From NCBI GenBank assembly GCA_963377175.1, contig CAUJNA010000170.1, positions 1 to 64,000 on the forward strand: 64,000 nucleotides of DNA. The letters run 5' to 3'. Below, piece by piece: positions 1 to 64,000 of this stretch. Every line of letters starts with the position of its first letter. The first letter of the stretch is position 1. The notes under the pieces were generated by a model. The model did no database searches. It saw only the letters and a list, made by a program, of their open reading frames with translations, and was not told the DNA's origin. This DNA comes from Effrenium voratum. Taxonomy: Eukaryota; Sar; Dinophyceae; Suessiales; Symbiodiniaceae. The position numbers and the translations under genes are program-made.

Positions 1-383
1 GAAGACCCTTTGGGTTGTAAGCAAAGGTTCAGACTTGTTGTTTGGCCACTCAGCTCAAGAAGCGAGTTGGTTGGGCAATGCAGGAATGACCTTGTCAGAG
101 AAGCTTCCGCTTTTCCCGGGGCATGGTTGGTTGGCGTGAGTCCTGTTTTTGCATCTTTCTTTCCCTGCATCGGTTTCTGGCCGCCCTTCCCACAAGGTTC
201 CAAGGCGGCTCGAGTTTCTGCCGGGATGATTGAATTTGTGGGGCCCGGGGCCCTTTATGTTAGGGACTAATGTAAACGCCGGATGTAACACAAAACCTGG
301 TTGGTGCGGGTTCAGATAACTTTTGGGGAGCATCCCCCCTATTGATAGATAGAGCCGGCTTATTCATCCGAGGTCAACATTCC

Positions 384-490
384 TTGGCGCATTTTGCTTG
401 GATGTTAGGACTTTAACTTTTTGCCAACTAATGGGTTTTCCATTAAACCACTAAAAGTTAAAAACTTGGCGGGGGAGCAGAAAACAACCG
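384..490 (+). repeat. dispersed introner-like repeat, copy 1
   Basis: This copy shares the core TTTGCTTGGATGTTAGGACT, then TTTTTGCCAACTAATGGG and AAACCACTAAAAGTTAA, with copies at 7197-7312 and 51379-51527. The CCAACTAATGGGTTTTCC and ACCACTAAAAGTT parts can fold on each other. The third copy fills a whole 149-nt intron of the transporter gene, so the family may be an intron-creating element. Confidence 0.6.
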
Positions 491-1794
491 AGCATTGGTG
501 CTGATGGCGACTGCCGATTCAGGTTCACCCTGCAGGTGGTAGGCGTCCTTGGCGCGTGCCCGGAGGACGGGTGGAGCCATTCCTCGAAAAAAACAAAAAA
601 ACAAAAAACAAAAACGCGCTTGGGTAGAGAATTGGCCTCCCACCGACTAACATGGAAGTGCATAGACCCCTGTAGAAAGACTACTTCGTTCCTCTTGGAA
701 AGGGGGGTTCCGCATTTCCATGTTTGTTGGTGGGAAGGTGCCAGGTTTGCCCTTTTCTACCCTTCCAGGGTCTTTGAAACCCTTTGTCGGGGGACCTTTT
801 GCGATACCGGGTAAACATGGGTAAACCATTATAGGCCTATCTGGGCTGGTTTGGAGCAGAGTTCAGGACGCGTTCCGGAGGGGTTCGGAGGGTTTCGGAG
901 GGTGGTGGGGATATTATATCCTGGGCTTAGGAATCAGCCAAACACTTTCCATGAGAATGCCGGGGTACGCAGCTCATGATATATCCGGTGGATTTTGGGG
1001 CTGCAAAAAGCGTGCGCCTTGGAGACCCTGACGCGAATTGTTGGGCCAGGCTGGGGAAACATGGGTTTAGCCACGCACGCCTGGGCCGGAGTGTTCAAAG
1101 AGTTTTGGTTCAAACAAGTTTACAAGGGGATTGCCAACCCCACCCTGCTTGGTGCACTATGGGCTCTTTGATTGAGAGCCCTGTGGGTTGAAAACTCTTT
1201 AGAATTCGTTGACAGGGAGGGTCAGGTCGGCTCTGTGATGATTTCCCGAGCAACTGACCTGGCTGGAAAGTGTCAGGGAAGAAGCATGGAAAGCGATTCC
1301 AGTGAAAGGCATTTCAGGCTTCCTCCTAGTACCATAGGTCCAAAGCAAAGGTGCCGACAACCACAGCTGCTTTTTGGAGAGCTGCCCCAACCCCCCCCCC
1401 CCCCACAGCTTGGCTTGTACGGGCCTACCGACCCCAAAGCTTGCAGGGGCAGAACAGGACTTACGGCTGGAACTCACTTCTGATTCGCCACCAAAAAGTC
1501 GCCTTCCGCTTTTTGGCCACCAAACCTTTTTCCAAACCCAGAATGTGGCAAGCTCCAAAGTCCAAGACGCCAGGCCAACTCAAGCCCATCCAAGCCTTCC
1601 GGGATCCGCTGGTCATCCGCCGCTCCTTTTTTCGAGAAAAAAAGAAAGAACACGAAAACGAGGACCCGGAGATCTGCTTCGAGCGGCTGGTGAAGGCTGC
1701 AGCTCCAGGCACGCGAAAAGCCAAGGGAATGTCGGATTTTGTCGCGTTTTTTTGGAGTACCAAAATTTATCGAAATCGGGGGTATCCTAAACTT

Positions 1795-1880
1795 GGTGGG
1801 TTTAGTGGTTGGATTTCCATATAAACCCACTAGAAGTTGGTTGCTTTTAGCAGGGGATCTGAGGGCAGCCCAGTAAAATG
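1795..1880 (+). repeat. dispersed hairpin repeat (TTTAGTGGTTGG type)
   Basis: TTTAGTGGTTGGATTTCC followed by ACCCACTAGAAGTT and then TTTTAGCAGGGGATCTGAGG. Close relatives lie at 3363-3440, 48290-48370 and 53605-53695. The GGTTTAGTGG and CCACTAAAAG halves are partly complementary, as in a miniature inverted-repeat element. No target duplication could be defined. Confidence 0.5.
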
Positions 1881-3878
1881 AATGTTTGGTTTCCTTTGGT
1901 TGCCCCTTAAATACCTACCCGCCAAAAGGGGTCCACCATTTTCAGAACCCCCCACATGGGAACATCGTGTCCCCTGCAAATTAAGTGGAATGGGTTGGGG
2001 TGTTCCCCAAAAAAGGCGAAGGAGTCCTTGGGACTTTAGTCACTTTGTCGGTTTGGACAATCGGGGTAGCAAAACCGCCGGGAATACGAGCGCAGGTTGA
2101 ATCGTCCTTGTTTCCATTTACCGATCGGGCAACCCATTTTGGGGTTACCCTGTTTTCAACGCACGTCCAGGTGTTTGTTTAAAGGTACCTTTTGGAGAGG
2201 ACTTTAAGGGATACTAAGGGGGGGGAGGCGGGCCCGCGGTCCTCGCTTTCTTGGGCCCAACGTGGCAGTTTCTTGACTAGAAGCCACCTTGAAGTTACTG
2301 TAACTGTTGAAGGGGAAATTCGGCGATCCATGTCAAAAGCCAATTCCGCTAGGAACTAGATGAAAGTTGTCCCGTTTTTATAGCGGGCCTACCGATTGGG
2401 CAGGGGGGGTGATTTGAGCTTAGCATCGTGCACACTTTGGTCCACACAGAAAACAAAAAAGCTTGCAACATCCTGTGCGAAATTGGTTTATCTCAAAATA
2501 GGCGAACACCCTTTTAGGGTAGCATCCCTTCGATTTCCATTTGAAGCCATCCAAAGAAAGTACCCCAAAGCTTGGTTCCTCATGTGACATTTGGTACCGT
2601 GTCAGCTTCTAGAGGGGCTCTTTGGTTCCAGAGTGAGTCCTTGGAGATCTCAAGATGCTGGAATGGAACCCAAAAAGGTGGTCCCTCTATAAACTAGAAA
2701 TTATACTAGGTTGGCGTCCGTGCTAATCCGATAGGTTTCGATTTTGAGTTTGTTGGGGATGACACGCAGACATAATATGGCATCGACTTGACATGTTTTC
2801 CCGGTTTGGTCCACATTTAAAATACGGGTTGCAAAACGCGAACCTTTTGTTCCGGGTCCTTTGCTTGCAAGTGAGGTTAAGCTGAATTTTCCTATTCATC
2901 TCATGCGGAGTTGCCGGCTGCCCCTATCCCCATATCCCAATACATGCTTTCCTGTACGGTGCAGGGATGGCCCCTGCCTAACTTATCAGCTGACTGTAGA
3001 GTTGCTGGCTATGCTTCTGGGCGTGTTTTTTCTTGCCATGCTCTCGCCCCTTGGATCGCTCCTTGTTTCTATTTGCACAGATGCGGTGTGCTGGACTGCT
3101 CCAACGAAAGCTTAACTACAGAGTTGGCAAACTGTGACAACTTGGGAGGTTCCAACTGGTTTTGCTATGTTATTTCTGACTAGTGAACTCATCTTGTTTA
3201 TATATATATATATGTATGTTTTCTCTGACTGTATATGTGATTTCTGACTAGTGAACGCTGCTTTTTTTCTGACGAGTGAACTCAGCAGGTCAGCATGTCG
3301 GGTCAAGGGATTTCTGCCATTTTTGATCACTTGGTGGTTCCCAGCCGTCCGGTTCCTTTGGCTTGTAGTTGCTTTTTAGTTGGTTTAGTGTTTGGGTTTA
3401 TTTGAGCAACAGTTATGCACTTTCAGCAGGGGATCAGTTTGGACGATCGGCATGGTCCAGCATGTTTCCAACGAGATGTGTTTTTTTTCCTTTTGAGACA
3501 CAATCAATGAAGTAGCAGAGATTGACAGGCCTCACGTCTTAGCAAGAAATGGGGTATTGATGCTGTGCCAGTTTGTTTCGCGGTGTTGTTTTGTCAACTG
3601 GAGTTTGCTGCATGAGAGAGTGCCTTGGCCAAAATCAAGCGTGAAAATGGGTATAGGAGAGGGACGTCAGTACTGAATGAAACACCCCTGCGCTGATTCT
3701 CTGCATTGGCACCAAAGAATCTGTGCTCCAATGCGCTTGCTTGACCATATTTTATTGTTTGCTTGGGGAGGCCTTCTGCCCAGTTTCCCCTGTAATTTTG
3801 TCCGGGGCTCAGGTAATCTTGGTTTCCTAAACTCTTGCTTGCCGAGCTAAGTTGTTTGGGGATGTTGCTCCTTCACAG

Positions 3879-4015
3879 TTGAAGCGGAGTTCGTTCAACA
3901 TGTGAACGAGCTGCGGTCAGCGGCCAAGAAGGAGAAGCGTGCTTGGAACCCGCTCGTTGGGTCCCATGCGGGCTACGTGGCCGCGTTGAACAAGGCGACG
4001 GCGTCGCCCAGATGG
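3879..4015 (+). CDS. possible exon of an unidentified protein
   Basis: Read from 3879, the frame gives about 45 residues of ordinary, charged, helix-like protein (EAEFVQHVNELRSAAKKEKR, then AWNPLVGSHAGYVAALNKAT), unlike the surrounding sequence. The preceding CTTCACAG could be an acceptor, but it is AG|T, whereas every accepted exon of the transporter starts AG|G. A GC donor could follow at 4016. I do not recognise the protein. It could be an exon of an upstream gene, an early exon of the transporter, or a fragment of a mobile element. The downstream continuation runs into a microsatellite and is not coding. Confidence 0.3.
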
Positions 4016-4287
4016 GCGCCACCCTCCACTGGTCCACAAGGGCGCATTTGGCGTCGCATTCCGCGTGGAGCAGAAGACAGAGTCCTGGTGGTGTTTCTGC
4101 TGGTGGCAGCGATGCACACCTCACATGACCCATCTTATCGGCTACCATTCCCCCAACAAGACACACGTGGTGTTTTAGTGACTTGCTACAAACTCTTTCC
4201 GGCAAGCTGTGAAACTGCGAAGTCGGCTTTGTTTGCTTGTAGAATTTCTGGGGGATGTGTTTTGTGTGTTGGATTGTTTGATTGTGT

Positions 4288-4413
4288 GCTTGTTTGTTTG
4301 TTTGTTTGTTTGTTTGTTTGTTTGTTTGTTTGTTTGTTTGTTTGTTGGTTGGTTGGTTGGTTGGTTGGTTGGTTGGTTGGTTGGTTGGTTGGTTGGTTGG
4401 TTGGTTTGCCTGT

Positions 4414-4506
<93 letters not shown>
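4288..4506 (+). repeat. compound tetranucleotide microsatellite
   Basis: Three successive pure tetranucleotide tracts: (TTTG)n to about 4344, (TTGG)n to about 4405, and (CTTG)n from about 4417 to 4506. Each differs from its neighbour by one base of the unit. All frames on both strands are open, which creates false ORFs of poly-VCLF or NKQT type. Confidence 0.95.
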
Positions 4507-4507
<1 letters not shown>

Positions 4508-6671
4508 CTTTTGTTTTGTGTCTTTGTTTGATTCGCAAGCGAGCAACTGAAGCAACCACCCGTCAACCACACAGAAAACAACAAAGGGAAAGACACCTTC
4601 GCCATAGACAACAAGGCAACGCTACACAGCAATCACCAATCCATCTCCATTCATTCATCCATCCACCAGTCAGTCAGTCAATTAAACGAAATGTGTTTTC
4701 CTTTGGGAATTGATGTTCAAAGGGCAAGTATAAGTAGAAGGTTTCCAGTAAGCGATTTCCGGTCCACTGGCAAGTTACCGTGTATGCATGCTTTGGCAGA
4801 ATAGATATTGGTATATACGTATCTAACGCATATCTATGTATATATATATACACATACACATAGTAAACATACAATATGTCTTGCAAATTACATCGCGAAC
4901 TCAGTCGTTGGTTTGCGGCCTCCGGCCCTATGACGAAGGTTCCTTTCATAGCTTTCCCTTTTTTGGCTGGTTCACGTTTTGTTGTGATTTGGGCGTATAC
5001 TTGCTTCAACATGTCACTCACGCTAGTGCTACATATTGCATGTGTTTAGGACATGAAAAGCAATCCAGCTGAAAGTCATGAGGCTGTTGCATACTTTAGT
5101 ATATGTATACGGGTCTGTGCTTTTCCGGTTGGTATACTGCAATGGGAAGCAACGAGGAACGCCATTTTGTGGGATCCAGAACCTCAATTTGACACATGGC
5201 CATTCCCCTTGAATTCAGTCGCCACCAGTAAAACAATGGTTGGTTTGAAATAACCACCATTGTTTCAAACCACCATTAAAACAGTGGTTGGGTTTATATT
5301 TCACCACTATTGTGTGCCTAAGGATTGTCATCATCCAAAGTGTGTTAATTTGGGCCTTTCTTTCAATGGGAATCGGCAAGGAACCCTAGGGCACAAGCTG
5401 CTGCGTGTAACTACCTTGGGGTTTGGCAGCTCCAGTGACGAAGTCTGCTTGCCCGGCAGGCAGCGCATTGCACCTCTGGTTTGGTGCGGCCTGCGCGCTT
5501 GAGGGTTCCGTGAAGGATTTACCCTAGGGTTGAGAACGCCCCCAAGAAGAGAAAGGCCCAAGCAAACCCCAATTTGGATGACAATCCTGAACGGTGAACA
5601 GTAGTGGTGAACTTATGAGCCCCCATTGTTTTAATGGCAACTGAATCCCAGGGTATACATTTACGCCAGAGAGAAGGCATCTGAACCCCAGCCGATTTAG
5701 AAGAGCCCTGTGCAAAACCGGTTTTTGGATGCCTGTGCTGCAACCCTGCCGTATTTTTGGTGCCCTTCTGGCCGTATTTAGGGTCCTTTCTGCAATGTTG
5801 CGCAGCAAGCGCCGTGCTTTTCTTTGTGCCTGGGGTACAAGCAGCGCAGCCCATGAAGGCTTGCCAAACCAAGTTGCCCCAAGGCTTCTTAAGGTCTCAT
5901 ATTGGGGGGGGGGGAGCCAAGGGTGGTTCCCTTAAATACCTAGCGGGGGTCCATGACTATCCATTTGTTTCCGCAGTTGAAAAGGTGTCTTACCACACAT
6001 GCGGAGACGACACTGTTTCATGACACAAGCGGAGACAACCGACACTCTTGCAGGTGTTTTTCCCTCAGCTTTATTTGAGGTATTTTGGCTTCCGTTTTCG
6101 GGATGTGGACAAACTCCGCTGGCCATGGGGAAACCAAGGTTTCTTCCCGGCGCGCTTCCGGGAAAATTGGTTCCGCCGCTTGTTTTTTGTGGGAAGACCT
6201 ACCCCGTTTTGCATTGGACCATGTTTCTTCCCCCGATTGTTGTTGAAATTGAGTGTGAGTCTCCCATGTTCTGAGTGCCGATTTCCATTGTTCCGAGCCC
6301 CCACCATGAATCCCATGCGGCAGTGCCATCATGAAGAACCAGACTTGGTGAAGGTTGATAAGGCCGTTTGTTTCAGTCAAGGAAGACCGTGTCCTGTTTG
6401 ATTCGCGTTCCCATGAGGACAATCGCCATGGATTCACATGCAATGTCCTGCCGCAGCTTTAGCAACCAAGACACAAACTGCCATGGAGCCACGGGCCGAA
6501 TCGTTGACAAGTTCACCACTGGCGACAAAAAAACACATGGACCACAATCCACTTGCACTGGTTGATACGATTAGCCGCTGTTCCTCCCAAGCTTCCCTTT
6601 CAGAATTGCCACTGCATGCAGCAGATGTTATTTTTCAGCCGGTTTTGGCACACACAGTTAGCAGCCACGAG
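4507..6671. other. non-coding region upstream of the transporter
   Basis: Contains short TA/CA-rich runs near 4830-4870 and a candidate miniature inverted-repeat element (5212-5650). No coding segment is supported before 6672. Confidence 0.5.
5212..5650. mobile_element. candidate miniature inverted-repeat element
   Basis: The left end reads ATTCAGTCGCCACCAG then TAAAACAATGG. The right end is nearly its reverse complement (CCATTGTTTTAATGGC, then AACTGAAT). Just inside the left end, AAACAATGGTTGG and CCACCATTGTTT form a second hairpin. There is no coding capacity. A clear target duplication was not found, so the exact ends are uncertain. Confidence 0.35.
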
Positions 6672-6760
6672 ATGTCGGACTCCAGCGACAGCGAGATCTA
6701 CGAGAGCAAGCCCGATCTGCCCAGGTGGCGCCGAATTCTGGGCCCCAACCTCAAGTTGGA
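6672..6760 (+). CDS. SulP exon 1 (probable start)
   Basis: The ATG at 6672 opens an acidic, serine-rich cytosolic leader ([19 protein letters not shown]) that runs to ...NLKL plus two bases of a Glu codon. The donor is GC at 6761. Joining to exon 2 gives KLEILCGLTV, which parallels KTDILAGITV of bacterial SulP proteins. A pyrimidine-rich stretch and CACACAGTTAG lie just upstream and could serve as spliced-leader acceptor. The frame is open upstream of the ATG, so an earlier start is possible. Confidence 0.65.
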
Positions 6761-9700
6761 GCGCCTCGATTCTGATCGACTCCATCGCCCGGGAGGGTTT
6801 GGTTTTATGGTTTGTCGGGGACTCGGATCGTTTGGTTTTTGTTTGTTCGGTGGCTCGGATCCTAATATGCGTTTCATGGGATCAATGTTGTTTTTCCAAC
6901 AGCTGAGATCGGATCCATTTGCGTTTCAGAATATGTATCATGTTCCCCTGTTGGCTAAGGAAAGCTACGAGTCACGAGTGGAATATTTGTGGTGGAATAC
7001 TTTTCATGTGTTCCCCAGCCGAAAGCGATGGGGTCTAAGCGCAGATAGGCTCTGGGGTGGTCTCTGCGGTAAGAATCTGCGAGGGTTCTGCGAGGGTTCC
7101 GCAAGGGTTGCAGGGATGCACGTGGTGGTTCCGAGGGTTCCGGGGATCACGGGACGGTTCCGGGGAGGGTTCCGCGAGGGTTCCAGTATAGCACTGACCC
7201 TTTGTTTCATTTTGCTTGGCTGTTAGAACTTTAACTTTTTGCCAACTAATGGGTTTTCCATTAAACCACTAAAAGTTAACTTTTAGCAGGGGAGCAGATT
7301 TCGCAATCGAGGACCATTGCAAGGGGTGTGCTGTGTTTTCCGCATCTGCAGATCTCACACGGGCGTGTCGTCGCTGTTGGGGGTATCACCTCAGCTTATC
7401 CAGAGGGTCTGAAGCAAGGGTTGGTTGGGATGGTGGGCTATGCTGGGGATCCCAAATGTTAGATTGCAGGGTATAGACTTGGAACAGGGTCAGAACATTT
7501 TTGTTACTTCCTGTGCACCCCAGGTGTGGACCACGCAACGGAACCTAAACAACCATGAAAAGTAAACCCGGATGCCATTGGTCATTTGGAGGCTGCCTTA
7601 CATATAAACCACAGGTCCCCCCGAAGCAAAACTTGAGGCTCAATCCCTTCTGCCCTAGCCATCGACGAAATCTGTCCTTTTGGTTTTTCCCCATTTCAAA
7701 GGGGGACAGGTCCCTCAACGGTTCCGCACCTTTCCCTAGCCACTTCCCCAAGGATACAAGTTCCTCAGTGTCCGCACCATCGCTTTCCCAGATTTGAGTT
7801 GACACCCCCATCAAACACATGGGGTTTGCTGTTGGTTTGCCTTTACAACCATCCCAAAAACAAACACAGCAACGGCCTCCGAGTGGTGAAACCTGAGCAA
7901 CGGTCAATGTTCACCGCCAACTACTGCAAAGCAAATGACAGGGGGTACACGCAAATCCCAATTACCACGAGGACATCGGGGTGAAACCTCACCAAATTCC
8001 AGTGTTTGAGAACACACAGGTTTTGACCCAGATGATCAACACCCAGGTCTTCTTGGATCAATCCCTACTTGTTGTGCATCAACCCCCATTTGTGTTTTTA
8101 TCCCCTCTCCGTTTTGGTTTGGACCAACACACATTTCGTTGGATCATCTCTTTATTTTGGATACACCTAAACTACCACCCCGCCTAAACACCTCTATAGA
8201 AAAACCCTAGACACCCCCCTACAACCCCTCTGTCCTCTTTTTGCATCACCCCCCCCCATCTATTGATCACCTGTTTTTTGGGATCACCCCCATTCGTTTG
8301 AGTTTTGGAGTTTTTTGGATTCCCCCAATTATCATGATTTGTTCTCCCCGATTATTTGGAGTTTTTCTTTTGGAATCCATTTTTTGGAAGAATTTATCAC
8401 CCCTGTTTTTTGTCACCCCCTTTCTTATCACCCTCTTTTTATCACCCCCGATTTCTTTTCGGATGAATCCCCCGTCGTTCGCTCGGGCCAAGGATTTTGT
8501 GCGGCCTGACGGTGGCCTTGGCCCTGGTCCCCGAGGCCATCGCCTTCGCGCTGGCGGCGGGGCTGCCGCCGGACGTGGGGCTCAACTCCGCGTGGCGCGG
8601 GCACCGGTCGTTGGGGCGGCGTCGTTGCCGAGGGGTTTGGGAGGTTTGGGAGGCGGCGTTTGTTTGTTTTTTTGGAGGGGGGAGGGGCGGTTTGGTGGTT
8701 TTCAAGGCAAACACAGGCTGTTTTTGGATGGGGCCAGCACACCAAGAAGAACCACAATTGTTTTTTTTGTGGAGACCCCCCCATTAAATGCCTTCGGTGT
8801 TCCTTTCGGTTTCAGGAAACCATGAAAAAGGGGATCCCCTCAAAACAGGGCGAGCCACCCGTACTGCGTAAAATTGGGGGGTTGTTGGGCTTGGGGGAAT
8901 TGCGATAGTTTGTGCAGTTTTGCTACGGCGTGTTTGTGAGTTGGGGCATGTGGAAATGACTATGGACGGGGCGAATGTGGCCTTGCTAGTCCCTAGCATG
9001 GAATCGCAAGGTTTTTGGGAACGAAGCTGGGTCTCCCCTTCAGGAAAACCACTCTGGACGACGGTTCATAGGGGCTCGTTTCCTAAGAACCAGCGAGTTG
9101 TATAGCCAGGATCATCGCGGTGGTGACCGCCATCTTTGGAGGCGTGACACAAAAATTGGCTGTGAAGGGTTGACACGTGTTTTCTGGGGTCTCCGAAACA
9201 AAGCCAGTTGAGTTTTTAGGGCAGACTAAAAATATGGAACAGAATCCAGAAGATATTCCCACTCCCCGAGTTCCTGGACTTGATATTTTGTTCTTCGGTA
9301 AAACAATCTTCAGTGGTAAGCAAGTGGACGTTTTGTTTTGCCAATCCACTCAGGATGTGCGTATTTGTCCTGCAGTTCAGATGCGGACCAAGTTCTGGGC
9401 TCATGTGTAACCATGCTCATGGTACGTGGCCGAGCCCCTTTCCTTTCCTCCTCCAAAGGCCACTTTTGCCGTCCCTCTAAGGGCCTTTGTTTTTGTTTGA
9501 CGTCGAACAACTTCAAGGGCTGTTCCCCACTTTAGCGAGTCCCACCTTGTGTCGCGGAGTTTTACTCTGACTTTCCTTACTCCGCCTGGCGGCCCCCCTG
9601 TGTTTAGTTCTGGTTTCCGGCGCAGCTGTTCTTTCAAGCTTCTTTTGGGCTTTTGAGGAAATAGCGCCAGGGTAGGACATGAATCTACATAATATTTTTC

Positions 9701-12700
9701 CTACCCAACGTGCAGCTATGAGTGTAAGAGCAGAGGCGCAGTTATCACCGAAGCAATAGGCAGTCAGGGTAACACTATTGTCAGAAACACCCTGGCTGTA
9801 TCTGGCTATTTTGCTGGGACGAGCAACTGAGCAGGGGTCATCTATTTTCCCGCAGACAACGAGCAAACAATCAAATGGGAGGTTTCCAATCACCAGCCAG
9901 ATGCAGTATGTGATTGTTTGCCGTGTTTTTTTTGTTTTTTTTGAAATAAATATATTAATATATATATATATAAATACGGGTATGGGTCAAAATCGGACCC
10001 TCAAAAGGGCTTCGGTTTTAAAATGTTCAACCTCAAACAGATGCAAACCTATATTCAGCTTACCCCTCAAATTGGTGGTTTGGATTTGGATTTGTGGATT
10101 GGGGATTTGAACGGGTCCCTGGTTCTTGAGGGTAAATAGGAACCACCCCGAAAGACCTCTCGGGGGTGCCAATCCAACCCGAGAGGGACGCTGATATCTG
10201 GGTGTGTCAACTTTTTTCCAGGTTGGACCCCTGAAAATGGACTTGTGGCTTTCTTGTTCCTTGAACCCACCCAGCCAAACAGGGCTCCTTAAAAGACATA
10301 TCCATGTTGCAACCATTTGACACATGTGGCTTTTTCAACACCCAAGTAAAGTTGGACACCACCAGAAAACAAGTTGCAATGTTCGATCGGTGTATAATGC
10401 CTCCGGATCCCTGCCAAAATGTGTTTCCTTTTTCTCAGGAAACAAGACACACAGAGGCTTCCGGAAGGCCCCGATACATGGAGCCAAGTCTTCCAAACTG
10501 CTTGTGTTCGCCTGGAAAGTCCGCATGAGAATCCAATCCCCACTCAAACAAAGCTGAAACAATGGGGTGGTGAATTCACCCACCCCAAATTGTTTGGCTC
10601 AAACAAAGCTGAACAAATAGGGTGGACAATTCACCGACCCCCAATTTTTGTGGGATCAACTCCAAATCGGTTTAAGGACCACAGCCATGAGAAAGTTGCT
10701 TAGCAGGTCGTCCGGCCATGATCTGCGGCGCCACGGGGTCCCTGGCGGTGCTGGTGCCTGGCACTGTGGCCATGCCCCACGGAAACTCGCCTTGAGCCGA
10801 TCGAGGAGTTCGTTCCAGCGGGTCCCCGGTCCCCCGTGCCGTTTTTGGATGGGGCCCCGAAAAGGGCGCCCAAAAAAATCCGGGGGCGGGGGGGTGGTCA
10901 TATTCTTTTGACGGCTTCTGGTGATCAAAGTCAGAAACTCGGGTTGGTTCCCTTGAACTCACCACTTGGAGGTGACTTTTGATTCTGGTAAAATCACGAG
11001 GGCCACCGAAAACGGCCACCAAAAATGGGGCTTCCAAGTGCATCCTAGGTACTTGGACCCCCAGGGATACAAATTGGATCAAAGTGGCGTCCTTCGGAAA
11101 AAGGTTTGGTCAGACATGGACGGGCTTTTGAAAACAGGCTCTGTAACATTGGCTGAACACATAAGCTCAATTGGTGGTTTCCGTTTGGCGTCCCAAAGCA
11201 GACATTTCGGCAGGAAACAGTTTCTCATAAATCCGCCAAGTTCCGCTTATAGATCCTGGGGTCATTCAAAAAAGAGGGCAGTGGGGGGCTGTTTGGAAGC
11301 CAAAAGCCCCCTGCTTTGTGGGTATGGGTTCTCTCTAAAGTGGGTTGCGCGCCGCGTATATTCATGAATCATGGCTTCCCATTATCTTGGTCGGGGATAG
11401 CAATCGACCCCTCATAGGGAAGTAGGATCACCATGACCAGGGTGTGTCGATTTTGGAGGGCGCCCCTTTTTGGTGGCTAGGGAAACCAAGAGGAAAGCCA
11501 CCATTTTGGGGGTTCTAGACAAACCCATACGGAGTGACAATAACACCAAGAGCTGAACTAGTCATAGCACCTTGACCAGCGTTCACCAATAGAACCACCA
11601 CCACTATAGAGACATCACCATTTCGTTTGATAGAAGTACCAACATCACACGACAGTATTCGTGGTGTTGATTAGTTGGTTTGCAAAAGTCCCAGGTGTTG
11701 GTTGTTTCATTCTAGGTTGCCGTTTGTTGGTTGATAGAACCATGGAAGTTCCGCAATGGCGCACTGGCGCATAAAGCAATGAAGTGCTGAAGTTCTAACT
11801 AGGCCGTTGCATGGCAAGACGCAAGGGTGAGAGCTTTGGGGGTGATTGGAGGGCAAGCTTGATTTAATCAGTGCCCCCTGTGAAAGGCCAATCGGAGAGA
11901 TGAGGAAAACTTATATATGGTGCCGTGGTCTTTGGTTGGGTTTGGTTGGTTGCCTGCTTGGTTGGTTGCATACCTGACTGCCCGGCTGGCTGTTTGGTTG
12001 GTTGGCTGGCTGGCAGGTGGCTGGCTGGTTAGTTGGCTGGCTGGTTGGTTGGTTCGTTGGTTGCTTGCAATGTGGGTTGGATTCGGATAGTAGAAACCCA
12101 GTATCTTGTGCTGAACTCTGTGCGTGATATCGGTGTTCAGGAAACCGGTTAAGGCCCTAAAAGGTTCCTACATCTGAGCCACTTGCTCAAAACCCGGGTA
12201 AAGGGGCCAGTCCCAGCCAGAAATTAGTGGAAATATCCGCCTTTTAGTTTTCTTACCTGGGTTTCATTAGACCATATGAATGCCTGGTTTTCATTGTGAC
12301 TCACCTGCGGACATTTTTGTTTTCCTCCCGCAGGCTGCTCGCTGCTAGGCTTCCGGTTTCCTGTTGGATTGCCTCAAAGGCCCAAGCTTTGAGCGAAAGG
12401 AACCTGGCCCTGATCCCAGAAAGTGTCGGCGGGCGTGCGGTCAGTTTTGTACCACATGTTTGTTTGCAATCTGCGCCGCAACGTTGTTGTTTCAGGCACA
12501 GCTGTTCAGCCACCCCCAGCAGGCGCGTCACTTTTAATGTCGCACTCTTAGCGATATCCCCGCACTCTTAGCGATATCCCCCGCCTGCCACGCGGGCCCA
12601 AAATCGCAGTTCTGCATTTGGTCCACGAAGGCGTCTCTTTCGCACGTTCCGCGTCACTTTTGATGTCACACTCAGAAATCCGCCACGCCTGCCACGCGCA

Positions 12701-15700
12701 TGTCGCACACATGTACGCATGCCTGGCACATGGTAAGCACACTCGCCCACGCGCATGTCGCTCAAATGCGCGCATGCCTGCCACGCGCGTGTCGCTCAAA
12801 TGCGCTCATGCCTTGGTTGTTGGTTGCTTCTTGTTTCTTGTTGGTTGTCTCTTGTTGGTTGTTGGTTATGGGTTGTGGTTTTGGTTGGTGGGATATCTTG
12901 AAGTACCGTTGAGAACCGCGTTGATACCCCTTGCTAGTGTTGAAGCCGACTTTTCGTTTTGGCCCCTTCAAGAACCAAGCGTTCCGCTGGGGCGAAAGTG
13001 CGATGGAAGACCATTTCATGAACGGGCCATCATTTTCATACTCGTGAAAACAAAGGTTTGAAATCACCTGATTTCAGCCGACAACCCTTGTCGGGGCGGC
13101 TGGACAGCCCTTGTCTTGCTTCAATAGGTGTTCTCAGTGGGTCGCCGGGCACGGTTCATGATTGTGGCCTTGATGTTTTTAATTTGTCTATAGATGTGTA
13201 ATGTGTTTCGGGGACCTTAAAAGCCAGCCAAAAGGGGTAGACACGTCCAACGGCCTAAATGAAAGAAAGGAGCGCCAAGGGTGAAGCGAACGGGGAGTCA
13301 AACCTTTGTAATTTTGGAGAGGTCCCTCAAGAATAGACGACCCAAATGGCCAAGTTTTTGTTGGGTGGGGATCCTCTCAGTCCGAAGCCCAAGGCAAGGA
13401 GCTGCTCTTTTACGCCGCCCCTCGGCCGGAAACTCCGTTCGCGCTGCTCCTCGAAGTGCGCGGGGTAATGTGAAAACGGATTTGGTCATCAGAAGTGATC
13501 CTGTGTAGTTTTTCGCCCCTTGAGACAAGCCTCCCCACGTTTACAAGAAGGCGCCTGACGGGGGGTCTTGCTCGGCACTGGTTTCTACGACCCGAAAACT
13601 TTGAGAAGATTCCTCGAGAAACGGGGCCTGGAGGGATGACAGGTTGCAGGCCCAGCCTAATGGCAACCCCGGATTTATAAACCCCTGGTTGATTAATAGG
13701 GGGGGGGTCCCCTTTTAGTGGGGATTCATCACTTTTGGAGGGAGCACCCCCCTAATAGTGGGACGGGTTTATTAATCCTGGGTCAACATTAAGCTTCCAT
13801 TTGCTGAAATAGATGCGTTTCTTCGCTTGTTGGTGCTTAAGGAAATGGAAGAAAGTCAATTGACGAAATTGCAAAAACAACTTCTCGGGTCCTCTGCGAG
13901 AGATAAGCGTCGCAACCGTTGCGGTCGACCAACCACCCAAGGGCCAAGTGGGCGAGTTCGTAGCCAGGCTTTTTTTTTCTCGTGTCCATGAAAAGGCCAT
14001 CCAAAAGCGCGAGTTTCTTATGTCAAGGGTACTCATCAGAAAAACCACCCCTTGTGGCTTCCTTTCAGGGAATCGCAAAAGGTTCATTCCCAACACCCGG
14101 ACTCGGTCATTCCCTACCTATCGCACCAGCGAGTTTTGCCGTGAAGTTGTGGACAAACCGCTGAATTTCAGGTAGCCCTTGGTTGATGCTTGTCATTTGG
14201 GTTTCTCAAAAGTAGGACATGGGTTTGTCTCAAAACGGGTGTGGGCCCCCCGAAATGGCGCAACGGTGTTCCTCCTGTTTCCCTTCACTTTCAAACTACC
14301 TGAAAAGGGTACCGGCTCCAAAAGGACGAGCCCAGATGGGACTATGGAAGGTTCCATGAACGGGTTTTTGTTGGGATTTGAAGGCGGGAAGCCATGAGAG
14401 CTGCTTGACTCCGGATACATCATTCACGGGGATATAGTGGATGCCCTAAGTAGTACAAGCCAACCATTCCAAACCACAAGCCATGGCAAAATTACAGTAC
14501 ATTCGACGGGGTTTATCCGCTTCCCCTGCTTTGCAATTTACTGGGCATCCGCCGTATCTTGTTCCCCAGCGACTGGTTCGGCTTCCCATCCGATGGGGCT
14601 GGGACAGACAAACGCTTCGGGAGCGGTTTCGGGCTTCAACTCCGATTGTCCGGGCGCTGAATTTCGGCCAGTGCGTTTCGTGGCGCCCCCATTGTTCCCC
14701 GTTTTGTTTGAAATGTCTCTGGTCTCCCTCAAACATGACCATGAACCGAAGGCGTCCTGAGTCCCCCCTTGTGGGTGGTGTGTTTCCTCTAAATCAAACA
14801 CCGTCGATACTGAGGTGTCTTAATGGGTCTGGGGTTGACAATATCTTACCTTTCACTCTTGTGGTCCATTGAGCTCAGCAAAAGCCATGAGAGTCATGGG
14901 ATCCAATCCTTCATGGTTGTTGTTGCGAAACATTTTACATTTTTGTGGTTTAGTAGGAAACTCCCACTTAACTGCTAACATACAAAGTGTTGCTCCCCCA
15001 GCGTCAACCAAGCGACTTATTTCGGGTGTTGGAATCACTTTTGCTGGGTGGTTTTCAGAGCCATCCGAACCCCCAAAGTTTGTTTCATATTTTGTTGAGT
15101 TTCCACTAAGCCACAGAGTTTGACAGGGCTCCTTAAAGGATACTTTTTGCAACCATTTGAAACATGTGGCTTTTGCCACCAAAATAAAGGGCCGGGACAC
15201 CACCATTTACAAGGCAATGTTCAGGTGTATAATGTAAGGATCCCTGTTTAAATCCTTTAGCTGAACCTCTTTCATTTTAAAGCCAGTGGCGAGACAATGG
15301 TCACAAGAGCTCGGAACAGTCAAGGAACTTTGGCTGAGCGAGAACATGTAGCCGTGGATCGAAATCACTCTTGGTGGTTCCCAGCCATGGATGCACAGGT
15401 CCCTCCCAGGTTTTGTTTTCTGAGACCGGTGGATGTTCTAGATTGTTCCTTTGGTTTCCTCCCCTGCTTTCCCCAGAAACCTGAGGAGCCCGTCCCAACC
15501 CAGGATCAACACATCCGATCAACATCCACTTCAGAAGCCCCCACTCAACATCCAATCCCGAATCAAAACCGACAAACGAGCCAAACCGATTTTGGGAAGT
15601 AAAGCAACAAGCCAATCACAAAGTTCTACTGGTGGCTTCCCCATTCTTTCCAGGCATCCTTCTTTCTAGAAAACCACCCAAAACCGTGGGGAAACGGCTG

Positions 15701-18700
15701 GTTTTTGAAAAGAACCCTGGTTGAAAAGAATGGGAAAGGAGTCAACCCCTGGAGTTCTGGGAGCCAAGGGCTGGCTGGGTCAGCTTTTGGAACATTTCTT
15801 GTTGTACAGTTTTTGCTTGAGTTGTACTGTTGCTCATCCATCTTCTGTTTCCCCCCAGTAATGTCGTTGTGTTGTCGCTGCTGCTGCCCCGCTTGCTTTC
15901 TGCGCGCTTGCGGATCCACAACCAGCTGGAGTCAATTGAAAAAACACGTCATGGTGCACTTTCTAGTCCAATATCTCTCATGTGGCGAGCTTCCCGGTTT
16001 CGCCGTCCGTAACCGCAGGGCACGACACAGAACAGGAGGACAGCTAGAACACAGGACAAGACTTGCAGCGCAGCAGCTGTAGTCAAAGGGGGCGCTCGTG
16101 GCGGCAGTGTCAAGGCCAGCAGCAAGGCCAGGCGGAATGAGGCAAATGGCCGGTTCCTGCCTCGGCAGAGCCGCCACAGGACCTGGCGCAGGCTGCCGCC
16201 CAGCATCGCCCAATTCGAGTGCCTTCTAGGACAGCTCCATGAAGGTCAAGAGGCGAAGCTTCGGCGCAAGTGCTCAGCAATTTTACGTTTTAATGCGCTA
16301 GCCAAGCAAGCGCCGACGTCCCAAGCCTACAAACCAAGCAGGCAGGCAGGCCTCCAGGCCAAGCAGGCAGGCCCAGGAGAAGATCGTCAGAGTGATAAAT
16401 GGAACTCGCTTCTGCCACGTGGACCGCTACAAGGACAGAGTGTCAATAGAGGTGCGCGAGGCCATGAGTTGGAAGCGCCAGTTATTTGAGCGCGCCGTGG
16501 CCATCAGCTTGGCAGTGAGATATTCTCAGAGCCCTCAAAGCACGGCAGCGGAGCTGGCCAAGGTTCGATCTGGCCCTGGCCCAGAGCCGTGGTCAAGCAC
16601 TGGCGAGCACGCGCCTACAGGCAAACTGCCTTCAAGAAAGCTGATCTGGGAGGTGTGCTGAAAGTGGCAACGGCCTTGTTGCAGACACTGGGCTGCAAGC
16701 CGTGTGTTGTTTGGGGGGGGGCGGGGCTTTGCTTGCTTGCTTGAAGTTACCTAAGGAAGCAGCACTTCAAGTCCTTTGATGCTTCAGAAGATTTCCTAGA
16801 GTGTGCGATGAGCAAGCGCAGTGGCAGCGACTTGCTTCGGCCAGCAACTTTATGTGCGTGTTTTTCTCGCAGGTCATGCAGCCACTGTGGTTCCACTCAT
16901 TCCCTGCCCAGGCAAATTGGACACTTCGCTGCGCCAGGCGGCGCTCGACATTTGCTGCCCGACCTCGATTTGCAAAGTTGCGGGCACCAGCTTTGTGACG
17001 ACAACCAGATGTTCCACAGAGGCAGGGCAAAATTGGCCAGCGCAAGGGGCCAATCCCTCAAGATTTGGCGTAGTTTTCTTGGCAGGGTCTGGGACTTTCT
17101 CTGAGGCGGCTCTTGTCGAACATCCTTGGTTCTGCGCTGGGCGTCAGGTACCTCGAAGCCAGCCAGACTGAGACGATCCACAACCGCGCTGCGGCACCTT
17201 GCCGCTGGATGCTGGGACGTGCTGATGCCAGGCTGGCTGGCTTGTCGTGTTAAATCGTGTGTGTGTGTGTGTGACCGCTGCGGCGCGAGACCGGCAGCGG
17301 TGGCAAAAAGCTCCAGAACACGCTGAAGAAGGCAGCGACGCTGCCCTCGAAGAGATGCTCGGCCTTGGTGTGGCAGTTCATGAAGCTTGCAATAGGCATT
17401 TGGCACCCACACTGTTTCGCAGCCATTGAATGGTGCGCCCCGCGCGGACTTCCGGGGGGACTTTGCTCATTTTGTGAGCGCAAGCCTCTGCGGACTTTTT
17501 GCTTGGTCGACTGTAAAAATAGCTGCTTTTTTGCGAGCAACGAGAAACTAGCTAACGAGGAACTGCCAAGACTAGGGAGCCGGCGACTATACTTCATTGA
17601 CCAAGCTTCTTTCTGCAAGAAGACCAATGAACGGACAAACAAGTTGACCGCCCAGCTGGCGAGCGTGCTCTGTCGCAGTGGCAAAACAACATTCACTTGC
17701 GTTGCGCAGGAAGGCTCTCAAACTTGGCTGCTCCTTGTTTTGAAACTTCCGCTCTCGGAAAAAAAGCCTACTTGCGCGCGTAACGCGAGAATTTGGGAAT
17801 AGAAGCAGGGTAGACCTGCGCGTGTGTCTTGGAGCGGTGTGTCACATCAAGGGCTCCCTGGGTAAGCTCCCCCTCGTGCTACAGAAGCTGTTGTTAGCAA
17901 GTGGCCTGGCTCTTTGGTTTGAAGATGTTCGTAAGGTTTTTTTAGGCCACTTGTTATTTTTCACTTTGCTTTGCTGCTTGAGCTCTGTGCTGTTCGGCTC
18001 GGCCAGATTGTCTTGTTGTTAGCCAGTGGCCTGACTCTTTGGTTTCAAGACGTTTGCGGGGCCTTCCAGGCCACTTGTTGTTGTTGACCAGGGTTTCGGA
18101 GAGTTGCCAACGAAGGGAGCGCGGAAATGGAGTTGCAAAGGTTTCGCGAAGACATGCCCTCTTTCACAAGAAGGTATACTGATCAATGCAAATTTGGAAA
18201 GCCCCACAACCTGCGTCCATAGTTTTTGTTTCTCATACATTTGAGTGGGTTTGGCAAGGGCGGGATTTCTCTTTTTCGGATTTGGCGGTCTATGGAAGTC
18301 AGAACGCATTGCAGGCTTGCACCTGCACCTTTCATCCCGAGGACAGGTACGGGAGCAGTGCGAACCACTGCCAGGTGTGTGGTAGCCACTTGGCGAGCTT
18401 CTGGCCCCCCCATTCAGGATTTGTCACGCGCGCAAGGCCCTGACACAGCAGCGTTCCATTCCTGAACTGAACCTGGAAGTGCTGCTAGTCAAAGAAAATC
18501 AGCGTGCAGGGGTCGCAGTGAGCCGCATTTGCTGCTTTAGATGCAAGAAGGCTTGCCGGCAAACAGTTTGCAGCCAGACATTGGGTCTTTGGTCACGTCG
18601 TGTCTCTTTAGTAGCCGCTGCGTCGCTTAGGAAGGCCGACTGACTGAGAACCCAGCAGCCTCCTCACTTCGGCCACCGCGTGGCAAATCCAATTCGGCTC

Positions 18701-21700
18701 TTGGTTGGGGTGTACAGGCAGGCCGCGAGGGACTGCTGCAGCCCATGCATGGAGTCACCAGAAGCCGCCTGGCCTTTCCAACAGATGTAGCCCCAGTTGT
18801 AGAATGGCCAATCATCATCCATTGGAAGCCCCCGCGTTGTCGGAGCACCAACTTGAATCAATCAACTTTGAAGAAGGCTCGTCGGAGATTGACTGTGTTG
18901 AGCCTGGCGAGGAAGGCTCAGTCGCGACGCATGACTCAAGATTCAGCGTGTGGCCCACCTACGCTTTTTCAAAATTTCATGCCCGCTGGGAAGATTTTTA
19001 CATAATATTCGAAAGCACTCAATCAACGATTTGCATGCCGTGGGCGCTGTGAGTTTAGAGCCTGGATGCTGGTGGACGTTCTAACCCAAACGTTGCTCCC
19101 AGTTGCAAAATTGTTGCACGCAGAAGGCCTATTATCTATTTGCAGCCCCCTTGGAACATCAACCGTTTGGTTCCCCTGGGCTCACAGAGGCTCTTTGCTC
19201 TTATGGGGCTCGTCATGCTCTGTTCTTTCTTCTTTTTTTTTTTCGCAGCTTCGTGCCAAGCTTTACACCATCGTTGGATGCGCTCAGCATGCCCTGTCGT
19301 GAGCAAGCAAGAAACACTTTTTGCGCGGCCCATGCCCCATGAGTTCTGGACCTTCCAAGCCCATTCTTTGGAGTTGTAGAATTGTTGCACGTGGAAAGGC
19401 CGATGGTCTCCCCGCGATGTTGGCCAACTTGCAACAAGCAGCTAAGCAACTTTGAAGAAGGCTCATGTGGGGTCCCTTCTTGATGCGATGCCGGCGTGTG
19501 TGGCATGGCCGACAAACCCTTTCTTATGATATTATGACTGGCTGGCTCAGTTGCGGATTCGAGTTTCGTCCCACGTGATGCGCCATAACAGGCCGTGGAA
19601 AACTGATCCCACGTCCATCCGCGCGCCCTTGCTTGGTGATGCCGCTGGGCTTTCAGGTGCCGGAGTGTTGATGCGAGCCAAGAGTCTGAAGATGGCCACT
19701 GGACTGGAAGTCTTGAGCAGAAACGCGTTGCTGCCACTGTAAAGAAACGCTCTGAAGATAATTCCATGTATTGAGCGAAGCATTGGCCAGGCAGCTGCTT
19801 TGCGTGAAATGTAGACCCCTTCTTCTTGGTTAGTGCGTTTGAGGGCCCGTGCCCGTTTGCGATTACGTAGCTGCTCCTCCCACTCTTCACTGATAGACCT
19901 AACTGCCTGGCAACCCTGTCCTTGAGGATGTGCAAGAAGCGCAGGGCTCTTCGGTTGGTTGGCTGCGCATGGCGAGCTTTCCTCGGCTCTGGTTTTTGGC
20001 GACTTCGCTTCGTAGTGTTGATACGTTGATACGCGGGGCTGACATGCAGGCGTGCTGTTTCTGATTTAGTGACGCCTGCGTGTAGCCTGATAGTTGGGTA
20101 CGCCAAGACACGAGCTCGCGCAGGAGTGGATTCGCACAATGCCCTGCGTCTTTCCTGGTGCCTTTGTATCACGCTCTGGCCAGCCTCGCAAAGGTCGTCA
20201 TGTCGACTGTCAGGCCCCGGGCCCGAGAAGCAGAACTTTAGCTTACACCGCTGCTGCTGCCGCGCGAGCGAAGAGTGCACACCTGCTCCTAGCGCGTAGT
20301 ACTAGTAAGCAGCGCCGCGCGTGAATTGGCTACTTCTGCTGGTCCTAAGCTTCACTGAGAAAAGGGGGTACCCAACGCAGGCAGCGCTACAAAATGAATG
20401 CTTTTGGGCGCTTCAGTGATTGCCCTCTTGCAAGCCTTGCGAGGTCGCCTGTGCGGTGCAAGGGCTTCCAAAACACGCCTCTCAAACAATGCCAGTTCGT
20501 TTGCACGGTCTGCTCGCGCACTGGCAAGCCGCTTACCGAGGTGCTTGAAGCCAACTTACCAGCCCGCCCGCCAACTCAGGCAGTAGTGCTGCGCACCCCA
20601 TGTAAGTCAACAAGCAGCCAGCGCGAAGGCCCCACTGTTCTTTTACCGAAATGCGTGCGCTTTACACAAGCATTTCGCTGCGCTGAGATTCATGACGGTC
20701 ACGTCGCTATGGCAGCAGGACGGCACGCGTTGTTCGCGTGACCAACAGCTTGCGCAATATGTGCTGCTACGTGCGTCCCACGCATCGCAGAGACAAGTAA
20801 GGCCACAACATATTCTACACACCGTAGGTGAGAAGTTACGGAATTCACACTGCTGTTAGGCTATGGACGCCACGCGCACGCAGACGCACAACCAACATGG
20901 CCGCAGGCCGGCAGGCCAGCAGGCCAGGGCCAAAGCCAAGGCAAAGGCGAAGGAGGAAGTTCGCGTAGACATGCGTGACAAGGTCTGGCCGTGGGCGCTT
21001 TTCAAGGGCTTCGTCGGCTGCTTATCTTAGGCAAGTTTGCCTCAGGGTCAGAGTGAGACAGTCGAAGCCTGGCGGCAAAGGGCCTTGCCAGCCATAGGTA
21101 GATGTGGCTGTGCCCTGAGACACCAGGTTTTGATTCGTGGGTCTAAGCATTGAAGCTGAGGGGCAGCGGGAAAAGGCGCAGCGCGTGCACAGCAACATGA
21201 TAGTTGCGATAGTTCTCCTGGGACTGTATGGGGGCACGAAATGTACAGCCTTGAGCATTCTCATTGACCCCGGCGAAGATAGCTGCGTGGATGGGCCACA
21301 GGCTTGGCAGGCTGCCAAGCCCTGAGCTTGCATGCGCAGATATCATTTCACCCTCAAATTCCTTCAAATTTGCCGCTATCTCCCTCAACTTGTTTTTGGT
21401 TGAAGCTTCTTCCGGCTGCGCTTCGGAAGCATGTAAGGCGACAAGGGGCGAGGCGAGGTCCTCGTGCCAGAGATGCATCCCTGATGCTGCCTCTGCTTTG
21501 CCCTGATGCTGCCTTTGCTTTGCCTAAATGCAAATTTGGCTAAAAATTTTGGCCCCAGCCCAATGACTTACCCAGCTGGTTGAAAAGAATGGAAATGGAA
21601 CCAACCCCTAGAACAATGGAGGGGGTGGGGCTCGTCCAGTCCACCAGAAACGAAGCGCGGACCCCGACTTTAGGTCATGGTCATGGGCGTCCTGGAGATG

Positions 21701-24700
21701 GTCCTGGGAGTGCTCCAAGTGGGCACGCTGGTGCCTTTGGCGGGGTTTTGCGAAGCTTTTTCACAATAGGTGCCATAGCCTCTTTTTTTGTTTGTTGGGT
21801 TAGTGTGATTCAAAATAGAAAGGATCCACTGGTTTAGATGGGTTTTATTCTATTTTCCAGGGAATCCCATCTATTTAACCAAAAAGACACCTATGTTTTT
21901 CACTTGCTGCCAGACTGATCACCTCGCGGTTCCCAGCTTTCTCCGACTTTGTTGCTGCGCAGTGGGAGGGGCCGAAGGCATATGGCAGTGGGTCAAAAGC
22001 AATGGTTCCATCTTGGTTGGTAGGTGAATTCACCACACATTTTAGAACCTATTTTAGTGGTTGGATTGGGTCCCGTTCGCTGGGGGTACGGGCTTTGGAT
22101 TTTGAAAAGCCCATGACCACATCCCACTAGCAGCTTAGCTTTAGGGATCAAGCCACCGAAGTTGGCCAAGTTTGCCCTTTTGCCCTGGGTCTCCTCCATG
22201 TCCCTTTCAAACAGCAAACAGTGGGCTGCGTTTGCCAGGCCGAAAAAACCCGGGCTGCTTCGAAGCGTTCCTAGAAGAGGATTTCTCAAGGGTAAAGAAT
22301 TGGATTGGCAAGTCATTTCATCAAAACACGGGTAGATGAAGGTTAGTATGGCACGATCCCAACCATAAATAGCTGCGGCCGCCTTCTTAGTTCTTTACAT
22401 GGTCAATTTGTGTTCCGGGTTCTGATTTTGACTCATTTCACTTTGAGAACCAAATGGACAACCATCATTTCCGGGCCCTGCTTTGACAGGTACCGATTTC
22501 TTGGATTTCTGAAAATCGTGAGACTAAGCCTTTGGGAACCCGACAGCATCCTGTCGACGAAAGGAGGCGCAATGTTTCTCGCAGGTTTTGGTTGCCCCGC
22601 ATTTTTAAGCAATGCTCCTTTCAGTCCATATATACACAAGAGATATAATGTACACGAGAGATATGATGTACACACTTCATACAAGCCATTTCTTTGCCCC
22701 CTGGGCCGATTTCCGGAAAGAGAATGTGGCACAGGATGAATGGTAGGGGTCCCGGGTCTCCCATCCGCGGGTACTTCCCCTTCCAGGGATCCTTCTGTGA
22801 CAAAACTCCCAAACGGCTTCCTCACAGAACCAGACTAGTGGAAGAGGTACAAAAACCAAACAAAAGAGAAGAAAGACAAGGCACGATCAATCGTTTCATC
22901 GCTTCCCCAAAGACCACCAAGGCTTTGCTGGGGCGGGGCAGGAGGGTTTAGGGCCCCGAGGCTGTTGGGGATGGGCGTATTGTTTCCATCACGCGCTGGA
23001 ACAGGTGGGATCCCTTTTTCGGAGCCCTGTATGGACTGTCCTCTTTGGGTTTGTTAGGATAGAAACAGACGGGTTCCACCGGGATAATTGAAATTGGCTT
23101 GATGCCATCCATTTGCCAGGAAATCAGGACGCGTATGCCTGTGTTTGGCTTTCCCTTGGTTCACAATCACTGAACCAGGGTCCAAAGTAGTTCCGCCTGC
23201 CCGAAGCAAAAGAGGAACAAGCTCCCCAGTAGTGCCCTTCCTCACCCCTTTTTTGGTTGGGAGGGTTCCCCTACTAAAATCGATTACCGAAAAAAATGGT
23301 ACCCTTCCAACTTCTCTACTGGAGGACCTGGTAGAAATAGATGGATTCCACTGTGTCAGATTGGCTTCATCCCATTTACCAGGGCCCTCGATTTTTTCCG
23401 AAAGGTCACCCCTGGTTCCAGGGGCCTTTTCATGGTTGTCCTTGGGAAAGATGTTACAGTTTTGCTTATTATGGCTTAGTGGTTGAAATCCAACCACTTG
23501 CTAACATGTTAATTATCGCTCCCCTTTCAACGTCAACCAAGTTTTTGTTGGTCGCCCGGAATGGCGGGTTTTCAACGAGGGCGGCAGTTTCGGGCCGCTA
23601 TATAGGTGAAGCTCATCCCGGTGCCGGTGATGATCGGGTTCTGCAACGGCCTGGCGCTGGTCATCGGGCTCGCACAGTTCTCCAACTTCAAGGCGCGGGG
23701 TGTAGTTCCCATGTGTTTGTTTGTTGTTTGTTTGTTTGTTTGTTTGTTTGTTTGTTTGTTTGTTTGTTGTTTGTTTGTTTGTTTGTTTGTTGTTGTTGTT
23801 TTTTTCTCCCCTTTTTGGGTTTTGTTTGTTTGGTTTGTTTTGGTGTTTCTCTCTTTTTCTTTTTTTTGGGGGATGTTGTGCCCAAAGTTTTTGTTTGGGG
23901 GGGGGGAGATATTTTGTGCCAGAAAATGCTGAAATCTATAGAGTTTATGGTCTGTTTTTTGTCTTGAAGGGAGTCTATTACAACTGTGTTTGTCTCTTTT
24001 TCTTGGGAGGGGAGCGGGGGAATTTAAGAACCCGGACTCACTCCCTGAGTTCATGTACTTTATACTTTTGGGGTTTGGTCCATTTGTTTTGTCAATCCAC
24101 TCAGGCAGTGAGTCCCAGGTCGTGGTGGGGCGGAATGTTGAGCCCGTTCGCCCGCTTGCTGTTATTCATTTATTTTGTTTTATTTTTTGGGGGGTCATTT
24201 TGTTATTTTATTTTTTAAGGGGGGGGTCGTGTTTTTTTTTTTTGGGGGGGGGGGTCATGTTTTTTTTTAAAAAAAATATTATTATTAGGGGGGTCAAGTT
24301 TTTCTTTTTTTAGGGGGATCATGGAATTCAGTCACATTTTCGGGTTGGACCATTTTGGCAGACTAAAAGTTCAGGAGCTGGCCGATCCACTCAGGAAGCG
24401 AGAAGGCGCAGTTCCCCCCACCTTTCTGTGTCTTTTGTTTTTGGTGGGGGGAAATTTGGTGCCTGAGAGGTGTCCACCTTTTGACCAAGAGTTTGTTGGT
24501 TTTTTCATGGTGCATGTTTAATGAGAGGGATATGTTCATGTCCTGTTGGCAAGTCAGAATGTGCGGCAAAGAAGCCATGGCCTCTTTATACCAAGGCTTC
24601 AACCGCTGGTTTCTTGTTAAACCACAATTGTTTAAACACACCTCCATTTGGTTTCACTTTGTTTTTGGGGGCATGTACTTTTATCATAGCATGTTTCATG

Positions 24701-27700
24701 CCGAAGCCCAACGCGGCTTTTGGCTCAAGCTTTTCAATCCGGCAACTAGCCCTTGCAATTTCGTCACCGCGCACTGCGGCACGTCACGCTCATCTTCGGC
24801 AAACAGTGCCGCTGCTGAGCGCTCGTGGTGGTGTTTCCGGTGGAGGTTGGTCGGGGGTTCTGGTTGGGGTTGGTGCGCATTTGGTTTGCTTTGCTTGCTT
24901 CGCTGCTTTGTTTGCCTGCTTGGGTTGCTGCTTTGTGCTTGCTTTCGGTTGTCTCTGCCCTTGCTGGGTTCATTCATCTTTTGGTTAAAGGCACCCTGTT
25001 TTGGTTCGTTGTTTGTGCCAGCCGGGGGCACCGCTTTGCCCTTGGGACTGGGGGACTTAAACAATCTCTTCTTGTTGGTGGGATTGGGCCTGTTTATTCT
25101 CTCCCGAAACTCTGTTTCAAACCCTCTCGCAGGTTATCAGCCGTAGGATTCGTCCTCGGTTGGCACCGCGAACCCCTTTCTAACAACCCTGCAGGCATCG
25201 TAGGGTAGTGTAAATAGTATGGCGGGAATCACTGAGGATGGACCTCATGTGGTGACCGATGAATGGGTTCTCGGCCAGGCCGGAATCTTGGACGTTGTGA
25301 ATGACGACCAAGTGCCCGGACAGCCGATGTTTTCCGGTCCTGACTTTTTGTCGGACCACTCTTTTTCAGAAGCAATGCCTTCAGGAAGATCCAGTGCTAC
25401 TCGCACTGATGAGCTATCGTCTAATGCTTCAAGAGCTAATCGCTCTCAGGGTCATGGGGCTAATCGTCCTGACCATGATGATTCCGTCTCAGGACGTGAT
25501 GATGACGAGCCCGGTATTGCACCTGGAGCTCAATCCTCATCTTTCCCGGAGCTGATGAATATTGGTCAGTCCGAGTTTCGTGACTCTCAAGTAGCAGTAG
25601 ACCTGTGCCAACCAGCAGTATAGTTTTTCAAGCGCTCGGTAATCCCGAACCTGGTACATCCAGTGGAGTTGCATTCGATGTTCATCTGCCGACCGAATCC
25701 GGTGGGCTCGATTGGAGAGCCTCATGGCCCAACGACGGAAACATTTTTGGTATGGATTTTGCCGCATGGATGCCAGGGCCACCCGCCCCGTCATCTTTCC
25801 CGCATTTCCAAAGCCCAAAACGAGCTGCTGGAAGTGATGAATTCATGCTACCTTTGTCGATTGAGAATCTCAATCCTGATGTGGCCAGCCGTAACGTCAG
25901 GCCAAGACCGTCGGTAAACCCGACCATGAGGAACATGTCTCCTCCCCCGGGACTTTCAGGATTTGAGAGCCCTAGGGAGCGTAATATCGTAGATAGATTG
26001 GATTTGCATCCCAGTCCAACTCCAAGCAAACGATCAAGGTCGAATTCGACTGGATCGCATAGGGCAAGGGGGATGGATCGGGAAACTGCCCACAGGGGTA
26101 ACCCCAGTGCGCGGGACTCCGGACGCGGACGCGGTCGATCAGGTGATCCAGCGTCGATCATTGGTAGAGACCCGCTAAACGCGGACACACTCGTTAACGT
26201 GCTTGATGGGATCGAAGCATTCCAGGAGGAATTTAGTAGGTCAAGTGGCTTGAATGCCCAAGGTGTTCGCCCTACGCCCAACGCGGCTTCCTTTTTCGCT
26301 CTGGACAATATGGACGGAGCTAATGTTCCAATAGAATCTGAGTCCATGATGGCATCGAGTTCTAGTCGCAATCATACCATCAGTAATGCAACTGATATTG
26401 AATCGATGTCTGAGTCTAGAGTGTCCAATGCGACCGACTTGAATGACATTGTTATTGCTGACTCGAGACCTGATGTTCCTATGCGAACGGATAGGCCTGT
26501 TATTCCTAAACTATCCGTTGCCAAAGGCCTGGGCATGACACAACCCTCTGCGGTTCGTGATGCTAGGAGATCTGCTCCGTATCAGAGTCAATCTCCTAAT
26601 CGGAGTGAGTTCCCACGGCCATCAACGGCCGTCCAGGATGTTTTCAGAACTCCTCCGAGATCTAATCCAATCATGGTTGATTTGTCCACTCCTCGAGATC
26701 GCGGATCAGGATTTGGTCCTGCGAGTGAGGAGCAACCCAACGAGGTTGCTGATCTTGTAACAGCCCTTGAAAGAGGGAGAGTGGATTCTTCGGTAAGTGC
26801 GATTATTCATCGCCTGGTTGCTAAGGTCGAAGACCTTGGGCGTAGGAATGATAGAAGTGATCAATGCATCAAGCAGCTCTCCACTGAGGTCAACTCGTGG
26901 AGGGCCAAGTACGATCAATGCGTCCATGTGAGTAGCACGTGTACACAGGCTGCGAACGCGGCCATGCAGCTGTCACAAGGGACTAAGGACATCGTGACCG
27001 AGCTTGGCCAACGCGTCAAGATCGTTGCCGATCGCATGATAAGCATAGGCGATGCCCTAAACGAGCGAGCCAGCTACGATGATGTTGCTCGCTCCATCAC
27101 CCAGGTTCAAACTGTTTTTGAATCTCTTTCTGATCGAGTAACCGGGCTTATAGCTCGTGTTGATATGATCGAGAGATCTCTAGTGGAGAGCCAATCCAAC
27201 CATCCTGCGATTGGTGGAGTAAACCTCAAAATCGAGGACCTGTCCACTAGGGTATGTCAGATTGATAGGATGATGCAAGATGTCGAACAACGCTGGACCA
27301 ATGATAGGGACGGCATAAAGTGGGTTAAAGACCAACTTTATGAGACACAAGCCAACCTTGAGATAAAGTCAAGGGACTGCAAATCCTACACGGACAAGCA
27401 AAATACTCATAACATGGCCGTTTCGACTACGCTCAACAGTAAGCTCGAGCAAATGCTCGAGGTGCTGGGTAATACGGCCCAGAAAATTAACTCCCTCGAA
27501 TCAATGCACTCGAGCCAGGCCTCAAGTAGTATCAAGTAGTGGATTGAACGATCACACAGGAGGAAGGCGTGCCGCGTCCCGTACTCCGGATAAGCGGCCA
27601 CCTCCTCCTGGCCCTCCTGATGATGATCCTCCACCGCCTCCTCCTCCAGATTGGCAAAGCCCAGGAGGAGGGGGGAAGAAGAGTGCCGCCGGTGGGAACC

Positions 27701-30700
27701 CTGGCAACCCTGGTAAACCCAGATGTAAATACATAGGTGATGGATATAATCATCTCATGGCTGAGTTTCACTGCAAGGGATGCAGAGGTGATATTTGTGA
27801 GTATTGCTTCTCATTTAAAGAGAACCTGTGCGAAGAATGTTCCCGTAACGGGCCCCGATGCGGAGTCTGTAGGGAGAGCTCGTTCCTGACCAAGGGAATT
27901 GAGTGTCAGTTTTGTAAGACCTACTACTGCACCAGACATTCTGCTGGGCAGGACGACTACAGGAGATTTGGATTTGTCCAGGGTCCCTGTTGTCTTGCGT
28001 GCCTAAGGGACGAAACTAGGAGAAGAAGGGATCCCGATGGTAACCGTGTCAGGAATAGGTCGCCTGGGGGCGTACCTGAGGCGAACCCGACGCGGTCGTT
28101 CTCGCCGCCTCTGCGGCCACCCGTTGACAGATTCCGTGACACCCCAACTGGGGGTCAACCCAACGCGGCTGACCTTCAGAGTCCTCCGAAGGCTACGCAA
28201 CCCGTGCCCCTGGATAAACGTGAAACCGGATATTATCCAGGATTTGATCCCAACAGTACAAGGCCAAAGGATCCTTCAGGCCTTGAGCCGCCGACCATGC
28301 GTGGCCCCGATCCTCCTGACAAGAAATGTCGGATGTGTGATCGGGATATTCCTGACCCCAGCAAAATTGAGGAATGTAAGATATGCATGAAAAGGGCATG
28401 TGAGATTTGCATTCCGAAGGCTACTCGCCTTTGTCCTGTATGTGCATTATCAATCGGTAGTTCTCAGGTTCCACAGCATCTTTTCGGAACTGGTGGCGGC
28501 GGGTACAGTAGCCACCATGATCCGAACTGTACAGCTGCGACTAAGTGCATTCCCATAGACCTCCCGCCAGAGCCCGACGCGGCTGGGCTGAGGGTATGGA
28601 TAGCCAATATGAAGGAAGCTGTTAGCAATGCCTACAGCTATGATGGACTTTACGTCATCAATTGGCTAACTGAAGTCGAGAAGGCAAAGACCTTTGATGA
28701 ACTGGATGGGGAATGTAAATACCACATCCTTGAAGCCAGGTTCAATGCAGCCATTCGGAAGTGCATCAAGACTGTTGCAATTATCGATAAGATTAATCGT
28801 CTCACCGAAGCCGCTCAACGTTCCAACAATCGCATCAAGAGTAGGCAGAGCCTGTGGCTCTTATACGACCACTTAAGGACTGCAAATATCGGAGAGCAAT
28901 CATTCAGGATAATCGAGCTCTCAAACTTGCGATGCAGTGTTTCATCTTTCTATACTGAAGAGGAGCGACTTGAAAGGTTCATCGCGAAGTGGGATCATAT
29001 CCTTGCGGGTCTCGATGAACCGCTGACCGAGCAGGTAAAGCGGTCGCTATTCAGTGAAAAGGTTAGACACCTCAACTGTTTGGCTCATGATATCAGGGAA
29101 TGGGATAGGAACATATCCAATCCTGATGTTTGTAGCTATGAATGGCTTCGTGCTCGTTGCAAGAACGAAATTGACCGCTGGAGGGTTCGTAAGAATCAGG
29201 TCAATATGCACAAGGACTTTTACGAACGATCTCAGTCCAGGGACAGAGCCCAGAAACCTGGTGCTCCTGGTCCTCCCGTCCGGAGACGATCTCCGTTTGG
29301 AGATTCCCATAGGCCGAGTCGGCCTCCTAGCGATCCGAGGAAGAGGACCGGTAATACCCCAAGTCCTCATCGAAGGGACAGGTACTCTCCCAGGAATCGG
29401 GAGCAGGACAAGCGGCGTACGCCTAGCCCTAGGGGCGAGCCTCCAAGGAGGCCCAGGTCTACGTCGCCCGGTGCTCCTGCGATTGATGCGTGCAGGGACT
29501 TCGCGCGTGGATACTGTTCGCGCGGACAAGAGTGCAAATTCGCACACACAAGAACTGGGAGTTCCGACGCGAAACGCAAGGAGCGTCCTCCCCTGATTCC
29601 AGGGTATTGCGCTCAATGGGTCTCCTATGGAAAGTGCATGAGGGATAAGTGTGATTACAAGCATGCAAAGCCACCTGAGCATTTGCTGAAAGAAGCGAAG
29701 CAACACACTGCGGCCCCAGCGACCGAGTCTGCCGATGCGCAACCCGAGTCTGCTGAACCTACTACCACTGCTGACGACAGGACATATAGTCCTGCCCCTG
29801 ATTTGTCAGCGGGTTTTTGAGAGGGGCGGGCCGTCACCCTCAGGCTATAGGGCTTGTTGCCTGCCCTGCTCATCCCATAGCCAAGGCATATGAAGAGTAT
29901 AGAGCTCGGTTTCAACGCCCTGAAGGGACAATGGAGTGGTCAGTGACCACTATTGGCGCTCGTACACTGCAAGGTACATGTCCGGGCGGCCCGAATATCA
30001 GAGCTGTAATTCGCAGACGAACGATTCGTCTCTCGGACAACGCTCTGATTGATGATGTCGATTTGAGTGTACCGACTCGCAAATCCGTTTTATTCAGACG
30101 GATTCCTGGGCCAATTGACATTAGGACGGATTTCTATTACCTGCCCGGTAAATGCGGCCAGTATAACTCTGAGCTCGCGAAGGCAGTGAGGATTAAGCTC
30201 ACTGCTCGCAGGCTGAGTTTCAATGACAATGCTGAAATTCAGCAAGTTGAGAATATAAGGACACGTGACGAGCCTAGGCCGATCATGAATCGGCGGTCGC
30301 ATTCTCACCCCATTCACCCGGATAGGTTGCGTCAACCTCCCGAGGTGATTGCGATGTCCGAGGAAAATGCTAGAATCCTAGCTGCCACTACTAGACAGAT
30401 TGTACAGTTGCAATTAGGTGAGTATGTGCCTGATAATAGGTGGGCTCGTCGCCCTCGAATGATCAGGGAAAATGTTCCTGATCAGATGCCTGCTATGCCT
30501 GGCCCACAAATCGAAATCCGGTGGCTTGCTGACACTGGGTGTCCTTTCGACTTGGTTGGGATGCACGACATTCCCGCGCAGGATCATCGCCACATCAAGA
30601 ATGGGCGAACCCAGCATTCCTTGCAGACCGCAAATGGTGTTGCTGGGACTCAAGGTAGAGTTGATGCGACTGTTGAGTCACTCGACGAGGATATTGAAGC

Positions 30701-33700
30701 CTTCGTCATGGGTAATACACCCTCAATTGTATCGATAGGGCGTAGGTGCGTGGATTTTGGATACAGTTTCCGGTGGGATGCTTTTGAGACGCCTGTTCTC
30801 ATCTGCCCATCCGGGAGAACTGTTAGGCTCGACGTTATAAACAACGTCCCATACCTGCCTAAAGGGCCGGTTATGTTTGGAGCCCCGAACCTATAGACGC
30901 ATGTCCTGCGATACCGGCAATGCCCGGTCCGGTAATTGCCATGAGCGACTCACTGTACCCTGCAGCTCCCTCTGAGGCCGACGCGCCTGACGAGGGGGGT
31001 GAAATTGTTGAAATCAAACACCCTGAGGGCTACAGGACCGAAGCCCAGTTACGTGCTGAAGCTAAAACGCTTCAACACATGATGTCACATTTGCCAAAGA
31101 ATCCTTTTTGCCCACATTGCCAACGCGCAAAGATGGAGAACGTGCGTTTGCACCGCCGGGGCGGTGCCGACGCGCATGAATGCACGAAATTCGGTGATAT
31201 TGTCACTGTTGACACGATGGTGTTACACGGTTTAAAGGACCGTGGTGTGAATGGTGAAACGGACGCAGTCGTGTTTTACGATCTTGCGACCAAGTACATA
31301 GATGTACTCCCTGTTTTTAGTCGCTCTGTACCTAATACGGTAGAAGCCTTTCACAAGTTTATGGGTCCCGAACCCAAGATTGGTCTGTTATACTCGGACC
31401 AAGCCAGAGAGTTTCTTGCGGCTACTCGCCGAATGGCTTGGGTGCATCACATGTCCACACCCGGAATGCCAAAGACGAATGGCATCATTGAAAACAAAGT
31501 GAAGCTAGTTCTGCATGGAGCAAGAGTACTCCTCAGACAAGCCGGCTTATCGCCCAAATGGTGGCCATTTGCCGTTCGCGCATTTTGCGCGGCCAGAAAT
31601 CTCGAAAATCGAGGTGAAGGAACCGCATGGGGAAAGAGAAACGATGACAGGGATTTTCCCGGTCAACTCATCCCATTCGGATGTCTTGTTGATTTCAAGC
31701 CAATCGCGCCAAAACCGCGTAGGCTCGAAAAGGGGGGGCTCAAAAACGCCTCCGAACGGGACGACCATCACAAAGCTGATGAAATTCCTACAAAAGATCA
31801 CTGGATCTTCGATGAAGAATCTGGCAAACTCGTCAGAGTGCACGTTGAACCAAGGACTAAGCTATTCAAAGCTGACTGCGTTGATGCTCCAATCGAGCAT
31901 ATTCGTCTCACCGCTGACCGTGATACATGGGTTCAGTATGATGAGGAAAATGGAGAAATGATGCACTCCGTAGACTGGAGATACGGTCCAGATTCCACCA
32001 AGGAGCTAAAAGCCCCGTGGACTGGCGAGACGTATTTCACTGTAAAGCCAAAAGAATTTGACCCTCTTGAGGACTCTGATTACGAGCCCGAAGGAGATGA
32101 TGAACTAGCTGATGATTCAGGGCCGTCCGATCACGGAGAGGACGAGTACAGTAACGTGCCCGCTATGCCGGCACAGAAGATTGACCCTGCATCTAAAGCG
32201 CCCAAATTCGGGCCAGTGTCGAAGCCTGGGATTTTCCTGGGTTATAGATTAGAGCCCGGTGGCCAGTGGAAGGGCGACTACTACGTTGCCGATCTTGAAC
32301 ACTTTAGGAACGGATTTTCCCGACCCAGTGTTCACCAGGTCAAAAGAATTTGGCGGAACCCCGAAGAGGGATGCGTTTTTCCCATGTTGGCCGCCTATGA
32401 GCGTCTGACTGGGGAGGTCCAGCTCCTAGACACTGGAGAAGGAAAGGGTCTTCCCAAAGCGGATGCTCCCACTCAACCAGACAGCAAGCTCGATGCCGTT
32501 GGTCCGGGTACTGATCATCCTAACGATGACAGTGGTGATCCCGTTTTTGATTCCGAAGCACCTGCTGATGTTCCTGAAAGGGACCACTGGGTGCGTGATG
32601 AAGAGTCTAAATCCTGGCACAGACATCATGTCGATGCTAGGCAAGCCTTTTTCGGGGATGATAGATCTCCACTGCCTCCAGGAGGCCCGTCCCAAGCGGA
32701 TGTGGATGATTATCGTGTAACTCATCTGAAGTACATTGACTCTACGCAGCAGTGTATCCGTGATGACAGGAGAATCCTGAACCCTGGACATCGAGTCAGA
32801 ACTCAAAAGTTCTGGACTGGCGTGACCATTCTGTATGATAAAGGGCATGCTCCTTCTAGGGCTCCGAGGGTCACTCTTGCCAAGTTTAAAGATAGGCTAG
32901 ACAAAGTCAAAGACCTCGATGCAGGTGAGCCTAAGGCCCACACCCTACACGTTGATGAGCTTGATTACGAGCAGAAGGAGAAAAGAAAGGAGAGGTCCTA
33001 TTCTGGATTAAACCCAACTCCATTTCTTCTACTGACTGGAAAGGTATGTCCGTCGGTATGCGAAGGATATACATCGAGGCTGAAAGGGAGGAAGCTCTGA
33101 AACGAGCGCGTGCTGGCGAAGCCGCACCCTCCAAACCAGCTGGACCCGCTGTGATAAAGCGGAGATTGTTGATAGAATTTGCATGCGAACCTGACTCTAA
33201 GCTCTCCGCCACAATGCTGGAACAGGGGGGTGACGCGATTCGCGTACACAAGGAGTCGTTCGACATTTTAAAGAATAAGGATATGACTAGATTGATTGAG
33301 ATAGTCGATCAGAATCCTGGTTGTGACTTATGGGGCTCGATCCCGTGCGGACCGTGGAGTACTTGGCAGTATGTTAACTTGTCCCAGTACGGTCCCGAGT
33401 TCGCTGTAGAGCTCAACGAAGCTAGACGAACGTCGATGGTCATGTTTGCTGCTTTCCTTCGTGTCGCCAAACGCGTGCGTTTTAAGGGAGGTAGAATAGC
33501 TTTCGAATGGCCGAGGCATTGTCTTGGTTGGAAACAGCCATTCATGAGGCGTCTAATCGACGATCCCGACATCAGGTGTGTCGATGTTGACGGTTGCGAC
33601 TTTGGAATGCAAACGTCCGATGGTGTTCCCATCAGGAAGCAGTGGCGGATCGCCACTTCTTGCCCTGAACTGGCCAACGAGCTACGAGGGCGTACGTGTA

Positions 33701-36700
33701 GCCACGAAATAGGCTACCCCCACGCCAGGATCGAGGGAAGCCTTACGCCCTTGACTGCGCGATATCCCATTGGGATGTGTAAAGCCGTGATTAAAGGTCT
33801 TTACGGGCATAAGCCCTATGCGGCTGCCCCTGCTACCTTGAGCAAGGGGGACAACGCTCCTGCTGCGCCTGTTGAGGTAACGGAGGCCGATCCGTGTGCA
33901 TGGAGGCGAGACAAGGATGCCTTGCTCGTCCACATGTTGAACAGTTATGCAACTCTCCCTACTCGGCAAACGCCTGGCTCTGCGGGCTTAGATTTAAGCT
34001 CGTGCGATGAAATCATCGTTCCCGCTAAGGGAAGTGCTCTTGTGCAAACTGGATGCGCCTTTACTTTCCCAAGCGGAGTTTACGGCCGCATCGCACCGAG
34101 ATCAGGTCTGGCAGTCAAGCACATGCTAGACGTAGGTGCAGGAGTAATTGACCCTGATTTCTCAGGAGAAGTGAGAGTGATGCTTTTTAATCACTCTGAT
34201 TATGAGTTTCGAGTTCGACCTGGAGACAGGATCGCTCAACTCATACTCGAGAAAGTCATGATTGTTGATGCCAAGATCACTGTCAAACAACCCGACGTAA
34301 CCGTCAGGGGGGTTAATGGCTTCGGCAGTACCGGCGGGTACCCTGCTGGTCCCGCCATAGGGTTAAATGGAGATCCTGTTCCGCCAATGCCCAGATCGAA
34401 CAAGGCTTCGGGGCATCAACCCAACCTACAGGGCATACCAACTTTTTACGCCTGTGTAGCAAGGCCTGTGACGAAGAAGGAGCAAGCTGGTAACGACAAG
34501 GCGCGTGCAGCTCTCCTCAAGGAGTGGACAAAGCTCCGAAAGTTGGGATGTTGGGATGAGTCGAAAGTTAGAGAGTGGAAGAAAGTTGCTGCCGAAGCGC
34601 GAGCGAACGGCAAGACTGTCCATGTAGGAAGAATTTTTGACATATGTGTGGAAAAGAATCATGAACTCCCTGAGGATGATCCTAATAGGAAGTACAAAGG
34701 GAGAGTAGTGTTTGAGGGATGCTTTGTGAGGGACCAGTCAAATCACTGGGCCATGTTTTCCGAAGCTACCTCATGCCCGGCAACAATGGCCGCAGGCAAG
34801 ATGTGTGATGCATATGGCATGTTGCCTGGTCACGCACTACAAGTCAGTGATGGCGAATCCGCCTATACCCAAGCTAAGCTGCTGGGTCCCACGACATGGG
34901 TGCGTATTCCTAAGGATCAATGGCCGCAAGCATGGGTTGATGCTGGCTACGACGATCCGGTCTGTCCATTGATCCTTGCCCTATACGGGCATCCTGATGC
35001 CGGCACGTTCTGGGAAAAGCATTGCGAAGCAAGGCTTATTGAGGTCGGATTTATCCGTGTCCCGGAATGGCCGAGTGTGTTTTATCACCCTAAGTATAAG
35101 CTTTTTCTAGTGGTTTATGTTGATGATTTCAAGATGGGTGGCCCATCCGCTAACCTATCGATCGGATGGGACCTCATTGGTCGGGTAATTACAATGGAAC
35201 CGCCGGGTACCCTCAAGCGGTATCTGGGCTGCGAGCATGAGTTTGCTGCAGCAGATGTACAGGGTTTCTTCGACCCTCGTACTGCCTGGACTGTGGATCA
35301 TCCACCATCCAAAGAGATGCCTGACATTCGTTTCGGAGAGAAACGACTTCGAGCTGACGAGGTCAAATTCGACCCGGCTCGGGTGAAGATCATCAAATAT
35401 AACGAAGCGTGCTTCATGGAAGCATGCGTTGACAGGTACAAGGAGCTATGCCTCCCCAAGTACCCTAGACCTCTGGTGAAGGCTGAGACGCCTTTTCTGG
35501 ATGAAAGTAAACCGGAATTTGATGAGAATCCCATCAACCCGGAAGTAGATCAGCTGTTTGGGCAGCCATCTCCTTGCCCAACAGACGTGATTGCTGAACA
35601 GCCCGGTGTCCTAGGCGACGCTGCAGCTGCAGTTCTCATGAAAATTTTGTATGGTGCTAGAATGGGTCGATACGACCTAATTAGACCTGTACAGGCTTTG
35701 GCCAGTCGAATCACTAAGTGGAATCGACTGTGCGACAAGAAGCTTCATAGGATTGTTTCCTATATCAACTCAACGCTAGACCTACACCTATACGGGTGGG
35801 TCTGTGATAAGCCTAGTGACATTGAAATCGTCGCTTACTGCGATGCCGATCTCGCTGGAGATCGTACCGATTCCAAGAGTACATCTGGTGTCCTTATTTG
35901 CCTAGTCGGCCCAAGGACATATGTTCCCATTACCGCAGTTAGCAAGAAGCAAACTTCGGTATCCAAATCGACTCCCGAAGCGGAGATCGTTGCACTAGAT
36001 CATGGCGTGGCCAAGGAAGGCATGCCACTTGCACAGCTTTGGCAGTTTGCTATCGGTCAAGGCACCGGTAAGCCTGTCACGGTGAATTGTATGGAAGATA
36101 ATGAGGCCGCATGCCGCATCATTATCACTGGGAACAACCCAAACATGCGATATATGTCGCGTACTCAGCGAATCGACATTAGTTGGCTCAATGAAGTCTA
36201 CAATGAACAGATTTTTCGTTTCGTAGCATGTCCATCGCATTACCAAGGCGCGGACATTCTCACCAAAGCGTGCGTAGATAAGGTGACATGGGGTAGGAAT
36301 TTGCAGACTTTAGGAATGTTTAATCCAGGATTCCTGGAGAAATTCATTAGCCATCCCACCCTCCCTGTCGTAAAGCCTGCTGCACCTGTTCTCCCCCCAA
36401 TTAGGGGGGTACGCATGGAAACCGATCAAAATTCTTTTTTCAACAAGTTCATCCAGTTGGCTGAATCCAGCTACATGGTTTTTGACATAGTTGAGGATCG
36501 ATCAAATGTTTGCGATGCGCGAAACATTTTCGTAGATTCTGAGCTTGGCATAACGCCTGAACCTCAGTTTGGTAGATGGCTTACCTACTTTGTTAGACCG
36601 GCCAATCTTTGCCCTGTTATCCCTAGACGGGGTACAATTGAAGGCTCCAGACCTAACATTTTGTTATGTAGATATAGCAGTTTGATCGATGCATCCACGC

Positions 36701-39700
36701 GAGGGAATTGGAGCAAGATCAGGCGCGCACGTGACCAGGTAGAGCAGTGCCAATCATGTCTAAACGACTTAATTGAGCACGCGCTGAACACGGAGTTTTC
36801 CGTAGGCATTTTCATACAGCCAAATACCTGGATTGCTAATCGCGATGTTCTTGTCAAGCTTGGCGTAAACCGCTATAGCCGTGTTGTACACTATTGCTCA
36901 TGTCTTGTAAATAAAGATCATGTGCATGCATTGACATTAATTTGTATTTCACGACATGTGAACTCTTTCCCAGTTTTCAAATGCAACAGGATGTATCGCA
37001 CTACACGTGTTGATCCTCTTGTGCATGACTTAGTTGTAAAATATGCGACCCGCGCTGCTCTTCAAACAGCCTTGAACTGAGTAGGCTTGTTGGACATCAT
37101 TCACAACAGCATTAGTCATGCTGCAATAACTAACGCAAATTCGCGACATTAGTTCAGGCACATTCGCCTCGATTTGATGGTTTGTGTTTGTGTCATTTTC
37201 CGCTCGGGTGGGCATGTCCATAGGGTAGCTTTGCAGTTTCATGTGTAGTGATGTAGCAGGGTTGTTGTCAACGCACGACTGTTTATCATAGGTACGACCA
37301 TATTCGGTCTTATGCCAGGGGAAATTGCCCCTTCGTACCCATAGAGATGGCACCCAAGGTTTACACACCTTTGGATGTGGAAGGTTTCCCTGTTTTCGGG
37401 GTATCTTCCGTGGTATTCTTTGTTTTAGTGGTACCCTACCGCTTCCCGGGCGCAAACTCGCGCCATGGCAGCGGCTGCATCCGCGGCCGGCGGAATGGCG
37501 GGCGCTGCCCCGCGCTCGAGAGGTTCATCTTTGGCGGCGCGGCAGCAGGCGGACTATATGAACCCTAACTGCGCCTACACCTTTTGTCCGCTTCCAGCGG
37601 AAGCCAAATCACTCAGCCAATGCGCTTTCAGATGAGAGGCCTACTCGGCTATCGGAAAATCTTAGAATTTGCTACCCGCACTTGACGGCAAAGTCCGATC
37701 AGTACGGTTATCGCACCACTGCTGAGACGCAGTTGGTGCAAGTCAAGGACGGTGTCAAGGACCCTCAGGTTGTCGGTGCCTTTTCCGGCATTTTCAACCT
37801 ACTGGAGGGATTTGACACGGGCATGATTGGGGACAAGTCTTTCGTCCCGGCCATCAAGAAATACCGTCGCCTACGCGTGGCTGGTATTCTCCAGGCCATG
37901 CTTCTAGGTGAAGTGGAGCTGAGTGACCAAAGCGTCTACACGGCTGCCATAATCATCTGCGAGGCAATGCCGCGCGAGCCCGAGCTCCACTGCGAGCCAA
38001 CTCGGAACTCGCTGATCGAAATGACATTGTCTACCGCCGTTTCCCCTTCACTGGTTCCCCGAGGCGGGAACTGGCTGTACGAGATGGCGAAGGTCGACTC
38101 ACGCTGGCAGACCTTTTTCCAAGCGGCGAATAAAAATGTTATTCGCGCCATGCAGGCGGCCGTTGTAAAGGGTAGGAGAGATATGCCCTCGAATGTACAG
38201 CCGGCAGGAGCCGAGGAGGCATTCAAGGCCTGGGCATACCAGCGCCCAACTGCCCTTTGTACCCCACCCAAGGCGGTGGTTGGGTATATGAAGGCAATTC
38301 ATTGCATCTCGGCCGATGCGCTGACAAAGATGCAAACGGTCAATGCACATGCTTTTGAAGTAGGATCCATGTGCAAGGAGATTGAGGCCTTGTGGTGCTC
38401 CTATGACGATTTTGTGGATTTCATCACGGATGAAATAGGGATTCCCCCCACCATATTTCACCTGATTGACTGGAAACGCGCTAAGCCGCTTACCATGCCG
38501 AGCAAGGAAATCGGGGATTGGCACGCCGGTGATCCCGTGCTTGAACGCGACGGGTATCTAGTGTTCCCGATGCGGCACTGCACAGAGCTCAATGCAGCCA
38601 GCATGCACGAGAGATGGGTTCATGGAACACAATTCTCTTCCCTATGGAACATATTGGGCCATGGGAATGCCGTTGCATCGCTCGGAGATGCCGACACGCT
38701 AACAGGCGTGTGGACATCGACGAAGCCCGTTTGTCTTGAGAGTTATTACTCTTGTCTCAGCCATATTGGCCTGGGCGTAACCGTCCGTCTGGCACTTTTG
38801 CTACGCCCTCTCGGTAAGAACGCCCACGAGGCGTACAAGCATACTGAGAAGGGGCCTGCACACCAACGCGTGATAAGGCAATTCCGCGTTCGTGTCGAGG
38901 CAATCGCTCTCAAAGAAGAGACGATTGGTGAAGGGACGTCTGCTGTGGCGGGGAACTTGCTGTCGCATAACCCTGCCACGCACCTTTGGAACCCTGTGCT
39001 TGAGGTAAACCCTCATTCGGCAGAGGTCGGATGGATACGTCACGGCGCCAACCGCGTAGCGCTGACCATTGGGGCGGAAATTCCCGCCGGGTCGGTGGCA
39101 CGTGAGGCGTCGGTTCCCCCGGCCAAGCCCGGCGGCGAGGTGGACTTTAAGTTCTTTCCCCAGGAGATCCGCGAAGTCGGCGAGGTACGATGCTGCCCGC
39201 TGTTCGAAACCTGGGAGCACTATGTTCCCGCATCGGAAGGAAAGTTCTTTCCATTGGCTGGCGGCCTTCCCTTTTCAGGGGCTGCAAAGCTCATGTACCA
39301 TGTGCCAGGGCACGCGGTAGCGGCGCTGGCCAACGCAGCCACTCAATGCAGTGAGTTCATGAGCGCGATCAGCGGTAACATCTACCCTGATCGTCAGGAC
39401 CGCCAACCGTATGAGCTTGTGCGGGAGATGTGGGAATCATGGGCGTTCAGTGTCCGGGCGTACATTATTTCCATGATTTGGCCCGTAACGGCGATGGAAT
39501 ACGCCGGCTGCGAGGGGCCGGACAATTTGGGGTTCGTTCTCACAATGCTGGGATACGTCAACCCCTCCGCTGCGGCTGGCCTATGCGCCGAGCTGCTAAG
39601 CGGATGCAAGCCAAACAAGGTCTCTTACATAGGTGTAGAGGGATCTCGTGTTGTGGTGCTGGTTGGACCCTCACACTGGGTTACCGGCAGCGCGGGTCAG

Positions 39701-42700
39701 TCCATTACTGAAGCAAAGCTTCAGGAGCAGTGGACGACCATCCGGACAAAGCTCCCGGCCAAAACCGGCGAATACGCGCTGGAGGTCGTGGAGATTGAGG
39801 AGGAGACCTCAGTAGCTGAGCTCCTCCGTACCGTGGTCAGCCAGAAACTAGCTGACCCGGTACATGCAGGTGCTCCTGCGGGCGCTAAAGATGATATATT
39901 CATCATCTTTACCAAATGCCTGTGGCTGACCGAATGGCGCAAGTCCGAAAACACGTATGGTCCCAGCCCCGATGCGGGTAGGATCATCGATGAAAACATC
40001 GATGCCATGAAGGCGTTCGCCAATAAGGGCGGCCGGAGCCAGGCACCGACGATAATCTTGTCGGGTCCGGGCATCGTTTGGCATGGGACAGCCATGCAGG
40101 AGGTCGCAACCACGTTTTTCATGAAGTGCCGCGACGCCGGTTTCCCAGCCTACCCATCCAACGCGATGTGGTTCGGCTGCTCAAAGAAGAGCCTAAACGG
40201 CGGCGTTGTCGGTCTCGAAAGAGGCGGACACCAGTTTATGGGTCTTGTCTCGGCGTTCACCGACCTGGTGTGTCTGCTGAGGCGTGAGTACTCAATGAGT
40301 GACGAGGTCCGGGAAGCCCTGGCCCTTGCTCTGGATTTCTTGGTAGAACAGGAGCTTCTGATGAAACCATCGGAGTCATATCTGAGCGCTGCAAAGCAGT
40401 GCGGAGTCGGGGCAGGCCTCACACCGGTCGACCGGTGGTCCTCATCTGAGGATGCGCCATGGGCGGAGGTAATCTCTGCTCCTAGAACGATGTCGAGTGG
40501 CCCATGCGCCACAAGCCGTGTGTCGTCGGCCAAAGCGCCTGCCGCGGCCGATGCAAGAGCGTCTGAGCAGCAGTCTGCTCCTCGCCCCAACGCGGGAAAT
40601 GGGCCACAGACAATGGCTCAGCGCGTCCGGTCCTCGACGCCGCCCGCAACGGGGAGGCAGAGGCTGGGCCAAGCAATGGCCGATTTCGGCCAGTCGGCCG
40701 CAAGTCGCGGTCTCTCGCCGGCTGTTTGCGGCAATCAGAGGGGAACAATACCTGCAAAGCCAGCGCAGGCGTGCGGGTATAGCCCGACCACGACTGGTGG
40801 TCCGTCTAAAACAGGCGGCCACAGAATAGATTTGAAGCCTGCTACCGGGAAGCAGTTGTTGAAGGCTAAGCCTGATCCTCCCGAGCTTCCCAAGGACGCG
40901 TACTCCGATGACTTTCCGTCCCTGTCCAAGCGCGAAGCCGCTAACAGATGGAGAGGTGGGGCCGCAAGGGGTCCCAGCTGCGCGCCACCTAAGGTGGGAG
41001 GGTCGTTGCCGTGCCTGTCTTCGGCCGCTGGCCCTCCGCCAAAGGGTGCCGCTCCTTGTGCTAAGGGACCCGAGGTCAAAGCACCTGAGGTCACGGGCCC
41101 ACCCGTGCCTAAAGCGGGAGGTGCTGACGCACCGACCGATGGGGGTTCGGGGGGATGCGCTCCCGCGAATAGCGAGATCACCTCGGCCCGAGGTTCCACC
41201 GCGGAAGGCAGTGAAGAGCCCCCCGGCTAGCCTGTCTGAGCCGGCGAAGCCTAACCAGGCGGAGCCGCCACCTAAGCGTGGGGACAGCGTTCCAGATGTC
41301 GCTGGTGGGGATAATCCTCAACCAGGAGACAGCACTCCGTCCCTGTCGACCGATGCGTCGATGGGGATGGCTTCCCATCCCGAAGCATCCATACCCGTTG
41401 GTCAGGATGTACAGCCCGAACTTGCGGATGCAGGCGGGGCCAAAAGGGCTTCACCCAGCCAAGGCGCTGCGGGTGGAGACAATGATGGGGACGGCGATGG
41501 GGCGGAGGGAGATTCCCCTACCTCCCCTGCCGATGAGCTCCCGGGCCGCGACGATCCTATGGATGGGAGCGGGACTGGTGGGGATGGTGGACCCGATCCA
41601 CCCGATGGCGACGATGATCCGTCTGAACCCGGAGACCATGAAACTGGTCCGGATTCGGAATATTATGCGCCCGCTGAAAGCGCGGATGCCTGCATCGCAG
41701 TGCACTACCTGTTCCGGAGAGCAGGTTACCCGCCAGCGTTGGCGGCGTGGAGGAACGGGGCCTGGCCAAGGCGCCTTCTTTACCCTATTCAGGCTAATTC
41801 CATTGAGGATGCCCTCGCTCTACCTCTGTGGCAAGGCCTGTCAGAGGATGAGTTTTTCCAGCTGCTGGACAATGCTTCAGCAACTGATCGTCGCTTCGGC
41901 GAGTACGACTGGGATTTCCTGTCAAAGGCCATTATGTCTGACACGATGAATGCCGATGAAATTCATCACGCGGGAGCCAAAGCGCTTGCTGATTGGGCTG
42001 AGGAGAACCTTGGGCCATTGTCGATTGGCCCTCGGTCGGACCTGGTCGCACGGTTTAATCAGATGCAGACCGAGGGGAGGCATCCAAACAGGGAATCGGC
42101 AAATGAGTCTAGTGTCGGCTCAGGGAAACAATATGTTCCCCGTCCTCCGCTGGAGGATCAGCCGAACTCGAACCAGATCTCCGCCGACGTATTCCGCGGT
42201 CGGGAAATCCGTTTGGGGCTCACTATGCCTGACTCCCAAAGCGGAGATGATGAGCTCAGCGCGCAGGACGCAACGTGGAACGTTGAATACTGCGACTTTT
42301 ACAAGGCCGCCGCGAATCTGTGGCGTGCAAGATCATGCTTGCGCGAAGCCGCAGGATGCATGATTGAAACTGGGTATATTCACCCTCAGATGGCTGCGGC
42401 CATTGCGGCGACCGAAAAGGTCGAAAGATTTTGTAATGTTCTTCGGGCTGCCAACCGCTACGCCGGTTTAGGCACGTATCGATTCAATGAAATCGTGGGC
42501 AGGAATCTGCTCAATGGATACGACGGCTGGAGAACACCTCCGAGGGAGGATGACCATCCCGAGTTCCTTGCTCGGGAAGTTGAGGACGTTTTCCGTTCCT
42601 ATTGCGCGGGCCTTTTGAGGTCTGAAAGCTTCGACCTCAAGTCCTGCGTAATTGAACCGGAGTCGGAGCCCAAGGCGGAGCCGGCTCCCAAAATGAAGCC

Positions 42701-45700
42701 ACCTCCTCCATCTCTGTCGGCCAGTAAGGGCCTTCCTAGGCGATCGGCGCCTGCTGTCCATACTGGGTCGGCACACACCGCCAAGCGTCCGCGAGAGGCT
42801 GGCGGTTGGGAACGTGCAGATCCCAGGGCATTATTACGGCAAAGCCCGTACCAAGGAATCCCCTGTTCAACCCTCTGAACCGCCAATGGGCGGAGCAAGG
42901 GGGAGCGCACAGCCGTCCGAAATGGATGTGGACAAGGAGGGGAATAAGGGTGACGAGAAGAAGGACAAAGCGGCCAATGAGGCTGCTGTAGCGTCAAAGA
43001 GCGCAAAGCCGCATCCGGCGAAAGCGTCGCGTCCCGAGGCCCTAAGCGGCTCGTTGGATGTGACACTAATCAGCGACGTACGGGAGCGTGATCGGGATAT
43101 TTCCGATGACGAGTATTCCCCTACGAACGTGTGCATGTTTCCAGAATCATGGGAGGGCGCCATGCCGACCTCCGTGATTGACAAGGCCGGAGGCTTTGAG
43201 CAGTTTAGGAACGAGCTCATGAGGATCCAGAGAGTCCTGGATTCTCCGGCGTTGGTCGACCTTGGTAAGGTCGATCTGGACGCTCTGGGCGAGCCGCCCA
43301 AGGAGTACGTCTCGGATGAAGATCACGAGAGTTATGTAGACGATGATGGAATGGGTCCATATGTGGACAAATTCTCATCAATGGGTGACCGCGACCTAGT
43401 GCCCTCAAAGCAGGAGCCGCCTTACTATGAGGCAAAGGCGTGGCGCACCACTGAAGAAGAAATTGAAAGGATGAAGAACCTTTTTCCATTCTTTCGTGCC
43501 GAAAATTATCGGCTTATGTCTGCGAGTACTGGTCCCATAGGTACCAAGTCGCACGTACAGGGCGTCCTCCCAACAGGTGCGTCGTTGGAAGAGGCACTGA
43601 TGGCTAAGCCCGGTGTGTGCCCGATTACGAGCACCTACAACCTCACATACGAGGGTGAAGAGGTTGTGATTGATGCACAGGGCGGGATAGCAGGCAGAAT
43701 CGCCTGTCCTGCCGGAAATGACATCTTCCATTTTTTCCCCGAAATTAGGGATGTGTCGGCGTTTGTTGGACGAAGCTCCAGGGAATCGCAAATGCTGCTA
43801 GAAGTTTTGTCGGGCAACACTGACCCTACGCGGTTAAACGTGAAGCCCGGTGAGCAGCCTCCCTTCTTGTTTGGGACGGTTCCAGACATTCTGGGAGGTT
43901 GGATGTCAATGACTCTGATCTCAACGCTACTTGAGGCCCTATACGGGATCCACAAGTGCACGAGTGTCGAGGTAGCGACCTGGGCGGGTGCTCTCGCAAA
44001 GGAAAGCCCATCGTACCCTCCAGTCGAGCTCCTAATACGGACAGTCTGGAGGACAGATGGCACGAGTGTGCGCCCGAATGAGGTGCTTTTTGCGCGGTCC
44101 ACCCTAATCGGGAGGGACGTGCCGTTCAAAGTTTTCAAGCGTTGGGCACTGCGTGACCGAACGCCTATGGGGCCTTTGCTTAGGCCGATGGGAGCAGCAG
44201 AAGTCCCTTATACGGGATACGTGCTGCTGACGATGGCCGAGTATCGGTCCGCCCTCAAAACGAGGTGCATCCGGAGGCCTGGCAAATTCGCCATCACAGT
44301 TTTCCCCATGCGACCTGAGCAGGTCTGCAGGGGGGAGATCATGATTGGGATGGAGGGCGCAAAGGTGCCTTTCCTCAAGTTGCCCAGCCCCAATAATGAG
44401 GGCGAATTTTATGTTGACGACCGCGTCAAATACATGGACAAGCGCCATGTCGTTGTGGCCGTTGACCTAAAGTGGATGGCCATCGAGGAAGCCGCCGGCA
44501 TCTACAAAACCCGACGCGGTTTGATCGCCGTGCGGGAAGAGATACATGCGCCATTCTGGCGCGCATGCTATCTGCATCAGGAAGGGGATGTAATATACAT
44601 CCGCCCCTGGGCGGTCCGTGAGTTGAATGTTCAGGGACCGCGGAGAGGGGTGTCATTTTCATGGGACAATGCTCCCATGCATGACTACTGGTGCCCTCGG
44701 TGCGCGCATTTGAACATGTATGGCACCATTCTATGCAATGGTTGCCATCTGCCGATTTTCTATCGTGAATGGGTGCCAGGCACCGTCCGCGCTCTGGTTA
44801 AGCATGGACAGCCAATCTGGCTGAGCGAACTCAAAGCAGTCCGCCCCAGCAGCTGGCATGAAGGGGAGACCGACGCGTGGGCCCCTCTCATGGCATCGGT
44901 AAACCCGATTCGCGAGGTGGTCAGCTGCATGATCACCGGTTTGCGCTGCGCGCCGCATCTTGTGCACGTTCCCAATGCGGATATTGTGCAAGTTGCGTTT
45001 CAGGAGGTTGCAAAGGTCACCTCAAAGGACACTCACGCTTGTGTGCGGGCGAGTGATGAGGCTCTCGAGCGGTGGGTAGCGAAGCAGCTGCTCATCGAGG
45101 AGAGCAACACTGGCGTCTCGATTCCCGACAATATGTCTGTCATGGCATATTTAATCGAGCACCCGCAACAGGCGGCGCAATGGGGTCGTCATATGACGAG
45201 AAAGGGCAGTCTAAATTCAGCATTTGCCCTTTACCTCTCTGTGCATATCTTTGATGCCTACCGCATCGGGATTGAGGACGGGTATTTGGTTCCGCTGTAT
45301 GGCCTAGGCGCCTCACGCGCGGACATCATAATGTCGTTGGTACAGGCTGAGCGACGCCTCACGGACTTCAATACTGAAGATCCGAGTTTCGACGCTTCCA
45401 CTGTTCTTGATTGGAATATCGACTCTTTGCGGGCCAGTGGTGGATCCATCACGGCCCCAATTGAGTATGCTGAGGCATACATTTATGTCGAAGACAATAA
45501 GGTTGACATGGTCCCCGCTTCGCGGCGCGACGGCCAATGCGCCATTGTCTTTGCTGACCCGCCGGTTGGGAAGCACCACAGGCGGGCAGCCACTCCTAGG
45601 GGAGACCAACGGTCTGCTACCCCGCGACCTGAATCCAGGTCAAAGGGTGATCAGCAAAAGGGCAAAGCCCCTGCACAATCCTGGCCCAAGGGCGGAGGTC

Positions 45701-48700
45701 ACAAGGGTGACCAGTTCCCAGGAAAGGGTCACAAAGGTGATCAGTACAAAGGCAAGGGTGGCCAATACGGCTACCAACAAGGGCAGTTCGGTCGTGGCGG
45801 ATCCGCCAGATCGAGAACTCCCACTGGCGGGTATCAGCCTGATGCTCGCGGGTCGGGATACAAGGGTGCTCAGGCAGCCCCTTTCCCGTTCCCAAGTCCG
45901 ATGTACCCCGCTTTCCCAATGGGAGGGTACATGCAACAGCCAATGGCTGGCATGATGCCGCAAATGTGGCCTGGCGCAATGCCGCAGGGTTGGCAGCCGC
46001 ACATGCAGGGTGATCCCCGCGAGTTCGAGAATCCGAACTCGCCGCATACCCCTACCTGGGGTGCGGATGATGAGTTGGCCGAGACCGTGCCTCCTCCTCC
46101 TGGGGACTGGAACGTCAACAAGGGGAGGGGACGGCACGGCGGCGGACGACATCGGTGATACCTGATGTTCGTCTGCTTCCTTTGCGTGGCGGCGCCAACG
46201 CGCGCATGCCTTCATTCCGGAATTCACATAATGGACTATGCTCCTTGTAGTATTTCTGTGTTTGGGCTATTCGCCATTTCGGAATTCAACTGCATGCGCA
46301 GCTGTGCGCTATTCGCGCAGGCAGCGATTACCTGTCAGGTGTATGTCGCCGCAGCAAGGAAGTCATCCTCGGCGGCGTCTATGGCCGCTGGTGATCTGCT
46401 TTCTCCAGCACCGCTGCTGCTGCTGGTGATGGAGCTCATCAAGGTGCTGTGGTGAGGATCACGGATGCGCTGCACCGCTGCCGGTGAGGTCCTATTCGGA
46501 CCTGAACCGCTGATTGCAGCTGGTGGTGTTCCTACCGAAGGTCTTTGCGTGATCGCGCGCCTAGACGGTGCTAATTTAAAGACCGTGGTCTTGTGGTCGA
46601 AGCACCACGTTTCAACCAGTGGGCCAATGCGCCTAAATCATGAATTCAGGAAATAAATCCACTCGAACCTTACGGTTCGATGTGGTTGCAGTGCAAATGT
46701 ATTTTTATTTCATGCCTGCCATTCTGGAGTTGAATCTTTGTTTCTGTTTCTTTTTGCTTTCTCTTGTTTGATTTGGCTACCGGCGCGAATCCGCCCCATA
46801 CCCGTAATTCGGGGTGGTGGCGGGATCCGGGCACCAATGAGTGCCCGGGTATGGGGCCGCGAACCCTGGTAGCCTAATCGGCTCTGTTTTCTTTTTATTT
46901 GCTTTTCAACTTCAACATGGCCAATGCGCCCTTCCAAATTCACTCCTTCTCTTTGTACAGGCGAGGAAGGTGTTTTTGGGGGCATGTACTTTTATCATAG
47001 CATGTTTCATGCCGAAGCCCAACGCGGCTTTTGGCTCAAGCTTTTCAATCCGGCAACTAGCCCTTGCAATTTCGTCACCGCGCACTGCGGCACGTCACGC
47101 TCATCTTCGGCAAACAGTGCCGCTGCTGAGCGCTCGTGGTGGTGTTTCCGGTGGAGGTTGGTCGGGGGTTCTGGTTGGGGTTGGTGCGCATTTGGTTTGC
47201 TTTGCTTGCTTCGCTGCTTTGTTTGCCTGCTTGGGTTGCTGCTTTGTGCTTGCTTTCGGTTGTCTCTGCCCTTGCTGGGTTCATTCATCTTTTGGTTAAA
47301 GGCACCCTGTTTTGGTTCGTTGTTTGTGCCAGCCGGGGGCACCGCTTTGCCCTTGGGACTGGGGGACTTAAACAATCTCTTCTTGTTGGTGGGATTGGGC
47401 CTGTTTATTCTCTCCCGAAACTCTGTTTCAAACCCTTTCGCACACTTTCTACGCCCCAGTGGCCATCCTTGTCTTGGTCTGACCCTCTCAAAAGAAACAC
47501 GACGCGAGGAACCATGAAGCAACCAAGAACAAAAACAAACAGGAGGTATGTTTGGGGTTGACCGGGGGGGTTCACCCCACCCGATTTTGGGACTTTGTGG
47601 GAAAATTGGATTTTAGCACATCGGACCCGCATTCCCCCACCAAAAAAGAGGCTCACCTTGCACTGGCGGCAGGGTGTTCAGTTTACAATCCACCCTTTGA
47701 TGGGAACATAGGGGTTGATGAATATTCCTGGCCCCAAATGACCATGGGTAACTTTTCTCATATATCTTTGTAGTGGTTGTTCAACCTCTGATCATCCCAC
47801 GTATCACGGACCTTTTGATCAACCCCCATAGGTTCACCCTGAGGGGGGTTTCGGCCTGGCCGGAAGGGACGTTTTGGCCCGGACGGACAGGAGACGTTTC
47901 CTGTAGGTTTGGAGCTCCATTTCGGAGCCACGATGGAGGACAATACTGTGGATGGACGAAATCCTGCACCACTTTGAAACCATGGGAAGCCATTGGTTTC
48001 TTGGGTGGTGCAGGATTTCGTCCATCCACAGTAGGTCCATTCCAGGTGAGAAACGGCCCCGCAAAGAGGACACAAATTCAACTTCGGGCCAGTCAAGAAG
48101 CCACCCAAATACCAGCTGATTTACAGAGTTGCCTAAGTGGCTTTCGGATGTATCCTTTATGGGTTCCATAGGTGTTGAAATGGTTAGGTAACCCTTAGTA
48201 GTAAATGGGAAACCACCCTGTTCGAGGCAAGCTGAAACAAAGGCAAAGCCCAGGATTTGTTAGAACTTTGGTGGTTCCCAGCCATCCCCTTAGGTTTATA
48301 GGTTTTTGGTTGGTTTAGTGGTTGGGTTTCCATTTTACCCACAAGTTGTTTTTCCGTTTTTGGCCGGGATCAGTTTCTAGGTCCCCCAGCTAGGTGCCCT
48401 TTCTCACCACTTTTTTCGGAGAGGGTTCCTCTACTAAAATAGACTACAGAATTAAAGTTGGTACCCTTATTCTAACCTCTCTACTGGAGGACCTAGGTTT
48501 GGACAGCCCGGATTTGTTCGAACCACGGGCCCAAGTCTGTCAGGACCCAAAGGCGTTGGACATGTCGCACGGGGAGGGAAGGCGCCTCGACGCCTTCCAT
48601 GCCTTTACAGATGGGGCGCCCTTCATCCAGGGCCAGGAGACCCGATGCTTCTTGGGAGGTGTGTACTACGGTGGGTGGGCAAAACCCGTTCGCACCACTT

Positions 48701-51700
48701 CGAAACCATGGGAAAGCATGGTTTGTTGGTATTTACAGGGGCACTCCAGGGTTTCTTAGGTGGTGCGAAATGGATTTCGTCCATCCACAGTAGGTCCCCC
48801 AGCAATTGGCGACTTCTCACCCCTTTTTTGGTTGGGCTGGGGTAGACTTAGGATACATGTTTTTTTTTTTTTACATTTTACCAGTGACTCAAAGTGAAGC
48901 AAACAATAAAATATACATTCTATAACTGGGCCTAACTCTAATCATGTGCGAGTGTTCCCCTACTAAAATAGATTACAGAAAAAAACCAGTTGGTACCCTT
49001 ATTCTGACCTCTCTACTGGAGGACCTAGGGTATGTGACTACCCCTCGCTCCTGAAAGTCTCCTTCTTCTTCTTCGCCATCGCTTTCTAAAAGTACATATA
49101 TACATGTATATAGATAAACACACAGGGGTTCCAGAGGCATTCTCTGATGGCTGTGTGCTTTTTCATTTTTCAGGGTACCGTTTTCATGGTCGGACTAAAG
49201 GAAAGCCAAAGAAAACCATCAGTTTGGGGGTTGTCCTATCTTGACACATACCCAATTAGGGCTTCCCTAAATTTCCCTAAATTTCCCCTTAAAAAGTACC
49301 CCACCATGAGGGCAAACTATGGGCCACGGCGGAACATATCGGGAACCCTGAAAACAGGTTTCAGGCAATATGCGGTTTTCTGGATGCTTGGAGTTGTTTG
49401 GCAACCATATTCTGTCGGTTATTTGCTTTGCGGGTTTGGTGTCTTGCAATTATAAACTTAACCAGGCAGTGGGAACTGGAGTTTTAGGTTGCCACATTCT
49501 ATGATACCTCAAAGGCATTCGCATGTGCAAACAACAAAGATGGGATTCCAGCTTAGGTACACGGAAATGGTCATGTTCCACAAAGAACAAAGCTTGCGCA
49601 ATCCCAACCGAGATCCCAACACTTAGGCGCTAAATGGCACATATAGTTGTTAGCGCCCTCTAAGAAAACGGTGATGAATAATTTTGTTTTGTCTTGCCAG
49701 ACACCCTATTTCAATCAAGTCAACCTCAGGTTGGGGCTCAGCGGGTGATCAAAAGGACGCCCACTAGCTAATCAGCGGTGGGAGCCCTTTGTTTGAGTGC
49801 AGGGATTCACGCGTTTTAGTGGGCTTTCTTTGATTGCTATTATGTCCGGCTAAACAGTTTTGTTGCTCCCGTCAATTTCAGGAGGCGATTTTCGCGGCCA
49901 TCATCACCGTTCTGGCCTTTGCTGTCTCCATGTGGTGCCTTGGCCTTTTCCCCTTTTTCGCCCGCTCTTTGGCCAAGCCATCAGAAGCTAGGTCCCCCAG
50001 CTAGGTGCCCTTTCTCACCCCTTTTTTGGTTGGGGGGGTTCCCCTACTAAAATAGACACAACTGACAAAAAGTTGGTACCAACTTATTCTATCCTCCCTC
50101 AAAAACCCATCAGAAGTTTGGTCGCTGGGCCCGGTCTTTCGTGCGCATCTTTTGGCGCGGTCTTTCGTGCGGCTCCAGCCTGGACCCGAGTAACGAGCGG
50201 CTCTGACCAACGAGCAACGATCAACGAGCCTTGGGATCGGATGCTCTTCGAACGAGCTCTTCCGGTTTTTTCCCCTCCCCAACCTTGCACCAAAAAACCG
50301 GTTTTCCCCACGCCTCCCCAACCCAACCTTGCACCAAAAGAAAAACAATCACCAGAAGACTGACCTGCCCCGGTTTTCTCACTCCTTGGATTCCTGGACT
50401 CTTGTCAGTTTTGGGGAAGACCATTTTGCGGGCGCAAGTATGGACTTGTTTTGGCCAACCCGTTCCCGGTTCATATTATAATATGGTTCCAACAGCTCAA
50501 GTCAACAAATGGGTATGGGTCGAAATTAAACCACCAGGGGACCGCAGGTTTTAGTCTCTGTTTCTACTGACCAGTATTCCATTTTGGGTACCTGTGTTTT
50601 ACCCACAGCTAAATGTGTATGTGTTAGCTTGCTAAACTGGCATGCTGAAACAACTCCGATTGAAGCCCTGCCACGACCCCAACCCCCGCTTCCGCCGAAG
50701 TTCCTTTCAAAGAAATCGGGAGAGGTTCCATTTCTGGTGAATTGTGCCTTGTCAACAGCTACATGCATGGACCTCTCCGCTTCATTCACCAGTTTACAGT
50801 CACACAGTCATGGTTGTCGTTGGGAAACATTTTACATGTTTGCTTATTGTGGCTTAGTGGTTGAAATCCAGCCACTTAACTGCTAACATTTAAATTATTG
50901 CTCCCCTTTCAACGTCAACCAAGCTCAGTGGTGCTTTCCAGTTTGTTGGGGGGCTGGAGCCGAGTGGTTTTGCCTGAGACGCGTCCTGCGGCTTTCGTAT
51001 CGAGACTTTCCGGAGGGTTTTTGGCTGTGAGGAGTTTCCCGAAGTGCCGGACATGGCAACTGGCTTTCCTTTTGGCTTCCCGTAAAGCCACCAGCCAAAA
51101 AAGGCCGTGGCTGCTCCACCCATCAGAAAACCACGAAGCACACCATCAAATCATAAGCAAAGGTCACACCTCTGGTTTTGCCCCTGTCATGCCCTGGGGT
51201 TTCCACGTCCACCCCAAGAAAAACGAGGCTCCCCAAACGGCCCCGCCCCTGGACCCGGCCCAAAACCGGCCCCGAGACCGGCGAGCGAATCGAGGCTTCC
51301 GAAGCTCTCCACGCGCGTGCCCAGCGCCCTGGTGGCCATCGTCGCGGGCACAGCCTTCGAGTGGGCCATCACCCGGGCGCTGATTCTTGGGCGCAAATTT
51401 GCTTCATGGGATGTTAGGACTTGAGAAGAAGCTTTTTTTGCCAACCAAGGAAGGGGTTTTCTGTATCAAACCACTAAACGTTTTAAACTCACTTTTAGCA
51501 GGGCTGAGCGGAGATTTCGCCACCGAGGTTCCACAGCGAGACGCCCATCGTGGGGGACATCGCCCTTCGAATTCTTCGAAGACGCGGTTTTTTTGGGATC
51601 GAAGGGATGGGGGGTTCCATGGGTCACCTCCGCATTTTGTTTAATGAAGGATGTTTTGGAGGTTTGGAAGGGATGGTTCATAGTCATTTTTGTCACTTGT

Positions 51701-54700
51701 TGAGATTACCAAGTATGTTTGTGGTAAAGATGAAGATAACAATTTGATTTTGGAGGGTTGAAGGGGCGATTCGATGGGTCCGGTGCCATGGGTGAAGACT
51801 TAGGGTTTATGGTGGCTGCCTCCCGTTGGACTTGAGAGTCACTTTTTGGGAGCCACCAAATGGGTGTGGCTCAAAATTAAAGAGCCAGGGTTACGCAGGT
51901 TTTAGTCTTTGGTTCCACTTGCCAAGGTATATCAAGGTTCGATTTTGGCACATGTTTTTGAGCCAAAGCCAAATGTGTTTCTTCAGGAGCTTTTTTTGGC
52001 CACTCGGGAAGTGAGGGGATGCAGCACAAAGAAAACGGGCGATCATGCCCCAGCACCCTACCAACCAAATTATCAAGGGAAGCCAAGAGATGCGCGGTTG
52101 CAACGAGTACCTTCTTCAAAAAACAGACACACACACAAACCACTACCCCACAAGCAATCATGATATATGTCCTTTGCATAGTTGCGCGCTCTCTCCCTCT
52201 CTCTCCCTCTACACATATCTTTAAATACTAATATATATATATATATATATAATTCATGTGTTTATTTATTTATTTATTTGTTTGTTTGTTTGTCTGTTTG
52301 TTTTATTATTTATGCTACCCAATTGTATATCCCACCACACCGGGGGCTTGGTTGAGTTGAAACCATTCGTCTGAGGCGAAGAACTGTGAGCTGCCGATCC
52401 CCTTTTGGTTCAACAAAAGCTACCCCGAGATCCCGCCCTTCAGCGGAAAGCTGCTGCTGCAGGCGCGGGGGGGGGGGGGTTTTGCTCAACAGGTCGTTTT
52501 TTCTCGGTCCAAGGCCATGCTTTCGATCTTTGGTTTCCCGTTCTTCAGTCCCACGGTGATCCCTTTGACTTCCAGGACCTTTGGGCGGTTGAGTCCCCAC
52601 CAGAAAGCTACGGGGTACGCCCAGATAGGCGATAAGGGGCGGTTTGGAGCAGATTTCAGGAAATGTTCTGGAGGGTTCCAGACGGTTCCGGGGCTGCTGG
52701 GGATATCAACTGGGCTAATTTTTTCAAGAGGATGGTTCCAGAAAGCTTGGCTTGTTTGGGGTTTCCTCGAAGAAACCAAGGGTTCCCCAAAAACACGCAC
52801 ACGCATGTGAGCAGCCACGATGCGTGATGGTGCAATTGTCGGTGTGAGGAGGTCACGATGACATGGGGCCCCAGCCAGGATTTGAAAGCTCAGACCCCCA
52901 CAAAGTCATTCTGTCCGGAATTCCACAAATGGGCTTTGCTGTTCCTTTAGTTTCTGATTTAATGCGAAGGTTGACTTGTTGTTCTTTTGCCACTCTTGGT
53001 CGGTTTTCCGTTCAGCCACCTTTTCATCAACCATACCCAAGACTTCTACAGGAGCTCCTGGGCTTGAAAAAAAGCCAATAAGATGTTAGCAATGGTGGGT
53101 AAGGACCCCATCTCCTCGGGGGAATCTCCCAGGGTTGGATTGGGTCTGGCAATAGTAAGATACTAAAGAAAATGAGCTCCACGCCTAGCTTTGAAATAGA
53201 TGTGTCAAATAAATCCACCAAACTTCCGAAGCTCGCTCCCATGCCTGGATAACTCGTCTTTGTTGGAAAGGTTGAGACAACCCCGTGGTTTTCCTTTTTC
53301 GCACCCATGACAAAGGGGGTCACTGCAAGCGAGCGGCAGGTGCTGCCTCTGTCGGTGACCATGGCAGCAGTGGGCCTCCTGGAGTCCCTGATGACGCTGA
53401 CGCTCCGAGAAACCTCGGGGGTCCGGAGGTGGGAAGCTGGCCCACCGCCAGGGAAATGGAGATCGGCTTGATGGATTTGGTGGGAATTTTGGACTGACAT
53501 GGATCAACTGGTTGGATTTGCGCGGAAGTCCTACTGATTTTAGAGAGTTTCACTGCTATCGAAACTATTCGGGTGTGGCTTGACGGTTTCTTCGCCAATT
53601 TTTAGTTGTTTTTAGTTGGTTTAGTCGTAGGGTTTCCCAATTTAAGCCACTAAAAGTGAAACTGTTAGCAGGGAATCTGAGGACAGCCCAGTTTTCACTC
53701 ATTTTGGGTACGTCTTTTTTCGTTTTTTTTTGAGGCCCGGTACCCCTTGTGTGGTGATTTTAAAGGGAAACCAGCAGACAAAACACAAATTTGAGGGTTC
53801 CCTATTTTGAGGCACGCCCATTTGGGTATGTGTGAGAAATATCAGGGAACGAAGCTTGCGTTTTGCTATTGGTTCCCTGTCAACAGAAGAAGTGTCAGTT
53901 CGAAAAAGACACCCACTGGTTTATTCTGGGGTAGACAAAATATGAAGAGTCTGAAACTATGATTTTCGGTGTGCCCTTTGTGGGCCAAGTCCAGAGATAC
54001 TTGTTTCTTCGCATTTGTTGGAGGATTGTGGAGGTGTTTTTTCAGTGCCACCGAGGTTGGTTCCGTGGTCTTTCCCTAGTCTGCGGGAACACGCTTGCCT
54101 TTGTTTTAACAAATGGTGGGGCGTGTCTTAAAATATATAAGGTTCTTCCCAAAATCGGCTTCCGTTGGTTTCTCTTTGCACCAAATCCAAAAAATGGGCT
54201 CGGCTGCTCCTTCGGCCTTCAGAACCGAGGCTGCAAACTTGCTCGGGCCTCCCTCAGCTGGCCGGGCAAAGCTTTTGTTTGAACAGACCCTAAGCTCCTT
54301 GGGAAACCCAAAACGAGGTTGGCCGAGCCCGGGGGTTGTGGTGGATCACTCGGGGTTTATCCAAGCACTTCTGTGATATCTTGGCGGAATCTCCCCCTTT
54401 TGCTGGGGGGGTTTTGTCTTTGGGAAGCCCTTTTTGTTGTATCACAGAAGTGGTCACAGTTATTCTCCTGTCACAACATGGAGTTGAGTTTCTCACAACC
54501 CAATTAAACTTGTTGAAGCCCTTATACAACTTACAGCTTGTTGACCGCACACCGACGGACTCCGACAATGCGCTTGGCTGTGTGCACTGGCCCCCTCTTG
54601 TAAAAAATTGGGTTTGGCCCTTTTGAGCAGGCACCCTGAGAACGGACCGGGAAGGTGCAGTCGCCAATTCATGTCCAAAGAGCGGGGGTACCCAGTTCAG

Positions 54701-55219: not shown

Positions 55220-56316
55220 GACATTGGCTTGCCAAAAGGCCGTTGTTGAAGAGATGCTTTGTTCATACGGAGGATCCATCTGGAGAAGTGTTTGAAGGAC
55301 TCGCGAAAGGGTTCCTGTGGAACCCTGGCCATTTTTTCTTGGTACCCACTTTTTGGGCTGGATTCAAAGGGAAGGCAACAGGAAAGCTAGTCTCCCACCC
55401 TGAATTGGATTGACACAACTCGTTTTGGAAGATCGCTTTCGTCTTTGCTATTTCGAAGCGGATCTTTGGACTGGAAAACTTTTGGGGAAACAGCTCGGAT
55501 TTTCCATTGGTCCCCTGAGCCGTGTTGATTTTTGTTCTTTGCCTTGGGGTCAACAGCAACTAGGCGCACGGAACTGGCATGGAACTGGCTTCATGGAGCC
55601 TTATCCAAAGAATCCAAAGGGTAGGACGGAGCATGTGCGGTGTTAGGCTTGGCTGCAGGGGATTTGGTACCTGAACAAGTTCCTTAAAATCCAAAATCTA
55701 CATCCGTGCTTGGATGTTCAAGAGCATGGGGCACCAACCCCAGATCCAACCATGGCTATAAGCCACGAAGTGGGTTGGAGTTTCAACCTGATCTTCAAAC
55801 ATGCATGCGTCTGTTTTGAGGGGACCCCCCCTCCAAAAAAAGCAGTTGGTTTGCTTTTGGTTTCCCTTTAAAGCCACAAAAAAAGGTACCCTCGAGCAGT
55901 GTTGGTGATTGTTGTTTTTTTCCTGTTGTTTTTGATTTTTCCCCTGGACCAACTTGCCGTGACGATCGAATCTTTTGGAGCCCGAAGCTCGTTGGGAGAA
56001 ACATGACCCTCCGCTCAGTAAGGCTCCGAGACTTTCCTGATAGCCGGGGGGTAGGTGCAAGGGAAGTAGTTGAGAGCCCTGTTGTTGGGGGAGCCCGTGT
56101 TTTTTAATTGCTTAGGGTTGGCTCCGACCGATCGGCTTCGGCTCCGAGTGCAAGGGTCCAATAGTCCGAAATGCACAAGGGTCCACATGGTGCGAAGGGT
56201 CCAGAAAGTTCCGAATGCTACAATAGCTCAAGAGTCCGCAGGGGTACAAGGGCCCAAGGATCCGAAAGGCACGAGGGTCCAACGGTCCGAGAAGCCAGGT
56301 TTCTCTTTGCGTCAGT

Positions 56317-56498
56317 GGAATGGTGCAGGGCTCTAGGGAGCGAGGCTTCGCAGGGCACCCGCAACCCAACGAAAAGCTCGCTTAACCATCCCCTCAATTA
56401 GACAGTGAACTTCCCCCGCATATGACGCCAAACAGCAGCCAACGGGCGGCGGTTCCGGCCAAAGAGGCCTCGGCAGGGTTTGGGAGGAGCCACAGGCG
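56317..56498 (+). repeat. segmental duplication, copy 1
   Basis: Matches 57421-57620: GGAGCGAGGCTTC, CACCCGCAACCCAAC, GTGAACTTCCCCCGCAT, CCGGCCAAAGAG and GGCAGGGTTTGGGAGGAGCC in the same order. Confidence 0.85.
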
Positions 56499-57420
56499 CG
56501 CTGGTCTAAGAGTCTAAAGGCAAACAAGGGTCTAAAGGCAAACCAGGGTCTAAAGGGTCTAGAAGTAAACCAGGGTCTAAAGGGTCTAAAGGCAAACCAG
56601 GGTCTACCCTCAGAAATGACCGTACTCAGAAATGACTCTTCGCTAGAGCTTTTGTTGGGACGCGGTTGGGCTTTCAATACTTCTAAGTGGACGCTGCAGC
56701 GCCCCTTCGGGGACAGCTCTGTTTCTGGGCCCACACGCTGGCAGACTTGCAGGGCTGGAGAGTTATGGGGAGCCTATATTGCCAGCCTCGACATGTTTTC
56801 CAAGGAACGGTCATCCAGGCAAGGGGGTCTCCACGGGCTCCAGGGTCAAAGCTCCAAATATCGAAGAAGTCAAGATGTGCAAAAGGGTCCAGGAGCAAAA
56901 AACGTAAGATTCCAAAAGAGTCCAAAGATCCTTCCCTGGAAGGCCCAAGCTTCCAAGGCTTAGCAGGCTGAGGCCGTCCCAATCTTCCAGGTGTTCAGGG
57001 CGCAAAGGGTCCAGACAATCAAAAACAACAAGGGTCCAAGCTTCAAGGGTCCAAACAGGCAAGCCTCTAACATTCCATCACAGCCTGGTCCAAACTTCGA
57101 CAGGGTCCACGTTCGAAGGGTCCAAAAAGCATACGGCCTCAATCACCGAAAGCAAAGCAGCGAAGGGGAACGCCGGGCCCAGGCTCCAAGTGTGGTCCGA
57201 ATATCCCAAGAGTCAACAATATTTTACTTCGAGCAATCCGCACCCTCCCAACAAGTCATGTGTTGTTGACTTCTTTTTTCGGAATCACTCTTTCGGGGGC
57301 ACTCTTTCAGGATCACGTCGGGATCACCAGGGTCTAAACGAGAGTAACGGTAAACCAAGGCTGTCAGGTAGGAGGGTCTGAGAGACGCTGTCTGTTGGGG
57401 GTCAGGGAGCTTGCGCGTCT

Positions 57421-57620
57421 GCGGAATGGTCCAAGGCTCCAGGGAGCGAGGCTTCACAGCACACCCGCAACCCAACAACAAACTCACCCAACCACCCCCT
57501 GAATTAGACAATGAACTTCCCCCGCATGCGCCAAACAGTAGCCAAGTTCAGAAAAGTCAGATCACACGGGCGGCGGCTCCGGCCAAAGAGTCGGCAGGGT
57601 TTGGGAGGAGCCACAAGCGT
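57421..57620 (+). repeat. segmental duplication, copy 2
   Basis: Second copy of 56317-56498, about 1.1 kb away, with an extra internal segment of roughly 17 nt. Confidence 0.85.
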
Positions 57621-57755
57621 AGTGCGGCTTATCAATCAAAAAAGGTTCCAACTCAAAGGGGGCCGAACCCTAAAGGGGTCCAACCGTAAAGACATTCAAG
57701 CCAACAATGGGTCCAAGCACCGTAAAATTCTAAAAAACTCTGGGCTACTTATTTG

Positions 57756-57834
57756 CCCTGTCAGTACGGACCTGCGCTAGGTGAGACATGGCTCCAAGCC
57801 AAGACTCACCTAGCGCAGGTCCCTACTGACAGGG
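57756..57834 (+). repeat. 30-bp inverted repeat
   Basis: 57756-57785 and 57805-57834 are reverse complements except for one position; the loop is 19 nt. Candidate miniature element or recombination scar. Confidence 0.85.
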
Positions 57835-59103
57835 GAAGCTTGAGTGGCCCAGGTTCCTGATGTTTCCCGGCGGTACAAACCCCTTGGCTTAAACACAAAC
57901 TTATTAGCAATGTTTTAACAATTGTTACATATACGTTTGGTAAATTTCGGTAATTTCTTTGTATAGTTTACGTAAATTTTGGAAAGCTTCGGTTATTGAG
58001 CCTAGTGAGCCCAGGTAGTTTCTGTTTGCTTTTTTTTTCCCGGTAGGGCGTGGCGGGGAAGGTGGGCTGGGCGCGGGAGGCAGCTGGCGGGCGCAGCAAG
58101 CGAGGGCGCGGGCCGGGGGCGCAGGCAAGCGGGAGTTATGGGATTCCAAGGTTGAACTGCCACAAGAATTGGGGAGTCACTTCGGCCTAATTGTTTGTCA
58201 TGTCCAGCTTGAAGCCACACCCCGCGAAATTGCAGGAGCTGGAGGATTGACTCAAGGCCACCAATACGACTTGCAGCCTCCAGATAAGTGGTTCTAGCGA
58301 ACGCCGGCCGCGTCTAATCAGAGCGCTTGAGCAAAAGGCGTGCGCAAGACTGATGGGGGGGGGGGGGGTTGGGGCTGGGTGTTTTGCTGGTGGTTTCAGG
58401 AAAGTCCCGTTTTTCGCAGCCAGCCGTGCGGCTCCAGGTCAAGTATCTTGAGCCCTTTTTTCGATTCAGCGTCTTTAGAGGGTTGGGCGCCTTCGGGGTT
58501 GGGCCCCTTTAGAGTTGGATCACGGGAGCCCGTGCTTTGCGGGAGCGATCGGTCCAAGAGGGTCCAAGGGCTTCTGTTTCTGAGGGCCCTTCCCCGAGGC
58601 TAGGCCTGTGGCTAGGGCTGAGCAGAAATGTAGCGTGCTTGCGCATTGCAGCGTTCCCTAATCATGGATCCCTAACGTCAGGAGGTAAGCTGTCCTCACA
58701 GTCACAAGGGTACAAGACGGCTCTCCCCTTTGTGCCTGGACCACTTTTGTACGGTTGGTGCCTGTACGGTTGGGCCATCCAGGCACCAGGCTCAAAGGCA
58801 ACTGAGAAAGTTTCAAGAGTCTAAGGGGCGCGAGACAGGTCAGGTCCAAAAAGGCTTTTATTGCTCGAAGACATCAACTGCGTCCAGCTGAGCGTTTTTT
58901 TTTAAAAAAAAAGCTTTACAAATTGTCCTTGGATCTCCAGAAGCCAAAAGGGTTTAGGGACCCAAGAGTCCAGACAATAGCGACAGGCTCAAGGGCTCGA
59001 AAAATCAAAAAAGGATCCAACTCAGCAGCACAATTTTACAGCCTCAGGTACCTGTTCCTTGTTTTTTCTGGGTTTGGAGTGCAGGCGCTTTTGCTGAAGA
59101 AGC

Positions 59104-60845
59104 AAAAGAAGAGACCAGCGCCAGAGGACGCCCGGTTTATCTTGCTTCACCGAAGATCTGTCAGATTTTCACGGGGACAAGCTAGATGTTTCCGGTATAG
59201 CGACGAAGTGACACCGGGGAACGCTATGAGACACTGCAACGAGGAAAGCTCCAATGTGTGTACTGGTCTCTGAAACAACATGATACCCTTCTTTCCTCTG
59301 AAAGACATTGGTTCTTGCTTGGGGTGTGCCGAAGTGAAATTGTGAGACGCATCAAAGGCAGAATGTCTTCTTACATCAGAATGTGTATGGGGAGCAGCTT
59401 TACACGCCGCACGATGCGAGACAGGGGCTTTTCGTGACACTGGCTTCGGGTGATCGGGCACTGTTTTTCTTACGGATCTCCATCATTGTTGCAGATGCTG
59501 CAGCACTACGTGATATGTATGATTTCAAAGGTGCAAGTGGCACCTTATTGTGCCCGTTGTGCCGCAACGTGGTCGATGTTAAAAGCACTTGGATTCCCAC
59601 GATGAAACTGAGAGCATTCTGCCTTCGACTCTGTTGGACCCGAGCCAGTCTCAGCCGCACACTGACGACTCGATCCGTGACGTGCTTCGCTTTCTAGCAG
59701 CTGAGCGTCCCCGGTGCTCTCGGGCAGCTTTCAGCTTGAAGGAGCAGTTGGTGGGATTCAACCACAACCCCGATGGCCTTTTAGGCAGTGAGCTACTCAA
59801 CATCCCAGTTGTCAGCACTCTCACGCATGACTGGATGCATTTGTATTGTGTGTCTGGCATATGGAACGTGGAGACAGGGTTATTGGTGGAGTGTTTGGCG
59901 AGCAGTGATTTCTCAGAAGGATCTTCACCTCGAACTACAGGCGTTCGTTTGGCCTTCATGGATATCTTCGAAATCGATGACGGGGAAAAACATGTTCAAA
60001 AAAAACAGACAGGGGATATTTCCTGTTCTGCCTCAGAGGCGTTGTCCGTCTTCCAGGTTCTGAGGTTTATTTTGTGCCAAAAGCACCGGAACAACGAACT
60101 CAATGATATGCTTCCTGCTTTCCGGTCCTATATGGATTTGTGCCGAGTGCTTGATGTCTTACAAGACCTGAGAAGGGGGACGACCCCGGCAGCAGTTCTC
60201 CAAGACGTTATTTTGAGGCATTTTCAGAGCTTTCGAAACGCATATGGGGTGGATCGCTGGCGACCCAAACATCATTACACACTGCACCTAGCTCGGATGC
60301 ATTCTCGACACCAGGGTTTGATTCCGTGCTACGTCCACGAGAGGAAGCATCGCGAGGCCAAGAGATATGCCACTGCAAACACGAATACTTGGCGCGGGTT
60401 TGAGAAGTCAATCATACGTGACATGCTCCGACCTCAACTCGAAGACCTCGATGGGAAATCAAGTGAGCCAGTCGAAGGCCTTGTGAACCCCTCTGATGCT
60501 ACTTTCCACATGGAGGCTATCCTTCGCTCTGCAACTGGGTTGTTTGGTTCGGTCAAAGTGGCCAAGGAAGCAATGTTTGCCCCAGGTGCTAGATGTTCTT
60601 CAGGCGACACTGTTCTTTTGAAGCTGGATGGCACCATGCACGTGGGCAAAGTTCAGGTGCACTCGAATGTGTCAGGACGGGACTTTTCGTGTGTTGAAAT
60701 GTGGCGCCCCATGGGCCAGAACATGTTTGAACCCTTAAAGGGAATCAAAGTCCTACCCCTGACGTGTATCCAGGATGCATGTGTGTATACCATTCAGCGG
60801 GGTGGCCGAATTGCAGTGGTTCCGTCGACTTGCTGGCAGGTGTGA
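59104..60845 (+). pseudogene. frameshifted transposase-like gene
   Basis: Coding character passes through three or four frames: RRSDTGERYETLQRG...HDTLLSSERHWFLLG (59201-59380, one frame), then GEQLYTPHDARQGLFVTLAS with YDFKGASGTLLCPLC (59383-59590), then a 418-codon frame (59589-60845) with LTHDWMHLYCVSGIWNVE, RWRPKHHYTLHLARM and HERKHREAKRYA. A KGASGT..C..C zinc pair followed by HY-x2-H and E..H...K recalls Tnp2/CACTA-type and related plant-mobile-element transposases, but I cannot assign the family firmly. The frame changes indicate a broken copy, although the last frame is intact. No terminal inverted repeats were identified. Confidence 0.5.
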
Positions 60846-61609
60846 AAAAAGGGCAATTGACTTTTCCCCATCCCAACCCATTTATACAAATATATAACCT
60901 ATATAACCTTGTAGGGTGCACTTGAAATCATGTTCCCAGCAAAAGTGCCTTGGCAGGGATAATAGAAACTTTCATACTTCTTGCAACTCACTTTGGGTGG
61001 TTTCAGCAAACGTGATGTGTATAAAATTGAAGACCTCTTTGCCCCCTCCGCTCGACAAGAAAATGCAAATATATGTCCTTTCATTTGGCTTATTTGGTCG
61101 GCCAAATTCACGGTGCAAACCATAATCCGCTGAACATGGGGCTGGTCCCGGCCAAGAATGTTCCATTGACAATGAGCCATAGCAAAAAAAACACCTGTTT
61201 CCCCATCTATCCAGGATTCAATTTGTAAGTCTTAAGACCTTACATACGCCCTCATTAACATGGCATGATGGCTTTTCCTTAATGAAGTTCGAGCGTTTTC
61301 CATACAAATGTAGTGCCCTCAGATCTATTCTGCTTAAAAGAGGAAACAACAGAAGCATAGAACCCCAAACTCTTTTTTTGTTAAACAAAATATATGTGTT
61401 CCCTATATGAACTCCCAACCCAGCTCACCCCGACCCCCAGCTGCTCTCCTCGGCCCGTGCTCCGGCCGCAGGCGGCCCAGTGGCAGCCAGAGCAGGCAAC
61501 AGCCCGCCAGCGCGGGCGAATTCGGGGGTTTTGGGGGGGGGGGGTGAAACCGGGGGTAGCGTTGTTTTTGGTTACTGGGATTCCATGTTTCTCCCATGCA
61601 TAAATATGT
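60846..61609. other. non-coding, no feature recognised
   Basis: AT-rich sequence with short TA runs, then a GC-rich patch (61425-61520) and a G-run (61531-61545). Nothing else supported. Confidence 0.5.
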
Positions 61610-61841
61610 ACTCCCTAAACGCATATTTACACACATATACACTCAGAACCATGTATACTTGCATAAGGAGCTTCTGTTGACCACCCTTAGGCTGACAGTT
61701 TCCTTGTCAAACCACACTATATACATACACACTCCCTAAACGCATATTTACACATATCAGGCACTCAGAACCACCAAACTTACATAAGGAACTTATGTTG
61801 AAACCCCCTTATGCTGACAGTTTCCTTGTCAAACCACGCTA
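61610..61841 (+). repeat. tandem duplication, two units of about 111 bp
   Basis: Units at 61610-61720 and 61731-61841 share ACTCCCTAAACGCATATTTA, CACTCAGAACCA, CATAAGGA and GCTGACAGTTTCCTTGTCAA. Confidence 0.9.
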
Positions 61842-62570
61842 TCCAAAAGTTGTTCAGGCCACATGCGCATGTCATTCAAATAACATGCCTCTACGTGTTG
61901 GAGAGGGGTATGAGTTTCACACCATTGGTTTTCAACATAATGCACCAGGAGCTAGGATGAGGTATCTATGCAACATTCGTGCGTCTTCAGCCTATGACGT
62001 CGCTGTGTTTGCATGTGCACGTAGTTGGTTTTCCAACTTCCCCCATGCGTCTGTCAAACTTTGACTTGGGGCTATAAGCGGTCGTTGCCAACCAGGCACT
62101 TTAAATTTTCAGGGGTCGCTAACATGTGAGACTTCCTTTTTTACTGGAGCCCCTTCGTTTTCTTTGAGTAAGCCCTGTATAAAAAGACGAAACCCCCTTG
62201 CCAAATAGCACTTGGCCAACTTAGTAACTTGTTTTTTTCTGACTGCTAAGTTCGCCAAATTGCACTTGGCGAACGCCGTACGTGCATTCTGTAAGTATGT
62301 TGGCTGACTTACTGTAAGTCAGCCATGTGTCTTACATAAGTGTGACAACCAAGCCAAGTACTTAGCAACCCCGCCGGTCACCCAAGTACCCGCTCAAGCA
62401 TTGGCAACAGGAGCCGAGAGACAAGGGCGACAAGGATGGCCAGGCGAGGTTCTTCAAAAGCTCCCAGTGGGTGCAATGAAAAAGCGTTGGCTGTCCCAAT
62501 CTCAATTGTTCGGTTTGAGGTAACCACATTGGAACTCCCAAATAGGCTGGCCGGAATAGGCTACAAGGGT
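61842..62570. other. non-coding with a perfect palindrome
   Basis: Open frame at 61795-62064 (89 codons) is unrecognised and overlaps the duplication. At 62301-62325, TGGCTGACTTAC-T-GTAAGTCAGCCA is a perfect 12-bp palindrome. Two CACTTGGC(C/G)AAC segments flank 62210-62272. Confidence 0.5.
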
Positions 62571-63250
62571 CCGAGCACTGAATATATCCATGGCAACAGG
62601 GCTCCAAACATCGACTGGGTCAAGGGTTCCAGGGTCCAAGTGTCCGTAGACTCCAAAGGTGCCTAAATCATGAAGGAAGTCCGAATCTTTAAAGGGTCCA
62701 GGGTGCAAGGCTCAGAGCGTATAATAAAATCTTTGAAGCCAATACCCAGCAACACAATGTCCACAGCCTCGGGTACCTGAAAGGGTCCAAAGGGTCTCAA
62801 GGGTTCCATGGGTCTAAAGGGTCTAAATGGCATAAAGTGTCCAAAGCATCAAAATGTTCTAAAGGGTCCAAAGGGTCTAAAGGGTCTAACCAGCTTGGCC
62901 TTCTGTTGCATGCGCGTTTAGAAGTTTGGAACCTTGCAGGGTTGGAAAGGGCTCCTCGTGCCCCCCTCAGATGGGAGATTCTCGTGTTGTAATTTCTGGT
63001 CCATGCCTAAATCCCGCATGAAAGTCCGGGTTGGGCGCAAGGGTCCGAATGCGACAGCAACCCAGCCGTGTAGCTGTCCGAGGGCTCAGCGGGGTTTTTC
63101 CTGCCGGGAAATCAGAAACATGCAGATTTCCTATGTATGGCTGCCTAAGTTTCTTCGATGTCTAAATACAGTGTCCCAAGGGTATAAAGGATCATTTGAA
63201 GGGTCTCAAGGGTCCGAAGGGTCTCAAGGGAAATTTCAATGGTTTACAGG
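62571..63250 (+). repeat. second AAGGGTCC-type repeat field
   Basis: AAAGGGTCCAAAGGGTCT-like units, densest at 62775-62895, then scattered to 63250. Confidence 0.8.
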
Positions 63251-63555
63251 GTCTTCAGGTCTAAAGTTTTTTGCAGATTGCTTCAAGCTGCAAGCAGGGC
63301 AGTTCTTGACACGTCGCAGATTTGAGGCCCCCGTCGAAAAAAGCAAAGCCGCCTATCCGCCAGGAGCTTTTGGATGACTCCCTTGCTCCCTGCACCCTTG
63401 CGGAGCCTCGCTTCCTGGCGACCTTTCAGGCAGCGTCTGTTTGACTTTGTTGGATTTTTTTGAAAACCTCAAAACAGCGTATACTTCCTTGCAAGCTTGC
63501 GACTATCATTGTGGCATCCCCCTTTGCCTTTGAAAGAAGCTGTTTGTCACACCCC

Positions 63556-63870
63556 CCTGCCTCAATTCCTTCTTAGACTCCAGTGAACGGGTTGACCCTT
63601 GGCTACCTTGGATCGTTGCACTTTTGGCCGTTGGACCCTTGGATCAGTTCACCATTGGGCTCTATGGGGTCCTGGAGTTGCCCTTGAGAGGGGGCCTGCC
63701 TCAAGTCGTTCTTAGACTCCAGAGAGCGGGTTTACCCTTGGATGGGTTGGGACGTTTGTGTTCAAAGGTTGAAGCTTGGAAGGTTGCCAGGTCTGGGATG
63801 GATTAAACTTGGCCTGGGATGGGTTGGACCATTGGACCCTTGAATCAGTTCACCATTGGGCTCTTGAACC
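63556..63870. repeat. imperfect tandem repeats, reverse-strand GGACCCTTGG type
   Basis: CCTGCCTCAA...TTCTTAGACTCCAG occurs at 63556 and 63695. TTGGACCCTTGGATCAGTTC with ACCATTGGGCTCT occurs at 63631 and 63832. The unit word (GGACCCTT) is the reverse complement of the AAGGGTCC word upstream. Confidence 0.75.
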
Positions 63871-64000
63871 CCGACCATCTTTGTTGGTGTTTGCACCCTT
63901 TCGTGGTTCCTTGACATTAGCAGATCCCAGATCCAAGGCCCCATAGATCAAGTGCCTGCTTGGGCTCGACAGCCCAATGGTGAGCTGATGGAAGGGTCCG

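Follow-up and report, generated by a model that had tools for sequence, protein, structure and literature searches.

A giant variant of Ty1/copia in a dinoflagellate genome

Introduction

Giant LTR retrotransposons have been described among Ty3/gypsy elements, namely Burro of planarians, with an internal region of up to 25 kb, and Ogre of legumes, and the word 'copia' does not occur in that source's passages on giant elements (PMC6431247). These passages agree with a preliminary description of the DNA studied here, which had remarked that known giant LTR elements are mostly Ty3-like. The retrotransposons that bear a DNMT domain include SymbioLINE-Dnmt, SymbioDIRS-Dnmt3 and KnitGypsy-Dnmt3, the last of which is under purifying selection (Ka/Ks < 0.2); Symbiodinium copia elements are stated, in the excerpted text of the same source, to lack any DNMT domain (PMC5890265). 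LTR elements with a dUTPase are reported in excerpts on fungal gypsy and bdelloid elements (PMC2864245, PMC5408684), and an excerpt of PMC9298759 reports 'retrovirus-related dUTPases' as expanded in Symbiodiniaceae genomes. Heat-activated Ty1-copia retrotransposons have been described from Symbiodinium microadriaticum (Chen et al. 2018, as summarized in PMC11453091).

Here, we describe an element in a 64,000-nucleotide stretch of Effrenium voratum DNA (the window) that is a new giant variant of Ty1/copia. It very probably represents a single insertion of a giant Ty1/copia-type LTR retrotransposon family that was recently active in a dinoflagellate, the host being probably a member of the Symbiodiniaceae.

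Results

Boundaries, size and class of the element

The element and its flanks have the following parts.

24660-47442, + strand: giant LTR element, 22,783 bp
24655..24659, no strand: left target-site duplication CACTT (flank inspection)
24660..25131, + strand: 5' LTR, 472 bp, TG...CA (LTR comparison)
46971..47442, + strand: 3' LTR, 472 bp, TG...CA (LTR comparison)
47443..47447, no strand: right target-site duplication CACTT (flank inspection)

The locus had been described as a 22.8-kb element whose LTRs differ at one base and which lies within a CACTT duplication, and this holds: the gap-free LTR alignment is identical at 471 of 472 positions, and the junctions read CACTT, LTR ... LTR, CACTT. 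The internal region is 21,839 bp long (22,783 - 2 x 472) and measures 20.0-21.8 kb in six other full copies, which places them in the giant class (>20 kb, PMC6431247). The order of domains in Pol was confirmed as PR - IN - RT - RNase H, and the earlier assignment to Ty1/copia on this order is upheld because gene order, motifs and relatives agree, with the Pfam score of the reverse transcriptase (RT) under its cut-off and the integrase uncalled. The word 'complete' applies to the structure but not to the coding sequence, in which small indels break all three frames. 'Very recent' stands in relative terms only, as LTR pairs are 99.6-100% identical within seven full copies.

The family in the host genome

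We searched the host genome with the LTR and scored the best 40 of 514 candidates. Of these 40, 26 form 13 pairs and 14 are unpaired within this set. The pairs are spaced 20.5-30.9 kb apart (12 of 13 at 20.5-22.3 kb), and all 13 have perfect 5-bp target duplications, in 12 different sequences. Six further whole copies can be aligned with the window element over its entire length, so the preliminary description's proposed check, whether other full-length copies share the gene order but sit in target duplications of different sequence, came out in its favour. Mosaic copies occur. Copies lacking the segment at 37.4-46.2 kb, which the preliminary description had named as a refuting outcome, were not seen among the seven full copies: ORF3 is present in all of them, once with a 1.6-kb internal deletion. 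Gag, Pol and ORF3 are under purifying selection (dN/dS 0.08-0.31). For the family this gives a minimum of 13 copies with paired LTRs, and an ORF3 piece is present at 127 places or more.

Gag, Pol and the frameshift site

The features of Gag and Pol are as follows; the open reading frames (ORFs) are measured from stop to stop in copies where they are open, and both are interrupted by indels in the window copy.

25375..29820, + strand: ORF1 (Gag), 1,486 aa
29488..29703, + strand: two CCCH zinc fingers near the Gag C-terminus (Pfam PF00642, PF22628)
29811..29817, + strand: slippery heptamer G GGU UUU, just 5' of the ORF1 UGA, identical in 7/7 copies
29802..37080, + strand: ORF2 (Pol), 2,426 aa
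30441..30860, + strand: aspartic protease region (WLADTGC), by motif; limits approximate
31079..31700, + strand: integrase, HX3H...CX2C finger and D, D(30)E, by alignment; 3' limit approximate
33157..33825, + strand: divergent C5-cytosine methyltransferase-like domain, by predicted fold; PC of motif IV and E of motif VI kept
33946..34335, + strand: dUTPase (PF00692), E 1.4e-36, profile positions 2-129 of 129; PDB dUTPases match
34681..35235, + strand: copia-type RT, YVDD box (PF07727 E 1e-4, under cut-off)
35836..36300, + strand: copia-type RNase H (YCDADLAG...KSTSG), by motifs; 3' limit approximate

The ATG of ORF1 sits behind an acceptor-like site, TTTTTCAG, and the encoded N-terminus is of low complexity. 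The usual finger of Gag is CCHC; the CCCH fingers here score 27.5 bits with PF00642 (cut-off 20.5) and 25.4 bits with PF22628 (cut-off 27). ORF2 lies in the -1 frame relative to ORF1, and downstream of the slippery site we found no RNA structure beyond that of shuffles (z -0.66, 0.15, -0.07).

The domains of Pol follow one another as PR - IN - C5-MTase-like - dUTPase - RT - RNase H. The integrase, encoded upstream of RT, was not called in a Pfam scan of this Pol; when five proteins were compared, two canonical copia integrases aligned with it at E 2e-4 and 4e-4. RVT_2 (PF07727) scores 22.4 bits against a cut-off of 31.6 in this Pol and 16.5 in its nearest relative, P0012, and exceeds the cut-off in the relatives P0019 and P0043. 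In a FastTree phylogeny of 43 RT sequences, of which only four were canonical copia and one gypsy, the element groups with dinoflagellate copia-like proteins, and YVDD is present in 40 of the 43 aligned rows. For the dUTPase, 150 of 947 candidate places in the host genome were scored; all 150 exceed the family cut-off, and 127 lie in frames of >1,000 aa.

The region before the dUTPase is predicted to have the fold of C5-cytosine DNA methyltransferases, as judged from a structure model. Pfam scans of four proteins (Pol of the window copy, Pol of the reference copy, P0012 and P0014) listed no match to PF00145. Of 22 relatives, 21 retain the Cys of motif IV and 20 the Glu of motif VI, and the domain has 1-4 replacement changes in 194-200 codons in six comparisons with the reference copy. 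Motif I, canonically FxGxG, reads IEFACEPDS. An alignment of 11 relatives made for this domain lost its motif columns and was not used.

ORF3

Downstream of Pol lies a further long frame.

37465..46158, + strand: ORF3, about 2,900 aa where open, with its own ATG; indel-interrupted in the window copy
44203..44820, + strand: block weakly co-linear with the part of sister elements that holds a Tpt1/KptA-like domain and a zinc ribbon; active-site residues unrecognisable

No homologue was found among 5.8 billion proteins with whole ORF3 or residues 2010-2660 as queries, and ORF3 had no match in Pfam, PF01885 included, or in PDB. It is weakly alignable to the ORF3s of sister elements. In those elements PF01885 (Tpt1/KptA-type RNA 2'-phosphotransferase) exceeds its cut-off in four of five polyproteins scanned, and their Tpt1/KptA-type domain occurs at 150 places in the genome. 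An hmmsearch of ORF3 with the KptA profile gave E 0.02-0.1, and hhalign against sister elements gave probabilities of 15% and 24%, the better E-value of the latter reflecting a target set of one. We treat this possible likeness to the sister block as leads only. An alignment with P0037 was spurious and left unused, and a single-sequence model of an ORF3 piece was useless (pLDDT 30.7). Pairs of ORF3 counted from the upstream stop contain 0-2 stop codons; three pairs recounted from the ATG, two of which belong to that set, contain none. We infer that ORF3 is an accessory multidomain protein needed by the family.

Priming sites and a possible spliced-leader relic

Three short features lie in or next to the LTRs.

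25132..25176, + strand: presumed primer-binding region, starting GGTTATCAGCC; 45 nt identical in 7/7 copies
46960..46970, + strand: polypurine tract GGCGAGGAAGG, adjoining the 3' LTR
24719..24729, + strand: TTTGGCTCAAG, matching the last 11 nt (3' end) of the dinoflagellate spliced leader

Of the primer and purine-tract positions that the preliminary description had noted as present, the purine tract is confirmed at the 3' LTR, where the six other copies have GGCGAGGGGGG or GTCGAGGGGGG, while the primer site is positional only. The complement of GGTTATCAGCC reads like a tRNA anticodon arm; two tRNA search patterns gave 0 matches to a tRNA gene complementary to the primer region, and an Rfam scan of 24000-48000 gave 0 matches. 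TTTGGCTCAAG occurs at LTR position 60-65 in 7/7 copies and in 17 of 20,000 order-1 resamples of the LTR, and its sequence suggests a possible spliced-leader relic. An exact 12-nt spliced-leader end proved wrong as the conserved unit (12 nt in the window copy only, 11 nt in 7/7). The spliced-leader 21-mer occurs 251 times in the host genome and its reversed control 0 times, which identifies the host as a dinoflagellate.

Broken frames and the repeated left flank

Relative to another copy with open frames, the three ORFs of the window copy contain seven small frame-shifting indels, and this copy is probably not self-sufficient. Over 6,798 codons it differs from contig C3141 by 118 silent and 56 replacement changes, and by 0 stops. 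This is the same silent-to-replacement ratio as between other copies (454:213 and 358:166), and the private indels thus have no neutral substitutions alongside them. They may have arisen in the course of reverse transcription, or they may be errors of the assembly.

Window positions 1-25125, which span the left flank and almost all of the 5' LTR, recur on C3141, joined to a different element body, with no mismatch in the 5.4 kb compared (1-1964, 11664-13164, 23160-25125). The C3141 body is ~99% identical up to window position 46.1 kb, after which the 3' end and right flank differ. C3141 also carries CACTT at both sides. Its 5' LTR is 99.8% like the window LTR; its 3' LTR aligns with the window LTR in two pieces only (98.7% over 77 columns, 84.1% over 145 columns). 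The preliminary description had overlooked this repeated flank, as well as the broken frames, the frameshift site, the dUTPase and the methyltransferase-like domain.

Discussion

The four- to fivefold excess over the usual size could in principle mean an ordinary copia element swollen, in one or a few copies, by nested insertions or hitch-hiking captured host genes, and one of the 13 LTR pairs, 30.9 kb apart, probably does hold a nested insert. This reading is scarcely credible and already contradicted because gene order is common to the copies; moreover, the other 12 pairs fall within 20.5-22.3 kb, ORF3 is present and under purifying selection in 7/7 full copies, and a 311-aa ORF3 piece occurs at at least 127 places, at 12 of which the surrounding frame is 2,907-3,014 aa long. 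An assembly chimera, in which the two LTRs come from different insertions joined across a 22-kb repeat, would account for the recurrence of 1-25125 on C3141 with another body, 3' end and right flank, and for CACTT on both sides there too. However, the LTRs (471/472) and duplications of the window contig match, and the same architecture is found in twelve other LTR pairs, six read whole; we consider a chimera quite unlikely. Of the two contigs, the window's is coherent, since its LTRs match and so does its target duplication; there is a small chance that its left junction is an assembly join. C3141 is likelier to be the chimera or recombinant, as judged from its LTR sequences, because its 5' LTR matches the window's and its 3' LTR does so only in two pieces.

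Two further alternatives concern single proteins of the giant family. ORF3 occupies the env position, and an excerpt of PMC5408684 speaks of env-like ORFs in copia-type elements, so that ORF3 could be an envelope or other surface protein of a retrovirus-like (infectious) copia lineage. It matches no envelope or fusion-protein family, however, nor any Pfam or PDB entry, and sister ORF3s bear an RNA 2'-phosphotransferase domain instead, which makes this very improbable. The methyltransferase-like domain, in turn, may be a catalytically dead structural module instead of an enzyme, a plausible reading to which we give somewhat less than an even chance: the usual glycines are absent from motif I, motif VI has EWP in place of ENV, and the target-recognition part looks very short, but the Cys of motif IV (21/22) and the Glu of motif VI (20/22) persist among relatives and replacement changes are few in all six comparisons.

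For the giant Ty1/copia family we propose the following life cycle. Full-length RNA would be made from the LTR and Gag translated from it, with a fraction of ribosomes shifting -1 at GGGUUUU to yield Gag-Pol. ORF3 would be translated from its own ATG, probably off a trans-spliced or subgenomic mRNA. Reverse transcription would take place in Gag particles, primed next to the 5' LTR, while the dUTPase would prevent uracil from entering the long cDNA. The methyltransferase-like domain may mark the cDNA or the new insertion, or may be a structural derivative, and the integrase would insert the cDNA with 5-bp duplications. More speculatively, and rather doubtfully, the elements could form a distinct, modular dinoflagellate giant-copia clade with its own RNA/DNA-processing kit: a DNMT3-like methyltransferase giving the element's cDNA the same kind of mark as the host genome, which is heavily methylated, a dUTPase, and ORF3, in sister families a Tpt1/KptA enzyme that would clean the 2'-phosphate off a cleaved tRNA, with a half-tRNA priming reverse transcription. 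The genomic RNA might be trans-spliced, and the spliced-leader relic in the LTR might serve strand transfer.

These results show that elements of the copia superfamily can grow as large as those documented among gypsy and Penelope-type elements while staying evolutionarily active. A C5-MTase-like domain in a copia Pol would add another retroelement class to the captors of such a domain, in a host group for which the excerpted source says that the most abundant retrotransposons lack it. Because all 150 scored dUTPase places exceed the cut-off and 127 lie in frames of >1,000 aa, the family also offers an explanation for the expanded dUTPases of Symbiodiniaceae, as these are presented in the excerpt of PMC9298759.

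The heat-activated Ty1-copia elements of S. microadriaticum, known here by description only, share superfamily, host group and recent expansion with this family. Fungal and bdelloid elements likewise have a dUTPase within the Pol of an LTR element; as excerpted, they are gypsy or retrovirus-like, whereas here the element is copia and the dUTPase lies between the methyltransferase-like domain and RT. With the DNMT-bearing retroelements it shares a C5-MTase-type domain that lies within an ORF of a dinoflagellate or algal retroelement, and purifying selection, which is reported there for KnitGypsy-Dnmt3; in the source passages those are LINE, DIRS and gypsy elements, whereas here the element is copia and the domain too divergent for Pfam. 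Burro also has an internal region of >20 kb, and both Burro and Ogre, as excerpted, have extra domains and ORFs of unknown role; they are gypsy elements, in contrast to this copia element with LTRs of only 0.47 kb, and Ogre, unlike it, owes its size mostly to long LTRs. With Ty1/copia (Pseudoviridae type) the element has in common the LTRs, 5-bp duplication, PR-IN-RT-RNase H order, copia RNase H and YVDD box. It differs in its 22.8-kb length and 21.8-kb internal region, the -1 frame between Gag and Pol, the ~2,900-aa ORF3, the CCCH fingers in Gag, and the dUTPase and C5-MTase-like domain inside Pol.

The element is a family of giant copies

The window copy of the giant element is bounded by two long terminal repeats (LTRs).

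LTRs of the window copy
24660-25131, 5' LTR, 472 bp, TG...CA
46971-47442, 3' LTR, 472 bp, TG...CA

The two LTRs differ at one base and CACTT stands at either end of the 22,783-bp element, both as the preliminary description had reported. Searching the host genome with the LTR gave at least 40 scored places from 514 candidates; 26 of these 40 form 13 LTR pairs, and the other 14 had no partner among the matches listed. LTR spacing is 20.5-22.3 kb in 12 of the 13 pairs. The window copy and six others were fetched whole, while for the other six pairs the outer ends alone were used. Perfect 5-bp duplications flank all 13 pairs and comprise 12 distinct sequences, which answers positively the proposed check for further full-length copies with different target duplications. 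Within the seven full copies, LTR pair identity is 99.6-100%. A 311-aa piece of ORF3, the third open frame, matched at least 127 scored places (836 candidates) at 93-100% identity, with an internal stop in 4 of the 127. The element is thus a family and no accident.

The remaining LTR pair (C1691:494745-526108; 30.9 kb apart, perfect duplication CTTAA) is probably a full copy holding a nested 8-9 kb insertion. Copies are also mosaic: between the window copy and that on contig C2569, for example, divergence reaches 4.8% and 6.0% at the 5' and 3' ends, and is 0.1-0.5% across 15.5-21.5 kb. We infer that this mosaicism is as expected from template switching between co-packaged RNAs.

The window opens contig C170 of an assembly of 1.156 Gb in 3,699 contigs. 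A dinoflagellate spliced-leader 21-mer occurs at 251 places in this genome versus 0 for a reversed control, and 7 of the 51 Pol relatives are named as Symbiodinium proteins, which together indicate a dinoflagellate host, probably one of the Symbiodiniaceae. Among the matches listed, 42 of the 21-mers lie on a single strand of C722:109307-122977, spaced ~130 bp in places, a predicted spliced-leader gene array.

Three open frames, all interrupted in the window copy

One of the fetched copies, the reference, which serves for coordinates alone, has three open frames of 1,486, 2,426 and 2,946 aa, stop to stop (ORF1, Gag; ORF2, Pol; ORF3). ORF2 is in the -1 frame and shares 16 nt with ORF1, and GGGTTTT, which we take to be a canonical -1 slippery heptamer, stands directly ahead of the ORF1 stop, identical in all seven copies. 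No significant RNA structure was found 3' of this site in the window copy. Upstream of the ORF1 start is an acceptor-like site, TTTTTCAG in six copies and TTTTTCCG in one. A separate ATG opens ORF3, 357 nt past the ORF2 stop in the reference and 385 nt past it in the window copy. Across the 21 pairs of seven copies, dN/dS was 0.10-0.17 for ORF1, 0.08-0.20 for ORF2 and 0.14-0.31 for ORF3, and gap-free aligned ORF1 and ORF2 codons contained no stops. The ORF3 values argue that it is a maintained protein rather than ballast.

Relative to the reference, the window copy carries ten frame-shifting indels in the stop-to-stop frames, three 5' of start codons and seven within coding sequence. Six of these seven occur in none of the other six copies; the remaining one lies in a stretch deleted from one other copy. 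The element had been called complete, and this holds for its structure but not for its coding capacity, since ORF1, ORF2 and ORF3 are all interrupted.

An interior stretch of contig C3141 (416337-441461) duplicates window 1-25125, which covers the left flank and nearly all of the 5' LTR, with 0 mismatches in the 5.4 kb compared, and the two contigs diverge immediately past window base 25,125. The duplicate would reflect either assembly overlap or very recent recombination. The two LTRs of C3141 are mismatched with each other, and C170 reads as the coherent contig of the two. A 70-bp direct repeat (90%; window 23430-23499 and 50808-50877) flanks the element beyond the target duplications and is likely another dispersed repeat. 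The flanks also contain long TTTG/TTGTTTGC simple repeats (window 4261-4530 and 23714-23791), and six flanking ORFs of the window had no Pfam match.

ORF3 is probably a counterpart of Tpt1/KptA frames in sister elements

No ORF3 relatives were found in Pfam, PDB or protein databases. Against a profile from the tails of four Symbiodinium-named proteins, ORF3 aligned co-linearly in three blocks with 19.7 bits and an E of 5e-9 (target set of one), at an hhalign probability of just 24%. PF01885 (Tpt1/KptA RNA 2'-phosphotransferase) is present in six polyproteins of sister elements, above cut-off in four of five scanned and downstream of reverse transcriptase (RT) in all four proteins with RT also called. 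Tpt1/KptA is normally a single-copy gene. In this genome, PF01885 scored at least 150 places (558 candidates), 150 of 150 above cut-off, with 43 frames of exactly 1,114 aa among them by our own count. One such frame, at locus L042, lies behind a copia Pol ending in a predicted C5-cytosine methyltransferase-like domain and overlaps it by 22 nt in the single frame read. This arrangement and the weak profile alignment suggest that ORF3 is probably a long, divergent counterpart of the sister PF01885 ORFs, with no phosphotransferase domain recognisable in ORF3 itself.

Besides these 1,114-aa frames, of which at least one is an ORF behind a copia Pol, PF01885 places include another group: among the six best places, the long frames read (L034-L037) resemble, by eye, proteins of non-LTR (LINE-like) elements that have an OTU-like part. 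A search with PF00692 (dUTPase) scored at least 150 places (947 candidates), and 16 of the frames are exactly 2,470 aa long by our own count. Four loci were inspected; two of them, L047 and L050, are Pol relatives (55-70% identical), and the other two had no long frame on the strand read.

Proposed mechanism and comparison with known elements

Gag would form the particle, -1 frameshifting would yield Gag-Pol, reverse transcription would be primed beside the 5' LTR, dUTPase may protect the cDNA, and integration would generate the 5-bp duplication. The complement of the putative primer site includes an anticodon-loop-like CTGATAA, and tRNA pattern searches of the genome found no matching tRNA gene. 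Drosophila copia is primed by a half-tRNA, according to passages of PMC5371799; speculatively, KptA might repair a half-tRNA primer in the sister families.

In the parts consulted, a review of giant transposons covers gypsy giants and Penelope-type Terminons with 0 occurrences of 'copia' (PMC6431247). The combination is unreported in titles, abstract openings and passages on giant or largest copia, methyltransferase domains in dinoflagellate copia, dinoflagellate retrotransposons and dUTPase, and Tpt1/KptA in retrotransposons, a scope outside which most subscription papers, including Chen et al. 2018, fall. Within that scope, we class the element as a new giant among Ty1/copia retrotransposons.
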